Of a stretch of DNA of 64,000 nt, positions 1 to 64,000 are shown one piece after another. The notes under the pieces were generated by a model. The model searched no databases and was not told where the DNA came from. It saw only the letters and a list, made by a program, of their open reading frames with translations. Position 1 is the stretch's first letter, and the number at the start of each line of letters is the position of its first letter. Where the stretch lies: positions 452,383 to 516,382 of the forward strand of contig NZ_BBXF01000006.1 in the NCBI RefSeq assembly GCF_001570585.1, given 5' to 3'. This DNA is from Herbidospora daliensis. Its GTDB lineage: Bacteria; Actinomycetota; Actinomycetes; Streptosporangiales; Streptosporangiaceae. A program made the translations under genes and the position numbers.

Positions 1-1
1 A

Positions 2-1416
<1,415 letters not shown>

Positions 1417-1420
1417 CCGG

Positions 1421-3724
1421 ATGATGAGAGGGGAAGCTCGCTCGTTCGCCGCCGCCCGTAAGGAACGGGCGGCGGACATCGACCGGTGGCTCACGGACCT
1501 GCTCCGGACCGCCGTCAGTCAGCGGAACGGAAAGGGCGGGCTCCTCGACCCCGACACACGAGGCCCCGATTCCCGGGGTGCGGAGCGCGGCCCCCTCACC
1601 GGGGTCGCGCTCGTCGCGGTCGGGAGCCTGGGGCGCGGGGAACTGGCGCCCGGCAGCGATCTCGACCTCGTGCTGCTGCACAACGGGCGCGACGACGTCG
1701 CCCAGATCGCCGACCGGATCTGGTACCCCATCTGGGACTCCGGGGTCGGCCTCGACCACTCGGTCCGGACCGTCGACGAGGCCGTCAAGGTCGCGCGCGA
1801 GGACCTCAAGGCCGTGCTCGGCCTGATCCAGGCCCGCCACATCGCGGGCGACCCCGAGCTGACCCGCGCCGCGCGCGAGGCGGTGCTGGCCGAATGGCGG
1901 TCCGACTCCCGGCGCCGGCTGGCCGAGCTGCGCGAATCGGCCGACAAACGCGCCGACTCGTCCGGTGAGCTCGCCTTCCTGCTCGAACCCGACCTCAAGG
2001 ACGCCCGCGGCGGCATCCGCGACGTCCAGGCGATGCAGGCCGTGGCCGCCGCCTGGGTCGCCTCCGCGCCCGGACCGCGCGTCAGGGAGGCCCACGAACT
2101 GCTGCTCGACATCCGCCACGGGCTCCACCTGGTGACCGCGCGCGGCACCGACCGCCTGGTGCTCCAGGAACAGGACGCCGTGGCGGGCACGCTCGGGCTG
2201 CTCGACGCCGAGGCGCTGATGCGCCGCCTGGCCGAGGCCGGGCGCACGATCGCCCACTCCTTCGACGCGACGTGGCGTACCGTCGACCGGCTGTTGTCCG
2301 GGCCGGCGCCGCGCGGACGGCGGCCGCTGGCCGACGGCGTGGTGGAGCACGGGGGAGAGGTCGTGCTGGCGCGCGGGGTGAACCCGCGCAACGATCCCGT
2401 CCTGGTGCTGCGGGCCGCCGCCGCAGCGGCCGAGGCGGGGCTGCCGCTGGCGCCCGCCACGGTGACCGCGCTGGCCTCGCAGTCGCCGGCGCTGCCGGTG
2501 CCCTGGCCCGACGAGGCGCGCGACGCGCTGGTGGGGCTGCTGGGGGCCGGGCGCGCGGCCGTGCCCGTCTGGGAGGAGCTCGACCAGGCAGGAGTGCTGG
2601 TACGCCTGATCCCCGACTGGGAGCGGGTGCGGCACCGGCCGCAGCGCAACCCGATCCACACCTACACGGTCGACCGGCACCTGATCGAGACCGTCGCCGG
2701 GGCCGCCGCGTTCACCCGTGAGGTGTCCCGGCCCGACCTGCTGCTCATCGGCGCGCTGCTGCACGACATCGGCAAGGGCTGGCCCGGCGACCACTCGACC
2801 ACCGGCGAGGTGGTGGTCCGCGACATCGCGGCCCGCATGGGCCTGCCGGCCGCCGACGTCGAGGTGCTGGCCACGATGGTGCGCTACCACCTGCTGCTGC
2901 CCGAGACCGCGACCCGGCGCGACCTCGACGACCCGGTGACGATCTCGCGGGTGGCCGAGGCGGTCGGCTCCCACGAGGTGCTCGAACTGCTCGCCGCGCT
3001 GGCCGTGGCCGACGGCCTGGCCACCGGCCCGGCCGCCTGGAACTCCTGGAAGGCCAACCTGGTCGCCGACCTGGTCAGACGGGTGAGGTCCGCGCTCGCG
3101 GGCACCCCGCCCGCACCCGCTCCCGCGTTGTCGGCCGAACAGGCGTCGCTCGCCCGGCACGGCGGCGGGGCGATCCGGGTGAACGGGGGAGCGGTCACCG
3201 TCGTCGCCCCCGACCGGCCGGGCCTGCTCTGGCGGGCCGCCGGGGTGCTGGCCGCCCACCGCATGGTCGTGCGGTCGGCGTCGGCGGCCTCGGCCGGGTC
3301 GACGGCCGTCATCGAGTTCGCGGTGGTGCCCGAATACGGCTCCCCGCCCGACCCCGCCACCCTGGAGGCCGATCTGCGCCTGGTGCTCGCCGGGCGCCTG
3401 GACATCGAACAGCGGCTGGCCCGCCGCACCCGCTCGCTGCGCCCGCCCCGCGTGCCGGTCGCACCGCCCCGGGTGACTCTGGTGGACGACGCCTCGAACA
3501 CCGCGACCGTCGTCGAGGTCCGCGCCCACGACCGGCCGGGCCTGCTGTGGAAGATCGGCCGTGCCTTCGGCGACTGCGGCCTGGACGTGAAGGCGGCCAG
3601 AGTGGAGACTCTGGGAGCCGAGGCGGTCGACGTGTTCTACGTCGTCGACCGGGCCGGACGCCCCATCACCGATGAGACGCAACGTGGTCAAGTCAGAGAG
3701 CATGTCCTTTCTGCACTGCGGTGA
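1421..3724 (+). CDS. glnD: PII (de)nucleotidylyltransferase GlnD
   Basis: Bifunctional enzyme that adds and removes the nucleotidyl group on PII Tyr51 according to glutamine level. Domains in order: nucleotidyltransferase with VGSLGRGELAPGSDLDL (residues about 67-83, metal-binding Asp80 and Asp82), GlnD helical domain, HD hydrolase domain with LLHDIGKGWPGDHS (H448/D449), and two C-terminal ACT domains, each opening with DRPGLLW (about 590-660 and 690-767), which bind glutamine. At 767 residues it is somewhat shorter than enteric GlnD (about 890). The start is the first ATG after glnK; a second ATG follows at once. Nothing appears inactivated. Confidence 0.95.
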   Translation: MMRGEARSFAAARKERAADIDRWLTDLLRTAVSQRNGKGGLLDPDTRGPDSRGAERGPLTGVALVAVGSLGRGELAPGSDLDLVLLHNGRDDVAQIADRIWYPIWDSGVGLDHSVRTVDEAVKVAREDLKAVLGLIQARHIAGDPELTRAAREAVLAEWRSDSRRRLAELRESADKRADSSGELAFLLEPDLKDARGGIRDVQAMQAVAAAWVASAPGPRVREAHELLLDIRHGLHLVTARGTDRLVLQEQDAVAGTLGLLDAEALMRRLAEAGRTIAHSFDATWRTVDRLLSGPAPRGRRPLADGVVEHGGEVVLARGVNPRNDPVLVLRAAAAAAEAGLPLAPATVTALASQSPALPVPWPDEARDALVGLLGAGRAAVPVWEELDQAGVLVRLIPDWERVRHRPQRNPIHTYTVDRHLIETVAGAAAFTREVSRPDLLLIGALLHDIGKGWPGDHSTTGEVVVRDIAARMGLPAADVEVLATMVRYHLLLPETATRRDLDDPVTISRVAEAVGSHEVLELLAALAVADGLATGPAAWNSWKANLVADLVRRVRSALAGTPPAPAPALSAEQASLARHGGGAIRVNGGAVTVVAPDRPGLLWRAAGVLAAHRMVVRSASAASAGSTAVIEFAVVPEYGSPPDPATLEADLRLVLAGRLDIEQRLARRTRSLRPPRVPVAPPRVTLVDDASNTATVVEVRAHDRPGLLWKIGRAFGDCGLDVKAARVETLGAEAVDVFYVVDRAGRPITDETQRGQVREHVLSALR

Positions 3725-3757
3725 TCATGTTTGAGTGCTTCAGTCCACTTACCACTT

Positions 3758-3770
3758 GGTAACGATTGTG
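3758..3770 (+). promoter_or_regulatory. Candidate regulatory motif upstream of conservon 1
   Basis: The 176-bp gap between glnD and the chosen cvnA1 start carries GGTAACGATTGTG here and a second GGTAAC 24 bases downstream in GGGTAACCC. Similar strings (G-R-T-A-A-C then TGTG) occur upstream of cvnA2 (11491-11502) and cvnA3 (20882-20894). They could be part of a promoter or an activator site; the role is inferred only from recurrence. Confidence 0.3.
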
Positions 3771-3900
3771 TCCTGTGGGATGGGTAACCCCGTGGCCGAT
3801 CATGACCTTGTGGTCGAATTGTGCCCGCTTGTATGGCTATGTCACTTCACGCTGTCAGGAGTGTGAAGGGCTTTTTGTCAAGTACGAATGGCGGGGGCCG

Positions 3901-6900
3901 GTGTCCACTCACAAGCGGGCAAGCCGTTTCGCGCTGCGCAACTGGCGTGTGCCCACAAGGCTCACTGCGCTGATCCTCGCGCCGACGCTCATCGCGGTCA
4001 TCCTGGCCAGCATGCGGGTCGTCGGTTCCGTAGACAGCCTGTCCGCCTATGAGCGGACCGCGACCGCGGCGGAGTACGCCGGTCGCCTCCGGGAACTCGC
4101 GCAGCAGCTGGCGGCCGAACGCGACCACAAGGCCTGGCTCGACGGCCTGGTCGGCGTACAGAGCGCGCTGCGCAACGCCGACGAGACGATCCGCCAGCAT
4201 CGGGACACGCTCGCGGAACAGAAGCTGGTCGTCGACGGCCTGATCAAGAAGTCGGCGGCCGATCTGGCCGCCGTGGACACCTCGTTCGGGCCGCGTGTCG
4301 TCGAGGACGCCCGCCAGGTGCTCAACCGCCTGGAGACGGTGACCGACAGCCACGCCGCCGAACGCGACGACGACCCGGCGACCTCGATCTTCTTCGAGTA
4401 CGGCGCCACCATCGCCACCGTCCTGCGCCTGCACGACGACCTCGGCGAACTCAGCGACGACCCCGGTGTGGTGAGCTCCTCGAACGCGCTGAGCGCGCTC
4501 GCCCACGTCAAGGACGAGGCCTCGCAGCAGCGCGCCATCATGGTCGGCGAGCTCCTGGAGCCCCGGCAGGCGTTCACGCCCGACGACCTCCAGCGTTTCC
4601 TGGGCTCGTGGTCGCGGCAGGAGACGTACGAGAGCGCCTTTAACGCCGAAGCGACCACGGCGCAGTTCCAGGCTTTCCACGCGGCCCGCATCAGCAAGGC
4701 GAGCACCGACGTCGAGATGGCCAAGGCGTGGGCGGTCGCGCTCGGTTCGCGCAACCAGCCGCTCAAGCCGATCCCCGGCCGGGTGCTGACCGCGCAGGAC
4801 TGGTTCCGCGACAACGGGACCGTGCTCAACGCGATCGACGAGGTCGAGGCGCAGGTGGCGACCGCGTTGCGGACCCGCGCCGACAACCTGCGCTCCACCG
4901 AGCGGCGCAGCGCCATCGTGGCCGCCGCGCTGATCCTCGCGCTGATCCTGCTGGTCCTGGTGACGACCGTGCTGATCGCCCGCTCGATGGTGCGCCCGCT
5001 GCGGCGGCTGCGCGCCGAGGCGCTCGACATCGCCGGCACCCGGCTGCCGGAGATCGTGCGCCGCATGCGCGAGTCGGAGACGGGCGACACCTCCCCGGCG
5101 GTGCAGCCCATCGCGGTCGACAACCACGACGAGATCGGCGAGGTCGCGCAGGCGTTCGACGAGGTCCACCTCCAGGCGGTCAAGCTGGCGGGCGAGGAGT
5201 CCCGGCTGCGCAACAACGTCAACGCGATGTTCGTCAACCTGTCGCGGCGCACCCAGACCCTGGTCGAACGCCAGATCTCCCTCATCGACGGACTGGAGCG
5301 CGGTGAGCAGGACGGCGCCCGCCTGTCGGACCTGTTCAAGCTCGACCACCTCGCCACCCGCATGCGCCGCAACTCCGAGAACCTGCTGGTCCTCGCCGGG
5401 CACGAGACCGCGCGCAAGCGCAGCTCCCCGGCCCGGCTGGTGGACGTCGTGCGCGCCTCCCTGTCGGAGGTCGAGGACTACGAGCGGGTGACCGTGCGGG
5501 TGCACCGCTCGCCGGCCGTCGCCGGGCACGCCGCCAACGACGTCGTGCACCTGGTGGCCGAGCTGGTCGAGAACGCCATCTCGTTCTCGCCGCCCAGCAC
5601 GAAGGTCATCGTGTCGAGCAGCCCGATCGAGGGCGGCGCGGTGCTGCTGGCCATCACCGACAACGGCATGGGCCTGAGCCCCGACGAACTGCTGGAGATC
5701 AACACCCGGCTGGCCGAACCGCCGGTCGTGGACGTCTCGGTCTCCCGCCGCATGGGCCTGTTCGTGGTCGGCCGCCTGGCCGGTCGCCACGGCATCCGCG
5801 TCCAGCTCCGCAGGGGCGACAGCACCGGCATCATCGCGATGGTCCTGTTCCCGGCCGAGCTCATCACCAACGCCGACGCCCCCGCCCAGCCCCCGCAGCA
5901 GCCCCAGGTGACCCGGCCCCGCCCGGAACTCCCCACGGGCCCGCTGCCCGCCCTCCCGACGGGCCCCTTCACCCAGCACACGGGCCCGATCACCACGGGC
6001 CCGGTGTCTTTCGGCACCGGCCCCCACGCGACCGGCCCCCACGCGACCGGACCGGTCGGAGCAGGGCCGGGCGGAGCGGGGTCGGGCGGGCTGCCGCAGC
6101 GCAAGCCCCCGTCGCCCCGCCCTCCGGCGGACGACTCCTTCGCGCCTCCCGGCGGCCGGGTGCCCCGCCAGAGCCAGCCCCCGGGCGGCACGTTCCCCGG
6201 CTTCGAACGCCGCCACCCGAACAACCCGACGAACCAGACGGGACCAATCAACCCGGCCAACTCGACCGGCCCGATCAACTCCAGCGGTTCGACCGGCCCA
6301 ATCGGTTCAACCGGCCCGATCAATGCGACGGGTCCGACCGGTTCGACCGGCCCGATCAATGCGACGGGCCCGATCGGCTCTACCGGCCCGATCGGTTCGA
6401 CGGGTCCGAGCGGCTCTACCGGTTCGACCGGCCCGATCGGGTCTGCAGGCTCGACCGGTTCTGCGGGCTCGACCGGCCCGATCAGCCGGATCGGCCAGGC
6501 GGGCGCGGCGGGTCCCGGTAGCTTCGCGGGCGCTGGCGGCACGGCGAACCCCCCTGGTGGCGCAGCGAATCCCGCAGGGTCTGACGTCTTCAGGAGTCCT
6601 GGCGGGTCCGGAGGTCCGTCGGGTCCTGGTGGTCCTGGTGGTCCTGGCGGTCTCGGTGGTGCTGCGGGTTCGGGCGGCTTCGGCGGTCCGGCCGGTCCGG
6701 CGGGTCCCGGGGGTCCCGCGGGGCGGGCTGGGCAGCAGGCTGGGCCGACCGGGCGGTTGCGGCCGTCCAGTGGGGACACGCAGCCGACGCCGCTCGCGCC
6801 GCCGTTCACCGAGCACTCCGGGGCGTTCCCCGTGCTCGGGGCGCCCGCGCCGGTCGTCGGGCGGCCGGTGGCGGACACGCCGCTGGAGCGGGGGGACGAG

Positions 6901-7293
6901 TTCCTGCCGATCTTCGCGTCGGTCGAGTCGTCGGCCTGGTTCACCCGGCCGGAACCGTCCGCCGCTCCTGGGGCTCCAGATGCCCCTGTGACGCCTGAGG
7001 CGACTCCGTGGGGCCGGCATGCCGATCAGGGCTTCCAGGCGGCCCGAGCGGCCAACGAACCGGCTTCGGGGGGCGTCACACAGTCGGGGCTCCCGAAGCG
7101 GACGCCTCGTGCCAATCTGGTGCCGGGTTCCGTCGGGACGCAGCCCCAGGGCGCGCCGCCGCCGGAGTCGCCCCGGCCCCAGGTCTCGCCGGAGGCCGTA
7201 CGCGACCGGCTGTCCAGCTTCCAGCAGGGCGTACGACGAGGGCGGGCCGAAAGGACGCAGGAAGGCACGGGTAATGAGGAGGAGGGCTCGTGA
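3901..7293 (+). CDS. Conservon sensor kinase-like protein CvnA (copy 1)
   Basis: Membrane sensor at the head of conservon 1. From the chosen GTG: short cytoplasmic start containing [12 protein letters not shown]1 (about 22-40), extracytoplasmic NIT-type domain, TM2 (about 338-361), HAMP, a DHp-like helix [18 protein letters not shown] with candidate His483, and an HATPase domain with N-box ELVENA (Asn558), DNGMGL (587-592) and [11 protein letters not shown] Pro/Gly/Thr-rich tail of about 475 residues follows, ending in three short motifs shared with the other copies: [25 protein letters not shown] and [17 protein letters not shown]. The frame is open from 3766, but the first 45 codons do not look coding and GGCGGGG precedes 3901. 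No response regulator is adjacent, as usual for conservons. Confidence 0.88.
6226..6495 (+). repeat. In-frame TGPI/STGP coding repeats in the cvnA1 tail
   Basis: Degenerate repeats of about 15-30 bases encode strings such as [16 protein letters not shown], more than ten TGP units in a row. Codons for Thr-Gly-Pro alternate (acc/acg, ggc/ggt, ccg/cca), and third positions are less uniformly G/C than in the kinase core. It is a collagen-like, probably disordered tail segment. Unit number may vary between strains by slippage. This is coding sequence, not a CRISPR array: there are no unique spacers. Confidence 0.75.
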
Positions 7294-7709
7294 CTGAGCT
7301 CAGTGTCGACGCCAGCCGGTTCGACTGGCTGATCACCGACTTCGTGGGCGGCACCCCGGGGGTGGCCCACGCGGTGGTCGTATCGGCCGACGGACTGCGC
7401 CTGGCCAACTCCCAGGGGTTCCCGGCCGACCGGGCCGACCAGCTGGCCGCCGTGGCGGCCGGACTGGCCTCGCTGACCACCGGCGCCTCCCGGGTGTTCG
7501 AGGGCGGACCGGTCCGGCAGACCGTCGTGGAGATGCAGCGCGGACTGCTCATGGTGATGTCGATCAGTGACGGATCGGCCCTCGCCGTACTGGCGTCACA
7601 CGATTGTGATCTGGGCCTTGTCGCGTACCAGATGACCCTCCTGGTGGAGCGCGCCGGACAGGCGCTGACCCCGGCTCTGCGTGCCGAGCTGCACTCGGCG
7701 CGGCGGTGA
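7290..7709 (+). CDS. Roadblock/LC7 protein CvnB (copy 1)
   Basis: Small cytoplasmic Roadblock/LC7-fold protein, 139 residues, the second member of the conservon. Visible family features: [47 protein letters not shown] and [20 protein letters not shown]. In the MglAB paradigm Roadblock proteins regulate their partner GTPase; here the partner would be CvnD. It starts at a GTG whose bases overlap the cvnA1 stop (GTGA), so it is translationally coupled. It is more diverged from copies 2 and 3 than those are from each other. Confidence 0.92.
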
Positions 7710-7715
7710 TGCCCG

Positions 7716-8078
7716 ATGCGCGCGGGTGAGGGGACCGAGGACGAACCCCTTTTCCGTCCTTACGCCGTCACCGGAGGACGCGCCGAGCCGCGTTACCATC
7801 TGGCGATGGAGACGCTGGTCTCCACGGCGACCATGATGGGCGATGACTACTCCCTGCTCGGCCCCGAGCAGGAGGCGATCATGACGCTCTGCCGATCCGT
7901 GCGATCGGTCGCGGAGATCTCCGCGCTGCTCCGGGTCCCCCTCGGGGTGGCACGGGTGCTGATCGCCGACATGGCCGACGAAGGGCTGGTGCGACTGCAC
8001 ATGCCTCAGCTCATCAGCTCGGGCCAGCCCGACCTTAACTTGCTCGAAAGGGTGCTCAGTGGACTTCGCAGGCTCTAG
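7716..8078 (+). CDS. DUF742 protein CvnC (copy 1)
   Basis: DUF742 protein of 120 residues, third conservon member. It opens with the hallmark FRPYAVTGGRAEPR, then a winged-helix-like stretch CRSVRSVAEISALLRVPLGVARVLIADMADEGLV, and ends LERVLSGLRRL. Biochemical function is unknown; genetic work on Streptomyces conservons treats CvnA-D as one membrane-associated assembly. Its last 20 bases are also read, in another frame, as the start of cvnD1. A 6-base gap separates it from cvnB1. Confidence 0.9.
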   Translation: MRAGEGTEDEPLFRPYAVTGGRAEPRYHLAMETLVSTATMMGDDYSLLGPEQEAIMTLCRSVRSVAEISALLRVPLGVARVLIADMADEGLVRLHMPQLISSGQPDLNLLERVLSGLRRL

Positions 8079-8643
8079 TCGCGGCCTGACCTCGACGAAG
8101 ATCGTCGTGGCGGGTGGTTTCGGCGTGGGCAAGACGACGTTCGTCGGCGCCGTCTCGGAGATCCTTCCGCTGACGACCGAGGCCGTCATGACCGACGCCA
8201 GCGCGGGGATCGACGACCTCGGGCTCACGCCGGAGAAGACGACGACCACCGTCGCCATGGACTTCGGTCGTCTCTCGCTCGATCAGGACCTCATCCTTTA
8301 CCTGTTCGGAACCCCCGGGCAGCACAGGTTCTGGTTCATGTGGGACGATCTGGTCCGCGGCGCGATCGGTGCTGTCGTACTGGTCGACAGCCGCAGGCTT
8401 GCCGACAGCTTCCCGGCGATCGACTACTTCGAGGAGGCGCAGCTTCCGTTCGTCGTGGCGCTGAACGGGTGGGACGGCGTGTTCATGCACGCCGAAGAGC
8501 AGATTCGCGAGGCTCTGTCGCTGCAGCCGCACGTGCCCATCGTGCGGACGGACGCGCGGTCCCGCGAAGCCGTCAAGTCCACCCTGATCACCCTTGTTGA
8601 GTACGTACTGACCGTGCGTTCCGCATACGGTCGGCAATACTGA
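8059..8643 (+). CDS. Conservon GTPase CvnD (copy 1)
   Basis: Small Ras/MglA-like GTPase, 194 residues. The P-loop GGFGVGKTTFVGAVSE sits near residue 20; the switch region contains TTTVAMDFG; the G3-like segment is YLFGTPGQHRFWFMW, where the usual DxxG Asp is Gly; the G4 position reads ALNGWDG rather than NKxD, as in this family generally. The GTG start lies inside the 3' end of cvnC1 (20-base overlap), so translation probably depends on cvnC1. A strong terminator follows, closing the conservon 1 transcript. Confidence 0.92.
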   Translation: MDFAGSSRGLTSTKIVVAGGFGVGKTTFVGAVSEILPLTTEAVMTDASAGIDDLGLTPEKTTTTVAMDFGRLSLDQDLILYLFGTPGQHRFWFMWDDLVRGAIGAVVLVDSRRLADSFPAIDYFEEAQLPFVVALNGWDGVFMHAEEQIREALSLQPHVPIVRTDARSREAVKSTLITLVEYVLTVRSAYGRQY

Positions 8644-8674
8644 TCGGGAACAATCCGCACCTCACGGGCATTGA

Positions 8675-8709
8675 GGGCCATCTGTCCCCGGCAGATGGCC
8701 CATGTTTTT
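8675..8709 (+). terminator. Rho-independent terminator after conservon 1
   Basis: A perfect 10-bp stem (GGGCCATCTG at 8675-8684 with CAGATGGCCC at 8692-8701) closes a 7-base loop and is followed by ATGTTTTTG. This is a textbook intrinsic terminator 31 bases after the cvnD1 stop, and it separates conservon 1 from the solute-binding protein gene. Confidence 0.88.
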
Positions 8710-8763
8710 GTCCGGGTTGTGGTGGTTCGTGGATGTGTGAGAGTTGGGATCCCATTTCACTGG

Positions 8764-8792
8764 TTGACAGGATGCTGAAGCATCCTTCAAAT
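8764..8792 (+). promoter_or_regulatory. Promoter with palindromic operator for the solute-binding protein gene
   Basis: TTGACA (8764-8769), a 17-base spacer and TCAAAT (8787-8792) form a plausible housekeeping promoter. The spacer contains a perfect palindrome GGATGC-TGAA-GCATCC (8770-8785), exactly where a repressor would block RNA polymerase. The region is distinctly AT-richer than its surroundings. The solute-binding protein start at 8920 lies about 120 bases downstream. Confidence 0.6.
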
Positions 8793-8919
8793 CGAAGTGT
8801 GAACGTCCAGCTAACAATGTCCTGAAAAGTCTTGATCTGTGTTGATACGTGCTGCAACACTCCCCCTTTGGTCTGCCCCCCTGCAGGCCATCAGGCAAAT
8901 TTCAGAAGGAGTAGCGGTC

Positions 8920-10053
8920 GTGTCCCGAATCCGGCACACCCGTCATCTGCCGGCTGTTGTCACCGCCGCCGGCCTTGTCCTCGCCCTGGCCGCGTGTGGC
9001 GGCTCGAACTCCGCCACCACGGCGGACGGCGCCGCCGCGCCGAGCGCCACCGCCGCGCAGCTCGACCCGAACGCCGACCTCACCAAGCAGAGCCTGACCT
9101 TCACCATCTGGGACGGCTACAGCCCCGAGGACCTGAAGGACCGCGTCAAGGAGAAGCTCGGCTTCACCATCGAGAAGGCGATCCACGACACCAACGAGAC
9201 GGCCATGGCCAAGATCACGGCCTCCAAGGGTGTCGGTTTCGACGTGGCGTTCGTGTCGGGCCAGTACGCCCAGGCCCTCAACGAGGCAGGCCTGCTGGAG
9301 CCCCTGCACAAGGAGCTCATCCCGAACCTCGCGAACCTCTACCCCGAGGCCTCGAACCTGTCCTACGACAAGGGCAACAACTTCTCGGTTCCCTACACCT
9401 GGGGCACGACCGGCATCTGCTACCGGACCGACCTGGTGAAGCCCGCTCCCACGAGCTGGAACGATCTTCTCCAGCCGAAGCCGGAGTACGAGAAGAAGAT
9501 CACCCTCATGACGACCGAGCGCTGGCTCGCGCTGCCCGCCCTCAAGGCCATGAACGCGTCGATCAACACCACCGACGACGCGGTGATCGCCAAGGCCAAG
9601 GAGATGCTGGAGGCCGCCAAGCCCAAGCTGCTGGCCTTCGACGACACCGAGTTCGGCGCCAAGGTCGCCAAGGGTGAGGCCGTCATGGCCGAGGCCTGGG
9701 ACGGCTGGTGCCCCACCGGTGAGCCCAACGTCGGCTTCGTCGTCCCCAAGGAGGGCAGCGACCTCTGGGTGGACACGATGGTGATCCTGAAGGCGTCCAA
9801 GAACAAGGAAGCGGCGCACGCCTTCATCAACTTCATCCTCGACCCCGAGCAGCACGGCTGGGCGGCCCAGAACATCCTCTACAAGGTCCCGAACAAGGCG
9901 GCCATGGAGAAGGTCCCGGCCGACGTCCTCGCTTCGAACGAGCCGCTGAAGTACACGCCGGCCGATCTGCTGCAGGGCGAGTCGATCATCGACCTGGGCT
10001 CCGACTCGGCGAAGTACACGACCCTGTCGACCGAGGTCACCGCCGCGCAGTGA
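8920..10053 (+). CDS. Extracellular solute-binding lipoprotein, PotD/PotF-like (orphan)
   Basis: Exported lipoprotein of 377 residues resembling spermidine/putrescine-type binding proteins (SBP_bac_8 style). Start GTG 8920 is chosen because AAGGAG lies 9 bases upstream and a signal peptide follows directly, with lipobox LAACGG. Family landmarks are LTFTIWDGY, VPYTWGTTGICYRTDLV and MAEAWDGWCPTG. No permease or ATPase gene is adjacent: a conservon lies upstream and a glycosyltransferase downstream. It either uses a transporter encoded elsewhere (PotABC at 55.5-59.5 kb is one candidate) or works as a sensor accessory. Polyamine specificity is a guess from family resemblance. Confidence 0.85.
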   Translation: MSRIRHTRHLPAVVTAAGLVLALAACGGSNSATTADGAAAPSATAAQLDPNADLTKQSLTFTIWDGYSPEDLKDRVKEKLGFTIEKAIHDTNETAMAKITASKGVGFDVAFVSGQYAQALNEAGLLEPLHKELIPNLANLYPEASNLSYDKGNNFSVPYTWGTTGICYRTDLVKPAPTSWNDLLQPKPEYEKKITLMTTERWLALPALKAMNASINTTDDAVIAKAKEMLEAAKPKLLAFDDTEFGAKVAKGEAVMAEAWDGWCPTGEPNVGFVVPKEGSDLWVDTMVILKASKNKEAAHAFINFILDPEQHGWAAQNILYKVPNKAAMEKVPADVLASNEPLKYTPADLLQGESIIDLGSDSAKYTTLSTEVTAAQ

Positions 10054-10069
10054 CGCTGTGACGGGCACC

Positions 10070-10102
10070 GCGGCGGAGTCTCCGGGGGCTTCGCCGCTTT
10101 TT
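10070..10102 (+). terminator. Terminator between solute-binding protein and glycosyltransferase
   Basis: GCGGCGGAG (10070-10078) can pair with CTTCGCCGC (10089-10097), with one G-T wobble, followed by TTTTT. It lies 16 bases after the stop of the solute-binding protein gene and suggests that the glycosyltransferase is at least partly transcribed on its own. Confidence 0.7.
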
Positions 10103-10148
10103 CGCCGACTGCGTTGGAACGATCGTTTACCGCGAGAAGAGAACCCCA

Positions 10149-11432
10149 ATGTCTGCTGAGAAGCCGCTGACCGTCCTGTTCATGCCGGAGAGCGCGTACG
10201 GGCCCACCAACAACTGCATCGGCATCGGCGACGTCCTCCTCAAGCGCGGCCACCGTGTGGTGTTCGCGGCCGAGGCGTCGTGGAAGGGCAAGCTGACCGC
10301 CCTCGGTTTCGAGGAGGACCTGGTCGACCTCGCCCCGCCGGCGGAGGACGCCGAGGAGCAGGACGCGGGCCAGTTCTGGAAGGACTTCATCCGCGACACC
10401 GCGCCCGAGTACCGCAAGTCGACGCAGGAGCAGCTCGAGACGGTCACCAAGCCGATCTGGGACGCCCTCATCGACGGCGCGAAGTACTGCGAGCCGCAGC
10501 TCAAGGCCATCATCGAGCGGGTGAAGCCCGACGTCATCGTCGAGGACAACGTCATCACCTTCCCCGCGCTGCTCACCGCGGGCGTGCCGTTCGTGCGCAT
10601 CATGTCGTGCAACCCGCTGGAGATGCGCGGCGAGGGCGTGGCCCCGGTCTTCTCGGGTCTCCCGGCCACCGGTGAGGGGTGGAAGGAGTTCAACGAGGAG
10701 TACGACCGCACCCACCGCGAGATCTGGACGGCGTACAACGAGTGGGTCGTGGAACAGGGCGCCCCGCCGCTCCCGGACCTCGACTTCATCCACGAGGGTG
10801 ACGCGAATCTCTACGTTTACCCCGAATTCCTCGACTACACTGTCGAGCGCCCGCTCGGGCCTTCGTGGACCCGGTTGGATTCGTCGGTACGCGAGACGGA
10901 CGAGGACTTCACGTTGCCGTTCGAGCGCGGTGACAACGCGCTGATCTACTTCTCGCTCGGTTCACTCGGTTCGGCCGACGTCGAGCTGATGCGCCGGGTG
11001 ATCGACGTGCTGTCGCGTACACCGCATCAGTACATCGTCTCCAAGGGCCCCCTCCACGAGGAGATCGAGTTGGCCTCCAACATGTGGGGCGCCGAGTTCG
11101 TTCCGCAGACGAAGATCATCCCGCTGGTGGACCTCGTCATCACCCATGGCGGCAACAACACCACCACCGAGGCGCTGCACTTCGGCAAGCCGATGATCGT
11201 GCTGCCCCTGTTCTGGGACCAGTACGACAACGCCCAGCGCGTCGACGAGAAGGGCTTCGGCGTCCGCCTGGACACCTACAAATTCTCCGACGAAGACCTC
11301 ATCGGCGCCGTCGACCGCCTGATCGGCGACTCCGCCCTGCGCGCCGACCTGGCGGCGAAGGGCGAGGAGCTCCGCCGCCGAGACGGCCTCCGCGTGGCCG
11401 CGGACGTCATTGAGAAGGTCGCGGCCAAGTAA
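10149..11432 (+). CDS. GT1-family glycosyltransferase (macrolide/UGT type)
   Basis: GT-B fold glycosyltransferase of 427 residues. The N-terminal half opens VLFMPESAYGPTNNCIGIGDVLLKRGHRVVF, as in acceptor-binding domains. The C-terminal half carries the donor-binding motif: DLVITHGGNNTTTEALHFGKPMIVLPLFWDQYDNAQR. The HGG-N-x-x-x-E stretch and the trailing DQ are the residues that normally hold the nucleotide sugar. Purine-rich GAGAAGAG precedes the ATG. Relatives glycosylate macrolides, flavonoids or lipids; no other biosynthetic gene is next to it, so the acceptor is unknown. It sits between conservons 1 and 2. Confidence 0.87.
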   Translation: MSAEKPLTVLFMPESAYGPTNNCIGIGDVLLKRGHRVVFAAEASWKGKLTALGFEEDLVDLAPPAEDAEEQDAGQFWKDFIRDTAPEYRKSTQEQLETVTKPIWDALIDGAKYCEPQLKAIIERVKPDVIVEDNVITFPALLTAGVPFVRIMSCNPLEMRGEGVAPVFSGLPATGEGWKEFNEEYDRTHREIWTAYNEWVVEQGAPPLPDLDFIHEGDANLYVYPEFLDYTVERPLGPSWTRLDSSVRETDEDFTLPFERGDNALIYFSLGSLGSADVELMRRVIDVLSRTPHQYIVSKGPLHEEIELASNMWGAEFVPQTKIIPLVDLVITHGGNNTTTEALHFGKPMIVLPLFWDQYDNAQRVDEKGFGVRLDTYKFSDEDLIGAVDRLIGDSALRADLAAKGEELRRRDGLRVAADVIEKVAAK

Positions 11433-11490
11433 GAAGCACCAATCGCACTTGATGTCCGATTCGGCGATCCGGGTGTTAATTCGCTGATCT

Positions 11491-11502
11491 GGTAACAGTG
11501 TG
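11491..11502 (+). promoter_or_regulatory. Candidate regulatory motif upstream of conservon 2
   Basis: GGTAACAGTGTG lies in the 130-bp gap before cvnA2, about 60 bases ahead of the start, and resembles GGTAACGATTGTG before cvnA1 and GGATAACTATGTG before cvnA3. The surrounding gap is AT-richer than the genes. No convincing -35/-10 pair could be assigned. Confidence 0.28.
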
Positions 11503-11562
11503 TTCCAATTTCTGGTGCCATAGAGGGCAACAGGAGTGACAGGCGAGAGGTTGTAAAAGCCA

Positions 11563-14500
11563 GTGACAACGCACGACCCGAGAGGTGGCCTCGGCATCGA
11601 GGCAGGCGTGCAGGAGAAGGCGGCGCCCGCCCCCGCCGCCAAAGCTCCAGGGGCCGCGTTCATGCGGCTGGGAAACTGGCGGGTGCGCTCCCGTCTCGTC
11701 GCCCTGATCCTGCTCCCGACGGTGGTCGGTGTCATCTTCGCGTCGGTGCAGCTCACCTCCGCGATCAACACCTCCGCCGAGTACCGGAGACTGACCGAGG
11801 TCGCGCGGCTCGTGGTCCAGCTCGACGGGCTGAACCACGAGCTTGCCCAGGAACGCGACTACACGGCCCTGTTCATCCAGGACGGCCGCAGGAACAGCCG
11901 GTTCGACGAGGTCCAGAAGGTCTCCGCGGAGGTCGACGACCTTTCCGGCAAGGCACTTGCCACGCTCCAGTCGCTCGACTCCAGCCACTCGACGCGTGTG
12001 CTCACCCGGGCCGCGAAGATCGCCGGATGGCTCCGGGGCCTCGACGGTCTGCGCAAGGGCGTTCTCGAGAACGAGAGCGTGCCCGCCCGAGCGGCCATCG
12101 TGATGTACACCACGATGATCTCGGAGCTCACCTCGCTCCACGAAGACCTGATCCGCTCCGCCGGTTCCGACGAACGGCTGTTCGCCGACACCACCGCCCT
12201 GGCCGCCTTCACCCGGGCCAAGGAGGACATCTCCAAGAGCCGCGGCCTGCTGGCCATCACGCTCGCGAGCCGGCCGCTGCAGCGCAACGTCAGGTTCGAC
12301 TACGACGACCTGTCCGACTTCCTCAGCGCCGGCCGCTCCCAGGACGCCCAGCTCGCCGCTTTCCAGAGCGAGGCCTCCCCGGCCGACGCCTCGTTCTACC
12401 GCCAGACGGTCAAGGGCGAGATGACCGAGCGCGCCCACTCGATGCGCGCCGCCGCCCTCGCCCAGCTCCGCCAGCACAACGGAGCGATCCAGGACCTCGA
12501 CCGCACCCGGACCGACGACCTCCAGCGCTGGTTCGACTCGACCACCGCGACCATCGACCTGATGCGCGAAGTCGAGAAGCGGGTCGGCGACTCGGTCGTC
12601 ACCCAGTCGGTCGCCCTGCAGGACTCCGAGCAGCGCAGCGCCATCGTCTCCGGCGTCCTGATCGTGGTCCTGCTGCTGGTGGTCCTCGTCATCACCACCC
12701 TGGTCGCCGGTTCGCTCACCCGGCCGCTGCGCCGCCTGCGCCGCGAGGCGCTCGAGATCGCCGGTTCGCGGCTGCCCGACACGGTCCAGAAGCTGCGCGA
12801 GTCCGGTGAGGCCGCCGACCTGCCCGAGGTCGCGCCGATCGGCGTCACCACCTCCGACGAGATCGGTGAAGTGGCGCGCGCCTTCGACGAGGTCCACCGC
12901 GAGGCGATCCGGCTGGCCGGCGACGAAGCCCGCCTGCGGAGCAACGTCAACTCGATGTTCGTCAACCTCTCCCGCCGCACCCAGACGCTGGTGGAACGCC
13001 AGCTGTCCCTCATCGACGGCCTGGAGCAGGGCGAGCAGGACGAGACGCGACTGGGCAACCTGTTCAAGCTCGACCACCTGGCGACGCGCATGCGCCGCAA
13101 CTCCGAGAACCTCCTGGTCCTCGCCGGCCAGGAACCTGCCCGCCGCTGGGGCCAGCCGGTCCCGATCGTCGACGTCGTCCGCGCCTCCCTCTCCGAGGTC
13201 GAGAACTACGAACGCGTCGCCATCCAGGTGCAGTCGGGCGCGGCCGTCGTCGGCCAGTCGGTCAACGACGTCGTCCACCTCATCGCCGAGCTGGTCGAGA
13301 ACGCCATCTCCTTCTCCCCGCGCGAGACCCGCGTCACCGTGTCGAGCAACCGCATCGACGGCGGCGGTCTGATGATCTCCGTAAGTGACGTCGGCATCGG
13401 CATGACCGGCGACGAACTCGCCGGCGCCAACTGGCGCCTGGCCAACCCGCCGGTCGTCGACGTGTCGGTGTCGCGTCGAATGGGCCTGTTCGTGGTCGGC
13501 CGCCTGGCCCTGCGCCACGGCATCCGCGTCCAGCTCCGCCAGCAGGACGTCGGCGGCCTCACCGCGATGGTGCTGCTGCCCGAGACCCTGCTCTCCCAGC
13601 CCGCCGCCGCCTTCCCCGGCGCCCCCCAGCAGGGCCTGCCCACCGGCGGGCAGCCCGCGCTGCCCGGGACGGCGACCGGTTCGTTCGGCACGCCGGCCCC
13701 CGCCGCGTTCGGGCAGCAGCCCGCGCTGGCCAGCCCGACCCCGTTCGAGACGGTGCCCCGGCCCTTCGGCAGCGACGGGCCGCCCGACCCCTGGGCGAGC
13801 ACCACCGGCGGCACGCCGTTCGACTCCTCGTTCGGCCAGCTTCCGCAGCGCAACCCCTTCGACAACCCTCCGGCCAACACCCTGCCCCCTGCGGGCATGC
13901 CCCCCGCGGGCCCGCCCGGACTGCCCGCCGCGCCGCGCAACCCCTTCGACCAGCCGGAGCGCGATCCCTTCGCGCCCATGCCGGATCGGGGCTCCTTCGA
14001 CACCGGCCCGCGCATGTTCGGCGGCGGGCCGAGCCCGACCGACACCGGTCCCTTCGACCGCACCGCGTTCGCCCGCGGCCCGCTCGACAGCGGCGCCTTC
14101 GAGCCCCCCTACGACCAGCGGGGCTTCGACACCGGCGGTCACAACCTGGGCGGTCACAACACCGGCGCTCACAACACGGGCGGCCACAACATCGGCGGCT
14201 TCCCCTCGGGCGGCTACCCGCACCCCGGCGCCAACGACACGCCGTGGCCGGGGCAGACGCCCGCGGCCGGCACCCCTGGCTGGCCCGGCGGACCGGCCGA
14301 GAACGGCTCCTGGCCGGGCACGCCCGCTAACCGCGGGCCCTTCGAACCTGATGTCGACAACACCGGACCGCTTCCCGCGGTCCGGAACTCGCCCCTCGAC
14401 GAGATCGACGAGTTCCTGCCGATCTTCGCCGCCGTGGAGTCCGACTGGTTCCGGCGTGCGCCGGACCAGCCGGAGGTTTCCGGCGACGACGAGAGCCCCG

Positions 14501-14856
14501 GTGAGCGCACCGCGTGGTCGTCCCCCGCGGTGGACGCCGGTTGGCAGGCCGCCCAGGCGGCCGCCGAGCCCTCACTCGGCGGAATCACCTCGTCCGGCCT
14601 GCCGAAGCGGGTGCCCAAGGCCAACCTGGTGCCGGGCTCGGCCGAACTGGCCGCGCCCTCGGCTCCCGTGCCGGTGGCTCCCGCGCCGTCGCTCTCGCCC
14701 GACCGTGTACGCAACCGCCTGGCGAGCTTCCAGGCCGGCGTACGCCAGGGCCGCGCGGTGGCGAGGGGAGACATCAGCGAGGAGCAGGGTTGGCCCGGGG
14801 CGAACCCCGCCCAGGGTCAGGGTCAGGGTCAAGAGACCGATAAGGATGAGGCATGA
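11563..14856 (+). CDS. Conservon sensor kinase-like protein CvnA (copy 2)
   Basis: Membrane sensor of 1097 residues at the head of conservon 2. Order: LGNWRVRSRLVALILLPT with TM1, extracytoplasmic NIT-type helical domain, TM2 (SAIVSGVLIVVLLLVVLVIT), HAMP, DHp-like [18 protein letters not shown] (candidate His505), and HATPase with ELVENA, DVGIGM and [10 protein letters not shown]. The long tail contains GGHNLGGHNTGAHNTGGHN repeats and ends with FLPIFAAVES, GLPKRVPKANLVPGS and RNRLASFQAGVRQGRAV. The GTG start follows GAGAGG by 12 bases. Over the kinase core it resembles copy 3 more than copy 1. Confidence 0.9.
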   Translation: MTTHDPRGGLGIEAGVQEKAAPAPAAKAPGAAFMRLGNWRVRSRLVALILLPTVVGVIFASVQLTSAINTSAEYRRLTEVARLVVQLDGLNHELAQERDYTALFIQDGRRNSRFDEVQKVSAEVDDLSGKALATLQSLDSSHSTRVLTRAAKIAGWLRGLDGLRKGVLENESVPARAAIVMYTTMISELTSLHEDLIRSAGSDERLFADTTALAAFTRAKEDISKSRGLLAITLASRPLQRNVRFDYDDLSDFLSAGRSQDAQLAAFQSEASPADASFYRQTVKGEMTERAHSMRAAALAQLRQHNGAIQDLDRTRTDDLQRWFDSTTATIDLMREVEKRVGDSVVTQSVALQDSEQRSAIVSGVLIVVLLLVVLVITTLVAGSLTRPLRRLRREALEIAGSRLPDTVQKLRESGEAADLPEVAPIGVTTSDEIGEVARAFDEVHREAIRLAGDEARLRSNVNSMFVNLSRRTQTLVERQLSLIDGLEQGEQDETRLGNLFKLDHLATRMRRNSENLLVLAGQEPARRWGQPVPIVDVVRASLSEVENYERVAIQVQSGAAVVGQSVNDVVHLIAELVENAISFSPRETRVTVSSNRIDGGGLMISVSDVGIGMTGDELAGANWRLANPPVVDVSVSRRMGLFVVGRLALRHGIRVQLRQQDVGGLTAMVLLPETLLSQPAAAFPGAPQQGLPTGGQPALPGTATGSFGTPAPAAFGQQPALASPTPFETVPRPFGSDGPPDPWASTTGGTPFDSSFGQLPQRNPFDNPPANTLPPAGMPPAGPPGLPAAPRNPFDQPERDPFAPMPDRGSFDTGPRMFGGGPSPTDTGPFDRTAFARGPLDSGAFEPPYDQRGFDTGGHNLGGHNTGAHNTGGHNIGGFPSGGYPHPGANDTPWPGQTPAAGTPGWPGGPAENGSWPGTPANRGPFEPDVDNTGPLPAVRNSPLDEIDEFLPIFAAVESDWFRRAPDQPEVSGDDESPGERTAWSSPAVDAGWQAAQAAAEPSLGGITSSGLPKRVPKANLVPGSAELAAPSAPVPVAPAPSLSPDRVRNRLASFQAGVRQGRAVARGDISEEQGWPGANPAQGQGQGQETDKDEA

Positions 14857-15275
14857 GGGAAATGAGCCAGGCCGCTCGCGGCGTCAATTGGCTGATCACA
14901 GACTTCGTGAACAACGTGCCCGGTGTGGCGCACACGGTTGTGGTCTCCGCTGACGGGTTGCCCCTGGCGTACTCGGAGGGATTCCCGAAGGACCGCGCCG
15001 ACCAGCTGGCGGCCGTGGCCGCGGGTCTGATCTCCTTGACGCAGGGTGCCTCGCGGGTCTTCGAGGGTGGAGCCGTGACGCAGACCGTGGTCGAGATGCA
15101 GCGCGGGCTGCTGTTGATCATGTCGATCAGCGATGGTTCCTGTCTGGCCGTGCTGGCCGCGGCCGACTGTGACATGGGTCTGGTGGCGTACCAGATGACG
15201 CTGCTGGTCGAGCGGGCGGGTCAGGTCCTGACCCCGGCCGTCCGCGCCGAGCTCCAGGCTTCCCACCCCCGTTGA
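14853..15275 (+). CDS. Roadblock/LC7 protein CvnB (copy 2)
   Basis: Roadblock/LC7-fold protein of 140 residues, probable regulatory partner of CvnD2. It starts MREMSQAARGVNWLITDFV and contains [20 protein letters not shown] and [20 protein letters not shown]. By eye it is almost the same protein as CvnB3, with only about a dozen substitutions, while CvnB1 is clearly more distant. That points to conservons 2 and 3 being the younger duplication. The start ATG overlaps the cvnA2 stop (ATGA). Confidence 0.93.
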   Translation: MREMSQAARGVNWLITDFVNNVPGVAHTVVVSADGLPLAYSEGFPKDRADQLAAVAAGLISLTQGASRVFEGGAVTQTVVEMQRGLLLIMSISDGSCLAVLAAADCDMGLVAYQMTLLVERAGQVLTPAVRAELQASHPR

Positions 15276-15294
15276 TCGAGATTAGGAGGTCGCC

Positions 15295-15666
15295 GTGGCA
15301 GGCGGCTGGACAGGCGAGCCCCCGGCGGAGCAAAGTTCGCTGGTGCGACCCTATGCGGTGACCGGTGGGCGCACGGCCCCGCGAGTTCAGCTCGCCATGG
15401 AGGCACTCGTCTCCTCTGTCATTGCGGCGCACGTGGACCTCTCGACCATGCCCCCGGAACGGCAGGCGATCACGTCGCTCTGCCGTCAGGTCAGGTCGGT
15501 CGCGGAGATCTCGGCCATGCTGCGCATGCCGCTGGGCGTGACGCGGGTGGTCATCGCCGACATGGCGGCGGAGGGCCTGGTGCAGGTGCACCAGCCGCAG
15601 CTCGACGCGGGTAAGCCGGATCTGGGTTTGTTGGAAAGGGTGCTCAGTGGACTTCGCAGGCTCTAG
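15295..15666 (+). CDS. DUF742 protein CvnC (copy 2)
   Basis: DUF742 protein of 123 residues. The GTG start is supported by a near-consensus AGGAGGT seven bases upstream. It carries VRPYAVTGGRTAPR, the helix-turn-helix-like CRQVRSVAEISAMLRMPLGVTRVVIADMAAEGLV, and ends LERVLSGLRRL. This is the only member of conservon 2 with its own strong ribosome-binding site, 19 bases after cvnB2, so it may be translated independently. Its 3' end is dual-coded with cvnD2. Confidence 0.91.
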   Translation: MAGGWTGEPPAEQSSLVRPYAVTGGRTAPRVQLAMEALVSSVIAAHVDLSTMPPERQAITSLCRQVRSVAEISAMLRMPLGVTRVVIADMAAEGLVQVHQPQLDAGKPDLGLLERVLSGLRRL

Positions 15667-16234
15667 CCGGGGCCTGACCTCGACGAAGATCGTCGTGGCG
15701 GGTGGCTTCGGCGTCGGCAAGACGACATTCGTCGGTGCGGTGTCGGAGATCGTGCCGCTCACGACGGAGGCGGTGATGACCGACGCCTCCGAAGGCATCG
15801 ACGATGTCGGCCTGACCCCCCACAAGACCACGACGACCGTGGCGATGGACTTCGGCCGGGTGTCGCTCGACCAGGATCTGATCCTCTACCTGTTCGGCAC
15901 CCCCGGTCAGCACCGCTTCTGGTTCATGTGGGACGACCTGGTGCGGGGCGCCATCGGCGCGATCGTGCTGGTCGACACGCGCCGCCTGGCCGACAGCTTC
16001 CCGGCCGTCGACTACTTCGAGGAGGCGCAGCTCCCGTTCGTGATCGGCATCAACGGTTTCGACGGCAGCTACCCCCACGGGGAGAACGAGGTGCGCGAGG
16101 CGCTGTCGCTGTCGCCGCACACCCCGATCGTGCGCACCGACGCGCGGTCGCGTGACTCGGTGAAGAACACGCTGATCACTTTGGTGGAGCACGCTCTGAC
16201 GATGCGGGTCGCGGTCCCCGGCTGGCAGCGCTAG
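15647..16234 (+). CDS. Conservon GTPase CvnD (copy 2)
   Basis: Small GTPase of 195 residues with P-loop GGFGVGKTTFVGAVSE, TTTVAMDFGRVSLDQDL, YLFGTPGQHRFWFMWDDL and a G4-like INGFDG. The first residues (VDFAGSSRGLTSTKIVV) are identical to CvnD1. It starts inside cvnC2 with the same 20-base overlap found in the other two conservons. The protein is very close to CvnD3. It ends 20 bases from the convergent methyltransferase gene, with a small hairpin between the two stops. Confidence 0.93.
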   Translation: MDFAGSSRGLTSTKIVVAGGFGVGKTTFVGAVSEIVPLTTEAVMTDASEGIDDVGLTPHKTTTTVAMDFGRVSLDQDLILYLFGTPGQHRFWFMWDDLVRGAIGAIVLVDTRRLADSFPAVDYFEEAQLPFVIGINGFDGSYPHGENEVREALSLSPHTPIVRTDARSRDSVKNTLITLVEHALTMRVAVPGWQR

Positions 16235-16237
16235 CCG

Positions 16238-16251
16238 GGGACCTCGGTCCC
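16238..16251. terminator. Hairpin between convergent cvnD2 and methyltransferase genes
   Basis: GGGACC-TC-GGTCCC is a perfect 6-bp inverted repeat in the 20-base gap between two convergent stop codons. It has no T-run on either side and only a 2-base loop, so it is a weak candidate bidirectional terminator. Confidence 0.4.
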
Positions 16252-16254
16252 GTC

Positions 16255-17262
16255 TTAGTTCGGTACTGCTTCGATGACGCTGGCCCAGCCGGTCAGCGGC
16301 AGGATCCGGGCGGTGGTCAGGCCGCTCTTCTCCAGCAGCGTCTGATACTCGGCGGGCGTGCGCTCCATGCCGCCGCCCGAGAGCGACAACATGCGGATGT
16401 CGCCGTCCTTGCCCACGTGGGGCGAGTCGTCGTCGCTCAGCACGATCTCCAGGATCAGCACCCGTCCGTCGTCGGGCATGGCCGCCCGGACGTTGCGCAG
16501 GATCCGCACGCTGTCCTCGTCGCTCCAGTTGTGGATGACGTTGGCCAGCAGGAACACGTCGGGGCCGCTCGGGATGTGGGCGAAGAAGTCGCCGACGACG
16601 AACTCGCAGCGGTCGGCGAGGCCCGCCTCGGTCAGCGCGTCGCGCCCGCTGCCGAGGACCCGCTCCAGGTCGAACAGCACGCCTTCGAGGTGCGGGTTGG
16701 CTTCGAGCAGCGCGCCCAGGATGTGGCCGCGGCCGCCGCCCAGGTCGATGACCTTGCGGGCGTCGCCGAGGTCGTAGTTGTCGGCCAGGCCGGCCGCGAA
16801 GGGCTCGGCGCGGATCGTCATGTAGTGGTCGAACAGCACGGCGACCTCGGGGTCGCGGCCGACGTACTCGTAGACGTGGCCGTACTTCTCCTTGAAGGCG
16901 CTCCTGCCGGTCCTGACCGTCTCGGGGAGCTGCCCCATGGCGTACCAGAAGGCCTCCTGGCCGACCATGCGCACGGCCGAGCGCACCGAACCGGGCACGT
17001 CCTCGCACAGGAGCCGGCCCGAGTCGGTGAGCTCGTAGCCTTCGGGGACGGTACGGAGGAAGCCCATCGACGCCACCTCACGCAGCGTCCGGTGCAGCGA
17101 CAGCGGGTCGGCGCCGCAGCGCTCGGCCAGGACGTCCGCCGTCAGGGGGCCGGCCGCGAGATGGTCGGCGCAGCCCAGCTCCGCCATCGTGGCGAGGGCG
17201 GCGAAGCGGGAGATCCCGTAGATCGCATCCCATACCGGGGCGGCCGGGTCGTTCTGGGTCAC
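16255..17262 (-). CDS. SAM-dependent O-methyltransferase (acetylserotonin-type)
   Basis: Small-molecule methyltransferase of 335 residues of the plant-like O-methyltransferase family found in actinomycete secondary metabolism. The N-terminal winged-helix dimerisation part includes SRFAALATMAELGCADHLAAG and SLHRTLREVASMGFL. The Rossmann SAM site reads KVIDLGGGRGHILGALL, followed by VVGDFF and LLANVIHNWSDED; that His is the position of the general base in this family. The GTG start overlaps the stop of the upstream ATPase gene (GTGA), tying it to the ABC transporter transcript. The frame stays open further upstream but that part is antisense-like. The substrate is unknown and may be what the transporter carries. 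Confidence 0.88.
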   Translation of the reverse strand: MTQNDPAAPVWDAIYGISRFAALATMAELGCADHLAAGPLTADVLAERCGADPLSLHRTLREVASMGFLRTVPEGYELTDSGRLLCEDVPGSVRSAVRMVGQEAFWYAMGQLPETVRTGRSAFKEKYGHVYEYVGRDPEVAVLFDHYMTIRAEPFAAGLADNYDLGDARKVIDLGGGRGHILGALLEANPHLEGVLFDLERVLGSGRDALTEAGLADRCEFVVGDFFAHIPSGPDVFLLANVIHNWSDEDSVRILRNVRAAMPDDGRVLILEIVLSDDDSPHVGKDGDIRMLSLSGGGMERTPAEYQTLLEKSGLTTARILPLTGWASVIEAVPN

Positions 17263-18047
17263 CTGGTCTCCACTCCAAATCCGTGCGTGTTGCGGTGGGG
17301 GGTCATGCCGCGGACGAGACGGCCGACTTCGGCGCGCAGCCGGACGAAGGCGTCGAGTTCGCGGGTGTGGATCTGGTCGCGCGGCCCGGGGAGCTGGACG
17401 GGCAGGTCGCCCACCACCGTTCCGGGGGCCTTGCTGAGCACCACGACGCGGTCGCCTACGTAGACGCTCTCGTCGACGTCGTGGGTGATCAGCAGGATGG
17501 TCATGCCGTGGTGGGCGCAGACGCGGAGGGTCAGGTCCTCCAGCTCCTCGCGGGTCTGCGCGTCGACGGAGCCGAAGGGCTCGTCCATGAGCAGCAGTTT
17601 CGGCTGGTACGCCAGCGCGCGGGCGATGGACACCCGCTGCTGCATGCCGCCGGACATCTCCCACGGGAACTTCGCGGCGGCCCCGGCCAGGCCGACCTGT
17701 TCGAGGGCGGCCATGGCGGCGGCGTCGCGCCGCTTCTTGTCCAGGCCGCGGCGGCGCAGCGGCAGGCCGACGTTGGCCACCGCCGACATCCACGGGTAGA
17801 GCGAACGGCTGTAGTCCTGGAAGACCACGGCCAGGTTCTCGGGGCTGCCGTCGACGGGTTTGCCGTCGAGCAGGACGGTTCCGCCGGTGGGTTTGATCAG
17901 CCCCGCGATCGACCGCAGCAGGGTCGACTTCCCGCAGCCCGATGGCCCGACGATGCAGACCACCTCGCCCTGGGCGACCTTGAGGTTGACGCGGTCGATG
18001 GCGCGGTAGGAGCCGTAGGTGTGGCTCAGGTCGACTAACTCAAGCAC
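17259..18047 (-). CDS. NitT/TauT-type ABC transporter ATP-binding protein
   Basis: Cytoplasmic ATPase of 262 residues of the nitrate/sulfonate/taurine importer class. Walker A is GPSGCGKST, the Q-loop region is VVFQDYSRSLYPWM, the signature is MSGGMQQR, Walker B is LLLMDEPFGSVD and the H-loop is THDVDES. Start is GTG at 18047, 10 bases after the upstream permease stop. The stop overlaps the methyltransferase start. The full set (binding protein, two permeases, ATPase) is present, so the importer looks functional. Confidence 0.93.
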   Translation of the reverse strand: MLELVDLSHTYGSYRAIDRVNLKVAQGEVVCIVGPSGCGKSTLLRSIAGLIKPTGGTVLLDGKPVDGSPENLAVVFQDYSRSLYPWMSAVANVGLPLRRRGLDKKRRDAAAMAALEQVGLAGAAAKFPWEMSGGMQQRVSIARALAYQPKLLLMDEPFGSVDAQTREELEDLTLRVCAHHGMTILLITHDVDESVYVGDRVVVLSKAPGTVVGDLPVQLPGPRDQIHTRELDAFVRLRAEVGRLVRGMTPHRNTHGFGVETR

Positions 18048-18056
18048 CGGATCTTC

Positions 18057-18848
18057 CTAAACGTTGCGCCTGGCGTTGGCGTGCCAGGACAGGACGCGGC
18101 CCTCGGCGACGAGGAACAGGGCGTTGAACAGCAGGCCGAGCACGCCGAGCAGGACGATGTGCGCCCAGACCCCCGCGTAGTCGTAGGTCTGCTGCGCGTA
18201 GAGCAGGCTGTAGCCGATGCCGCTGTTGCTGCCGACGAGTTCCGACACCACCATCAGGATCAGCGCCAGCGACAGGCTCAGCCGGAGGCCCGCGAAGATC
18301 TTCGGCATGGCCGAGGGCAGGATGACGCGGCGGAGGATGTCGTACCGGCTGAACTGGAAGACCCGTGCGGTCTCCAGGAAGCCCTTGTCCACCGCCCTTA
18401 CTCCGTCGGTCGTGTTGACCAGCACCGGCCAGATGACCCCGAAGACGATGACGGCGAGCTGCGTGGGGGTGCCGATCTTGAACAGCACGAAGAAGATGGG
18501 CACCAGCAGCGGGGGCGGCAGGGCGCGCAGGAACTGCAGCACCGGGTCGGTGTACTCGGACAGGCCGCGGATCCGGCCGAGGGCCACACCGAGGGCGATG
18601 CCGAGCACGCCGGCGATGAGCCATCCCGCGATCAGCCGCCCGAGGCTGGGCCCGAAGGTGTCGAGCGCGCTGTCAGTCAGCAGCAGCTGGGAGGCCGGGC
18701 CGCTCAGCCACATGTCGTAGAACTGGGTGGCGATCCTGCTGGGCGGCGGGAAGTACGGCGACTCCGTCGCCCGCGTGAGCAGTTCCCACACCACCAGCGT
18801 CACGGGCACGATCCAGAAACGGAGCACGCCGGAGGTCGCTCGTCTCAC
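18057..18848 (-). CDS. NitT/TauT-type ABC transporter permease (second)
   Basis: Inner-membrane permease of 263 residues of the binding-protein-dependent family. Hydrophobic segments are clear, starting LRFWIVPVTLVVWELL, and the cytoplasmic EAA-like loop reads VDKGFLETARVFQFSRYDIL before VILPSAMPKIF. The GTG start is embedded in the stop of the preceding permease gene (GTGA). It resembles the first permease in layout, as expected of a heterodimeric membrane pair. Confidence 0.92.
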   Translation of the reverse strand: MRRATSGVLRFWIVPVTLVVWELLTRATESPYFPPPSRIATQFYDMWLSGPASQLLLTDSALDTFGPSLGRLIAGWLIAGVLGIALGVALGRIRGLSEYTDPVLQFLRALPPPLLVPIFFVLFKIGTPTQLAVIVFGVIWPVLVNTTDGVRAVDKGFLETARVFQFSRYDILRRVILPSAMPKIFAGLRLSLSLALILMVVSELVGSNSGIGYSLLYAQQTYDYAGVWAHIVLLGVLGLLFNALFLVAEGRVLSWHANARRNV

Positions 18849-19627
18849 GTGGCGGCCCCCGCTCTGGCGCGGTGCCACCGGAACAGCCGGTTCTCCCCGG
18901 CCACGAGCACGGCGTTGACCAGGATGCCGAACAGGCCGACCAGGATCGTCGCGCCGATCATCAGGTCGAGCCGGTTGCCGCTCGCCGCGATGGTGATGTA
19001 GACGCCGATGCCCTCGATGCCGCCCGCGATCAGCTCGGACGTCACGACCAGCACGATCGCGACCGAGGCGGCCAGCCGGATGCCGGTGGCGATGAAGGGC
19101 GCGGCGCCCGGCAGCACCACCCGGTAGGCGACCGATCCGGGACCGAAGCCGAAGCTGCGCAGGGTCTCCTTGGCCAGCGGGTCGACGTCGCGCACGCCGT
19201 AGATGGTGTTGATGAGCACGGGCCACAGGGCGGCGTACACCGCGACCGTGATCCGCATGTGGGTGGTCTCCGAGTAGAGCAGGATGACCAGGGGGATCAG
19301 CGCGACCGACGGGATCGGCCGCAGGAACTCGATCAGCGGCCGCACCGCCAGTTCGGCGGGTTTGACCATGCCGAGCAGCAGCCCGGCCGGCACGGCGATC
19401 GCGATCGTCACCAGCAGCGCCAGCGCCCACGTGGTCAGGCTCGACCGGGCGCTGACGAGGAACTCTGGGTCGGTGAGCAGCTCACCGGCCCGCAGCAGGA
19501 CCGTGGAGACGAGGGGCAGCCTTTCGGTGTCCCACGCGCCCAGCCGGCCGGCCGCCTCCAGAACGACGAGCAGCCCCGCGGTCCCGATGAGACCGCGGAG
19601 CAGGCTCGCCCCGTTTACCTTCGGCAC
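18845..19627 (-). CDS. NitT/TauT-type ABC transporter permease (first)
   Basis: Inner-membrane permease of 260 residues. It contains an EAA-like loop VDPLAKETLRSFGFGPGSVAYRVVLPGAAPF and six likely membrane segments, including LALLVTIAIAVPAGLLLG and SVAIVLVVTSELIAGG. GTG start 4 bases after the binding-protein stop; its own stop overlaps the second permease. With the neighbours it forms a five-gene unit oriented opposite to the conservons. Confidence 0.92.
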   Translation of the reverse strand: MPKVNGASLLRGLIGTAGLLVVLEAAGRLGAWDTERLPLVSTVLLRAGELLTDPEFLVSARSSLTTWALALLVTIAIAVPAGLLLGMVKPAELAVRPLIEFLRPIPSVALIPLVILLYSETTHMRITVAVYAALWPVLINTIYGVRDVDPLAKETLRSFGFGPGSVAYRVVLPGAAPFIATGIRLAASVAIVLVVTSELIAGGIEGIGVYITIAASGNRLDLMIGATILVGLFGILVNAVLVAGENRLFRWHRARAGAAT

Positions 19628-19631
19628 GTCG

Positions 19632-20630
19632 TCACTGCGCGGGGGCAGCCGGCGCCATCAGGGCCTTCACGTCGAAGCCGGCCGGGATCATGCCGTACTC
19701 CGTCAGCGTGTCGGCGACCCGCTGCAGGCGCGCCTCGCTCAGCGAGGTGGAGTAGGTGCCCAGCGCGATGACGGCCGCGGTGGCGGCGTCGATCTTCGTG
19801 TACTTCGGCAGCGCCTCCTCGACGACCTTGCGGTCGGAGGCGGCCAGGGTCTGCGCCTTGGCCAGGGCGCGCTGGAAGGCGGCGACGGTCTTCGGGTTCT
19901 CGCTGGTGAACTTGTCGGTCATCACCCAGCCGGCGATGGGGAAGTTCTCCAGCGGGCCCGCCATGCTGTCGGCGACCTTCTTGGCGCCGGCCTTGGCGTT
20001 CGCCGAGATGAACGGCTCGGCGACCCAGATCGCGTCGACGGTGCCGGTCTCCAGCGCCGCGCCCATCTCGGGCAGCGGCATGGCGACGTACTGCTCCTTC
20101 TCGTTGATCGTGACGCCGGCGACCTTGGCGGTCGCGGTCACCGCGAGGGTGCCGATCGCGTTGAGGGTGTTCACCGCGATCTTCTTGCCCGCGAGGTCGG
20201 CCGCGGTGTTGATGGCGGCGTTGTCACCCTTGGTCATGATGACGAAGTTGTCGGGGGCGGCCTGGTAGCTGTCGGCCACCACCTTGAACTTGCCGGCGCC
20301 GGCCTGCTGCGCGAGGAACAGCGCGACGTAGTTGCCGAGCATGGCGTCGAGCTGGCCCGCGACGAGCTTGGGCGTGGCCGCGGCGCCGCCGACCTCGACG
20401 GAGATCTTGACGTCGAGGCCCTCTTCCTTGAAGAAGCCCCGGTCCAGAGCGATCTGGATGGGGGCGGCGTCGGGCACGGCCACGACGCCGATGGTCAGCG
20501 CGCTCTTCTCGAGCCCGCCGGAGCCGGTGGCGGCCGCGCCGGTCTCGGGCTCGCCGGTGCCACAGGCCGAAAGGGTCAACGCAGCCAGAACGCCCACGAT
20601 GAGCGTCCGGCCCGCAAATAGGCGCCTCAT
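19632..20630 (-). CDS. NitT/TauT-type substrate-binding lipoprotein
   Basis: Exported binding lipoprotein of 332 residues (SsuA/NMT1-like). Signal peptide MRRLFAGRTLIVGVLAALTL runs into lipobox LSACG with Cys23. The mature part starts ALTIGVVAVPDAAPIQIALDRGFFKEEGLDVKI, the usual opening of sulfonate/nitrate/pyrimidine-precursor binding proteins. ATG 20630 is chosen over a start 11 codons upstream because AAGGAG stands 9 bases ahead of it. First gene of the transporter-methyltransferase operon. The ligand cannot be read from sequence; nitrate, sulfonates and aromatic or pyrimidine precursors are all possible. Confidence 0.92.
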   Translation of the reverse strand: MRRLFAGRTLIVGVLAALTLSACGTGEPETGAAATGSGGLEKSALTIGVVAVPDAAPIQIALDRGFFKEEGLDVKISVEVGGAAATPKLVAGQLDAMLGNYVALFLAQQAGAGKFKVVADSYQAAPDNFVIMTKGDNAAINTAADLAGKKIAVNTLNAIGTLAVTATAKVAGVTINEKEQYVAMPLPEMGAALETGTVDAIWVAEPFISANAKAGAKKVADSMAGPLENFPIAGWVMTDKFTSENPKTVAAFQRALAKAQTLAASDRKVVEEALPKYTKIDAATAAVIALGTYSTSLSEARLQRVADTLTEYGMIPAGFDVKALMAPAAPAQ

Positions 20631-21032
20631 TGGTTGAGTCTCCTTAGATGGGGGGAAGCACACCCGCCCATGGCCAAGATCGCGGGGCCCGGCGGGCGAC
20701 GGCGAAGACTGTATCGGTTCGAAATCACCATCAACAGGAATAAGAGCACTATGTCACCAAACTTGTAAATAAATAAGGTCCTGTGACTTTTGGGTGGTTT
20801 ACGGAAGTAGTGGGCGTTTGGACCGGTCCGTCCATCGGCTGGACCTGATCGATGGATTCGGTCGGTCGCTGACCTGGTCTGGGATAACTATGTGATGAAT
20901 CGTCATCTCTGGACCGGTCCAAAACCAATGTGACTATTGGTAGAGCTCCTAGTCATATGCTCCAATTGCCCCTGGCTTATGGGAGGTATCCCGAAGAAAA
21001 TTGAAATTTCTTTTATCGGAAGGGTGCGGCCT
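20631..21032. promoter_or_regulatory. Divergent promoter region with two GGACCGGTCC palindromes
   Basis: This 402-bp gap separates the divergent transporter operon and conservon 3. It is AT-richer than its flanks (for example around 20740-20780). The perfect 10-bp palindrome GGACCGGTCC occurs twice, at 20820-20829 and 20911-20920, with a GGACC half-site near 20840. GGATAACTATGTG at 20882-20894 lies between the copies and resembles motifs upstream of the other conservons. No small gene was seen. The twin palindromes are the best candidate operator for joint control of both operons. Confidence 0.55.
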
Positions 21033-23984
21033 GTGAGGACGGCAACGATCGAACGTGATCACCGCACCGCGCCCGAGGCGCTGCCGGAACCCCCAAGGGA
21101 GCCGGCCGGCCATCGGGACACGACATCCAAGCGGATGGCGTTGCACAACTGGCGGGTCCGTAACCGCCTTATCGCACTGATCATGATTCCGACCGTCGCG
21201 GCGGTCGTTCTCGGCGCCATGCGCGTCATCAGCGCGGTTACCAGTGCCGCGGAATATCAGCGGGTGAGCGATATCGCCGCGTTCACGGGAACGCTCGGCG
21301 AGCTCATCCAGGAGATCGAACTCGAACGAGATTTGACAATTCCCTGGATCGCCGACAGGCGACGTCAAGAGTCTGATCTCAACCTAATCGACGCACAACA
21401 GAGCAAAGTGGACGTGCTCGCCGAAAAGGTGCGTGAGCGCGTTCCAGAGATCGAAGGATCTCTCGGTGACCTCGGTAAAGAGAAGCTGACGCGCGTCGAC
21501 GGACGGCTCTCCGAGCTCAAGAACCTGCGCGAGATCACCATCAAGACCCAGCTCCCCGCGCTTCCCGCGGTGGACAAGTACTCCCTCGTCATCGGCGACC
21601 TCCTGCGCTTCTACGAAGAGGTCGGACAGGCCGGCACCGACGAGTCGATCGACGGCACCGCCGCCGCGCTGACCGCGCTGGCCCGCGCCAAGAACGAGCA
21701 GTCGATCATGCGTGGCCTGCTCTCCCTCGGCATCAAGATGCGCAACTTCACGCCCATCGAGCTCGACGCCGTGACCGCCGCCCGCAAGCGGTTCGAGAGC
21801 GAGATCGCCGCGTTCCGCGTCGCGGCCACCCCCACGGAGCGGCAGCTGTACGCCGACACCGTGACCGGCTCCCGCGTCGACCAGGCCGAGTTCCTGCGCG
21901 GCTCGGCGATGGAGCGCATCCGCCTCGACCGCCAGCTCGTCAACCTCGACGGCACCCCCGGCGAGGACTCCGAGATCTGGTTCGAGTCGAGCAGCTTCGG
22001 CATCGAGCGCATGAACGAGGTCGAGAAGCAGCTGGTCGGCTCGGTCGTCAAGCAGGCCGACACGCTGGCCGCCGCCGACCAGCGCGGCGCGCTCGTCAAC
22101 ATCCTGGTCGTCGTGGTCATCCTGGCGCTGGTGCTGCTCATCACCACCGGAATGGCGCGCTCGCTGACCACGCCGCTGCGGCGGTTGCGGTCGGAGGCCC
22201 TGGAGATCGCCGGGCACCGGCTGCCCGACCTGGTCCAGCGCCTGCGCGAGTCCGACTCCGCGGCCGACGCGGTCCCGCACGTCGCCCCCATCGGCGTCAG
22301 CGGCTCCGACGAGATCGGTGAAGTGGCGCGGGCCTTCGACGAGGTCCACCGCGAGGCGGTCCGGCTGGCGGGTGACGAGTCGCGGCTGCGCAGCAACATC
22401 AGCGCGATGTTCGTCAACCTCTCCCGCCGCACCCAGACGCTGGTGGAACGCCAGATCGCCCTGATCGACGGTCTGGAGCAGGGCGAGCAGGACGAGTCCC
22501 GGCTCGCCAACCTGTTCAAGCTCGACCACCTCGCGACGCGCATGCGCCGCAACTCGGAGAACCTCCTGGTCCTCGCCGGCCAGGAACCCGCCCGCCGGTG
22601 GAGCCAGCCGGTGGAGGTCACCGACGTCGTGCGCGCCTCGCTCTCGGAGGTCGAGGGCTACGAGCGCGTCGTCATCAACGTGCCGGGTGAGGTCGCGCTG
22701 GCCGGTCAGGCCGTCAACGACGTCATCCACCTGCTCGCCGAGCTGGTCGAGAACGCCCTGTCGTTCTCCGCCCGCGACACCCGCGTCATCGTCTCCGGCA
22801 ACCGCATAGACGGTGGGGGAGTGATGGTGTCGGTGACCGACTCCGGCATCGGCATGAGCCCCGATGAGATCGGCGCCACGAACTGGCGGCTGGCCAACCC
22901 GCCGGTCGTGGACGTGTCGGTGTCCCGTCGAATGGGCCTGTTCGTGGTCGGCCGGCTCGCGCTGCGCAACGGCATCCGCGTGCAGATCCGCAACCACGAC
23001 GGCGGCGGCCTCACCGCGATGGTGCTGCTGCCCGAGTCGCTGATCGCGGTGCCGCCGAGCGCGGTCCAGCAGGGCCCGCACTTCGGCACCGGCGGGTACG
23101 CCCCCGCCTGGACCCCCAAGGGTCAGCTGCCCCAGATGCCGCCGCAGCAGGACAACACCACCGGCGGCTGGGGCCCGCCGCAGCTCGGCTCGCCCGGTGG
23201 ACGGCCCGCGCTGCCGTCGCCCGGACCGCTGGGGCCGTCGACGGGGCCGTACAACACCCAGCCCGCGCCGCCCTCCCAGCACACGGGACCTCAGCACACG
23301 GGCCCGCAGTACACCGGTTCCCAGCACACGGGGCCCCAGCAGCACATGGGTCCTCAGCACACGGGACCGCAGCCGTCGATGTTCGGCCCGCCGCCCCGGC
23401 AGCAGGGTCCGTCGTCGACCGGACCGAACGGCGCTCCGGGAGGTCAGCCCACGATGTTCGGACCGCCGCCCCCGATGCCGCAGCAGCCCGGAAACCCGCT
23501 GCCCCGGCGCAAGTTCGACTCGGCTCTCGGCGGTCTGTCGGGCCTGAGCGAACGGGACGCCGACGTCACCGGCCCGCTGCCCGCGGTCCGGGAACCCGCC
23601 GGACAGGACCGGCCCGAGGAGTTCCTGCCGATCTTCGCCTCCGTCGAGTCGGCGTGGTTCAAGAAGCCCGCCGAGGAGAGCAAGGCCGAGGAGACCTGGA
23701 AGGAAACCAAGGCCGACTCCGCGTGGGGGGTCGCCGCCGCGGCCCAGCAGCCCCAGTTCGAGGCCAGCACCTCCGCCGGCCTGCCCAAGCGTGTACCCAA
23801 GGCCAACCTCGTCCCGGGCTCCGCCGAGCCGGGCCGGCAGGCGGCCGCGTCACCACCGCCGTCGCTCTCCCCCGACCGCGCCAGAAGCCGGCTCTCCAGC
23901 CTCCAGTTCGGCGTACGCCAGGGCCGCGCCGTGGCCCGGGGCGAGATCAGCGAGGACGAGGGTTACCCAGGAAGAGGGGAATGA
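21033..23984 (+). CDS. Conservon sensor kinase-like protein CvnA (copy 3)
   Basis: Membrane sensor of 983 residues from the chosen GTG, which has GGAAGG 8 bases upstream; the frame is open from 20937 but that part has poor coding character. Order: LHNWRVRNRLIALIMIPTVAAVVLG (TM1), NIT-type domain, TM2 (LVNILVVVVILALVLLITTG), [22 protein letters not shown] (candidate His499), HATPase with ELVENA, DSGIGM and [10 protein letters not shown]. The tail contains QHTGPQ repeats and closes with [27 protein letters not shown] and RSRLSSLQFGVRQGRAV. The conserved C-terminal motifs after a variable linker are shared by all three copies. Confidence 0.88.
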   Translation: MRTATIERDHRTAPEALPEPPREPAGHRDTTSKRMALHNWRVRNRLIALIMIPTVAAVVLGAMRVISAVTSAAEYQRVSDIAAFTGTLGELIQEIELERDLTIPWIADRRRQESDLNLIDAQQSKVDVLAEKVRERVPEIEGSLGDLGKEKLTRVDGRLSELKNLREITIKTQLPALPAVDKYSLVIGDLLRFYEEVGQAGTDESIDGTAAALTALARAKNEQSIMRGLLSLGIKMRNFTPIELDAVTAARKRFESEIAAFRVAATPTERQLYADTVTGSRVDQAEFLRGSAMERIRLDRQLVNLDGTPGEDSEIWFESSSFGIERMNEVEKQLVGSVVKQADTLAAADQRGALVNILVVVVILALVLLITTGMARSLTTPLRRLRSEALEIAGHRLPDLVQRLRESDSAADAVPHVAPIGVSGSDEIGEVARAFDEVHREAVRLAGDESRLRSNISAMFVNLSRRTQTLVERQIALIDGLEQGEQDESRLANLFKLDHLATRMRRNSENLLVLAGQEPARRWSQPVEVTDVVRASLSEVEGYERVVINVPGEVALAGQAVNDVIHLLAELVENALSFSARDTRVIVSGNRIDGGGVMVSVTDSGIGMSPDEIGATNWRLANPPVVDVSVSRRMGLFVVGRLALRNGIRVQIRNHDGGGLTAMVLLPESLIAVPPSAVQQGPHFGTGGYAPAWTPKGQLPQMPPQQDNTTGGWGPPQLGSPGGRPALPSPGPLGPSTGPYNTQPAPPSQHTGPQHTGPQYTGSQHTGPQQHMGPQHTGPQPSMFGPPPRQQGPSSTGPNGAPGGQPTMFGPPPPMPQQPGNPLPRRKFDSALGGLSGLSERDADVTGPLPAVREPAGQDRPEEFLPIFASVESAWFKKPAEESKAEETWKETKADSAWGVAAAAQQPQFEASTSAGLPKRVPKANLVPGSAEPGRQAAASPPPSLSPDRARSRLSSLQFGVRQGRAVARGEISEDEGYPGRGE

Positions 23985-24415
23985 CCAGCGTGAGAGAGAT
24001 GAGCCAGGCCGCCCGCGGCATCAACTGGCTGATCAACGACTTCGTGATGTCGGTGCCGGGCGTCGCCCACACCGTCGTCGTCTCGTCCGACGGCCTTCCG
24101 CTGGCCTACTCGGACGGATTCCCGAAGGACCGCGCCGACCAGCTAGCGGCGGTCGCGGCCGGGTTGATCTCGCTGACCCAGGGCGCATCCCGGGTGTTCG
24201 AGGGCGGCCCGGTCACGCAGACCGTCGTGGAGATGCAGCGCGGGCTGTTGCTGATCATGTCGATCAGCGACGGCTCGTGCCTGTCGGTCCTGGCGGCGGC
24301 CGACGCGGACATGGGCCTGGTTGCCTACCAGATGACGCTGTTCGTCGAGCGTGCCGGTCAGGTACTCACGCCCGCGGTCAGGGCGGAGCTTCAGGCTTCC
24401 AACCCGAGGAGATGA
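23981..24415 (+). CDS. Roadblock/LC7 protein CvnB (copy 3)
   Basis: Roadblock/LC7-fold protein of 144 residues, starting MTSVREMSQAARGINWL; ATG overlaps the cvnA3 stop (ATGA) and GAAGAGGGG precedes it. It contains [20 protein letters not shown] and [20 protein letters not shown] and is nearly the same as CvnB2. A frame open to 23654 would extend it but reads through the cvnA3 tail in a wrong frame. Probable partner of CvnD3. Confidence 0.92.
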   Translation: MTSVREMSQAARGINWLINDFVMSVPGVAHTVVVSSDGLPLAYSDGFPKDRADQLAAVAAGLISLTQGASRVFEGGPVTQTVVEMQRGLLLIMSISDGSCLSVLAAADADMGLVAYQMTLFVERAGQVLTPAVRAELQASNPRR

Positions 24416-24417
24416 CC

Positions 24418-24810
24418 ATGGACTCGTGGGGGTCTCCGCCCTACGGTGGCGGCCAGCCGCCACCGCGCCCGGAGCCGGCCTCGCCGGTCCGCCCCTTCAC
24501 CGTCACCGGCGGCCGCACGACACCACGCATGCAGCTCGCGCTGGAGGCGCTGGTGTCGTCGGCCACGTCGCTGCAGCACGACCTGTCCCAGCGGCCGCCG
24601 GAATACCGGGCGATCAGCTCCCTGTGCCGTCAGGTGCGGTCGGTGGCGGAGGTGTCGGCGCTGCTGCACATCCCGCTCGGGGTGATCCGTGTGGTGATCG
24701 CGGACATGGTCGCCGAGGGTCTGGTGCACGTGCACCAGCCGCAGTTGGACGCCGGTATGCCGGACTTGGGCTTGTTGGAAAGGGTGCTCAGTGGACTTCG
24801 ACGTCTATAG
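24418..24810 (+). CDS. DUF742 protein CvnC (copy 3)
   Basis: DUF742 protein of 130 residues. The ATG at 24418 is preferred over 24412 because CGAGGA then sits about 7 bases upstream; 24412 would overlap the cvnB3 stop. A Pro/Gly-rich start (SPPYGGGQPPPRPEP) precedes VRPFTVTGGRTTPR, then CRQVRSVAEVSALLHIPLGVIRVVIADMVAEGLV and LERVLSGLRRL. The last 20 bases are shared with cvnD3. Confidence 0.9.
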   Translation: MDSWGSPPYGGGQPPPRPEPASPVRPFTVTGGRTTPRMQLALEALVSSATSLQHDLSQRPPEYRAISSLCRQVRSVAEVSALLHIPLGVIRVVIADMVAEGLVHVHQPQLDAGMPDLGLLERVLSGLRRL

Positions 24811-25390
24811 TCACGGCGGCGGCGCGAGCCGCGGCCTGACCTCGACGAAGATTGTTGTGGCGGGTGGCTTCGGGGTGGGCAAGACCACCTTCGTCGGAGC
24901 GGTCTCCGAGATCGTCCCGCTGACGACCGAGGCGGTGATGACCGACGCCTCGAAGGACATCGACGACGTCGGGCTGACCCCCCACAAGACCACCACGACG
25001 GTGGCCATGGACTTCGGCCGGGTGTCGCTGGAGGAGGATCTGATCCTCTACCTGTTCGGCACCCCCGGTCAGCACCGTTTCTGGTTCATGTGGGACGACT
25101 TGGTCAGAGGCGCCATCGGCGCGATCGTCTTGGTGGACACGCGGCGGCTGGCCGACAGCTTCCCCGCGGTCGACTATTTCGAGGAGGCCCAGCTTCCGTT
25201 CATCGTGGGCATCAACGGCTTCGACGGCCGCTACCCCCATGCCGAGGACGAAATCAGGGAGGCCCTGACCCTCTCCGCCCACGTCCCGCTCGTCCGTACG
25301 GACGCCCGCTCCCGCGATTCGGTGAAGAACGCCCTCATCACGCTGGTGGAGCACGCGCTCACCTCGCGTGTGGGCGGTCCTCGCTGGTGA
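24791..25390 (+). CDS. Conservon GTPase CvnD (copy 3)
   Basis: Small GTPase of 199 residues, starting VDFDVYSHGGGASRG, slightly longer at the N-terminus than the other copies. P-loop GGFGVGKTTFVGAVSE, switch TTTVAMDFG, G3-like YLFGTPGQHRFWFMW and G4-like INGFDG match CvnD2. It begins inside cvnC3. Only 70 bases separate its stop from ffh, and no terminator hairpin was seen there, so conservon 3 transcripts may read into ffh. Confidence 0.93.
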   Translation: MDFDVYSHGGGASRGLTSTKIVVAGGFGVGKTTFVGAVSEIVPLTTEAVMTDASKDIDDVGLTPHKTTTTVAMDFGRVSLEEDLILYLFGTPGQHRFWFMWDDLVRGAIGAIVLVDTRRLADSFPAVDYFEEAQLPFIVGINGFDGRYPHAEDEIREALTLSAHVPLVRTDARSRDSVKNALITLVEHALTSRVGGPRW

Positions 25391-25460
25391 GCGGATAGGC
25401 TTGGGGGGCCGGGGGTAGTCCCCTGATCCACGACGATTCCCTTCGAGGCTGGCCAATCAC

Positions 25461-27002
25461 GTGTTCGAGACGCTTTCCGACCGGCTGACTTCGGTCTTCT
25501 CCTCGCTCCGGTCCAAGGGCAGGCTTTCCGACGCCGACATCGACGCGACCTGCCGTGAAATCCGCATCGCCCTGCTCGAGGCAGACGTGGCGCTGCCGGT
25601 GGTCAAGGACTTCGTGGCCCACGTCAAGGAGCGGGCCCGGGGAGCCGAGGTCTCACAGGCGCTGAATCCGGCGCAGCAGGTCGTGAAGATCGTCAACGAC
25701 GAGCTGATCGACATCCTCGGCGGCGAGACCCGCCGCCTGCGCCTGGCCAAGACCCCGCCGACGGTCATCATGCTCGCGGGTCTCCAGGGCGCCGGTAAGA
25801 CCACCCTGGCCGGCAAGCTGGCCCGCTGGCTGCGCGACCAGAACCACGTGCCGCTCCTGGTGGCCTGTGACCTCCAGCGGCCCAACGCGGTGCAGCAGCT
25901 CTCGGTGATGGCCGAGCGCGCCGGGGTCGCCGTCTACGCGCCAGAACCGGGCAACGGCGTCGGCGACCCGGTCCAGGTCGCCCGCCAGTCGATCGACCAC
26001 GCCCGCCGCCAGCAGCACGACGTCGTCATCATCGACACCGCCGGCCGCCTGGGCATCGACCAGGAGCTGATGGCCCAGGCCGCCGACATCCGCGACGCGG
26101 TCAGCCCCGACGAGGTGCTGTTCGTGGTCGACGCCATGATCGGCCAGGACGCCGTGACCACGGCGCAGGCGTTCATGGACGGCGTCGGCTTCGACGGGGT
26201 CGTGCTCACCAAGCTCGACGGCGACGCCCGCGGCGGCGCGGCCCTGTCGGTGCGCCACATCACCGGCCGCCCGATCATGTTCGCGTCCACGGGTGAGAAG
26301 CTCGAAGACTTCGACGCCTTCCACCCCGACCGCATGGCGGGCCGGATCCTCGACATGGGTGACATCCTCACCCTGATCGAGCAGGCGCAGCGCACGTTCG
26401 ACGAGGCCGAGGCCGCCAAGATGGCCGGCAAGCTCGCCTCGGGCGACGACTTCACGCTCGACGACTTCCTCGAGCAGATGATGATGGTCCGCCGCATGGG
26501 CCCCATCAAGAACCTGCTCGGCATGATGCCCGGCATGGGGCAGATGCGCGACCAGCTCAACCAGGTCGACGACAAGGACCTCGACCGGGTCGCCGCCATC
26601 ATCCGGTCGATGACCCCGGGTGAGCGGTCCGAGCCGAAGATGATCAACGGCTCCCGCCGGGCCCGCATCGCGCGCGGCTCCGGCGTGAGCGTCACCGAGG
26701 TCAACAACCTGGTGACGCGCTTCTTCGAGGCGCAGAAGATGATGAAGCGCATGTCGCAGGGCATCGGCATCCCCGGCATGCCCGGGGGCAAGCGCAACCA
26801 GAAGCAGGCCAAGCCGAAGAAGGGCCGGCGCGTGAGCGGCGACCCGCGCAAGGCCGGTCTGCCGAAGGAGCCCGCCGCCGACGCGCCGGCCAAGCAGCCG
26901 GGCGGCGTGCTGGGCAACCTCGCCCCCGGCAAGCTGCCGCCGGGCCTGGAACTGCCGCCGGGGTTCGACCCGTCGAAGTTCAAGCTGCCCGGGCAGAAGT
27001 AG
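25461..27002 (+). CDS. ffh: Signal recognition particle protein Ffh
   Basis: SRP54-type GTPase that binds 4.5S RNA and signal sequences and docks to FtsY. N domain (1-90), G domain with GLQGAGKTTLAGKL, DTAGR and TKLDGDARGGA, then the Met-rich M domain with GPIKNLLGMMPGMGQM and RRARIARGSGVSVTEVN for RNA binding. At 513 residues it carries the usual actinobacterial Lys/Pro-rich C-terminal extension. The start is GTG with a weak ribosome-binding site. The 156-bp gap to rpsP contains CAGAAT at 27017, a possible -10, but no clear -35. Confidence 0.97.
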   Translation: MFETLSDRLTSVFSSLRSKGRLSDADIDATCREIRIALLEADVALPVVKDFVAHVKERARGAEVSQALNPAQQVVKIVNDELIDILGGETRRLRLAKTPPTVIMLAGLQGAGKTTLAGKLARWLRDQNHVPLLVACDLQRPNAVQQLSVMAERAGVAVYAPEPGNGVGDPVQVARQSIDHARRQQHDVVIIDTAGRLGIDQELMAQAADIRDAVSPDEVLFVVDAMIGQDAVTTAQAFMDGVGFDGVVLTKLDGDARGGAALSVRHITGRPIMFASTGEKLEDFDAFHPDRMAGRILDMGDILTLIEQAQRTFDEAEAAKMAGKLASGDDFTLDDFLEQMMMVRRMGPIKNLLGMMPGMGQMRDQLNQVDDKDLDRVAAIIRSMTPGERSEPKMINGSRRARIARGSGVSVTEVNNLVTRFFEAQKMMKRMSQGIGIPGMPGGKRNQKQAKPKKGRRVSGDPRKAGLPKEPAADAPAKQPGGVLGNLAPGKLPPGLELPPGFDPSKFKLPGQK

Positions 27003-27158
27003 CCGCTCGGATCTGGCAGAATGTCATGTTGGAACATCGTGGTCCGGCGGGCGCCCTCTAATCCCCGCCCCCGCGCCTGTCCCTGGAGTGGCCGCCACCT
27101 CGTGCCCCACTCGATGTGACGCCGCTCATCCATTTTTGAAGCAGGAGAGACCACACCC

Positions 27159-27608
27159 GTGGCAGTCAAGATCAAGCTCAAGCGGCTCGGCATGATCCGC
27201 AACCCGCAGTACCGCATCGTCGTCGCCGACAGCCGCACCAAGCGTGACGGCCGGGCGATCGAGGAGATCGGCCTGTACCACCCGAAGGAGCACCCCTCGC
27301 GCATCGAGGTCAACTCCGAGCGGGCGCAGTACTGGCTGGGCGTCGGCGCGCAGCCGACCGACCCGGTTCTGAAGCTCTTCAAGCTGACCGGTGACTGGCA
27401 GAAGTTCAAGGGCGAGGCCGCTCCGGCTCCGCTGCTCGTCGCCGAGGCCGCCGCCGACCGCCACGCCGCCTACGAGGCCGCCGCCAAGGAGGCCCTGTCG
27501 GCCGACACCGGCGCCGCCACCACGCCGCGGAAGTCGAAGAAGGCCGAGCCCAAGGCCGAGACCGCCGCCGAGGCGCCCGCCGAGCCCACCTCGGAAACCG
27601 AGGCCTGA
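27159..27608 (+). CDS. rpsP: 30S ribosomal protein bS16
   Basis: Small-subunit protein bS16. The N-terminal 80 residues follow the family ([29 protein letters not shown]). At 149 residues it is longer than the enterobacterial protein because of an Ala/Glu/Lys-rich tail typical of actinobacteria. GTG start after CAGGAGAG. First gene of the rpsP-khpA-rimM-trmD-rplS ribosome-maturation cluster; khpA begins 2 bases after its stop. Confidence 0.97.
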
Positions 27609-27609
27609 A

Positions 27610-27852
27610 ATGCTCGAGGAGGCCCTCGAGCACCTCGTCAAGGGCATCGTCGAACATCCCGACGAGGTCCGCGTCCGCGCACGGAAGATCCGCACCGGGC
27701 GTGTCCTGGAGGTGCGGGTCCACCCCGAAGACCTGGGCAAGGTCATCGGGCGCGGGGGCCGCACGGCCAAGGCGTTGCGCACCGTCGTCAACGCCCTGTC
27801 CGACGGCAAGTACGTCCGGGTCGACCTGGTTGACCTGAACGAAGCCCGCTGA
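27610..27852 (+). CDS. khpA: KH-domain RNA-binding protein KhpA
   Basis: Single KH-domain protein of 80 residues, the usual companion of rpsP and rimM. The GxxG loop is visible in GKVIGRGGRTAKALRTVV. In other Gram-positives KhpA pairs with KhpB and binds many RNAs. A longer open frame runs upstream within rpsP, but ATG 27610 directly after the rpsP stop fits the family length. Confidence 0.93.
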   Translation: MLEEALEHLVKGIVEHPDEVRVRARKIRTGRVLEVRVHPEDLGKVIGRGGRTAKALRTVVNALSDGKYVRVDLVDLNEAR

Positions 27853-27868
27853 GAAGCATGAGCCCGTC

Positions 27869-27899
27869 ATCCCGGGAGGCCGTATCGGTCTCCCGGGAT
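27869..27899 (+). terminator. Long hairpin between khpA and rimM
   Basis: ATCCCGGGAGGCCG can pair with CGGTCTCCCGGGAT around a TAT loop, a 14-bp stem with one G-T wobble. It is followed by CGTCGTTTC rather than a full T-run, so it may be an attenuator or RNA-processing site inside the ribosomal operon rather than a complete terminator. Confidence 0.6.
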
Positions 27900-27921
27900 C
27901 GTCGTTTCTGGAGAACTCCTG

Positions 27922-28434
27922 ATGCAGCTCGTCGTCGGCCGGATCGGCCGCCCCCACGGCGTCCGCGGTGAGGTGACCGTCGAGGTCCGCACCGACGAGC
28001 CGGGGGAGCGGTTCGCGCCCGGCGCGCGGCTGGCCACCGACCCGGCCTCCCGGGGGCCGCTCACGGTCCGCCAGGCCCGCTGGCACAAGGGCATCCTGCT
28101 GCTGTCCCTCGACGGGGTCGAGGGGCGGGAGGCCGCCGAGGCGCTGCGCGACACCATGCTCGTCATCGACTCGGCCGAGATCGCGCCCTCCGACGACCCC
28201 GACGAGTTCCACGACCACCAGCTCATCGGGCTGGCCGTGGTGAACGCCGAGGGCGAGAACCTGGGCGAGGTGACCGACGTGCTGCACCACGGGCAGGACC
28301 TGCTGGTCGTCAAGCGGCCCGGCCGCGACGACGCCTACGTGCCGTTCGTGAAGGCGCTGGTGCCCGACGTCGACCTCGCGGCCGGCCGCCTGGTCGTCTC
28401 GGCGCCCCCGGGCCTGTTCGACCTCGACGCCTGA
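27922..28434 (+). CDS. rimM: Ribosome maturation factor RimM
   Basis: Assists 30S head maturation by binding uS19. 170 residues; the N-terminal barrel starts LVVGRIGRPHGVRGEVTVEV and the C-terminal PRC-barrel contains LIGLAVVNAEGENLGEV and YVPFVKALVPDVDLAAGRLVV. ATG preceded by GGAGA. One base separates its stop from trmD, implying coupled translation. Confidence 0.96.
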   Translation: MQLVVGRIGRPHGVRGEVTVEVRTDEPGERFAPGARLATDPASRGPLTVRQARWHKGILLLSLDGVEGREAAEALRDTMLVIDSAEIAPSDDPDEFHDHQLIGLAVVNAEGENLGEVTDVLHHGQDLLVVKRPGRDDAYVPFVKALVPDVDLAAGRLVVSAPPGLFDLDA

Positions 28435-28435
28435 C

Positions 28436-29200
28436 ATGCGCATCGACGTCATCTCGATCTTCCCCGAGTACTTCGCGCCCCTCGACGTCTCGCTGATGGG
28501 CAAGGCGCGGGCCAAGGGCATCCTCGACGTGCGCCTGCACCAGTTGCGGGAGTGGGCGCACGACGTGCACAAGACCGTCGACGACACGCCCTACGGGGGC
28601 GGGCCGGGCATGGTCATGAAGCCCGAGATCTGGGGCGCGGCGATCGACGACGTGATCGGCGAGGGCTCGCCGAGGCTGGTCGTGCCCACCCCGAGCGGCC
28701 GCCCGTTCACCCAGGCCGTCGCCCTGGAGTACGCCGCCGAGCCGTGGTTGCTCTTCGCGCCGGCCCGCTACGAGGGCATCGACAGCCGGGTCATGATCGA
28801 GTACGGCGCCCGCCTGCGGCTCGACGAGGTCTCGATCGGCGACTACGTGCTGGCAGGGGGCGAGGCGGCGGTGCTGGTCATGATCGAGGCCGTCGCCCGG
28901 CTGCTGCCCGGGGTGCTCGGGAACGCGGTCTCGGCGGTCGACGACTCGTTCGCGCCGGGGGCCATGGAGAACCTGCTCGAAGGCCCCGTGTTCACCAAAC
29001 CGCCGGTCTGGCGCGGGCACGAGGTCCCGGAAGTGTTGCTCTCGGGCCACCACGGCAAGATCGCCCGCTGGCGGCGCGACGAGGCGCTGCGCCGCACCCT
29101 GCGCAAACGACCCGAACTGATCGAACGCGGGGAGCTGTCGCCCGCCGATCTGCGGGCGATCGAGTCGTTTCGCGCCGACGGCGATCCTGTGGCAGACTGA
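28436..29200 (+). CDS. trmD: tRNA (guanine37-N1)-methyltransferase TrmD
   Basis: SPOUT-class methyltransferase that makes m1G37 and prevents +1 frameshifting. 254 residues. The trefoil-knot SAM site is visible in ARYEGIDSRVMIEY and EVSIGDYVLAGGEAAVLVMI, and DDTPYGGGPGMVM is the N-terminal hallmark. It begins one base after rimM. The 116-bp gap before rplS holds no gene. Confidence 0.97.
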   Translation: MRIDVISIFPEYFAPLDVSLMGKARAKGILDVRLHQLREWAHDVHKTVDDTPYGGGPGMVMKPEIWGAAIDDVIGEGSPRLVVPTPSGRPFTQAVALEYAAEPWLLFAPARYEGIDSRVMIEYGARLRLDEVSIGDYVLAGGEAAVLVMIEAVARLLPGVLGNAVSAVDDSFAPGAMENLLEGPVFTKPPVWRGHEVPEVLLSGHHGKIARWRRDEALRRTLRKRPELIERGELSPADLRAIESFRADGDPVAD

Positions 29201-29316
29201 AGCGCTGAATGCCTGCCGTTCGCAGGTTAGTCGTGCCCGCGTCCTTCTCGACGCCCCGCCTCGCAGGGGACGGACGGACCTCCGGGCGCTCTCTCAACTG
29301 ATGAGGAACCTCACTC

Positions 29317-29679
29317 ATGCACACGCAGATCCAGGAGCTCGAGAAGGCTGCCCTCCGCAGCGACATCCCGGCGTTCCGCCCGGGTGACACGCTCGAAGTG
29401 CACGTCCGCGTCGTCGAAGGCAACCGCTCCCGAATCCAGGTCTTCAAGGGCTTCGTGCTGCGCCGCCAGAACGGTGGTCTCCGTGAGACGTTCACCGTTC
29501 GCAAGATCAGCTACGGCGTCGGCGTCGAGCGGACCTTCCCGGTCCACAGCCCGGTCATCGAGAAGATCACGCTGGTGACCCGTGGCGACGTCCGCCGCGC
29601 CAAGCTCTACTACATGCGTGACCTGCGCGGCAAGGCCGCCCGCATCCGCGAGCGCCGCGACGCCCTGCCCGCGAAGTAA
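29317..29679 (+). CDS. rplS: 50S ribosomal protein bL19
   Basis: Large-subunit protein at the 30S-50S interface, 120 residues. Family stretches: [33 protein letters not shown] and [16 protein letters not shown] preceded by GAGGAA. It closes the ribosome-maturation cluster and is followed by a hairpin. Confidence 0.97.
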
Positions 29680-29695
29680 AGCGGCATATCCCTGC

Positions 29696-29735
29696 AAGCC
29701 CGTGCCTGACCGGCGCGGGCTTTCGCAGTTTTGGC
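29696..29735 (+). terminator. Terminator after rplS
   Basis: AAGCCCG (29696-29702) pairs with CGGGCTT (29716-29722), with inner pairs possible, followed by TTCGCAGTTTTGG. The T-run is interrupted, so efficiency is uncertain. Confidence 0.6.
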
Positions 29736-29839
29736 GCCCGGAAGCCGAGTCGGCGACGTCGCGTACTGTGACCATGATTTAGGCTCGTCTAGGCACGCGC
29801 GGGCGCGCCGCATCACTTGACTTCCCAGACCAGGACGGG

Positions 29840-30649
29840 GTGGACGTGGTCGCCGAAGACACCCATCAGAACGCCAAGCCCGGCAAGGACAAAAAGAGCG
29901 GCTCGTTCTGGCGTGAACTGCCCGTGCTGATCGTGGTCGCGCTGGTGCTCGCCCTGCTCATCAAGTCGTTCGTGGTCCAGGCGTTCTACATCCCGTCGGA
30001 GTCGATGGAGAACACCCTCCTGAAGAACGACCGGGTGCTGGTCAACAAGCTCGTCTACCGGGTCCGCGACATCGAGCGCGGCGACATCGTCGTCTTCTCC
30101 GGCGTCGACTCCTGGGCCGGCGAGGTCCAGTTCGACCCGCCCGCCAACCCGGTCGCCGGGTTCTTCCGCTGGGTCGGCACCGCGTTCGGCGTGGTCCCCG
30201 GCGAGAAGGACTACATCAAGCGGGTCATCGGCGTCCCCGGCGACAAGGTCAAGTGCTGCGACGAGGGCCAGGGCGGCCGCATCACCGTCAACGGGGTGCC
30301 CCTCGACGAAGAGAGCTACCTCTATCCCGGTGACGTTCCGTCACTGGGCAACTTCGAGATCGAGGTTCCGCCCGGCCGTCTGTGGGTCATGGGCGACCAC
30401 CGCTCCGTCTCGCTCGACTCGCGCGCCCACGGCGGCGACCCGGGCGGCGGCGCCATCCCGATCGACCAGGTCATCGGCCGCGCGTTCGTGAAGGTCTGGC
30501 CCTTCGACCGGGCCGGGATCCTGCCGATCCCCGAGACCTTCGGCCAGAAGGGCCTGGCCGCCGCGGCGGGCGCGGCCCCGCTGCTGCTGGGCTTCGTCGG
30601 GGCCTTCCCGCTCGTGGCCCTTAGGCGCCGCATACGGGTCAAGCGGTAG
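29840..30649 (+). CDS. lepB: Type I signal peptidase LepB (first of tandem pair)
   Basis: Membrane-bound serine-lysine peptidase cleaving Sec and Tat signal peptides outside the membrane. 269 residues: one N-terminal helix (LPVLIVVALVLALLIKSFVV), catalytic Ser55 in [11 protein letters not shown], Lys127 in DYIKRVIGVPGD, the conserved GDHR segment, and a second C-terminal helix (AAGAAPLLLGFVGAFPLVAL). GTG start after GACGGGG. The paralogue 12 bases downstream lacks the C-terminal helix, so the two differ in topology. Confidence 0.94.
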   Translation: MDVVAEDTHQNAKPGKDKKSGSFWRELPVLIVVALVLALLIKSFVVQAFYIPSESMENTLLKNDRVLVNKLVYRVRDIERGDIVVFSGVDSWAGEVQFDPPANPVAGFFRWVGTAFGVVPGEKDYIKRVIGVPGDKVKCCDEGQGGRITVNGVPLDEESYLYPGDVPSLGNFEIEVPPGRLWVMGDHRSVSLDSRAHGGDPGGGAIPIDQVIGRAFVKVWPFDRAGILPIPETFGQKGLAAAAGAAPLLLGFVGAFPLVALRRRIRVKR

Positions 30650-30660
30650 TCTTTCCGCCC

Positions 30661-31278
30661 GTGGCCGTCGCAGAAGAAGAGACCAACGCCTCCGGCAAGC
30701 CCGAGGAATCCGGCAAGCCGGAGAAAAAGAAGAAGTCCGCCCTCCGGGAGACGATCACCTTCACGATCGGCGGCATCGTCGTCGCCCTCCTGGTCCACTT
30801 CTTCGTCATGCGGTCGTTCTGGATCCCGTCGGAGTCGATGGAGAACACCCTGCTGGTCAACGACCGGGTGGTGGTGCTCCAGTTCGGCTCCATCGACCGC
30901 GGCGACATCGTGGTCTTCAAGGGCTGGGACGGCGAAGACACGATCAAGCGGGTCATCGGCAAGGGCGGCGACACCGTGAAGTGCTGCGACGCCCAGCGCC
31001 GCATCACCGTCAACGGCACCCCGATCGAGGAAGAGGGCAAGTACCTCTACCCCGGCGACTACGCCGGCCGCACCTTCGAGGTGAAGGTGCCGGCGGGACG
31101 CCTGTGGCTGATGGGAGACCACCGGTCCAACTCGATGGACTCCCGGTCGTACATCGACGACGAGTTCAAGGGGACGATCTCCGAAGACGACGTCATCGGC
31201 TTCGCCTTCGCCCGTTACTGGCCCCTTGACCGGCTCACATTCATATCGCAGCCGGACACCTTCTCCAACGTCCGGTGA
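30661..31278 (+). CDS. lepB: Type I signal peptidase LepB (second of tandem pair)
   Basis: Paralogue of the preceding peptidase, 205 residues, with one N-terminal membrane helix ([20 protein letters not shown]). Ser59 in [10 protein letters not shown] and Lys96 in [11 protein letters not shown] are intact, as is [12 protein letters not shown]. It lacks the insert and C-terminal helix of the first copy. GTG start. Tandem signal peptidases are common in mycelial actinomycetes and may divide substrates. Confidence 0.94.
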
Positions 31279-31300
31279 TGGGGCGTACGCTGCTTCTGTC

Positions 31301-32008
31301 ATGACAGTCGCTTACCGTCCGCGCCCGAGCGTGGTCCGCCGTGACTCCGGCCTCTACGGCTACGAGCGCGCCCTGGCCCGCCGGGGCCTCAAGCCCGTCG
31401 CCGGCGTCGACGAGGCCGGTCGCGGCGCCTGTGCGGGCCCGCTGGTGGTCGCGGCCGTGGTCCTCGGACGCGAGATCGACGGCCTCAACGACTCCAAACT
31501 GCTGACCGAGGCCCGCCGCGAGGAGTTCCACGCCAGGATCATGGCGACCGCGAAGGCCGTCAGCGTCGTCGTCATCCCGCCCGAGGAGATCGACCAGCGC
31601 GGCCTCCACAAGTGCAACGTGGCGGGAATGCGCCGCGCGGTCGCCGGGTTGGGTCTCACGCCCGGATACGTCCTGACCGACGGATTCCCGGTCCCCGGCC
31701 TGCCGGCGCCCTCACTCGCCGTCTGGAAGGGCGACCAGGTGGCCGCCTGCATAGCGGCCGCGTCCATCATCGCGAAGGTGACCCGGGACCGCATGATGAC
31801 AACCCTGCATGAATCATTCCCCCAATACGGTTTCGCCGGGCATAAGGGCTATGTGACAAGAGACCACAGAGCCGCCCTCGCGCATCACGGGCCAAGCCAG
31901 CACCATCGGTTCTCGTTCGTGACAGTGGCTCGGACGATGCCGGGTATGAGGATGCGGGAGAATGAACCAGGGGCCGAAACGGGGTTGGGAACAGGAGGGC
32001 CGGAATGA
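31301..32008 (+). CDS. rnhB: Ribonuclease HII
   Basis: Removes ribonucleotides from DNA-RNA hybrids. 235 residues; the active-site motif is [23 protein letters not shown] (Asp37, Glu38), with later VLTDGFPV supplying another acidic residue. An open frame runs further upstream through the lepB end; ATG 31301 gives the family N-terminus. TACGCT at 31285 is a possible -10. The stop overlaps the DUF2469 gene (ATGA). Confidence 0.95.
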
Positions 32009-32328
32009 GCGCGGAGGATCTCGAGAAGTACGAGACCGAGATGGAGCTGCAGCTCTACCGCGAGTACCGCGATGTGGTCGGTCTGTTCACGTACGTCGTC
32101 GAAACCGAACGTCGGTTCTACCTGACGAATTCGGTCGACATGGAGGTGCGCACCGCAGAGAACGGCGAGGTCTTCTTCGACGTGAAGATGCAGGACGCAT
32201 GGGTGTGGGACATGTATCGACCGGCGCGGTTCGTGAAGAACGTACGAGTGGTGACATTCAAGGACGTGAACGTCGAAGAGCTCGCCAAGCCTGACTTGGA
32301 GATGCCGAAGGAGGGCTTCTCCAGCTGA
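32005..32328 (+). CDS. DUF2469 family protein
   Basis: Conserved actinobacterial protein of 107 residues, always close to rnhB and yraN; function unknown. It is acidic and starts [42 protein letters not shown] with no membrane segment. The start overlaps the rnhB stop by 4 bases and a strong hairpin follows 17 bases after the stop. Confidence 0.92.
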
Positions 32329-32345
32329 GGCTCACGCCGTCTTCG

Positions 32346-32387
32346 GGGCCGGGTCCGCTGTCCAGCGGGCCCGGCCCTTCTGCTTTT
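32346..32387 (+). terminator. Strong terminator after DUF2469 gene
   Basis: GGGCCGGGTCCGCT (32346-32359) pairs with AGCGGGCCCGGCCC (32364-32377) around a 4-base loop, with one G-T wobble, then TTCTGCTTTT. It ends the lepB-rnhB-DUF2469 transcript. Confidence 0.85.
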
Positions 32388-32462
32388 CCACAGGGCTGGG
32401 TTTGTCCACAGGCGGCGGCTGGGGTCCTTCACGGGCTGAGGTGTCCTGCGAGCCTGTGGCGC

Positions 32463-32819
32463 ATGGGAGCGGCGAAGGACGAGCTGGGGCGGGCCGGGGA
32501 GGAACTGGCGGCCGGCTATCTGGTGCGGCAGGGGATGGAGATCCTCGCGCGAAACTGGCGGTGCCGTGAGGGGGAGATCGACGTCGTCGCCCGTGACGGG
32601 GCGGTGCTGGTGGTCGTGGAGGTGCGGACGCGGTCGTCGGGGGCTTACGGGTCGGCGTTCGCGTCCGTGACGGAGGCGAAGCTGGCGCGGTTGCGGCGGC
32701 TGGCGGCGCGGTGGCTGGCGGGGCAGCCGGAGCGGTTCGCGTCGGTGCGGATCGACGTGGTGGCGCTTGATGGGTTCGCGGGAACGTTCTCGGTTCGGCA
32801 CGAGAAGGGGGTGTTCTGA
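32463..32819 (+). CDS. yraN: YraN/UPF0102 family nuclease-like protein
   Basis: Predicted Holliday-junction-resolvase-like endonuclease-fold protein, 118 residues. It shows GRAGEELAAGYL, ILARNWRCREGEIDVVARDG and VVVEVRTRSS, that is, the E-I-D...E-V-K/R core of the restriction-endonuclease fold. Usually linked with comM and dprA as here. Immediately downstream begins a 0.7-kb repeat field instead of the expected short gap to comM. Confidence 0.9.
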   Translation: MGAAKDELGRAGEELAAGYLVRQGMEILARNWRCREGEIDVVARDGAVLVVVEVRTRSSGAYGSAFASVTEAKLARLRRLAARWLAGQPERFASVRIDVVALDGFAGTFSVRHEKGVF

Positions 32820-32829
32820 GGTGTCTGCT

Positions 32830-33530
32830 GACGGGGCGGTCAAAGCTGGCCGTTTAGGTCTGGACGGTTCCGAGGCTGGGGCCCTTCGAGACTGGGCTGC
32901 CTCAAGGCCGGGGCGCTGTTTAGAAGTCGGCGCCTTAAGGCTGCGGTTGCCTTGGGCCGGAGGCCGTCCGAAGGCTGGGCCTTTGGGGGGCGGGCGGTTG
33001 AGGCTGAGGTGGTCTGGGCCGAAGCTGTTCAACGCCAAGGCCGATTGTGCGGGGTTGTTCAAGGTCAGAGCCGCTTCAGGCGGAGGCCGTTCGAAGCAAG
33101 GGCCGCTCTGAGGCAGGGATCGTTCGAGGCAAGGACTGCTCTTGGACGGGGGTCATCAAGGCCGGGACTGTACCTGAGCGTTTGTGGACGGACCGTTCGT
33201 GAGCGGGACCGCCTGGGGGCTGGAGCCTTTCTTGAGACCGAGGCCGTCTGAGGCCGAGGCTGTGTTGAGGCCAGGCCGTCTGACGCCGGGGCCCTGTGGA
33301 GCCGGGGCGGTTCGCGGCTGAGCCCATTCGGGGCGAGGCCGTTCGTGGCTGAGGCCGTTTAGGGCCGGGGTTGTTCAAGGCGAGGACCGTTCGGGCGGGG
33401 GCGTTCCGGGCCAGGGCTGTTTGGAGTTCGGGTCGTTTGAGGCCTGGGTCGTTCGAGTCTGGGGCGGTTTGAGGTCGGGGCTGTATTGGGACTGGGAGCG
33501 CTTCGAGGCGGGGGCCGTTTCAGGTCGGGG
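32830..33530. repeat. Degenerate short tandem repeats between yraN and comM
   Basis: About 700 bases consist of imperfect copies, roughly 15-20 bases each, of a unit like GCCGTTCGAGGCCGGGG, with variants such as GGCTGTTCAAGGC and GGCGGTTTGAGGTCGGG. The plus strand is markedly G-rich. Several open frames cross it but none shows a family, a ribosome-binding site or actinobacterial codon bias. It resembles a decayed minisatellite rather than a gene. The 120 bases from 33530 to comM are ordinary and contain the comM ribosome-binding site. Confidence 0.75.
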
Positions 33531-33649
33531 AGATCGCAAAGCCATCCGTGTTCAAGATCGCCCTAACGGTCGGGTCAGGCCGTCTGCTGGCGCGAGTTCC
33601 TCTGATGATCATGTTGCTGCCTTCGGTGGAAGGCGTAGGGGGTTGTTCG

Positions 33650-35185
33650 ATGCCTGTTGCACGTACGCGGTCCGCCGCGCTGGTCGGGGTGGCCGGGCAC
33701 ACCGTCGAGGTCGAGGCCGATGTGGGCCGGGGGCTGGTGGGCACCCACTTCATCGGCCTGCTCGACACGGCGATCAGCGAGGCCAGGGACCGGGTGAGGT
33801 CGGCCCTGCTGAACAGCAGGTTCGACTGGCCCGACGCCCGGGTGACCGTCTCGCTCTTCCCCGCCTCGCTGCCCAAGAAGGGCTCCTCCTTCGATCTGGC
33901 CATCGCCATGGCCGTGCTGGGTGCGGCGGGGCTCGTCCTGCCCGAACGCATCGCCGAACCGTTCTTCCTCGGCGAGCTGGGGCTCGACGGGCGGGTAAGG
34001 CCCGTCCGCGGCGTTCTCCCGGCCGCGCTCGCCGCGGTCGCCGCTGGGGCGCGCACGATGGTGGTCCCCGCGGCCAACGCCGCCGAAGCTGCCCTCGTAC
34101 CGGAACTCGCGGTGTTACCCGTGTCATCGCTGGGCGAGCTGGTCGAGATCCTGCGAGAGGGCGAGGCGCGGGCCAGGGCACCCTATTTCGACCCGATGGA
34201 GTTCGCCGTCCCCGCCGAGGAGAAGACCCTCGACCTCGCCGACGTCGCGGGCCAGGCCCTGGGCCGCTGCGCTCTGGAGATCTGTGCAGCCGGGGGTCAC
34301 AACCTGTGGTTCCTCGGCCCACCCGGAACCGGCAAGACCATGTTGGCCGAGCGGCTGACCACGATCATCCCGCCGCTCGACCGTGAGCAGGCGCTGGAGG
34401 TCACCGCGATCCACTCCATAGCGGGCACCCTCCCCGCCGACCGCCCCCTCCTGGCCCGGCCGCCCTTCGTCGCCCCCCACCACACCGCCTCGGCCGCAGC
34501 GGTGATCGGCGGCGGCACCGGCCAGATCCGCCCCGGCGCGGTCTCGCTGGCCCACCGCGGCTGCCTGTTTCTGGACGAAGCACCCGAGTTCCCACCCCGA
34601 GTGCTCGACTCGCTCCGCCAGCCGGTCGAGTCGGGCCAGGTCACGGTCTCGCGGGCGAGCGGCTCGGTCACCTTCCCGGCCCGGTTCACCCTCGTGCTGG
34701 CCGCCAACCCGTGCCCGTGCGGCCTCAGCGGCGAAGCCGGCCGTTTCTGCACCTGCACTCCGGCCGTCCGGCGACGCTACCTGGCGCGCCTGTCCGGCCC
34801 GCTGCTCGACCGGATCGACGTGAAGGTACGGCTCTCGCCCCCCACCCGGGCCGAACTCCTCGCCGACCGCGCCCTCACCGAATCCAGCGCCACCGTCGCC
34901 GAACGGGTCGTCGAAGCCCGGGAACGCGCCGCCGCCCGCCTGACCGGCACCCCGTGGCGTCTAAATGCCGAGGTCCCCTCGTCGCTGCTGCACGGCGGCT
35001 GGCGCCTCGACCCCCGCGTACTGGCACCCCTGCACCGGGCCGTCGACCTGGGCACCCTCAGCGCCCGAGGGGTCGACCGAGTGCTGAGGGTGGCCTGGAC
35101 GATCGCCGACATCAGCCGGCGCCCCCGGCCGTCGGCCGACGAGATCTCACTGGCACTCACGATGTGGATGGGAGAAGAACTGTGA
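33650..35185 (+). CDS. comM: ComM/YifB family AAA+ ATPase (Mg-chelatase-like)
   Basis: Hexameric branch-migration helicase family involved in natural transformation and recombination. 511 residues from ATG 33650, which has GTAGGGGG upstream; the frame is open from 33548. The N-terminal Lon-protease-like domain includes SSFDLAIAMAVLGAAG, Walker A is GPPGTGKTMLAERL (residues 223-236), Walker B is CLFLDEAPEF, and the C-terminus is the Mg-chelatase-type lid. The cysteine motif NPCPCGLSGEAGRFCTC is typical of the family. dprA overlaps its stop. Confidence 0.94.
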   Translation: MPVARTRSAALVGVAGHTVEVEADVGRGLVGTHFIGLLDTAISEARDRVRSALLNSRFDWPDARVTVSLFPASLPKKGSSFDLAIAMAVLGAAGLVLPERIAEPFFLGELGLDGRVRPVRGVLPAALAAVAAGARTMVVPAANAAEAALVPELAVLPVSSLGELVEILREGEARARAPYFDPMEFAVPAEEKTLDLADVAGQALGRCALEICAAGGHNLWFLGPPGTGKTMLAERLTTIIPPLDREQALEVTAIHSIAGTLPADRPLLARPPFVAPHHTASAAAVIGGGTGQIRPGAVSLAHRGCLFLDEAPEFPPRVLDSLRQPVESGQVTVSRASGSVTFPARFTLVLAANPCPCGLSGEAGRFCTCTPAVRRRYLARLSGPLLDRIDVKVRLSPPTRAELLADRALTESSATVAERVVEARERAAARLTGTPWRLNAEVPSSLLHGGWRLDPRVLAPLHRAVDLGTLSARGVDRVLRVAWTIADISRRPRPSADEISLALTMWMGEEL

Positions 35186-36291
35186 CCGGTGACCGGCCCG
35201 CACGCGCGGCCTTGACCCGGATCGCCGAAACCGGCGACGAGACCATGGGCCGCCAGATCGCGGCCCACGGCGCGGAGGCCGTCCTGGCCGCGATCCGCAA
35301 GGGCGCCTTGCAGGGCGTCGACGACCGCCGGGCAGCGGCCTGGCGAACCCGGGCCCTGGCCGCCGGCGACCCCCACGACGACCTCGCGCGCTACAGGTTC
35401 GTCATTCCCGGCGACCCCGACTGGCCGAGTCAACTTGACGACCTGGGCGACGCCCGCCCCATCGGCCTCTGGACAGACGGCAGGGGAGACCTCCGCCGCG
35501 CGTCCGTCCGCTCGATCGCGCTGGTCGGCGCACGGGCGGCCAGCGCCTACGGGGTTAACGTGGCCTCCGAACTGGCCTGCCGCCTCTCCGACCGCGGCTA
35601 CTCGGTGATCTCCGGGGGCGCGTACGGCATCGACGCCGCCGCCCACCGAGGCTGCCTCGCCGGCCCGTCGCCCACGATCGCGATCCTGGCCTGCGGCGTG
35701 GACGTCCCCTACCCGGCCGCCCACCAGGACCTGTTCGCCGCCATCCGGGAAGAGGGCTTGGTGATCAGCGAATCACCGCCCGGGGTGAACCCGACGCGGT
35801 TACGCTTCCTCGTCCGCAACCGGGTCATCGCGGCACTGTCGCGGGGGACGGTGGTCGTCCAGGCTGCTCCCCGCTCAGGGGCGCTGAACACCGCCCACCA
35901 CGCCTTCCAGCTGAACCGTCACCTGATGGCGATCCCAGGCCCGGTCACCAGCGACGTCTCGGTCGGCTGCAACAACCTGATCCGTCTCGGAAAAGCCATG
36001 TGCGTGACGTCGGCCGACGAGATCCTGGAACAGGTCGGCCAAGCAGGAGACGACATCGCCCCCATCCCGCGCGGCCCCGTCACCCGCCGAGACCTGCTCA
36101 GCCTGGAGTCCAAGCGCATCCTCGACGCCATGCCGGGCGGCCTGGGCGTGATCGGCCCGGCCGAGGTCGCCCTCAAGGCGGGCCTCCCGTTGCCGGTGAC
36201 CCTGAGCTGCCTGGGCAGCCTGGAAGCCGGCGGTTACCTGAAACGGGAGGAGACCGGCTGGCGGCTGAGCGCCAGAGGAAGGGGAAGATAA
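35182..36291 (+). CDS. dprA: DNA-processing protein DprA
   Basis: RecA loader for incoming single-stranded DNA. 369 residues; GTG start overlapping the comM stop (GTGA). A helix-hairpin-helix-like N-terminus is followed by the Rossmann-like domain: IALVGARAASAYG, VISGGAYGIDAAAHRG, LVRNRVIAALSRGTVVVQA and SGALNTAHHAF. A C-terminal winged-helix segment closes the protein (LEAGGYLKREETGWRLS). Six bases precede xerC. Confidence 0.95.
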   Translation: MTGDRPARAALTRIAETGDETMGRQIAAHGAEAVLAAIRKGALQGVDDRRAAAWRTRALAAGDPHDDLARYRFVIPGDPDWPSQLDDLGDARPIGLWTDGRGDLRRASVRSIALVGARAASAYGVNVASELACRLSDRGYSVISGGAYGIDAAAHRGCLAGPSPTIAILACGVDVPYPAAHQDLFAAIREEGLVISESPPGVNPTRLRFLVRNRVIAALSRGTVVVQAAPRSGALNTAHHAFQLNRHLMAIPGPVTSDVSVGCNNLIRLGKAMCVTSADEILEQVGQAGDDIAPIPRGPVTRRDLLSLESKRILDAMPGGLGVIGPAEVALKAGLPLPVTLSCLGSLEAGGYLKREETGWRLSARGRGR

Positions 36292-36297
36292 ACGGAT

Positions 36298-38064
36298 ATG
36301 TCGGGAGATCTCGAGGACGCGATACGAGCCTTCGAACGCCACCTCCGGGTCGAACGCGGCCTGGCGGCGAACACGGTGCGCGCGTACACGGGCGACATGG
36401 CCTCCCTGGCGGAACACCTCATCGACGCGGGCGTCGACCGCGTCGAACTGATCGACGTGGGGGTCCTGCGCGATTGGCTGGGGGAGCAGCACGAAACGGG
36501 CAAGTCCCGCGCGACCCTGGCCCGACGCACGGCCTGCGTGCGCTCCTTCACGTCGTTCTGCCACCGGGCGGGGTGGTTGTCGTCCGACCCGGGCCTCCTG
36601 CTCGGCACGGCCCGCGCCAAGAGGACCCTCCCGAAGGTGCTCGACCAGGCGGAAGCGGTCCGGATGCTGGACCTCAGGAGACCCGGTGCGGGTCTGTCCG
36701 GCGGAGATCATGCTGACGGGGGAGAGGCATCAGGTGAAGGCGCGCCCCTAGGTGGTCGTCTGGGGGGAACCGGCGATCTTCACGGAGGGATCTGGGACGG
36801 GCCAGGCCTGGCCCGTTCGGCTTCGGAAACTGGCAATCCACGGTTCTCCCGGCCCGGTCCCGACGACTCAGTGGCGGGTTCAGGCGATGGCGTCCTTGCG
36901 GCTGGCAGCCGGTCGGAGGAAACCGACGATCGTTACCCGTGCGTCTGGGATGTGCCGGACCTGAGCGGGCCGGCTCACCAGGCTGGCACTTCACGGCTTG
37001 CCCCGCCCCGCTTCAGCGATCCTGCACAGGTATCTAGCGACGGAGAATCTCCAGGTGGTGACTCGTGGAGGGAAAGCGAGGATCGCTTCGGCCCGGTCTG
37101 CGATGGGCCGGACCCCAATGGCTTCGCTTCTGAGGTCACGAAGACCACCTCGGTTTATGAGGGCACGAATCCGGTCGACCGGCCCTGCTTCAACGACTCA
37201 GCGGAAGCTCCAGGCAATGGCGGCTCTCCAACTGGCGACTCATGGTGCCTCCGGACGGAGAGTGAGGATCGTTTCGGCCGAGGTGGAGATGGGCGGGACC
37301 CCAGCAGCCCGGCGGCAAATGTCGGCAATCCACAGGTCGACCGCCTTCACTTCAATCCGCCGGCATCCGACTCTCCACGTGGTCGCTCCGGACGCCGTGA
37401 TCTTTCGCTTGATCGTGATGCTGGAAGCCTGAACCCGAATCGCAAGCCCACCCGTGTTCCTCACGCTGGGGAACCGGTCGCGGATATCGAGAGAGGGCAG
37501 GATCGGGCACAAGCGCGCAGGACGGGTCCGAAACCGATCGAAGACGACCCGATCACCCTGGCGAAGGAACTGCGCGATCAGGCTCTGCTGGAGGTCCTCT
37601 ACGCCACGGGAATCCGGGTCGGCGAACTCTGCGGACTCGACGTGGACGATGTCGATCGGGAGCGGCGGACGATCCGGGTGCTCGGCAAGGGCGGCAGGGA
37701 ACGGGTCGTGCCGCTGGGCATGCCGGCCCTAGATGCGGTGGACGCCTGGTGTGTGCGAGGACGGCCGATCCTCGTCTGCGGGCGCTCCGGCCCAGCGTTG
37801 TTCCTCGGGGTCAAGGGCGGCCGGATCGACCAAAGCGCGGTACGGCGGATGGTGCACGCCCGCCTGGGCGAGGCAGGCGTGACGGACATGGGCCCGCACG
37901 GCCTCCGCCACACGGCGGCCACCCATCTTCTGGAGGGCGGCGCCGATCTCCGCAGCGTGCAGGAACTCCTCGGCCACGCGTCGCTGGGAACCACCCAGAT
38001 CTACACCCACGTCTCGATCGAGCGACTGAGGGCCGCCTACCAGCAGGCTCACCCCCGAGCCTGA
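36298..38064 (+). CDS. xerC: Tyrosine recombinase XerC with large repeat insertion
   Basis: Chromosome-dimer recombinase whose 588 residues are about twice the family length. Residues 1-125 form the normal SAM-like DNA-binding domain plus [15 protein letters not shown]. Residues about 126-415 are foreign to the family. Residues 416-588 resume [29 protein letters not shown] and the catalytic domain, with Arg440, Lys464, His534-x-x-Arg537, His560 and Tyr569 all present. Removing the insert leaves about 298 residues, normal XerC size. The insert is rich in Gly, Ser, Asp and Pro, has lower third-position GC, no stop codon, and contains four repeats. It sits at the entry to the catalytic domain. 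Whether the protein is active is unknown. Confidence 0.88.
36835..37440 (+). repeat. Four in-frame 153-180-bp repeats inside xerC
   Basis: Repeat starts fall at about 36835, 36988, 37168 and 37327 (residues 180, 231, 291, 344). The shared protein pattern is N-P-x-x-x-R-P-x-F-x-D-S-A, then GDSW, then S-E-D-R-F-G, then D-G-P-D-P; the last copy is incomplete and a fragment resembling a unit end precedes the first. Nucleotide similarity is visible too (GTCGACCG, GAGGATCG). Copies differ in length by multiples of three. Confidence 0.7.
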
Positions 38065-38260
38065 TCGCTGGATGCCGCCGAGGTTTCAACGGGTCCCTCT
38101 CAAGCCACGCGAAGGCCTGGACAGTTCTTTTGCGGGTTCGCCACGCAAGCCGACGGGCCCGCGCCACCCAGCTCGCCCCAATCCGCAACGACGAAGGATT
38201 TGGTACTCCTACCGGTCCGCAGGAGGGAGGGTGATCTCTAAGTGAGGGCGAGTCCAGCCG
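38065..38260. other. Intergenic gap after xerC without recognisable gene
   Basis: This 196-bp gap between xerC and the convergent M23-like gene holds no coding frame, tRNA or clear terminator that I can support. In Streptomyces the sigma factor gene whiG lies in this neighbourhood; no trace of it is seen here. Confidence 0.5.
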
Positions 38261-38740
38261 TCAGTCCTTCCCAAGCGGCAGCAGTCTGACCTGGCCCAAC
38301 CCCATCAGCAGCAGCGGATCCAAATACAGGTCCCCGCTCACCAGCCCCCAATGCAAACAAACAGCAGGACAGTGCCCGTCAGGCCCGCCCACCGTCCCCA
38401 GCACCTCCCCCGCCCGCACCCGCCTCCCCTCAGAGACAAGAGCGTCCACCGGCAGATACGTCGTCCGCAGCCCGTTCGGGTGCGTCACCGTCACCACCCC
38501 CCGCCCCGCCACCCGCCGGGCCACCGTCACCACTCCCTCGCCGGAAGCCAGCACCTCCTGCCCCGGCACCGCCGGCAGGTCGACCCCCCGATGCCCCGAT
38601 AACCACCGCTCAGCCGGCGGAGCGAAGTAGCGGACGGGCCGGGGTTCGCCGGCCAGCGGCCACCCCCATTGGGCGGCGAGCACGAGCGCCATCGAAGCTG
38701 GGAAGAACATGGGCGTCAGCCTGGCGGAATCCATACGCAC
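38261..38740 (-). CDS. M23-family metallopeptidase-like protein
   Basis: Short secreted or membrane-anchored protein of 159 residues with an N-terminal hydrophobic segment (LTPMFFPASMALVLAAQWGW) and a LytM/M23 domain. The zinc motif H-x-x-x-D is present (H50, D54 in GHRGVDLPA), followed by HPNGLRTTYLPV and AGEVLGTVGG. The usual second motif H-x-H reads C-L-H here (Cys128, His130), so one zinc or catalytic ligand is replaced by Cys. M23 genes near rpsB are common in actinomycetes. The start is GTG 38740 or ATG 38734; neither has a good ribosome-binding site. Confidence 0.8.
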   Translation of the reverse strand: MRMDSARLTPMFFPASMALVLAAQWGWPLAGEPRPVRYFAPPAERWLSGHRGVDLPAVPGQEVLASGEGVVTVARRVAGRGVVTVTHPNGLRTTYLPVDALVSEGRRVRAGEVLGTVGGPDGHCPAVCLHWGLVSGDLYLDPLLLMGLGQVRLLPLGKD

Positions 38741-38838
38741 CGCGGCCCGCTGGCGACTGCTTGTGGAAAAGCGTTCGAGGTATGTCCGGATCTGAGGGAT
38801 CGGCCTGTGGAAGAGCTTGTGGAAAACGTGGGGATGCG

Positions 38839-40086
38839 ATGAAGGTCATCCATGACCTGGGGCGACTCGTCGGTGTCGACCTCGGCCACGTCGCCGTCAC
38901 CGGCCGCGAGCCGGTCATGCCCTCCCCGTTCCGCATCGGCACCGCCGCCGCGGCCTCCATCGGGGCGGCGACCGCCGCCGTCGCCCTGCTCAAGGGGCGA
39001 CGCGGCCAGGCGGAGGTCGACATGAGGCACGCCGCCGTCGCCTTCCGCAGCGAGCGGCACTTCCGCATCCACGGCGAGCCGATCCCCCTCTGGGCCCCGC
39101 TCAGCGGCGACTACGCCAGCGAGGACGGCCAGGTCAGGATCCACGCCAACTTCGACCACCACCGCGACGCCGCGCTGGCCGCGCTCGGGCTTCCCCTGGA
39201 CGCCACCCGTGAGCAGGTGAAACAGGCGTGCGAACGGCGTACAGGCAAGGAGATCGAGGAGGCGGTCACCGCAGCGGGAGGATGCGCGGCCGCGATGCGC
39301 AGCAGGACCGAATGGGCGCAGCATCCCCACGGCCGGGAGCCGCTGATCATGCTCGACCGGCTCCCTGGGCCGCCGCCGCAGGAACCACGCCTGCGGGTCG
39401 TCGATCTGACCAGGGTCATCGCCGGGCCCGTCGCGAGCAGGTTTCTCGCCTCCCACGGCGCCGACGTCATGCACGTCTGCGGGCCGGGGATCCCCGAGGT
39501 CCCGGGGCTGGTGCTGGAGACCTCGGCCGGCAAACGTTCGTGCCACGTCGAGTTGCCCGCCGAAGCCGGCCGCCTCAGGGAGCTCGTCAGGGGTGCCGAC
39601 GTCGTTATCCGCGGGTACCGCCCGGGGGCGCTCGACCGGCTCGGGTTTGGAATAGACGATCTCGTCGCCTTGCGGCCCGGTCTCGTGGTGGTCGACGTCT
39701 CCGCCTACGGGCAGGGGCCGTGGCACGGCAGGCGGGGGTTCGACAGTCTCGTGCAGATGGTCACGGGGATCGTGGCCGAATCGGGGGCGCTGCCCTGTCA
39801 GGCGCTCGATCACGCCACCGGCTATCTGGCCGCCTTCGCGGCCGTCACCGCGCTCGTCCGGCGGCAGCGGGAGGGCGGGTCGTGGCACGCCCGGCTCTCC
39901 CTCGCGGGCACCGCCCACTGGCTCGACGGCCTCGGCCGCATCCGGCCCGGCGTCGAACCCGAGACAGCAGATCTCCTCGACGTGCGCGACGGCTACACCT
40001 TCGTCCGGCCGGCCGGGCTCATCGGCGGGCGTCCGCCCGTATGGGCGCCGCCGCCTCGGCCCGGGGAGCACGCCGCCGCTTGGTGA
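38839..40086 (+). CDS. CaiB/BaiF-type CoA transferase, permuted arrangement
   Basis: 415-residue member of the family III CoA-transferases in which the parts seem reordered. Residues about 30-165 resemble the C-terminal half of the family (FRIGTAAAASIGAATAAVALL, then SGDYASEDGQVRIHANF and a small-domain helix bundle). The Rossmann opening RVVDLTRVIAGPVASRFLASHGADVMHV appears only at about residue 190, and a second GYLAAFAAVTALVRRQREGG copy ends the protein. The catalytic Asp expected near the middle of classical members was not located. ATG 38839 follows GTGGGGA. The 3' end overlaps the convergent MFS gene by 68 bases. Substrate unknown. Confidence 0.8.
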   Translation: MKVIHDLGRLVGVDLGHVAVTGREPVMPSPFRIGTAAAASIGAATAAVALLKGRRGQAEVDMRHAAVAFRSERHFRIHGEPIPLWAPLSGDYASEDGQVRIHANFDHHRDAALAALGLPLDATREQVKQACERRTGKEIEEAVTAAGGCAAAMRSRTEWAQHPHGREPLIMLDRLPGPPPQEPRLRVVDLTRVIAGPVASRFLASHGADVMHVCGPGIPEVPGLVLETSAGKRSCHVELPAEAGRLRELVRGADVVIRGYRPGALDRLGFGIDDLVALRPGLVVVDVSAYGQGPWHGRRGFDSLVQMVTGIVAESGALPCQALDHATGYLAAFAAVTALVRRQREGGSWHARLSLAGTAHWLDGLGRIRPGVEPETADLLDVRDGYTFVRPAGLIGGRPPVWAPPPRPGEHAAAW

Positions 40087-41296
40087 AGCCCGCCAGCGGT
40101 GACGACCACAGGCAGGGGATGGTCAGCAGCGCGCCGGCGAAGCACCACCACATCGCCGGGCGCAGACCCAGGAGTTCGCCCGCGACGCCGCCGAGCAGGC
40201 CGCCGATGCCCAGCGCGCCCTGCGTGAGGAAGTTGATCGACGCGTTCACCCGGCCGATCAGCTCGGGGGGCGTCTCGCGCAGCGACAACGCGCCCGAGCA
40301 GACGCTGAAGCAGACCACGGCCACGCCCACCACGGCCTCGGCCGCTCCGATGGCCAGCACGCACCACCACACCGGGCCGCTGACGGCGGCCATGACCAGG
40401 AAGCCGAGCGGGAAGAACAGGACCGCGCCCAGCAGCACCGGGCCGCCGCCGAAGCGGCGTGACAATTTCGGCGCGACGAACGCGCCGACGAGGCCGCCGG
40501 CGCCGAAGCCGATCATCATGATCCCGACGAGGCCGCCCGGCAGGCCCAGCACGTGGACGGCGTAGAGCACGTAGACCGCCAGCTGGGCCGCCGCGAACAG
40601 GTTGACCGTCATCCCGCACAACGTCAGGGCGCGCAGCACCGGGTGCCGGGCCAGCGCCGAGACGCCCTCGGCGATCTCGCGCCGCAGCGCCCGCCTCGGG
40701 GCGACCGGGCGTTGCGGCTCCTCGGCGCGGATCGAGCGCAGCAGCAGGGCCGAGGTCACGAAGGTCACCGCGTTGACCAGCAGGGCCAGGGGGGCCGAGA
40801 GCACGCTCACCAGGATGCCCGCCAGGCCGGGGCCGCCGAGCTGGGCGATCGAGAAGACCGACTGCATGCCGGCGATGGCCTCGGTCCGCTGGGGCTCGGC
40901 GACCACGCTGGTCAGGTGGGGCATGGTGAAGTTCCGGAAGGTCACGGTGCAGGCGCCCACCACCAGGGCCACGCCGATCAGCCAATAGACCGTCAGCAGG
41001 CCGAACAGCCAGGCCAGGGGGACGGTGACGACGGCCGTACCGGAGATCAGTTCGCAGAGCACCAGCACCGGTCGGCGGCGGCGGACGCGGTCGGCCCAGA
41101 CCCCGACGGGGAGCCCCACGAACAGGAACGGCAGCGAGGCGGCGGCGGTGAGCACCCCCATCTCCATCGGCGAGGCGGCGAGCAGGGTGACGGCGGTGAG
41201 CGGGACGGCCAAGCGCGACACCTCGCTGCCCGCCTCGGTGACGGCGCGGGCGGACCAGAGGAGGCGGTAGTCGCGCTGACGGCGAAGGGGGATCAT
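40019..41296 (-). CDS. MFS exporter
   Basis: Major facilitator of 425 residues resembling multidrug or siderophore exporters (EntS-like). Twelve hydrophobic segments can be drawn; motif A appears as GVWADRVRRRRPVL between TM2 and TM3, and APKLSRRFGG marks the second half. The ATG start has no Shine-Dalgarno and lies 7 bases after a -10-like TACTTT, suggesting a leaderless mRNA. Divergent from an ArsR-type regulator, which probably represses it. Substrate unknown. Confidence 0.88.
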   Translation of the reverse strand: MIPLRRQRDYRLLWSARAVTEAGSEVSRLAVPLTAVTLLAASPMEMGVLTAAASLPFLFVGLPVGVWADRVRRRRPVLVLCELISGTAVVTVPLAWLFGLLTVYWLIGVALVVGACTVTFRNFTMPHLTSVVAEPQRTEAIAGMQSVFSIAQLGGPGLAGILVSVLSAPLALLVNAVTFVTSALLLRSIRAEEPQRPVAPRRALRREIAEGVSALARHPVLRALTLCGMTVNLFAAAQLAVYVLYAVHVLGLPGGLVGIMMIGFGAGGLVGAFVAPKLSRRFGGGPVLLGAVLFFPLGFLVMAAVSGPVWWCVLAIGAAEAVVGVAVVCFSVCSGALSLRETPPELIGRVNASINFLTQGALGIGGLLGGVAGELLGLRPAMWWCFAGALLTIPCLWSSPLAGFTKRRRAPRAEAAAPIRADARR

Positions 41297-41301
41297 ATTT
41301 A

Positions 41302-41340
41302 TGAAAGTACTCTTTCAGAGTTATGAAGGCAATGCTTCAT
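41302..41340. promoter_or_regulatory. Exporter promoter covered by two palindromes
   Basis: On the minus strand TTGCCT (41327-41332), a 17-base spacer and TACTTT (41304-41309) form a promoter for the MFS gene. Perfect palindrome TGAAAG-TACT-CTTTCA (41302-41317) covers the -10 and ATGAAG-GCAATG-CTTCAT (41323-41340) covers the -35. On the plus strand TACCGT (41355-41360), 8 bases before the regulator ATG, may be its -10. The arrangement fits repression by the divergent ArsR protein. Confidence 0.65.
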
Positions 41341-41368
41341 ATCTGCCGACGCCCTACCGTGGAGCCCT

Positions 41369-41956
41369 ATGACGACCCATCGGATGGTCACCGACGACGT
41401 CGGGCTGCTGCGCGCCATGGCCCACCCGGCGCGGCTGGCGATCCTCGGCCGCCTCCAGGAGGAGGGCCCGGCGACGGCCACCGAGTGCGCCGAGGTCGCC
41501 GGGTTGTCGCCGAGCGCGTGCAGCTACCACCTGCGCACCCTGGCCAAGCACGGCCTCATCGAGGAGGCCCCCGCGCGCGGCGACGGCCGCGAGCGCGTGT
41601 GGCGGGCGCTCCAGAAGGGCTGGGGCATGAAGGACCCCGAGAGCGGCGAGCTCACCGCCGAGCTGCTCGCCGCCCAGGGCGCCGTCATCCAGACCGTCCT
41701 CGACGAGGCGTCCCGGCGCCTGTCGGAGTACCTGGCCCAGTCGTCGCGCGAGTCGGCCGACTGGCGCCACGCGACCCGGCTCGCCCACATCGTGCTCTAC
41801 ATGGACCCTGACGAGATCCGGGCGCTGGCCGAGCGCGTCGACGAGCTCGTCACCCCCTACCGCATCACCGACCGCGACCCCGAGACCGCCCCCAACGGCG
41901 CCCGCGTCACCGAGTTCCAGCTCCGCGTCTTCCCCCGCGCTCCGAAGAGGTCGTAA
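41369..41956 (+). CDS. ArsR-family winged-helix transcriptional regulator
   Basis: DNA-binding repressor of 195 residues. The N-terminal winged helix reads LLRAMAHPARLAILGRLQEEGPATATECAEVAGLSPSACSYHLRTLAKHGLIEEAPARGDGRERVW. The C-terminal half (95-195) is a helical ligand or dimerisation domain with no obvious metal-binding cysteines, so it probably senses an organic molecule rather than a metal. Divergent from the MFS exporter with operator-like palindromes between them. No Shine-Dalgarno stands at the usual distance, so the message may be leaderless. Confidence 0.88.
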   Translation: MTTHRMVTDDVGLLRAMAHPARLAILGRLQEEGPATATECAEVAGLSPSACSYHLRTLAKHGLIEEAPARGDGRERVWRALQKGWGMKDPESGELTAELLAAQGAVIQTVLDEASRRLSEYLAQSSRESADWRHATRLAHIVLYMDPDEIRALAERVDELVTPYRITDRDPETAPNGARVTEFQLRVFPRAPKRS

Positions 41957-42053
41957 AGGCTCTTCTTCCGTTACGGCTCCGCCTGGCCGGCCACCCGACC
42001 GGCTCCGGCCACCCGAGGCGCGCGGGCAGGTCAAGTCGTCCACCGGTTCCGGG

Positions 42054-42209
42054 TAGACTGTCCGGTGGTCTCCTTAGCCGAGGCCGAATTCGCACGCCCA
42101 TTCACGAAACGTCCTCTCGGTCCGCCGATAAGGCGGCTGGAACGGTTCGGGGCGTCAGGGCGCGGGCCGCCGGCCCGTGCGTATAACCGAGATCGTGGAG
42201 GACCATTTC
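42054..42209 (+). promoter_or_regulatory. rpsB promoter and structured leader
   Basis: TAGACT (42054-42059) is a good -10 for the rpsB-tsf transcript, though no convincing -35 was found. The leader of about 140 bases contains CCGCC-GATAA-GGCGG (42122-42136) and a 9-bp hairpin GCGCGGGCC-GCC-GGCCCGTGC (42160-42180) just before the GGAGG at 42197. S2 represses its own operon in other bacteria through such leaders; autoregulation here is inference. Confidence 0.5.
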
Positions 42210-43142
<933 letters not shown>

Positions 43143-43226
43143 TTCCTTCCCCAAAGCTCTCCCGGGTGGGCGTGTCGACCATGACGCGCCCACCCGCTCC
43201 ACGACGAAACCCATGAGGAAATGACA

Positions 43227-44060
43227 ATGGCTTCCGTGAACATGGCCGATGTCAAGCGGCTTCGCGAGCTGACGGCCGCCGGCATGATGGACTGCAAGAA
43301 GGCGCTGGAGGAGTCCGAGGGCGACTTCGACCGCGCGGTCGAGCTCCTGCGTCTCAAGGGCGCCAAGGACGTCGGCAAGCGCGAGACCCGCACCGCCTCC
43401 AACGGCCTGGTCGCCCTCAAGCAGGACGGCGACTCCCGCGCCGCGCTGCTCGAGCTCAACTGCGAGACCGACTTCGTCGCCAAGGGTGAGCGCTTCCAGG
43501 AGGTGGCCGCCCAGGTCGTGGCCTTCATCCTCGAGACCAAGCCCGCCGACGTGGCCGAGCTGCTCGACGCCAAGCTCGACGGCAAGACGGTCAAGGAACT
43601 GCTCGACGAGACCAACGCGGCGCTCGGCGAGAAGATCGAGATCCGCCGGTTCTCCGTGCTCGAAGGCGGCTACATCGGCGCCTACATGCACAAGACCGAC
43701 CCGCAGCTGCCGCCGGCCGTGGGCGTCATCGTCCAGCTCGACTCGGCCAACGCCGAGGTCGCCAAGGACATCGCGCAGCACGCCGCCGCCATGGCGCCGA
43801 AGTACCTCGACGCCGACTCCGTCCCCGCCGACGTCATCGCCAAGGAGCGCGCGCTCTTCGAGGAGATGACCCGCGAGGAGGGCAAGCCCGAGCCCGCCAT
43901 CGCCAAGATCGTCGATGGTCGCGTCAACGGCTGGTACAAGGACTTCACGCTGCTCCAGCAGGCGTTCGTGAAGGACAACAAGAAGTCGATCGAGAAGTAC
44001 GCGAGCGAGGCCGGCGTCAAGGTCCTGGCCTTCACCCGCTTCAAGGTCGGCCAGGCATAG
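43227..44060 (+). CDS. tsf: Elongation factor Ts
   Basis: Nucleotide-exchange factor for EF-Tu, 277 residues. N-terminal UBA-like domain VKRLRELTAAGMMDCKKALEE and core motif LELNCETDFVAKGERF are intact, followed by the coiled-coil and C-terminal modules. ATG 43227 is preferred to 43221 because GAGGA is then 7 bases away. Co-transcribed with rpsB as in most bacteria. Confidence 0.97.
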   Translation: MASVNMADVKRLRELTAAGMMDCKKALEESEGDFDRAVELLRLKGAKDVGKRETRTASNGLVALKQDGDSRAALLELNCETDFVAKGERFQEVAAQVVAFILETKPADVAELLDAKLDGKTVKELLDETNAALGEKIEIRRFSVLEGGYIGAYMHKTDPQLPPAVGVIVQLDSANAEVAKDIAQHAAAMAPKYLDADSVPADVIAKERALFEEMTREEGKPEPAIAKIVDGRVNGWYKDFTLLQQAFVKDNKKSIEKYASEAGVKVLAFTRFKVGQA

Positions 44061-44078
44061 TCTGGGGCTGTCACCCGA

Positions 44079-44106
44079 GGTCGTCCCGTAATCATGCGGG
44101 ACGACC
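44079..44106 (+). terminator. Perfect hairpin between tsf and pyrH
   Basis: GGTCGTCCCG (44079-44088) pairs perfectly with CGGGACGACC (44097-44106) around an 8-base loop. Only TGTTC follows, so it is either a weak terminator or an attenuator separating translation factors from pyrH. It lies inside the longer pyrH reading, which argues for the shorter pyrH start. Confidence 0.6.
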
Positions 44107-44141
44107 TGTTCAGCCCGAAATCCACTGAGGAGGCCGCCGCC

Positions 44142-44909
44142 GTGCAGGAGAACACCGAACCCGCCCCGGCGGCTTCGTCGTATGACGGGCCGCTGCGCTG
44201 GAAGCGGGTCATGCTGAAGCTTTCCGGCGAGGCGTTCGCCGGTGGGGATTCCCTGGGCATCGACCCGGTCGTCGTGGCCAAGATCGCCGACTCGATCGCG
44301 GAGGCGGTGCGCGACGGCGTCCAGGTCTCGGTGGTCGTCGGCGGCGGCAACATGTTCCGGGGCGCCGCGCTGTCCGAGCGCGGCATGGACCGGGCCCGCG
44401 CCGACTACATGGGCATGCTGGGCACCGTCATCAACTGTCTCGCGCTGCAGGACTTCCTGGAGAAGCGCGGCGTGGAGACGCGCGTGCAGACCGCCATCAC
44501 GATGCAGCAGGTCGCCGAGCCGTTCCTGCCGCGCCGGGCGATCCGCCACCTGGAGAAGGGCCGTGTGGTCATCTTCGGGGCCGGGCTGGGCTCGCCCTTC
44601 TTCTCCACCGACACCTGCGCCGCCCAGCGCGCGCTGGAGATCGGCGCGGAGGCCCTGCTGAAGGGCACCCAGGTCGACGGCGTCTACGACGCCGACCCCC
44701 GCAAGAACCCCGACGCGGTCCGGTTCGACCGGCTCGAATACGGCGAGGTCCTCACGCGCGACCTCGCGGTGATGGACGCCACGGCCATCAGCCTGTGCAA
44801 GGACAACGGCCTGCCCATCGTGGTGTTCGAGCTGATGGGCGAAGGCAACATCCTGCGGGCGGTCCGCGGAGAGAAGATCGGCACGCTGGTGAGTCCGGCA
44901 GGGAAATAG
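44142..44909 (+). CDS. pyrH: UMP kinase
   Basis: Hexameric amino-acid-kinase-fold enzyme phosphorylating UMP to UDP. 255 residues from GTG 44142, which has a strong GAGGAGG 9 bases upstream; an ATG at 44094 in frame would place a stable hairpin within the coding region. Motifs: [58 protein letters not shown] and [13 protein letters not shown]. Confidence 0.96.
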
Positions 44910-44919
44910 GGAGCCAACA

Positions 44920-45477
44920 GTGATCGAGGAAACCCTCTTCGAGGCCGAAGAGAAGATGGACAAGGCGGTGACCGTCGCGAAGGAGGACTTCGCGGCCATC
45001 CGCACCGGCCGGGTCACCCCCGCGATGTTCAACAAGATCAATGTTGACTACTACGGGTCGCTGACCCCGGTCCAGCAGCTCGCCTCCTTCCACGTCCCCG
45101 AGGCGCGCATGGTCCTGGTCACCCCCTACGACAAGGGCTCGATGAGCGCCATCGAGAAGGCGATCCGCGACAGCGACCTGGGGGTCAACCCCGGCAACGA
45201 CGGCTCGGTGATCCGCGTGGTGTTCCCCGAGCTCTCGGGTGAGCGCCGCAAGGAGTACATCAAGATCGCCCGGACCAAGGCCGAGAACAGCCGCGTGTCC
45301 ATCCGGAACATCCGGCGGCACGCCAAGGAAGTGCTCGACAAGCTGGTCAAGGACGGCGAGTCGGGCGAAGACGAGGTCCACCGCGCGGTGAAGGAGCTCG
45401 ACGACCTGACGCAGAAGCACGTCGCCAAGATCGACGAACTGCTCAAGCACAAGGAAGCCGAGCTGCTCGAAGTCTGA
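44920..45477 (+). CDS. frr: Ribosome recycling factor
   Basis: Splits post-termination ribosomes together with EF-G. 185 residues, standard length. Motifs: [66 protein letters not shown] and [20 protein letters not shown] start after AGGGAG, 10 bases downstream of pyrH. Confidence 0.97.
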
Positions 45478-45486
45478 CGGCACCAT

Positions 45487-45526
45487 CGCGATCCTTGCCC
45501 CGGCGACGCAAGGGGCAGGGATCGCG
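45487..45526 (+). terminator. Hairpin between frr and cdsA
   Basis: CGCGATCCTTGCCCC (45487-45501) pairs with GGGGCAGGGATCGCG (45512-45526), 15 bp with one G-T wobble, around a 10-base loop. There is no T-run, so it may be an attenuator or processing site ahead of the TTG-started cdsA. Confidence 0.55.
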
Positions 45527-45548
45527 CGCATGTAGGGAGTAGGACATC

Positions 45549-46382
45549 TTGGACGGAACGGTGTCACCCCCGGCGGGCGGGAGCCGTACCGGCCGGAACC
45601 TGCCGGCGGCGATCGTCTCCGCGGTCGGGCTGGCAGTAGTGATCATCGCCTCGCTCTACCTGTACAAGCCCGCGTTCCTCGTGGTCGTCATCGCCGCTGT
45701 CGGCGTGGGCGTGCACGAGCTGGTGAAGGGGCTGGCCACCCGCGACATCCACGTGCCGCTGATCCCCGTTCTGGTGGGCATGGCGGCGATGGTCTCGGGC
45801 GCCTACTACTTCGGGCCGGGGGTGTTCCTCGGCATCTTCGCGGTCACCGTCATGGGCGTGCTGAGCTGGCGGCTCTTCCAGGGCTCCGACGGCTTCGTGC
45901 GCGACGCGACGGCGACGGTCTTCATGGCGGTCTACCCGGCGCTGTTCGCCGGGTTCGTCGGCCTGCTGCTGGCGCCGCCCGACGGCGCGAACCGGGCGCT
46001 GATCTTCGTGGCCGTGACGGCCTCCTCCGACATCGGCGGATACGCCGCCGGCGTGCTGTTCGGCAGGCACCCGATGTCGATCATCAGCCCGAAGAAGACC
46101 TGGGAGGGCTTCGCCGGTTCGGCCATCGCGTGCGTCGCGGTCGGCGGCTGGCTGGTCGCCTGGTTGCTGAAGGGCGAGATCTGGCAGGGCGCGCTGCTGG
46201 GGGCCGTGGTCGTGATCTGCGCGACGGTGGGCGACCTGATCGAGTCGGTCATCAAGCGCGACCTCGGCATCAAGGACATGGGCTCGGTGCTGCCGGGCCA
46301 CGGCGGCATGATGGACCGCATCGACTCCCTGCTGTTCACCCTGGTGCCCTGCTGGCTGCTGCTGGCGGCCTTCGTCCGTTAG
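45549..46382 (+). CDS. cdsA: Phosphatidate cytidylyltransferase CdsA
   Basis: Integral membrane enzyme making CDP-diacylglycerol for phospholipid synthesis. 277 residues, about eight hydrophobic segments. The family signature near the C-terminus is complete: SVIKRDLGIKDMGSVLPGHG followed by GMMDRIDS. The TTG start has TAGGGAG upstream; an in-frame GTG 12 bases later is an alternative. Its 3' end overlaps the convergent SUFU-domain gene by 4 bases. Confidence 0.95.
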   Translation: MDGTVSPPAGGSRTGRNLPAAIVSAVGLAVVIIASLYLYKPAFLVVVIAAVGVGVHELVKGLATRDIHVPLIPVLVGMAAMVSGAYYFGPGVFLGIFAVTVMGVLSWRLFQGSDGFVRDATATVFMAVYPALFAGFVGLLLAPPDGANRALIFVAVTASSDIGGYAAGVLFGRHPMSIISPKKTWEGFAGSAIACVAVGGWLVAWLLKGEIWQGALLGAVVVICATVGDLIESVIKRDLGIKDMGSVLPGHGGMMDRIDSLLFTLVPCWLLLAAFVR

Positions 46383-47413
46383 GCGCGGTGGTAGGCGCTC
46401 AGCCGGGCCGCGATGACGTCGTGGCCGCGTTCGGCGGCGACCTTGAGCTCGGCGTCGGTCACCGGGACCAGCCAGAGCCACCGCACCACGTCTCCGGCGA
46501 CCTGGAAGCCCGACAGGTCGGGCAGGCCGCGCGGGGAGGCCAGCATCATCACCCCTTCGTAGCCGCCGGGCAGGGGGAACGTGCCGGGCTGGTGATACCA
46601 GCGGGCCGTGTGGCCGTCGCCGAGCCAGGTCACCGAGCGCCACGGATACTGGCCCAGCCACAGGAACAGCCGGGCCGCCGCGCGCGGATCGCCCCGGGTG
46701 GCGACCGCCAGTTCGACGCGGGTCGGGGTGTCGTAGAGCTCGGCCGAGGGCATGCGCTGGCAACTCATGCCCACCGTCGACAGGACCGTGAAGTCGCGGT
46801 CGTAGGCGGGCGGGCGTTCGGTGACGCCGAGGGCGGGCAGCCGGCCGCCGCCGGCGTCCCAGAAGCGGCCCGGAGGGCCCAGCCGCCCGTCGAGGTGGCC
46901 CATCACGAACTGCTGGAACGACGTCCACGACGACTCTCCGGCCCGCCACTGCCAGTAGGCCTCGGCCTTGGCGACCCGGGGGCTCAGCCCTTCGAGGGCC
47001 TCCGACAGGGCCCAGGCGAACGGCCATTCGCCGACGGCCTCGCGGGCGTAGCCGGGCATGCCACGTTCCAGATCGGCCCAGCCGGGGATCACGGCCAGCA
47101 GGCCCTCGTCGTCGTAGAGGGCGACGCCGTCACCCTCCTCGAACCACAACACCCGCAGCCGCGAGGCGTCGAGGTGGGCGGTGCCGAAAGGGCGGCGGGT
47201 GCCCGCTCTGGGCATGACCGGAGGCCGGCCGGTGTTGAGACGGGCGAGGTCGAGTGACATGGGCGCGGTGACGTGGTTGCCCAGCCAGACCGCTCCACGG
47301 ACGGATCCGGCCGGGTCGCGCAGGTAAGCTACCGAGGACACCTGATCGCGCTCGACGGTAAGTGTGCGGCTCCCGTAGGGATTGGTGCTGGTGAGCACGA
47401 TGGTGCTGTCCAC
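46379..47413 (-). CDS. SUFU-domain protein of unknown function
   Basis: 344-residue cytoplasmic protein. The C-terminal half resembles the suppressor-of-fused domain: FTVLSTVGMSCQRMPSAE, TRVELAVATRGDP, LPGGYEGVMMLASPRGLPDLSGFQVAGDVVRWLWLVPVTDAEL. The N-terminal half (VLWFEEGDGVALYDDEGLLAVIPGW) is Trp-rich and is not assigned. Bacterial SUFU proteins are often found among toxin-immunity genes, but no toxin gene is next to this one. It interrupts the common cdsA-rlmN adjacency. Confidence 0.75.
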   Translation of the reverse strand: MDSTIVLTSTNPYGSRTLTVERDQVSSVAYLRDPAGSVRGAVWLGNHVTAPMSLDLARLNTGRPPVMPRAGTRRPFGTAHLDASRLRVLWFEEGDGVALYDDEGLLAVIPGWADLERGMPGYAREAVGEWPFAWALSEALEGLSPRVAKAEAYWQWRAGESSWTSFQQFVMGHLDGRLGPPGRFWDAGGGRLPALGVTERPPAYDRDFTVLSTVGMSCQRMPSAELYDTPTRVELAVATRGDPRAAARLFLWLGQYPWRSVTWLGDGHTARWYHQPGTFPLPGGYEGVMMLASPRGLPDLSGFQVAGDVVRWLWLVPVTDAELKVAAERGHDVIAARLSAYHRA

Positions 47414-47497
47414 GCCTGACCTCCCAGATCAGGACTCTAAGCCCGGTGCCGCCCGGCCGTAAGAGCAGTCGTCGTTTTGAGATCGTGAGGGTTCGTT

Positions 47498-48610
47498 ATG
47501 TCCGAGGCCGCCCCCAAGGCCGGTCAGCTGACGTTCGTCGCACCGCGACGGGCCAAGCCGCAGCGCCACCTGGCCGACCTGACCATGGCCGAGCGCCGTG
47601 CCGCCGTCGCGGAACTCGGCGAGAAGCCGTTCCGGGCCGACCAGCTCTCGCGCCACTACTTCGCCAAGCTGACCGAGTCGCCCGACGACATGACCGACCT
47701 CCCGGCCGCCTCCCGCGAGACGCTCGGGCAGCTGCTGCCGTCGCTGCTGACCACGGTCCGCGAGATCACCTGCGACGACGGCATGACCCGCAAGACCCTC
47801 TGGAAGCTGTTCGACGGCTCCCTGGTCGAGTCGGTCATGATGCGCTACCCCGACCGGGTCACGATGTGCGTGTCGTCGCAGGCCGGCTGCGGCATGAACT
47901 GCCCGTTCTGCGCGACCGGCCAGGCCGGGCTGACCCGCAACATGTCGACCGCCGAGATCGTCGAGCAGGTCGTCGCAGGGCAGCGGGCGCTGGCCAAGGG
48001 TGAGGTGCCCGGTGGTCCCGGCCGGGTCAGCAACATCGTCTTCATGGGCATGGGCGAGCCGATGGCCAACTACAAGGCCGTGATCGGCGCGGTCCACCGC
48101 ATGGTCGACCCCTCGCCCGAGGGCCTGGGCATCTCGGCGCGCGGCGTCACCGTCTCGACGGTCGGCCTGGTCCCGGCGATCGAGAAGTTGTCGAACGAGG
48201 GCCTGCCGGTGACGCTCGCCGTCTCGCTGCACGCCCCCGACGACGAGCTGCGCGACACGCTGGTCCCGATCAACACCCGCTGGAAGGTGGCCGAGGTCCT
48301 CGGCGCGGCGTGGGACTACGCCGCCAAGACCAAGCGCCGGGTCTCGATCGAGTACGCCCTCATCAAGGACGTCAACGACCAGGAGTGGCGGGCCGACCTG
48401 CTCGGCAAGCTGCTCAAGAACAAGCTGGTCCACGTCAACCTGATCCCGCTGAACCCGACCCCGGGCTCCAAGTGGACCGCCTCCCGGCCGGAGGACGAGC
48501 GGGCCTTCGTCCGCCGCCTGGAGTCCCACGGGGTCGCGGTGACGGTCCGCGACACCCGTGGACGCGAGATCGACGGCGCCTGCGGCCAGCTCGCCGCGGC
48601 TAACCCCTGA
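47498..48610 (+). CDS. rlmN: Dual-specificity rRNA/tRNA methyltransferase RlmN
   Basis: Radical-SAM enzyme methylating C2 of adenosine in 23S rRNA (A2503) and some tRNAs. 370 residues; cluster cysteines Cys131, Cys135 and Cys138 in [17 protein letters not shown] for SAM binding, and the C-terminal Cys364 in GACGQL, matching the methyl-carrying residue. ATG after GAGGG. Its last 11 bases overlap the convergent ABC membrane protein gene. Confidence 0.96.
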
Positions 48611-49265
48611 CCCGGCGTACCGCCGCGTAACCGGCGAGCCCGGCGACGCTCCACGCGACGGCCGAGGCGGCGATGACCGCCGCCCGGTCGGGCAGTTCGT
48701 GGTGGTGGGCGGCGTTCATCCAGTCCAAGACCGGCACCGACGCCCACGGGCTCGCCGAGCTGAGCAGCAGGATCGCCATGTATCCGCCGACCAGCACGGC
48801 GGCCGAGGCGGCGGGGGAGGCCAGCACCGGGCGGCTCGTCAGGGCGCCCAAGGCGGTCCCGGCGAGCACGGCCAGCAGGTGCAGCCCGGCGCCGTAGCCG
48901 AGGTCGGCCGCGCCGGGGGTCGCGGCGAAGCCGACGATCAGCGGGAACACCAGGGCGACCAGGGCCAGCGCCCCCGTCAGCAGCAGCGCGGCGAGCAGCC
49001 CGGCCGCCAGTTCGCGGCGGCGGCCCACGGCGGTGATCGCGATGAGGCGCTGTTCGTCGGGCTCGTTGTCGAGCAGGCCGCGGGCGCCCCAGGCGAAGAC
49101 CAGCATCAGGATGCCGGCCGAGTCGGAGTAGCTGGGCAGCTCCCCGCCGGCGGGCACCCCCGTGGCGTAGATGATCGACAGGACGGCGAGCAGCCCGACG
49201 AGGGGCTGGAAGATCCGGTGCGACCGGACGTATCCCGAGAGCCGGAACGTGACCAGGGGGATCAT
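48600..49265 (-). CDS. ABC transporter membrane protein (putative exporter subunit)
   Basis: 221-residue membrane protein with about six hydrophobic segments ([55 protein letters not shown]). No family was recognised by sequence. Its start overlaps the stop of the upstream ABC ATPase (ATGA), which argues that the two form one small exporter or lantibiotic-immunity-type system. No substrate can be proposed. Confidence 0.75.
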
Positions 49266-49963
49266 GAGACCTCGTGGCCTTCCGCCCGGAGCCGGGCCGC
49301 CAGTGCTTCCGCCTTCGACTTCGGCAGTTTGATGGTCAATGTGGTCGGCGGGTCGTCCTCGACGACCCGGGCGACCCGGGTCGTCTTCCCGTCACGCACC
49401 TCGTAGCGGGTCACGCCCGGCACCGTGCGCAGGTCGCCCTGGTGGTCGCTGGCGACCACGATGCCGCCCCGCGCGGCGACCTCGGCGACGATCACGGCCA
49501 GTTCGGCGCGGGCGGTCACGTCGAGCCCGGCGAACGGCTCGTCGAGGATCAGCAGCCCCGGTTCCCCGGCGAGGGCCTGGGCGAGGCCGACCTTGTGGGC
49601 GCTGCCCTTCGACAGGTCGGGCAGCCGCTGGCCGAGCAGGTGGTCCATGCCGAGCCGGGCGGTCAGCTCCTCGGGCACGGCCACCCGGCGGACCGCCGCC
49701 ATGTGCCGCAGGTAGCCCGCCACGGTGAAGGGCTGGTCTGCGGGGAACCGCTCGGGGGCGTAGCCGATGACCGCCGGGCGCTCGTCGATCCGGCCCCTGA
49801 CCGGCCGCAACAGGCCGGCGAGCAGCCGCAGCAGCGTCGACTTGCCGGTGCCGTTGGGCCCGGTGATCTCGGCCACCGCGCCGGGGGCGAGGTCGAGGGA
49901 GGCGTCGGAGAGCACCCAGGGATCGCCCCGCCGGTAACGGAAGGAGACGTTGGTCGCACGCAC
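49262..49963 (-). CDS. ABC transporter ATP-binding protein
   Basis: 233-residue ATPase: Walker A GPNGTGKSTLLRLLAGLL, signature LSKGSAHKVGLAQAL (a variant of LSGGQ), Walker B LLILDEPFAGLD, switch His in SDHQGD. The C-terminal extension after residue 190 is short. GTG start with TAATAT 7 bases upstream and no Shine-Dalgarno, suggesting a leaderless message. Coupled to the membrane subunit gene downstream and divergent from the M1 peptidase. Confidence 0.88.
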   Translation of the reverse strand: MRATNVSFRYRRGDPWVLSDASLDLAPGAVAEITGPNGTGKSTLLRLLAGLLRPVRGRIDERPAVIGYAPERFPADQPFTVAGYLRHMAAVRRVAVPEELTARLGMDHLLGQRLPDLSKGSAHKVGLAQALAGEPGLLILDEPFAGLDVTARAELAVIVAEVAARGGIVVASDHQGDLRTVPGVTRYEVRDGKTTRVARVVEDDPPTTLTIKLPKSKAEALAARLRAEGHEVS

Positions 49964-49970
49964 TTCACCG

Positions 49971-50013
49971 ATATTAGGTTGATTGTGTCCGTTGCCGGAT
50001 TCATCTCGATAAT
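49971..50013. promoter_or_regulatory. Divergent -10 elements, both serving leaderless starts
   Basis: Minus strand TAATAT (49971-49976) ends 7 bases before the ATPase GTG, and plus strand GATAAT (50008-50013) ends 7 bases before the peptidase ATG at 50021. That is the distance expected when transcription starts at the start codon. No clear -35 was found on either side. Confidence 0.5.
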
Positions 50014-50020
50014 GTGCGGC

Positions 50021-51406
50021 ATGCTTCGCACACGAATCTCCGGCGCGGCGCTGCTCGCGGTCGCCGCGTTACTCGCCCCCTCAGCCCCGGCATGGGCCGA
50101 CGCTCATTCCCCGGGCTCCTCCGGTGTGGGCGACCCCTACTTTCCGCACGCCGGCAACGGCGGCTACGACGTCCAGCACTACGACCTGAAGCTCCGCTAC
50201 ACCCCCAAGTCCGGCCGGCTCGACTCCACCGCGACGATCACCGCCAAGGCCACCAAGGGCCTGTCGCGCTTCAACCTCGACCTCTCCGGGCTCACCGTCC
50301 GGTCGGTCACGGTCGACGGCCGGAAGGCCACGTGGTCGCGCAAGGGTCAGGAACTGACCGTCACCCCCAAGAAGGGCATCGACGACGAGGCCGCCTTCAA
50401 GGTCGTCGTCGACTACGACGGCGTCCCCAAGCCCGTCGAGGACGACGAACTCGGCGTCACCGGTTTCATCCGCACCAAGGACGGCGCCGTCGTCGTCTCC
50501 CAGCCCGACGGCGCCCGCACCTGGTTCCCCGCCAACGACACCCCGCGCGACAAGGCGACGTTCTCGTACGAGATCAGCGCCCCCGTCGGCGTCACGGTGC
50601 TGGCCAACGGCGAGCCGCAGAACTCCGGCATCGTCCGGGTCAAGAAGGGCTACGTCGTCTCCCGCTGGCGGATGAAGCAGCCCATGGCCCCCTACCTCGC
50701 CATGATCGCCATCGGCAAGTACAAGGTCAGCGAGGGCACGGCCGCCGGGGTGCTGAACATCACCGCCTACGACCCCTCGCTGGCCAAGACGTCCAAGCAC
50801 CTCCACAAGGAGACCGCCGAGGCGACGAAGTGGGGCGTGGAGCACTTCGGCCCCTACCCGTTCGGCTCGACCGGCGGCATCGCCGACAAGCTCGACGTCC
50901 ACTACGCCCTGGAGACGCAGGGCCGCCCGGTCTACGACGGCGACGCCAGCGACGACCTGCTGATCGTCCACGAGATCGCGCACCAGTGGTTCGGCAACAG
51001 CGTCGGCCTGGAGTCGTGGAACGACATCTGGCTGAACGAGGGCCTGGCCAGCTACGCCGAGTGGCTCTACGAGGAGACCCACAACGGCCCGAAGGCGCAG
51101 ACGACCTTCGACAAGTACTACAAGAGCACCGGCGCCTTCTGGGACGTCAAGACCGGCAGCCCCGGCAAGAAGAACATGTTCGACTTCGAGGCGATCTACC
51201 TGCGCGGCGCGATGACCGTGCACGCGCTGCGCACCGAGATCGGCGACGAGACCTTCTTCGGCCTGCTGAAGGAGTGGGCGGCCCGCAACCGGCACGAGAC
51301 CGCCACCACCAAGGACTTCGTCGCCCTCGCCGAGGAGCTCAGCGGCAAGGACCTCGGCCCGCTCTTCAAGAAGTGGCTCTACACGGCGAAGAAGCCGTCC
51401 CTGTGA
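50021..51406 (+). CDS. Secreted M1-family aminopeptidase, short form
   Basis: Exported zinc aminopeptidase of 461 residues. Signal peptide RISGAALLAVAALLAPSAPAWA precedes the mature part. N-terminal beta domain, then the gluzincin site HEIAHQWFG (H317, E318, H321) with the third ligand Glu340 in WLNEGLASYAEW. It lacks the long C-terminal helical domain of PepN-type enzymes, like other secreted actinomycete M1 proteins. The substrate-recognition motif that would be GxMEN in classical members is not obvious (ALETQGRP occupies the region). ATG 50012 is an alternative start. Confidence 0.9.
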   Translation: MLRTRISGAALLAVAALLAPSAPAWADAHSPGSSGVGDPYFPHAGNGGYDVQHYDLKLRYTPKSGRLDSTATITAKATKGLSRFNLDLSGLTVRSVTVDGRKATWSRKGQELTVTPKKGIDDEAAFKVVVDYDGVPKPVEDDELGVTGFIRTKDGAVVVSQPDGARTWFPANDTPRDKATFSYEISAPVGVTVLANGEPQNSGIVRVKKGYVVSRWRMKQPMAPYLAMIAIGKYKVSEGTAAGVLNITAYDPSLAKTSKHLHKETAEATKWGVEHFGPYPFGSTGGIADKLDVHYALETQGRPVYDGDASDDLLIVHEIAHQWFGNSVGLESWNDIWLNEGLASYAEWLYEETHNGPKAQTTFDKYYKSTGAFWDVKTGSPGKKNMFDFEAIYLRGAMTVHALRTEIGDETFFGLLKEWAARNRHETATTKDFVALAEELSGKDLGPLFKKWLYTAKKPSL

Positions 51407-51409
51407 TGG

Positions 51410-51438
51410 AAGGGCGGGCCGTGCCGCGGCCCGCCCTT
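51410..51438. terminator. Bidirectional hairpin between peptidase and NRAMP-like genes
   Basis: AAGGGCGGGCC (51410-51420) pairs perfectly with GGCCCGCCCTT (51428-51438), loop 7 bases, in the 30-base gap between convergent genes; it just reaches the stop of the transporter gene. There is no long T-run on either strand. Confidence 0.65.
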
Positions 51439-52819
51439 ACAGGAGCTTGCCGACCTGGTCGATCAGCACGAGCACGGAGAAGAACCCGAAGAACGCGAAC
51501 GTCAGCAGGACCGCGACCATCCGGTAGCCGCGGATCCTGATCGCCTGCGGCAGCATCCTGCGGTTCAGGACCGCCAGCAGCGCCGAGTAGACGAACATCA
51601 TGATCCCGCCGACGCTGGAGGAGATCACCAGCAGCGTGATCGGCTGGTCGAACCCGATCGTCAGCATCAGGATGCCGAAGACCACGATGAACCAGACGAC
51701 GAGCGAGTAGATCCGGCTCTCCGTCCACCGCGCCGAGGCGGGCAGGTAGACGGTCTTCACCACGTCGGCGACCATCCGGCCGACGTAGTCGCAGATGCCC
51801 ATCGCGGCGGCGAACAGCGACACCGCGCCGATGGCCCAGAAGAACGTGCCGAACCAGCTCAGCCGCTGGTTCAGCACCTCGCCCTCGGCCCGCAGGAAGG
51901 TGATGTCGTTGGTGGCGCCCGAGCCGAACACGGTCGAGTAGGCCAGCATCGACGTCAGGAAGATCGTGAAAATGGTGATCGCCACGAACGAGATGAGCTG
52001 CTCGACGTTGGCGACCCGCCACCACCCCCGCCACCGCGACAGGTTCTCCTCGGTCGGCTCGAAGGTGTAGCCGGTCGCCGGCGCGGCCTGGTCCTCTCCG
52101 GTGAGCGGCGAGACCAGCCGGGGGATCCGGGCCCCCATGCCCATGTTCTTGTCCCTGATCCAGTTGCTCTGGACGAGGTTCTGGCCGCCGCCCGCCCCCG
52201 CGAAGGCCAGCGCGCCGAGCACCAGCGCCGTGCCGAGCTGGCTGGGCACGGTCCCGATGCCGGTGACCGCGTCGGCCAGCCCCCGGTACGCCTCTCCCGT
52301 GATCGCCACGAACAGCGCGACGACCAGGAAGACCAGCACCGCCGCGACCTTGACGAACTGGGTGGCCTCCAGGGTCCGGTAGACCACGGGGGAGAGGGTC
52401 AGTGCGATCCCGATGACGACGAGCTCGATGACCGCGATGACGGTCACGTCCCCCCGCCCGATCGCGTAGGTGAACACGGTGGCCGACGAGGTCGCCCACC
52501 CCGGCCAGATGTTGGCCAGCAGGGCCATCAGGGCGAACACGACGCCCCAGTGGCGCCCCAGCCGCGAGAACCCGGTGAGCGCGGTCTCGCCGGTGGCCAG
52601 GGTGTAGCGCTCGATCTCCATGTTCAGGAAGAACTGCGCCACCACCCCGACGACCGCCGCCCACAGGAACACCAGGCCGACGTTGGCGGAGATGTAGGGC
52701 CAGATGACGAACTCACCCGAGGCGAGCCCGACCCCGGCCGCGATCACCCCCGGCCCGAGGACGCGGCGTAGCGGCTGGGGCTCGGGTAACTGGGCGACCT
52801 TGAACGCGGGCATGCTCAT
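51437..52819 (-). CDS. NRAMP-like transporter lacking canonical metal motifs
   Basis: Polytopic membrane protein of 460 residues with at least eleven hydrophobic segments, NRAMP/LeuT-like in layout. It opens GPGVIAAGVGLASGEFVIWPYI, where metal-transporting NRAMPs have DPGN in TM1 and this protein has ASGE. In the TM6 region GAGGGQNLVQSNWIRDKN stands in place of the MPH motif. Divalent-metal transport is therefore doubtful; a related branch with other substrates is likelier. A stretch of soluble character (RLVSPLTGEDQAAPATGY) interrupts the middle. Substrate unknown. Confidence 0.75.
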   Translation of the reverse strand: MSMPAFKVAQLPEPQPLRRVLGPGVIAAGVGLASGEFVIWPYISANVGLVFLWAAVVGVVAQFFLNMEIERYTLATGETALTGFSRLGRHWGVVFALMALLANIWPGWATSSATVFTYAIGRGDVTVIAVIELVVIGIALTLSPVVYRTLEATQFVKVAAVLVFLVVALFVAITGEAYRGLADAVTGIGTVPSQLGTALVLGALAFAGAGGGQNLVQSNWIRDKNMGMGARIPRLVSPLTGEDQAAPATGYTFEPTEENLSRWRGWWRVANVEQLISFVAITIFTIFLTSMLAYSTVFGSGATNDITFLRAEGEVLNQRLSWFGTFFWAIGAVSLFAAAMGICDYVGRMVADVVKTVYLPASARWTESRIYSLVVWFIVVFGILMLTIGFDQPITLLVISSSVGGIMMFVYSALLAVLNRRMLPQAIRIRGYRMVAVLLTFAFFGFFSVLVLIDQVGKLL

Positions 52820-52863
52820 GGCCGCCGCCGCTACCCGAACCAGCGCACTTCAGGCGTGGCCGG

Positions 52864-53298
52864 TTACCACCAGGTCGTGAGGTAGCTGACGCCGCCGGTG
52901 CGGTAGCCCGCTCGCATCACGACCGCGGAGCTGGAGCTGGTCCGGAACCCCTGGCCGTAGTTGCGGCCGCTGCTGCTCAGCGTGCGCAGGTCGCACTGGG
53001 CCCAGCCGTTGCCCGAGGTGGTGGAGTAGTCGAGCCAGATGTTCTCGCCGTTGAGCGAGTTGGGCACGACCCGGGCCCAGGCGTACTGCACGCCGTTGAC
53101 GTAGCCGCTGCGGAGTTCCAGCGTCCGGCCGCCGGGGAGCGCCTTGGTCCGCTGCGTCACCCCGCCGGTCGCCGACGAGGGGTTGACCGAGGCGGGGCAG
53201 GCGAGGGCGGAGGCCGGCGTGGCCGTCACCACGGTCACCGTGAGGCCGGTCACCGCGAGGGCGGCGGCACTGAGCGCGGAGAGCATCTTCGACTTCAT
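52864..53298 (-). CDS. Small secreted protein of unknown function
   Basis: 144 residues; ATG 53298 is chosen because GAGGAG lies upstream and it gives a clean signal peptide (MKSKMLSALSAAALAVTGL, cleavage likely after PASA). The mature part has two cysteines, probably one disulfide, and a Trp/Tyr-rich beta pattern (LELRSGYVNGVQYAWARV, IWLDYSTTSGNGWAQC). It loosely recalls small actinomycete secreted proteins with an LRSG/ELR motif, but no function can be assigned. Confidence 0.75.
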   Translation of the reverse strand: MKSKMLSALSAAALAVTGLTVTVVTATPASALACPASVNPSSATGGVTQRTKALPGGRTLELRSGYVNGVQYAWARVVPNSLNGENIWLDYSTTSGNGWAQCDLRTLSSSGRNYGQGFRTSSSSAVVMRAGYRTGGVSYLTTWW

Positions 53299-53403
53299 CG
53301 TTCCGTCTCCTCTGTTCGCTGGCTGGGCGGTTTCGCCCACACCGGAATGCTCGAACAGAGCCGCCGCGCCGGGAATCTTGAAGGTTAGAGGTTGACGGTC
53401 ACG

Positions 53404-53886
53404 TCAGTGTGTGCCCCACGAGTACGTTTGTTTGTGGAGCTTCAGGTAGACAAAGGTCTCGGTGGCCCTGACCGCCGGGATCGCCCGGATTTTGCCAAGA
53501 ATTTCCAGGAGGTGTTGATCGCCCTCACACACGACCTCGACCATGATGTCGAGCGAGCCGGCCGTCAGGACGACGTAGTCGACCTCCTCGATCGAGCCGA
53601 GCTCGTCGGCGACGGCCTCCAGGTCGCCTTCGCACTTGATGCCGATCATGGCCTGCCGGGGGAACCCGAGAGTGAGAGGGTCGGTGACCGCCACGATCTG
53701 CATGACACCGGCGTCGAGCAGGCGCTGGACGCGCTGGCGGACGGCCGCCTCGGAGAGCCCGACGGCCTTCCCGATGGCGGCGTACGGCTTGCGGCCGTCG
53801 GCCTGGAGTTGCTCGACGATCTGCTTGGAGATCTCGTCGAGCACCACGGGGCCGTTCCTGGTGGTCCGAACTCTCGGCGTGGTCAT
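53404..53886 (-). CDS. Lrp/AsnC-family transcriptional regulator
   Basis: 160-residue regulator: N-terminal helix-turn-helix (LDEISKQIVEQLQADGRKPYAAIGKAVGLSEAAVRQRVQRL) and C-terminal RAM effector domain (AMIGIKCEGDLEAVADEL, VLTAGSLDIMVEVVCE). Divergent from the aldehyde dehydrogenase and polyamine genes, with an Lrp-box-like dyad between. By position it probably controls polyamine or aminobutyrate catabolism in response to an amino acid or polyamine. Confidence 0.92.
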   Translation of the reverse strand: MTTPRVRTTRNGPVVLDEISKQIVEQLQADGRKPYAAIGKAVGLSEAAVRQRVQRLLDAGVMQIVAVTDPLTLGFPRQAMIGIKCEGDLEAVADELGSIEEVDYVVLTAGSLDIMVEVVCEGDQHLLEILGKIRAIPAVRATETFVYLKLHKQTYSWGTH

Positions 53887-53970
53887 CCCCGCATAAGCCC
53901 TTCATGTTTCCGACAGGTTGCCGCGTAGGTGCGACATGTTGTCAGTTCAGCGTCCCTTGTCAAGCGATTC

Positions 53971-53997
53971 CGTAGCAATTTGATATCTTTCGCTACG
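53971..53997. promoter_or_regulatory. Lrp-type dyad operator
   Basis: CGTAGC (53971-53976) and GCTACG (53992-53997) are inverted arms around an AT-rich centre containing GATATC, fitting the loose Lrp-box pattern with TAG at one end and CTA at the other. A second inverted pair TTGTCG/CGACAA lies at 54005-54010 and 54036-54041. The AGGAGG of the dehydrogenase gene follows at 54058. Confidence 0.55.
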
Positions 53998-54068
53998 AAA
54001 TCCCTTGTCGTTGTCTGATATGTCTGTCAGAGTCGCGACAACTTTGAACACCTTCACAGGAGGTCGAA

Positions 54069-55496
54069 GTGACCACCCGCCTGCAGAACTACATCAACGG
54101 GAAGTTCGTCGACGCCAGGAGCGGACGCTTCTCCGACGTGGTCGATCCGAGCACCGGCGAGGTCTACGCGCAGGCCCCCCTGTCAGGGCAGGAGGACGTC
54201 GACGCGGCCTACGAGGCCGCCGCGGCGGCCTTCGAGACCTGGGGACAGACGACTCCGGGTGAGCGCGCGAACCTGCTGTTGAAGATAGCCGACGCGATCG
54301 AGGCGCGCGCGGACGAGATCAACCAGGCCGAGTGCCGCAACACCGGCAAGCCCTACGCCCGCATGAGCGAGGACGAGACCCCGGTCGCCGCCGACCACTT
54401 CCGCTTCTTCGCGGGCGCGGCGCGCACCCTGGAGGGCCCGACGGCCGGCGAGTTCCTCGCCGACCACACCTCGGTCATCCGGCACGAGCCGGTCGGCGTC
54501 ATCGGCCAGGTCACGCCGTGGAACTACCCGATGATGATGGCCGTGTGGAAGATCGCCCCGGCGCTGGCCGCGGGCAACACGATCGTGCTCAAGCCGTCGG
54601 ACACCACCCCGGTCTCCACCGTGAAGCTGGCCGAGATCATCGGCGACGTGCTCCCGGCCGGCGTGTTCAACGTCGTCACCGGCGACCGCGAGACCGGCTC
54701 GCTGGTCATCGCCCACCCGACCGCCTCGATGGTCGCGATCACCGGCTCGGTCGGCGCGGGCATGGCCGTCGCCAAGAGCGCCGCCGACGACCTCAAGCGC
54801 GTCCACCTGGAGCTGGGCGGCAAGGCCCCGGTCGTGGTCTTCGAGGACATCAAGGACGTCAAGGCGGCCGCCGAGGCCATCGCCGGCGCGGGCCTCTACA
54901 ACGCCGGGCAGGACTGCACCGCGGCCTGCCGGGTGCTCGTCCACGAGTCGATCCACGCCGAGTTCGCCCGCGCCCTGAAGGAGGCCGCCGAAGCGACGGT
55001 CACCGGCACCGGCGACGACGCCTTCTACGGCCCGCTCAACAACCCGAACCAGCTGGCCCGGGTGCAGGGCTTCTTCGAGCGCCTCCCCGAGCACGCCACC
55101 GTGCTCACCGGCGGCGAGCGGGTCGGCGACGCGGGCTACTTCTTCGCCCCGACCGTGGTCGACGGGCTGAAGCAGGACGACGAGATGATCCAGACCGAGG
55201 TCTTCGGCCCGGTCATCACCGTGCAGACCTTCACCGACGAGGCCGACGCGCTGGCCAAGGCCAACGGCGTGCAGTACGGCCTGTCGAGCTCGGTCTGGAC
55301 CTCCGACCACGGCCGTGCGATGCGCATGTCGAAGCGGCTCGACTTCGGGGTCGTGTGGGTCAACACCCACATCCCGTTCGTGTCGGAGATGCCCCACGGC
55401 GGCTTCAAGCACTCCGGGTACGGCAAGGACCTGTCGGTCTTCGGCCTGCACGACTACACCCGCGTGAAGCACGTCATGCACTACATCGGCGAATGA
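54069..55496 (+). CDS. Gamma-aminobutyraldehyde-type dehydrogenase
   Basis: NAD(P)-dependent aldehyde dehydrogenase of 475 residues. Catalytic Cys283 in NAGQDCTAACR, general base Glu248 in LELGGKAPVVV, and the cofactor loop ITGSVGAGMAVA are present. ALDHs beside polyamine transporters usually oxidise 4-aminobutanal to GABA or the gamma-glutamyl aldehyde (PatD/PuuC roles). GTG start with strong AGGAGG. Only 16 bases separate it from potA. Confidence 0.88.
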   Translation: MTTRLQNYINGKFVDARSGRFSDVVDPSTGEVYAQAPLSGQEDVDAAYEAAAAAFETWGQTTPGERANLLLKIADAIEARADEINQAECRNTGKPYARMSEDETPVAADHFRFFAGAARTLEGPTAGEFLADHTSVIRHEPVGVIGQVTPWNYPMMMAVWKIAPALAAGNTIVLKPSDTTPVSTVKLAEIIGDVLPAGVFNVVTGDRETGSLVIAHPTASMVAITGSVGAGMAVAKSAADDLKRVHLELGGKAPVVVFEDIKDVKAAAEAIAGAGLYNAGQDCTAACRVLVHESIHAEFARALKEAAEATVTGTGDDAFYGPLNNPNQLARVQGFFERLPEHATVLTGGERVGDAGYFFAPTVVDGLKQDDEMIQTEVFGPVITVQTFTDEADALAKANGVQYGLSSSVWTSDHGRAMRMSKRLDFGVVWVNTHIPFVSEMPHGGFKHSGYGKDLSVFGLHDYTRVKHVMHYIGE

Positions 55497-55512
55497 GTTA
55501 GCGAGAGGTGAT

Positions 55513-56607
55513 ATGCCCGAGGATGTCCCCGCCATCGAGCTTGACGGCGTCGTCAAGGAATACCTCGCGCACGGCGAGACGGTTCAGGCGGTAAAGGGTG
55601 TCAGCCTGACGATCGGGGAGGGCGAGTTCTTCTCCCTCCTCGGCCCGTCGGGCTGCGGCAAGACGACGACGATGCGCATGATCGCGGGGTTCGAGGAGCC
55701 CACGAAGGGCCTCGTCAAACTCCTCGGGCAGGACGTCACCAACGTCCCGCCGAACAAGCGCGACATCAACATGGTCTTCCAGTCGTACGCGCTGTTCCCG
55801 CACATGAACGTGTGGGAGAACGTCGCGTTCGGGCTGCGCCGCAAGAAGGTGGCCGAGGCCGAGATCAAGCAGCGGGTGGGCGACATCCTGGAGATCGTCG
55901 ACCTCACGGGCCGCGAGAAGCGGCGCCCGCGCGAGATGTCCGGCGGCCAGCAGCAGCGTGTGGCGCTGGCCCGCGCGCTGGTCAACCGGCCCCGGGCGCT
56001 GCTGCTCGACGAGCCGCTGGGCGCGCTCGACCTGAAGCTGCGCCAGCAGATGCAGACCGAGCTCAAGCGCATCCAGCGCGAGGTGGGCATCACCTTCGTG
56101 TACGTGACCCACGACCAGTCCGAGGCGCTCACCATGAGCGACCGGATCGCCGTCATGAACGACGGCCTGGTGGAGCAGCTGGCCGACCCCAGGGAGATCT
56201 ACGAGCGGCCGGCGTCGAAGTTCGTGGCCGGCTTCATCGGGACCTCGAACCTGCTCTCGGGCACCGTGGACGCCGTCGACGGCGACCTGCTGGTGGTCCG
56301 CCTGGGCGAGTCCGACCGGATCCTGGTGCCGGGGCAGGCGGCGGCGGGGGACACCGTCGACCTGACCGTGCGGCCCGAGAAGATCACGATCTCGACCGAG
56401 CAGCCCGAGGCCGGGCTGAGCATGGTCAAGGGGACCGTGGGGGAGCTCACCTACCTGGGCACCTACAACAGCTACGCGGTGGCGCTGGCCGACGGCACGG
56501 AGATCACGGTCTTCCAGCAGAACGCCATCGACAGCTCGGTGACGGCGGAACGTGGTGACACGGTGTGGCTCTCGTGGCGCCCGCAGCACTCGTACACGCT
56601 GTCGTAA
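55513..56607 (+). CDS. potA: Polyamine ABC transporter ATP-binding protein PotA
   Basis: 364-residue ATPase: Walker A GPSGCGKTTTMRM, Q-loop MVFQSYALFPHM, signature MSGGQQQR, Walker B LLLDEPLGALD, H-loop THDQSEAL, then a C-terminal TOBE regulatory domain (about 270-364). Length and domain order match PotA. Specificity for spermidine or putrescine is inferred from the operon and the binding protein. Confidence 0.9.
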   Translation: MPEDVPAIELDGVVKEYLAHGETVQAVKGVSLTIGEGEFFSLLGPSGCGKTTTMRMIAGFEEPTKGLVKLLGQDVTNVPPNKRDINMVFQSYALFPHMNVWENVAFGLRRKKVAEAEIKQRVGDILEIVDLTGREKRRPREMSGGQQQRVALARALVNRPRALLLDEPLGALDLKLRQQMQTELKRIQREVGITFVYVTHDQSEALTMSDRIAVMNDGLVEQLADPREIYERPASKFVAGFIGTSNLLSGTVDAVDGDLLVVRLGESDRILVPGQAAAGDTVDLTVRPEKITISTEQPEAGLSMVKGTVGELTYLGTYNSYAVALADGTEITVFQQNAIDSSVTAERGDTVWLSWRPQHSYTLS

Positions 56608-56667
56608 GCGGGGGAATTTTGCGGATAACTTCAGGATCGTCCAGATAGAAACCCCCTCGGAGCTTTG

Positions 56668-57867
56668 ATGAACAATCCCCTCCTGCGTGGTCTGACGCAG
56701 TCCCGATACTCCCGCCGCGACGCCCTCCGCGTCGCCGGATTCTCGGCCGCCGGTCTCGCCCTGGCCGCCTGCGGCGTGCAGGGCCAGAAGGCGGCGGCGC
56801 CCTCTCCCAGCGCCGTCGCCGACTTCTGGTCGACGCAGAAGAAGAACGGCCGGGTCGTCTTCGCCAACTGGCCCGAGTACATGCCCGAAGACCAGGAGCC
56901 GCTCAAGCAGTTCCAGCAGGCGACCGGGATCTCCTACGAGTACAAGGAAGTCATCCAGGAGAACGCCGAGTTCTTCGGCAAGTCGGAGCCGCAGCTGCGG
57001 GCCGGGCAGCCGCTCGGCTACGACATCATCGTGATGACCAACGGTCTCCAGCTCGGCAAGATGATCCAGCTGGGCTACCTGACCGCGCTCGACCACAAGC
57101 AGCTGCCCAACTTCGCGGCCAACGCCGGGGCGTCGTACAAGAACCCGGCCTACGACGCGAACAACACGTACACGATCCCCTACCAGGCGGGCGTGACGGG
57201 CATCGCGTACAACACCAAGTACGTCGACGAGGACATCACCAGCATCCAGTCGCTGTTCGACAAGAAGTACGAGGGCAAGGTCGGCATGATGGCCGACGCC
57301 CAGGAGGTCGGCAACTTCGGCATGTTCGCCGTCGGCGTCGACCCCGACAAGTCGACCCATGCCGACTGGGAGAAGGCCGCCGCCAAGCTCAAGGAGCAGC
57401 GCGACCAGGGCATCGTGCGCAAGTACTACGCCCAGGACTACATCGACGCCGTCGCCAAGGGCGACGTGTGGCTGAGCCAGGCGTGGTCGGGCGACGTGTT
57501 CCAGCGGCAGCTGGCCGGGGAGCCGGTCAAGTTCGTGGTGCCCCAGGAGGGCGGCACGATCTGGATCGACAACATGGCCATCCCGAAGGGCGCCGCCAAC
57601 CCGGTCGACGCGCTGATGCTGATGGACTTCCTGTACAAGCCGGAGATCGCCGCCGAGCTCACCGCCTACATCCAGTACGTCACCCCGGTGAACGGCGTGC
57701 AGCAGATCCTGGCCGGCAAGAGCGACGACGACTCCAAGGCCCTGGCCGAGAGCGCGCTGATCTTCCCGACCGAGGCCGACTACGCCAAGCTGCGGCCCTA
57801 CCGAACCCTCACCAACGCCGAGGAGCCGGTCTACAACGGCCTCTTCCAGACCATCACCCAGGGCTGA
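56668..57867 (+). CDS. potD: Polyamine-binding lipoprotein PotD-like
   Basis: 399-residue solute-binding protein. The N-terminus combines a twin-arginine stretch SRRDALRVAGFSAAG with lipobox LAACG (Cys35), so it is probably a Tat-exported lipoprotein. The mature part follows the PotD pattern (VVFANWPEYMPEDQEPL, YTIPYQAGVTGIAYNTKYV, WLSQAWSGDVFQRQ). ATG 56668 has GGAG upstream; a TTG one codon earlier is less likely. It differs clearly from the orphan binding protein at 8920. Confidence 0.9.
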   Translation: MNNPLLRGLTQSRYSRRDALRVAGFSAAGLALAACGVQGQKAAAPSPSAVADFWSTQKKNGRVVFANWPEYMPEDQEPLKQFQQATGISYEYKEVIQENAEFFGKSEPQLRAGQPLGYDIIVMTNGLQLGKMIQLGYLTALDHKQLPNFAANAGASYKNPAYDANNTYTIPYQAGVTGIAYNTKYVDEDITSIQSLFDKKYEGKVGMMADAQEVGNFGMFAVGVDPDKSTHADWEKAAAKLKEQRDQGIVRKYYAQDYIDAVAKGDVWLSQAWSGDVFQRQLAGEPVKFVVPQEGGTIWIDNMAIPKGAANPVDALMLMDFLYKPEIAAELTAYIQYVTPVNGVQQILAGKSDDDSKALAESALIFPTEADYAKLRPYRTLTNAEEPVYNGLFQTITQG

Positions 57868-57871
57868 TCGA

Positions 57872-58723
57872 ATGAGACGCTGGACGCCTTACTGGCTGGC
57901 CCTGCCCGCGTGGTTGTGGCTCGCCATCTTCCTGGTGGTGCCCATCGCCGCCATGGCCTCGGTGTCGCTGACCACGGGCAACCTCATCGACGGGTTCACC
58001 CAGACGTTCAGCGTCTCCAACTACACCGACGCGATCGCCAAGTACAGCACGCAGCTCGTGCGCTCCCTGGTGTACGGCGGCGTCGCGACCGTGATCATGC
58101 TGGTGCTCGGCTATCCGGTGGCGTACTGGATCGCCTTCAAGGCCGGGCACCGCAAGTCCATGTTCCTGTTCCTCCTGCTGCTGCCCTTCTTCGTGTCGTT
58201 CGTGCTGCGGACGATCTCGTGGGGCTTCCTGCTGGCCGACGACGGCATCCTGTTCGGCACGCTGAAGGGCTGGGGGGTGCTGCCGCAGGACTTCCACGTG
58301 CTGGCCACGACGGTGGCGGTCATCGGCGGCCTGGTCTACAACTTCCTGCCTTTCATGATCCTGCCGATCTACGTGGCGCTGGAGCGCGTCGACCCCCGCG
58401 TCATCGAGGCCAGCTACGACCTGTACGCCTCGCGCTTGTCGACCTTCCGCCGGGTCGTGCTGCCGCTGTCGCTGCCGGGGGTGTTCGCCGGCGTGCTGAT
58501 GACGTTCGTGCCGGCCACGGCCGACCCGATCAACGCCCAGGTGCTGGGCGGCACGAGCAACACGATGATCGGCAACATCGTGCAGACCGAATACCTGGTC
58601 AACAACGACTACCCGACCGCGTCGGCGATCTCGTTCACCCTGATGGCCGTGCTGCTCATCGGCATCTTCATCTACGCGCGTGCCCTCGGCACCGAGAACG
58701 TCCTGGAGGCGGCGGCCCGATGA
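57872..58723 (+). CDS. potB: Polyamine ABC transporter permease PotB-like
   Basis: 283-residue inner-membrane permease with six hydrophobic segments. The EAA-type cytoplasmic loop reads VIEASYDLYASRLSTFRRVVLPLSLPG. It begins 4 bases after potD and its stop overlaps potC (ATGA). Opens LPAWLWLAIFLVVPIAAMASV, as usual for PotB. Confidence 0.92.
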   Translation: MRRWTPYWLALPAWLWLAIFLVVPIAAMASVSLTTGNLIDGFTQTFSVSNYTDAIAKYSTQLVRSLVYGGVATVIMLVLGYPVAYWIAFKAGHRKSMFLFLLLLPFFVSFVLRTISWGFLLADDGILFGTLKGWGVLPQDFHVLATTVAVIGGLVYNFLPFMILPIYVALERVDPRVIEASYDLYASRLSTFRRVVLPLSLPGVFAGVLMTFVPATADPINAQVLGGTSNTMIGNIVQTEYLVNNDYPTASAISFTLMAVLLIGIFIYARALGTENVLEAAAR

Positions 58724-59508
58724 GGGGGAAGCTGGGCGACCGGGCCCTATACGTCTACACCTGGCTGATCATCCTCTGGCTGGCCTCGCCCATCGCCGTG
58801 ATGATCCTGTTCGGCTTCAACGACAAGCAGTCGAAGTCGAACACCTCGTGGCAGGGCTTCACGTTCAAGTGGTACCAGCAGCTGTTCGCCATCGACGGCC
58901 TCACCGACGCGCTGGTCAACTCGCTGATCATCGCGGTGGTCAGCACGATCCTGGCGACCGTCCTCGGCACCCTGCTCGGCCTGGCCGTCGGCCGCTACCG
59001 CTTCCGCGGCAAGGGCGTCACCGACTTCCTCATCTTCGCCGCGATCAGCACGCCCGAGCTCGTCATGGGCGCCTCGTTGTTGTCGCTGTTCGTGTCGGCC
59101 AACGCGCCGCGCGGCCACATCACGATCATCATCGCGCACACGCTCTTCTCGCTCGCGTTCGTCGTCGTGACGGTCCGGGCGAGGGTGGTCGGCCTCGACC
59201 CCTCGCTGGAGGAGGCCGCCCGCGACCTCGGGGCCGGGACGTTCACCACGTTCCGCCTGGTCACCCTTCCGTCGATCATGCCGGGCGTGGCGGCGGGCGC
59301 GATGCTCGCCTTCGCCCTGTCGATCGACGACTACGTCGTGACGAGCTTCGTCAACGGCTCGGAACAGACGTTCCCCCTGTGGATCGTGGGCGCCGTGAAG
59401 GTGGGCATCCCGCCGCAGGTGAACGTCATGGGAACCCTTATCTTTGGTATCGGCGTCCTGCTCGCCGTCGCCAATGCCATATCCGCCCGCAGGAAGACGA
59501 CCCACTAA
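58720..59508 (+). CDS. potC: Polyamine ABC transporter permease PotC-like
   Basis: 262-residue inner-membrane permease, partner of PotB. The EAA loop is SLEEAARDLGAGTFTTFRLVTLPSIMPG, and ALSIDDYVVTSFVNG matches the PotC hallmark. ATG is embedded in the potB stop. An upstream extension of the frame reads through potB and was discarded. The 182-bp gap after it shows no gene. Confidence 0.92.
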   Translation: MRGKLGDRALYVYTWLIILWLASPIAVMILFGFNDKQSKSNTSWQGFTFKWYQQLFAIDGLTDALVNSLIIAVVSTILATVLGTLLGLAVGRYRFRGKGVTDFLIFAAISTPELVMGASLLSLFVSANAPRGHITIIIAHTLFSLAFVVVTVRARVVGLDPSLEEAARDLGAGTFTTFRLVTLPSIMPGVAAGAMLAFALSIDDYVVTSFVNGSEQTFPLWIVGAVKVGIPPQVNVMGTLIFGIGVLLAVANAISARRKTTH

Positions 59509-59690
59509 GGGACGTGAAATGTGTGAGCCTCTCGCACACTCGCACCGCCAGTAGTCCATTCGGCGTATCCGCCGCGCCCACCTGATCTGACGCCGCCAAG
59601 CCCCGTTGAGCCGAGCTCCGGGGCCATGCCTGTATTCCCCGAAGCCCGGTGTGACGTCCCGTCACGCCGCGCTTTCCCGTACCCCCACAG

Positions 59691-61112
59691 GTGACGACCC
59701 TTTTCGAGGCGAAGATGGACCCCCGACAGGCGCTGGCCGACGCCGAGCGCAAACCCTATTGGCTGCACGAAGACCCCCTGGAGCCGGAGACGCTGCCGCG
59801 TCTGTTCGGCCACACCACCGCCGACCTGGCCATCGTCGGAGGCGGTTTCTCCGGCTTGTGGACGGCCCTGCTGGCCAAGGAGCGCGACCCCCGCCGCGAC
59901 GTGGTCCTGCTGGAGGGCCAGACCGTCGGCTGGGCCGCCACCGGCCGCAACGGCGGCTTCTGCCACGCGAGCCTGACCCACGGGCTGGGCAACGGCCTGG
60001 AGCGGTGGCCGTACGAGATCGCCGACCTGCACCGCATGGGCATCGAGAACTTCAACGAGATCGAAGAGACGATCAAGCGCTACGGCATCGACTGCTCCTT
60101 CGAGCGCACCGGCGAGATGAACGTCGCCACGGAGCAGTGGCAGATCGACGAGATGCGCGAGATCCACACGATCGGCCGCGAGCTCGGCATGGACATCCAG
60201 TACCTCGACCAGGACGAGGTGCGGGCCGAGGTCAACTCCCCGACCTACATCGCGGGCGTCTGGGAACGCGGCGAGTGCGCCATGATCGACCCGGCCCGGC
60301 TGGCGTGGGGCCTGCGCCAGGCGTGCCTGAAGCTCGGGGTCCGCATGTACGAGCACTCGCCGGTCCGCGAGATCTCCTCGCTGGGCCCCTCGCTCCAGCT
60401 CAAGTCGATGTACGGCACCGTGCGCGCCCGCCGGGTGGCCCTGGGCACCGGCGTCTTCTCGCCCCTGCTGCGGCGGCTCAAGTACTACGTCGTCCCCGTC
60501 TACGACTACGCCCTGATGACCGAGCCCCTCACCGAAGCGCAGCTCGACTCGATCGGCTGGAAGAACCGGCAGGGCATGGGCGACTCGGCCAACCAGTTCC
60601 ACTACTACCGGCTGACCGACGACAACAGCATCCTGTGGGGCGGCTACGACGCCGTCTACTACAACGGCGGCCGGGTGCGCCCGACCTACGACCAGCGCGA
60701 CACCACCTTCCACACCCTGGCCGAGCACTTCTACGAGACCTTCCCCCAGTTGGAGGACGTGCGGTTCTCCCACAAGTGGGGCGGCGTCATCGACACGTGC
60801 AGCCGCTTCTCGGCGTTCTTCGGCACCGGCTACGGCACCCGCCTCGCCTACGCCGTCGGCTACACCGGTCTCGGCGTGGCGGCCACCCGCTTCGGCGCCA
60901 ACGTCATGCTCGACCTGCTCGACGGCCGCGACACCGAGCGCACCCGGCTGCACATGGTGCGCCAGAAGCCGGTGCCGTTCCCGCCCGAGCCCGTCAGGTC
61001 GGGGGTGATCCAGCTGACCCGGTGGTCGCTGGCGCGGGCCGACGCGAACGGCGGGCGCCGCAACATGTGGTTGCGCACCCTCGACCGGCTCGGGCTGGGA
61101 TTCGACTCATGA
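59691..61112 (+). CDS. FAD-dependent oxidoreductase, PuuB-like
   Basis: 473-residue DAO-family flavoenzyme. The dinucleotide motif is LAIVGGGFSGLWTALLAKE (Gly50-Gly55), then GWAATGRNGGFCHASLTHG, the region around the flavin, and a C-terminal GTGYGTRLAYAVGYTGLGVAATRFGA. The length and ATGRNGGF motif resemble gamma-glutamylputrescine oxidase and its relatives, which fits its place after potABCD and the aldehyde dehydrogenase. The glutamylating first enzyme is not in the window. GTG 59691 is used; ATG 59715 is possible. Confidence 0.87.
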   Translation: MTTLFEAKMDPRQALADAERKPYWLHEDPLEPETLPRLFGHTTADLAIVGGGFSGLWTALLAKERDPRRDVVLLEGQTVGWAATGRNGGFCHASLTHGLGNGLERWPYEIADLHRMGIENFNEIEETIKRYGIDCSFERTGEMNVATEQWQIDEMREIHTIGRELGMDIQYLDQDEVRAEVNSPTYIAGVWERGECAMIDPARLAWGLRQACLKLGVRMYEHSPVREISSLGPSLQLKSMYGTVRARRVALGTGVFSPLLRRLKYYVVPVYDYALMTEPLTEAQLDSIGWKNRQGMGDSANQFHYYRLTDDNSILWGGYDAVYYNGGRVRPTYDQRDTTFHTLAEHFYETFPQLEDVRFSHKWGGVIDTCSRFSAFFGTGYGTRLAYAVGYTGLGVAATRFGANVMLDLLDGRDTERTRLHMVRQKPVPFPPEPVRSGVIQLTRWSLARADANGGRRNMWLRTLDRLGLGFDS

Positions 61113-61136
61113 GATCTTTACGTCAACACTGAGGGA

Positions 61137-62033
61137 ATGAGAGTCGAGTTCACCGCAGGCACCCTCCGGCTCGCCGGCGAGCTGAGGGTGCCCACGGGCC
61201 CGGGGCCCCACCCGGCGCTCGTCTTCACCGGCCCCTTCACGGGCGTGAAAGAACAGGTCACCGGCCTGTACGCCGCCCGCCTCACCGATCTCGGCTACGT
61301 CACGCTGGCCTTCGACCACCGCAACTGGGGTGAGTCCGACGGCCAGCCCCGGCGGCACGAAGACCCGCAGGGCAAGCTCGAAGACCTGCGGGCCGCCGTG
61401 AGCTACGTGCGCTCCCGCCCCGAGGTGCGGTCGGATGCGATCGGCGCGGTCGGCATCTGCCTCGGCGGCGGCTACGCGCTGAAGTTCGCCGCCTTCGATC
61501 ACCGGGTCAGGGTGTTCGTCGGCATCGCGGGCGGCTACAACAGCCCCTACACGATGCGGACCGGCGACTGGTGGCCCGGCGCGCTGAAGTCGTTCACCGA
61601 GGCGCTGGAGCGGCAGGACCTGGGGGCGCGGCCCGAATACGTACCGGCGGTCGGCGGCCCCGACGCCGCGATGGCCGGCGACGAGCCGTTCGAGTACTAC
61701 GGCACCGCCCGAGGCGAGACCCCCGGCTGGGTCAACGAGGTGACGAGGGCCTCGTTGCGCGAGCTGATCACGATGGACAACATGATGGGCGCCGACTTCC
61801 TGTCGCCGAAGCCGGGGCTGCTGGTCCACGGCGTGGTCGACGCCTTCTGCGCGCCCGAGGGCGCCCACGAGGCGCACGCCCGGTTGTCAGAACCGCGCAA
61901 GCTGGTCTGGCTCGACGCCAAGCAGCACGTCGACCTCTACGACACCGAGCCCTACGTCACCCAGGCGGTCGCGGCCGTGGGCGAGTTCCTCAGCGTCCAC
62001 CTGCCAGCCACCGCACGGGGTTCACACGGGTGA
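61137..62033 (+). CDS. Alpha/beta hydrolase, dienelactone-hydrolase-like with Cys nucleophile
   Basis: 298-residue hydrolase. The nucleophile elbow reads VGICLGGGYAL with Cys108 instead of Ser, as in dienelactone hydrolases; the acid is probably the Asp in VVDAFCAP and the base His264 in AKQHVDLYD. No signal peptide. ATG after GAGGGA. Its last 44 bases overlap the convergent phosphotriesterase-like gene. Substrate unknown. Confidence 0.85.
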   Translation: MRVEFTAGTLRLAGELRVPTGPGPHPALVFTGPFTGVKEQVTGLYAARLTDLGYVTLAFDHRNWGESDGQPRRHEDPQGKLEDLRAAVSYVRSRPEVRSDAIGAVGICLGGGYALKFAAFDHRVRVFVGIAGGYNSPYTMRTGDWWPGALKSFTEALERQDLGARPEYVPAVGGPDAAMAGDEPFEYYGTARGETPGWVNEVTRASLRELITMDNMMGADFLSPKPGLLVHGVVDAFCAPEGAHEAHARLSEPRKLVWLDAKQHVDLYDTEPYVTQAVAAVGEFLSVHLPATARGSHG

Positions 62034-62826
62034 CCAGGTCGGGCACGCCCTCGACGTCGAACAGCTTCGCGTAGCCCTCGCCGCCGTAGGGGCACAGCTC
62101 GTCGCGGCGGGAGACCCCCGAGGTGAACAGCACCCGCTCGCCGTGCCCGGCGTCGAGCAGCGTGAACACGTCGTCGGGGCAGGTGACGGTGACGTAGGCG
62201 CCGGTCTCGCAGATCTTGCGCTGGGCCAGCGGGTCGGCGGTCCTGACGTTGACCCGCTGCGGCGGCACCCGGTGGTGCAGCAGTGTCTCCAGCAGCGCCA
62301 GCCCCGACGCCGCGATCGGCAGGTCGGTGCGCAGCGACGCGCGGGCGGCGGCGACCGTCGCCCGCTCCTCGGCGGGGGTGGGGGTCTCGTCGTGGGCCGT
62401 GGCGACGATGAGGCCGGGCCGCGCGGAGGTGCCGTCGAGCCCGACGCCGATCTCCCGCAGCAGGTCGCCGGTGAGGTCGTCGACGCCCGACTTCCTGATC
62501 AGCTCCCCGGCGAACGGCTCGGGCCCGAAGCCGGTGGCGGCGACGATGGCGACCCGGCTGCCCGCGGCCATCCGGGTGAGCGCGGTCGTGTCGCGCCCCA
62601 TGCCGAGGCCGGTGTGGTCGACGATCAGGGACAGGCCGAACTCGCGGTTGAGGCGGGTCAGCTCGGCGGTGACGTGGCCCTCTTCGTCGAGCCACCGTTC
62701 GGGATCCGACTCGACCCCGACGCCCCAGCGGGTGTCGGCCCGCAGGGTCTCCCAGGGGAGCACCGGGCCTTCGACGGAACTGACCGGGACGGTCCCGGCG
62801 ACGGTCTGGATACGAGCCTCGAACAT
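61990..62826 (-). CDS. Phosphotriesterase-like protein lacking metal ligands
   Basis: 278-residue protein following the phosphotriesterase family pattern (IQTVAGTVPVSSVEGPVLP, LSLIVDHTGLGMGRD, VAIVAATGFGPEPFAGEL, RVNVRTADPLAQRKICETGAYV, NPVRWLAG). The metal-binding residues are missing: the N-terminal H-x-H is W-E-T, the bridging-Lys region reads LIVATAHDE, the two central His positions read AAS and RTAD, and the final Asp region is TSGVSRRD. It is therefore probably not a metallo-hydrolase. Intact reading frame and normal length argue against a pseudogene. Confidence 0.75.
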   Translation of the reverse strand: MFEARIQTVAGTVPVSSVEGPVLPWETLRADTRWGVGVESDPERWLDEEGHVTAELTRLNREFGLSLIVDHTGLGMGRDTTALTRMAAGSRVAIVAATGFGPEPFAGELIRKSGVDDLTGDLLREIGVGLDGTSARPGLIVATAHDETPTPAEERATVAAARASLRTDLPIAASGLALLETLLHHRVPPQRVNVRTADPLAQRKICETGAYVTVTCPDDVFTLLDAGHGERVLFTSGVSRRDELCPYGGEGYAKLFDVEGVPDLVTRVNPVRWLAGGR

Positions 62827-62878
62827 GACCGGACATTAGCCGATTTTGAGGCGTGATCAGGCCATTCTTGGGATTCCT

Positions 62879-63538
62879 TTACCCCGGAGTGTTAGCGTTT
62901 GTCGGCTCCGGGGAGGCGCAGGCCAGTTTGGCCGGGTCCTTCACGACGGTGATCTCGGCCAGGATCCGCCCCTGCGGAGGGATCGCGGGCGGCCGGCTGC
63001 CGCCGGGCACCCAGTAGACCCGGATGTCGTACTCGCGGTCGGCGTCGCGGGGGTCGTCGGCCCCGATGCGGACCGGCGCCCGCCAGGTGCCGTCGTCGCC
63101 GGGGGTCAGTTCGTGGACGACGCCTCCGGCGACCAGCCACAACGACCCGGTGCCGGGCGGGATGGCGGTGCCGGTGACGGTCGTGCAGGTCGGGCTGAAG
63201 CCGCCGTCGACGGGCCGGGTGATGTGCACCATGCCGTAGTTGACCGCGAGCGGCGCCCGCGTCACGGCGGCGACCGGGGGAGCGAATCCGGTCTGCCGCA
63301 CCAGGGAGATGACGAGACCCGTGACCGTCAGCGCCAATCCCGCGACGGCGAACGGCAGGAGTTCGGATTTGCCGCGAAGGCCGATAATCAAAAGGGCCAA
63401 AGCGGCGAATCCGGCGAAAATGCTGACCGGCCCCAGGTATTTTCCGGATAAGTCCGGATCTACGAACGCCCAGGTCGCGGCGGCTGCGATCCCGCAGGCC
63501 GCGGCTGCGATCCGGCCGGCGATCGGCGCGTTTCCCAT
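62879..63538 (-). CDS. Membrane protein of unknown function
   Basis: 219 residues. Three hydrophobic segments in the first 90 residues (IAAAACGIAAAATWAFV, YLGPVSIFAGFAALALLIIGL, LPFAVAGLALTVTGLVISLV) precede an extracytoplasmic beta-rich domain of about 120 residues with two cysteines (TRPVDGGFSPTCTTVTGT, VVKDPAKLACAS). No family recognised. ATG 63538 is the first start. Same direction as the DUF998-like gene upstream of it. Confidence 0.65.
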   Translation of the reverse strand: MGNAPIAGRIAAAACGIAAAATWAFVDPDLSGKYLGPVSIFAGFAALALLIIGLRGKSELLPFAVAGLALTVTGLVISLVRQTGFAPPVAAVTRAPLAVNYGMVHITRPVDGGFSPTCTTVTGTAIPPGTGSLWLVAGGVVHELTPGDDGTWRAPVRIGADDPRDADREYDIRVYWVPGGSRPPAIPPQGRILAEITVVKDPAKLACASPEPTNANTPG

Positions 63539-63634
63539 GAACGGGAGTATTCATCGCCACGCTGCCGGATTTGCGGTTTCGGCCGAGTTCGCGCGACCTG
63601 CCTGGTGAATTGCCGGAGTTATTGGTTTTTGTGA

Positions 63635-63664
63635 CACCGCCCCTTGTGCTGAAAAGGGGCGGTG
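63635..63664 (-). terminator. Perfect hairpin after the DUF998-like gene
   Basis: CACCGCCCCTT (63635-63645) and AAGGGGCGGTG (63654-63664) form a perfect 11-bp stem 7 bases after the stop of the minus-strand gene at 63671. No U-tract follows on that strand, so it is a stem-only candidate terminator. Confidence 0.55.
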
Positions 63665-63670
63665 AAAGGG

Positions 63671-64000
63671 TCAGCCGTTCAGCGCGGGTGCCGGCCGCGC
63701 CGCCGGGGCGGCGGCCCGCAGGGCGACCTTGCCCGCGTTCGCCAGCGCGATCACGAGCAGGATCTCCAGCACGACCACGACCCGCTCCAGCAGGCCGAAG
63801 TACGCCTCCCCGCCGATCAGCGCCGACACCGGCGACGTCGGGTGGCTCAGCAGGTAGAAGGCCAGGAAGACGCCGCTCGCGCGGGCCAGCACGCCGACCG
63901 CCCCGAGCGGCCCCCGCCGCGTCAGGATCCAGCCGGCCACCGGCAGCGCGGTGAAGACCACGGCCGTCGACCAGCGGTGGATCTCGCCGCCCAGGGTGGT
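63671..64000 (-). CDS. Membrane protein, possibly DUF998 family (5' end outside window)
   Basis: The frame is open to the window edge, so the N-terminus is missing. The visible 109 residues contain GGEIHRWSTAVVFTALPVAGWIL, then three hydrophobic segments including VGVLARASGVFLAFYLLS and VVVLEILLVIALANAGKVAL, and a short Pro/Ala tail. The H-x-W...F..LP pattern recalls DUF998 membrane proteins; this is a tentative family call. Function unknown. Confidence 0.6.
   Translation of the reverse strand, partial: TTLGGEIHRWSTAVVFTALPVAGWILTRRGPLGAVGVLARASGVFLAFYLLSHPTSPVSALIGGEAYFGLLERVVVVLEILLVIALANAGKVALRAAAPAARPAPALNG

Follow-up and report, generated by a model that had tools for sequence, protein, structure and literature searches.

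Herbidospora is a soil actinomycete. In the 64,000-nucleotide stretch of Herbidospora daliensis DNA analysed here (the window), three complete cvnABCD sets, all in the same direction, lie at 3901–25390 between glnD and ffh. The locus raises the question of whether conservon sets gathered at one site signal along insulated lines or feed a common switch. We lean, by a little, towards the latter: sequence comparison suggests an ancient conservon array in which several sensor inputs would act on one largely exchangeable GTPase switch.

The span runs from the GTG start of A1 at 3901 to the end of D3 at 25390. On one strand, Pfam gives the same order three times: NIT, HAMP and HATPase_c (CvnA), Robl_LC7 (CvnB), DUF742 (CvnC) and PF03029 (CvnD). 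This bears out the first-pass annotation, which had proposed three complete sets in one direction between glnD and ffh. CvnB of set 3 was found via a genome-wide search and its position fixed by translation. The NIT domain (PF08376) scores 81, 137 and 123 bits in the three CvnA, and the Roadblock/LC7 matches of CvnB and the DUF742 matches of CvnC lie above Pfam cut-offs; since NIT, Robl and DUF742 matches score 81–137 bits, chance is ruled out. Gene geometry is identical in all three sets, with A and B overlapping by 4 bases and C and D by 20. The sets are not contiguous, as seven unrelated genes in total intervene. Set 1 is parted from set 2 by genes for a PotD-like binding protein and a glycosyltransferase, and set 2 from set 3 by five genes on the minus strand, which encode a methyltransferase and an SsuABC/NrtABC-like ABC transporter. 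The Herbidospora genome has eight CvnC (DUF742) genes, three in the array and five elsewhere. No tRNA was found in the 64,000-nt window. The features are as follows, P1, P3 and P4 being array positions compared across genera below.

1421..3724, +, glnD, left boundary of the array (Pfam GlnD_UR_UTase, HD, ACT)
3845..3868, +, terminator-like hairpin in the gap between glnD and set 1 (match to consensus only)
3901..7293, +, cvnA of set 1, position P1 (NIT sensor, HAMP, HATPase_c, Gly-rich collagen-like linker, LPKR tail)
7290..7709, +, cvnB of set 1 (Robl_LC7)
7716..8078, +, cvnC of set 1 (DUF742)
8059..8643, +, cvnD of set 1 (MglA-type GTPase)
8839..10053, +, PotD-like ABC substrate-binding protein, cassette upstream of P3 (below NCBIfam cut-off)
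10149..11432, +, MGT-type glycosyltransferase, PotD-like cassette upstream of P3 (below NCBIfam cut-off)
11563..14856, +, cvnA of set 2, position P3 (position by sensor tree and synteny)
14853..15275, +, cvnB of set 2 (Pfam)
15295..15666, +, cvnC of set 2 (Pfam)
15647..16234, +, cvnD of set 2 (Pfam)
16255..17253, -, O-methyltransferase (start approximate)
17259..18047, -, ABC transporter ATPase, taurine/nitrate type (below family cut-offs)
18057..18899, -, ABC permease (start approximate)
18845..19627, -, second ABC permease (ABC transporter cassette)
19632..20663, -, SsuA/NMT1-type substrate-binding protein (ABC transporter cassette)
21033..23984, +, cvnA of set 3, position P4, the set adjoining ffh (start inferred from likeness to Microbispora set 3)
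23981..24415, +, cvnB of set 3 (genome search and translation)
24418..24810, +, cvnC of set 3 (Pfam)
24791..25390, +, cvnD of set 3 (Pfam)
25461..27002, +, ffh, right boundary of the array

The syntenic order cvnA-cvnB-cvnC-cvnD, found three times, identifies the sets as conservons (AGPS); they share gene order and domain content with cvn1–cvn13 of Streptomyces coelicolor and Mfp of mycobacteria. Papers with PMC numbers are cited here and below from excerpts. NIT-type CvnA occur likewise in cvn1–6 of S. coelicolor (PMC8510531), and the LPxR tail of conservon CvnA (PMC4316618) is present as LPKR, with a histidine-kinase-like HATPase_c, in all three window CvnA. CvnD belongs to the MglA family, with the group-2 motifs NxFD and DAR, and CvnB to the MglB/Roadblock family (PMC4316618). 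Read by eye, D2 and D3 carry NGFD and DAR, and D1 carries NGWD and DAR, a one-residue deviation from NxFD. CvnB2 matches the solved structures CvnB5 (3LEQ) and Rv3364c (9HEF); phmmer with CvnD2 as query retrieved no solved structure at E 0.001. The MglA–MglB GTPase/GAP pair of Myxococcus and Thermus is thus family kin of CvnD and CvnB (PMC4316618), but the pair itself is without a CvnA-type sensor kinase or CvnC, and its task is to position protein complexes, not to regulate genes (PMC13343842).

An accident confined to one strain is ruled out by the presence of the same three-set array in all seven genomes of the window’s genus code. Comparison across genera shows the array kept in many of them: where the glnD–ffh gap exceeds 2.2 kb on one contig, 33 of 34 genomes hold two to five complete sets, G079 among these 33 having two complete sets and a split middle set. 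The gap is too small for sets in 15 other genomes, and G061, where glnD has no match at a cut-off of E 1e-60, has two sets adjoining ffh. In 12 further genomes of the window’s family glnD and ffh lie on different contigs (one of them, G118, was sampled on one side), and at the fourth position of G050 only CvnB is seen, near the record’s end. As judged from these genomes, the array is ancient and fixed between glnD and ffh in the Streptosporangium–Nonomuraea–Herbidospora group. The ancestral array would have had at least four positions (P1–P4), each a complete cvnABCD with its own extracellular NIT sensor, and Herbidospora would retain P1, P3 and P4.

The intervening genes travel with the sets. 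P3, the PotD-like protein and the glycosyltransferase co-occur in 23 of 23 genomes, and both cassette genes are absent from all 10 without intact P3; P4 and the SsuA-type cassette co-occur in 28 of 28 and are both absent in the other 5. These counts cover 33 genomes, G061 and 32 one-contig arrays (the thirty-third, G050, is represented by its first 20 kb only and omitted), and six of the 23 P3 genomes, which stand outside the trees, were labelled by likeness to a tree genome. We do not read the co-occurrence as a sign of linked function: a recombination event between similar D genes would remove a cassette along with its set.

Contig ends are unevenly placed around ffh. At 80 ffh loci, the first 1.5 kb upstream of the gene contains 12 contig ends against 5 in the next 8.5 kb, the 12 falling in the last set’s D or just before it; downstream, counted by eye, there are 2 within 1.5 kb against 10 in the next 8.5 kb. 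The upstream clustering is circumstantial, and fits repeats breaking assemblies.

How the sets arose can be judged from their divergence. Sets 2 and 3 of the window are 91% identical in B, 78% in C and 89% in D, so that the earlier description of the three as nearly the same suits B and D better than C. Identity between their CvnA is 46% over the whole protein, falling to 30% in the sensor and rising to 78% in the kinase core. Set 1 is, as had been noted, more distant from sets 2 and 3 (B 74–78%, C 65–66%, D 82–85%), and three scattered complete sets are only 41–48% (B) and 55–61% (D) identical to array sets. The high identity of B and D had suggested that set 1 came from an old duplication and sets 2 and 3 from a recent, lineage-local one. 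Silent sites are nevertheless far from the low divergence that this would entail: dS between sets 2 and 3 is 1.07 in B, 0.83 in C and 0.72 in D, about equal to or above the 0.50–0.80 silent changes per site between Herbidospora and Acrocarpospora orthologues in B–D. Sensors 2 and 3 are, moreover, separately orthologous across genera: Acrocarpospora, Nonomuraea, Streptosporangium and Planomonospora are among the genera in which each of the two sets has its own orthologue by position. Sensor trees and silent-site divergence together refute the recent duplication, which we regard as next to impossible.

Trees of the separate parts disagree. CvnA sensors cluster by array position across genera; the kinase core and CvnB, C and D cluster partly by lineage, the change-over falling inside CvnA between the sensor and the HAMP–kinase. 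In the sensor tree P1, P2 and P3 each form one group (support 100/100, 100/100 and 100/99) and P4 is weak (70/44). AU tests on the sensors reject grouping by lineage in three cases (7e-6, 6e-43 and 1e-51); their dataset included one scattered set from the window’s own genome, with CvnA and CvnC alone, and the positional grouping was obtained again without it. With the core, each of P2, P3 and P4 is broken up in every one of 200 bootstrap trees, and two clades by lineage receive support (99/95 and 97/89). AU values for B–D against positional clades are borderline with the G079 row removed and P4 taken with its duplicate (P2 0.062, P3 0.052, P4 0.038), and are 0.118, 0.073 and 0.079 in a reduced set; they are stronger (0.044, 0.022, 2e-11) with the mixed G079 row and P4 apart from its Nonomuraea duplicate. 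G090, with incomplete middle sets, stood outside the position-labelled tests, and the trees omit six close relatives of included genomes. In the BCD tree 83 array sets form one clade (SH-aLRT 99), with the pair of family code f20 (taken as Streptomyces), family f19 and genera g3 and g5 outside it, which rules out the three sets being unrelated imports. P1 BCD forms a clade of its own (support 100), and the g24 sets lie at the base, their placement without resolution. Few residues set P1 apart from the other sets (≥85% each): 4 of 138 in B, 3 of 115 in C and 1 of 189 in D, counts that include the mixed row of G079.

Several relatives show gene conversion. In Microbispora and Nonomuraea, silent-site divergence between neighbouring copies of B or D within a genome is lower than that between sister-species orthologues, as found for both genes in G016 and G070 (Microbispora) and in G110 and G092 (Nonomuraea). 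Paralogous D of G016 and G070 have dS 0.09 and 0.14 against 0.39 between species, and B of G110 has 0.09 against 0.39–0.49. Exactly identical tracts in relatives reach 596, 595, 411, 346 and 290 bases; with the closeness of paralogues, these tracts point to conversion in both genera. In seven Herbidospora genomes there is no sign of recent conversion, sets 2 and 3 sharing exact tracts of no more than 48–59 bases. Conversion between similar repeats can be passive. In the open-access literature, the scope of our search as distinct from subscription papers, no paper pairs ‘conservon’ with ‘gene conversion’ or ‘concerted evolution’.

Six genomes from three genus codes contain a sensor and CvnC without CvnB or CvnD (A–C sets), and G079 has an A–C pair followed by a separate B–D pair. 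The CvnA frames of A–C sets span 911–1075 aa, with H-box, N-box and LPRR tail present and dN/dS well under 1. Decay of B and D in place is rejected, as tblastn found no remnants over the six intervals (best E 0.49, against 1e-62 or better for P1 controls). The dN/dS of A–C sets is 0.28–0.32 in the A core and 0.41–0.47 in C, against 0.20 and 0.17 in full P2 sets; because constraint is looser, the A–C sets may be decaying. A ten-residue motif modelled on the window sets is missing from A–C sets. An eleven-residue form stands instead in five of the six and in G079, and G084 fits neither form; G079 has TLDH in place of KLDH, and the exact ELVENA is missing from two full Nonomuraea sets.

Adjacent conservons are known elsewhere, which runs counter to the first-pass annotation’s view of them as scattered units in Streptomyces. 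CvnA1 and CvnA2 of S. coelicolor are SCO5544 and SCO5540 (PMC9739842), and the two best CvnB matches lie ~5 kb apart in all seven f20 genomes; Wuichet and Sogaard-Andersen also noted conservons duplicated side by side, with mglA (cvnD) lost (PMC4316618). Like the glnD–ffh array, the tandem cvn1–cvn2 pair consists of adjacent sets; its D dS is 0.14–0.49 in six genomes taken as Streptomyces, and in G225, the sole genome compared by region, the sensors are 29% and B and D 96% identical. It has two sets only, and since it forms a clade apart from the array in the BCD and kinase-core trees, it is independent or independently homogenised. Adjacent duplication and core-gene loss are common to the conservons of PMC4316618 and to glnD–ffh arrays, but the loss described there concerns the GTPase gene, and conversion goes unmentioned in the excerpt, whereas here intact A–C sets are without both B and D. 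Unlike known conservons, glnD–ffh arrays hold several sets at one site in 11 genus codes, their sensors sort by position and their cores partly by lineage, and some sets are without B and D.

GTPase, GAP, GEF and autokinase activities have been reported for Cvn8, Cvn9 and Mfp (PMC8510531, PMC13343842, PMC13015309). From this work we infer the biochemical steps: each CvnA would sense its own ligand, autophosphorylate, and act on CvnB (GAP) and CvnC (GEF), setting the GTP state of CvnD. In P2–P4, purifying selection, joined in several genera by conversion, would keep the kinase core, CvnA tail, CvnB, CvnC and CvnD alike, in contrast to the diverging sensors and linkers; P1 would be the most separate position. 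With cores alike and sensors diverged, the sets most likely act as multiple inputs into a single GTPase switch that is largely exchangeable. Mixing of subunits gains indirect support from conversion in relatives and from the A–C sets, which, with the split G079, favour but do not prove a hub with common core subunits. The alternative is that each set is co-translated, assembled at its own membrane sensor and signals alone, conversion and high B/D identity merely following from tandem repetition and strong purifying selection, and A–C sets being in slow decay. The tightly overlapping geometry of every window set, the long separate evolution of Herbidospora sets 2 and 3 and the looser constraint on A–C sets are consistent with such insulation, and the single P1 BCD clade argues for some of it. 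Intact frames and motifs in the A–C sets of six genomes and the A–C/B–D split of G079 speak against it, as does the one CvnD position in 189 that separates P1 from the rest; we consider insulated pathways rather unlikely.

The array might instead be a nitrogen-signalling hub, its NIT sensors detecting nitrate or nitrite and its output working with the ammonium/PII proteins AmtB–GlnK–GlnD and the neighbouring ABC transporters. All three window CvnA have NIT domains, a taurine/nitrate-type transporter adjoins P4, and the NIT of A2 aligns with the structure of a nitrate regulator, 4AKK (E 0.0034). Array sets conserve the ER motif that aligns with NasR 4AKK, E at 100% and R at 98%; its arginine presumably has a role in nitrate/nitrite binding. 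The nitrogen genes may nevertheless be mere neighbours: the terminator-like hairpin, by consensus match, precedes set 1, and the G061 array stands beside ffh without a glnD match. The transporter matches fall below family cut-offs, the sensors of sets 2 and 3 differ at most positions, and NIT domains without nitrate binding exist (PMC13343842). This nitrogen role thus seems improbable.

Within the favoured reading of several inputs to an exchangeable switch, the most specific form is a single hub: two to five sensor kinases of differing ligands would draw on one pool of GAP, GEF and Ras-like GTPase, kept interchangeable by selection and conversion, and A–C sets would use their neighbours’ subunits in trans. 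We put this forward tentatively, as possible rather than probable; if true, it would be a bacterial counterpart of many receptors acting on one G protein. Cross-talk among the conservons of one cell is a question already raised for Cvn8 (PMC8510531), and arrays in which B and D are lost from some sets, or partly identical between sets, offer ready-made genetic tests of it. More generally, these arrays illustrate a pattern in which the input domain of a tandem signalling array diverges while its output machinery stays alike.

In the window, the gene order is amtB, glnK (assigned from ORF position only), glnD, three cvnABCD sets, ffh and a rimM-trmD-rplS-lepB neighbourhood. Each set, or conservon, encodes the NIT sensor kinase CvnA, CvnB (Robl_LC7), CvnC (DUF742) and the MglA-type GTPase CvnD, with overlaps that are identical in all three sets (A/B 4 bases, C/D 20 bases):

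3901-8643, plus strand, conservon set 1
11563-16234, plus strand, conservon set 2
21033-25390, plus strand, conservon set 3

Genes for a PotD-like protein of the binding type and for a glycosyltransferase occupy the interval between sets 1 and 2; between sets 2 and 3, the minus strand carries genes for a methyltransferase and for an SsuABC/NrtABC-like transporter. Across the genome, DUF742 genes number eight. The PotD-like protein within the array has no adjoining ABC ATPase, a gene that is kept beside its homologue in many other genera. The CvnA linker of set 1 carries collagen-like Gly-X-Y repeats (about 6283-6432; Pfam Collagen 22 bits, below cut-off). Elsewhere in the window, an XerC-like tyrosine recombinase of 588 aa (36298-38064, plus strand) adjoins a dprA-like gene, and ~300 low-complexity residues separate its N-terminal SAM-like domain from its catalytic domain. 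A TOBE-type ABC ATPase, a PotD-like binding protein, a permease and an FAD-dependent oxidoreductase lie in a row at 55513-61112 (plus strand), which looks like a run for polyamine uptake and oxidation.

The array is kept in many genera. Of 121 genomes from the order, 64 matched glnD at E 1e-60 or below; in 34 of these glnD and ffh lie on one contig, 9.5-79 kb apart (once across the record's start), and in 33 of the 34, spread over 11 genus codes, the two genes flank two to five complete sets. The sole exception, G001 from another family, has no set in its 10.6 kb gap. In a further 15 of the 64 genomes the gap does not exceed 2.13 kb, which leaves no room for a set, and 15 have the genes on separate contigs. 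One more genome, G061, lacks a glnD match at E 1e-60 and has two sets adjoining ffh.

Complete conservon sets in the array, by genus
Herbidospora: 3 (7 of 7 genomes)
Acrocarpospora: 3 (one genome)
Microbispora: 2 or 3 (five genomes)
Planotetraspora: 2 (two genomes)
Streptosporangium: 2 or 3 (seven genomes)
Planomonospora: 3 (two genomes)
Nonomuraea: 5 (two genomes)

At 12 of the 80 named loci (L112, L114, L119, L120, L123, L125, L134, L146, L150, L153, L174 and L176) the contig stops inside the final cvnD or close to it, at most 1.2 kb upstream of ffh; assemblies interrupted by identical D repeats would look like this.

Sensors and cores have different histories. In NIT sensor trees of 47 and 114 rows, the sensors of array positions P1, P2 and P3 each form a single group with full support; those of P4, next to ffh, form a consistent but weak group. 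These labels match synteny, as the PotD-like/glycosyltransferase cassette is followed by P3 sensors and P4 sensors are followed by ffh. Herbidospora sets 1, 2 and 3 are P1, P3 and P4, and P2 has been lost in this genus. A tree of concatenated B, C and D (44 rows) agrees with the sensor tree for P1 but not for the other positions: one clade (99/95) unites P2-P4 of Herbidospora, Acrocarpospora, Microbispora, Planotetraspora and G061, and a second (97/89) those of Nonomuraea, while P3 and P4 are still separate in Streptosporangium-like genera. The kinase-core tree places P3 of Herbidospora and Acrocarpospora with P2 of Microbispora, Planotetraspora and G061 (SH-aLRT 96). The sensor data reject lineage groupings (AU 7e-6, 6e-43 and 1e-51). 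Against the B-D data, positional clades for P2, P3 and P4 are borderline (AU 0.062, 0.052 and 0.038 with corrected rows; 0.118, 0.073 and 0.079 with a reduced set), and none of the three appears as a BCD group in 200 bootstrap trees.

Silent divergence and exact tracts give direct evidence of gene conversion. In the single-contig Microbispora genomes G016 and G070, dS between sets 2 and 3 is 0.17-0.18 for B and 0.09-0.14 for D, compared to 0.36-0.39 for the same genes between the two species, and sets 2 and 3 have exact tracts of 596 and 595 bases in common, running from the last part of C through most of D. Between sets 4 and 5 of Nonomuraea G110, identity rises from 34% for the sensor to 85% for the kinase and to 99% (B), 96% (C) and 98% (D), and B carries an exact tract of 290 bases. 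Sliding comparison places the divergence in the sensor and the Gly/Pro-rich linker, with HAMP-kinase, CvnA tail, B, C and D alike between sets. Exact tracts of at least 150 bases occur in 8 of 41 genomes (35 with arrays and six with a tandem pair, the latter from family f20, presumed to be Streptomyces). None was found in Herbidospora, where exact tracts between sets 2 and 3 reach 48-59 bases in all seven genomes; any homogenisation in the window is therefore old, with likeness held by selection. The f20 tandem pairs (L187-L192) have the same pattern (in G225, sensor 29% and B and D 96% identical), and two of the six genomes have exact tracts in D, of 164 and 146 bases.

In two Streptosporangium, two Planomonospora and two g14 genomes, the P2 set is a CvnA-CvnC pair that lacks both CvnB and CvnD. 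The CvnA frames are 911-1075 aa with CvnC directly 3'; no CvnB was matched by Pfam Robl_LC7, and tblastn for B or D remnants found none (best E 0.49). All six retain the H-box, N-box and LPRR tail, with one further motif slightly altered. The A core of these pairs has a median dN/dS of 0.28 and their CvnC one of 0.47; the corresponding values for ten full P2 sets are 0.20 and 0.17. The pairs are still under purifying selection, though looser than that on full sets. In G079, an A-C pair is followed by a TetR-like gene (by eye) and then by B and D on their own, with neither A nor C. In the window's own genome, an A-C set lacking B and D (L203, C2:878500-890500) lies scattered from the array and faces a complete conservon head to head, so such sets also occur outside the array. 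Either they borrow B and D from other sets, they operate with neither, or they are slowly decaying.

Conservons, NIT sensors and adjacent duplication are already known (PMC4316618, PMC8510531, PMC13343842). A table in PMC9739842 lists S. coelicolor CvnA1 as SCO5544 and CvnA2 as SCO5540, numbering which makes cvn1 and cvn2 adjacent. The accessible portions of the open-access conservon literature were found to describe neither an array conserved in position with core conversion nor A-C sets that lack B and D, and no open-access paper was found joining conservons with gene conversion or concerted evolution.

According to PMC13343842 and PMC13015309, CvnA8 undergoes autophosphorylation, while MfpD, a homologue of CvnB, serves as a GAP for the GTPase and MfpC, a homologue of CvnC, is likely its GEF; according to PMC8510531, CvnA9 binds B and C, which in turn bind D. 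Positions separating P1 from P2-P4 (85% in each) number 4 of 138 in CvnB, 3 of 115 in CvnC and 1 of 189 in CvnD, and the scattered complete sets of the window's genome are 41-48% (B) and 55-61% (D) identical to the array. Subunit sharing among P2-P4 is slightly favoured; sharing that involves P1 is less certain. The array's tie to nitrogen is one of location only. If the published scheme applies to the array, each sensor would act as an input and the nearly common B-C-D as one switch for all.
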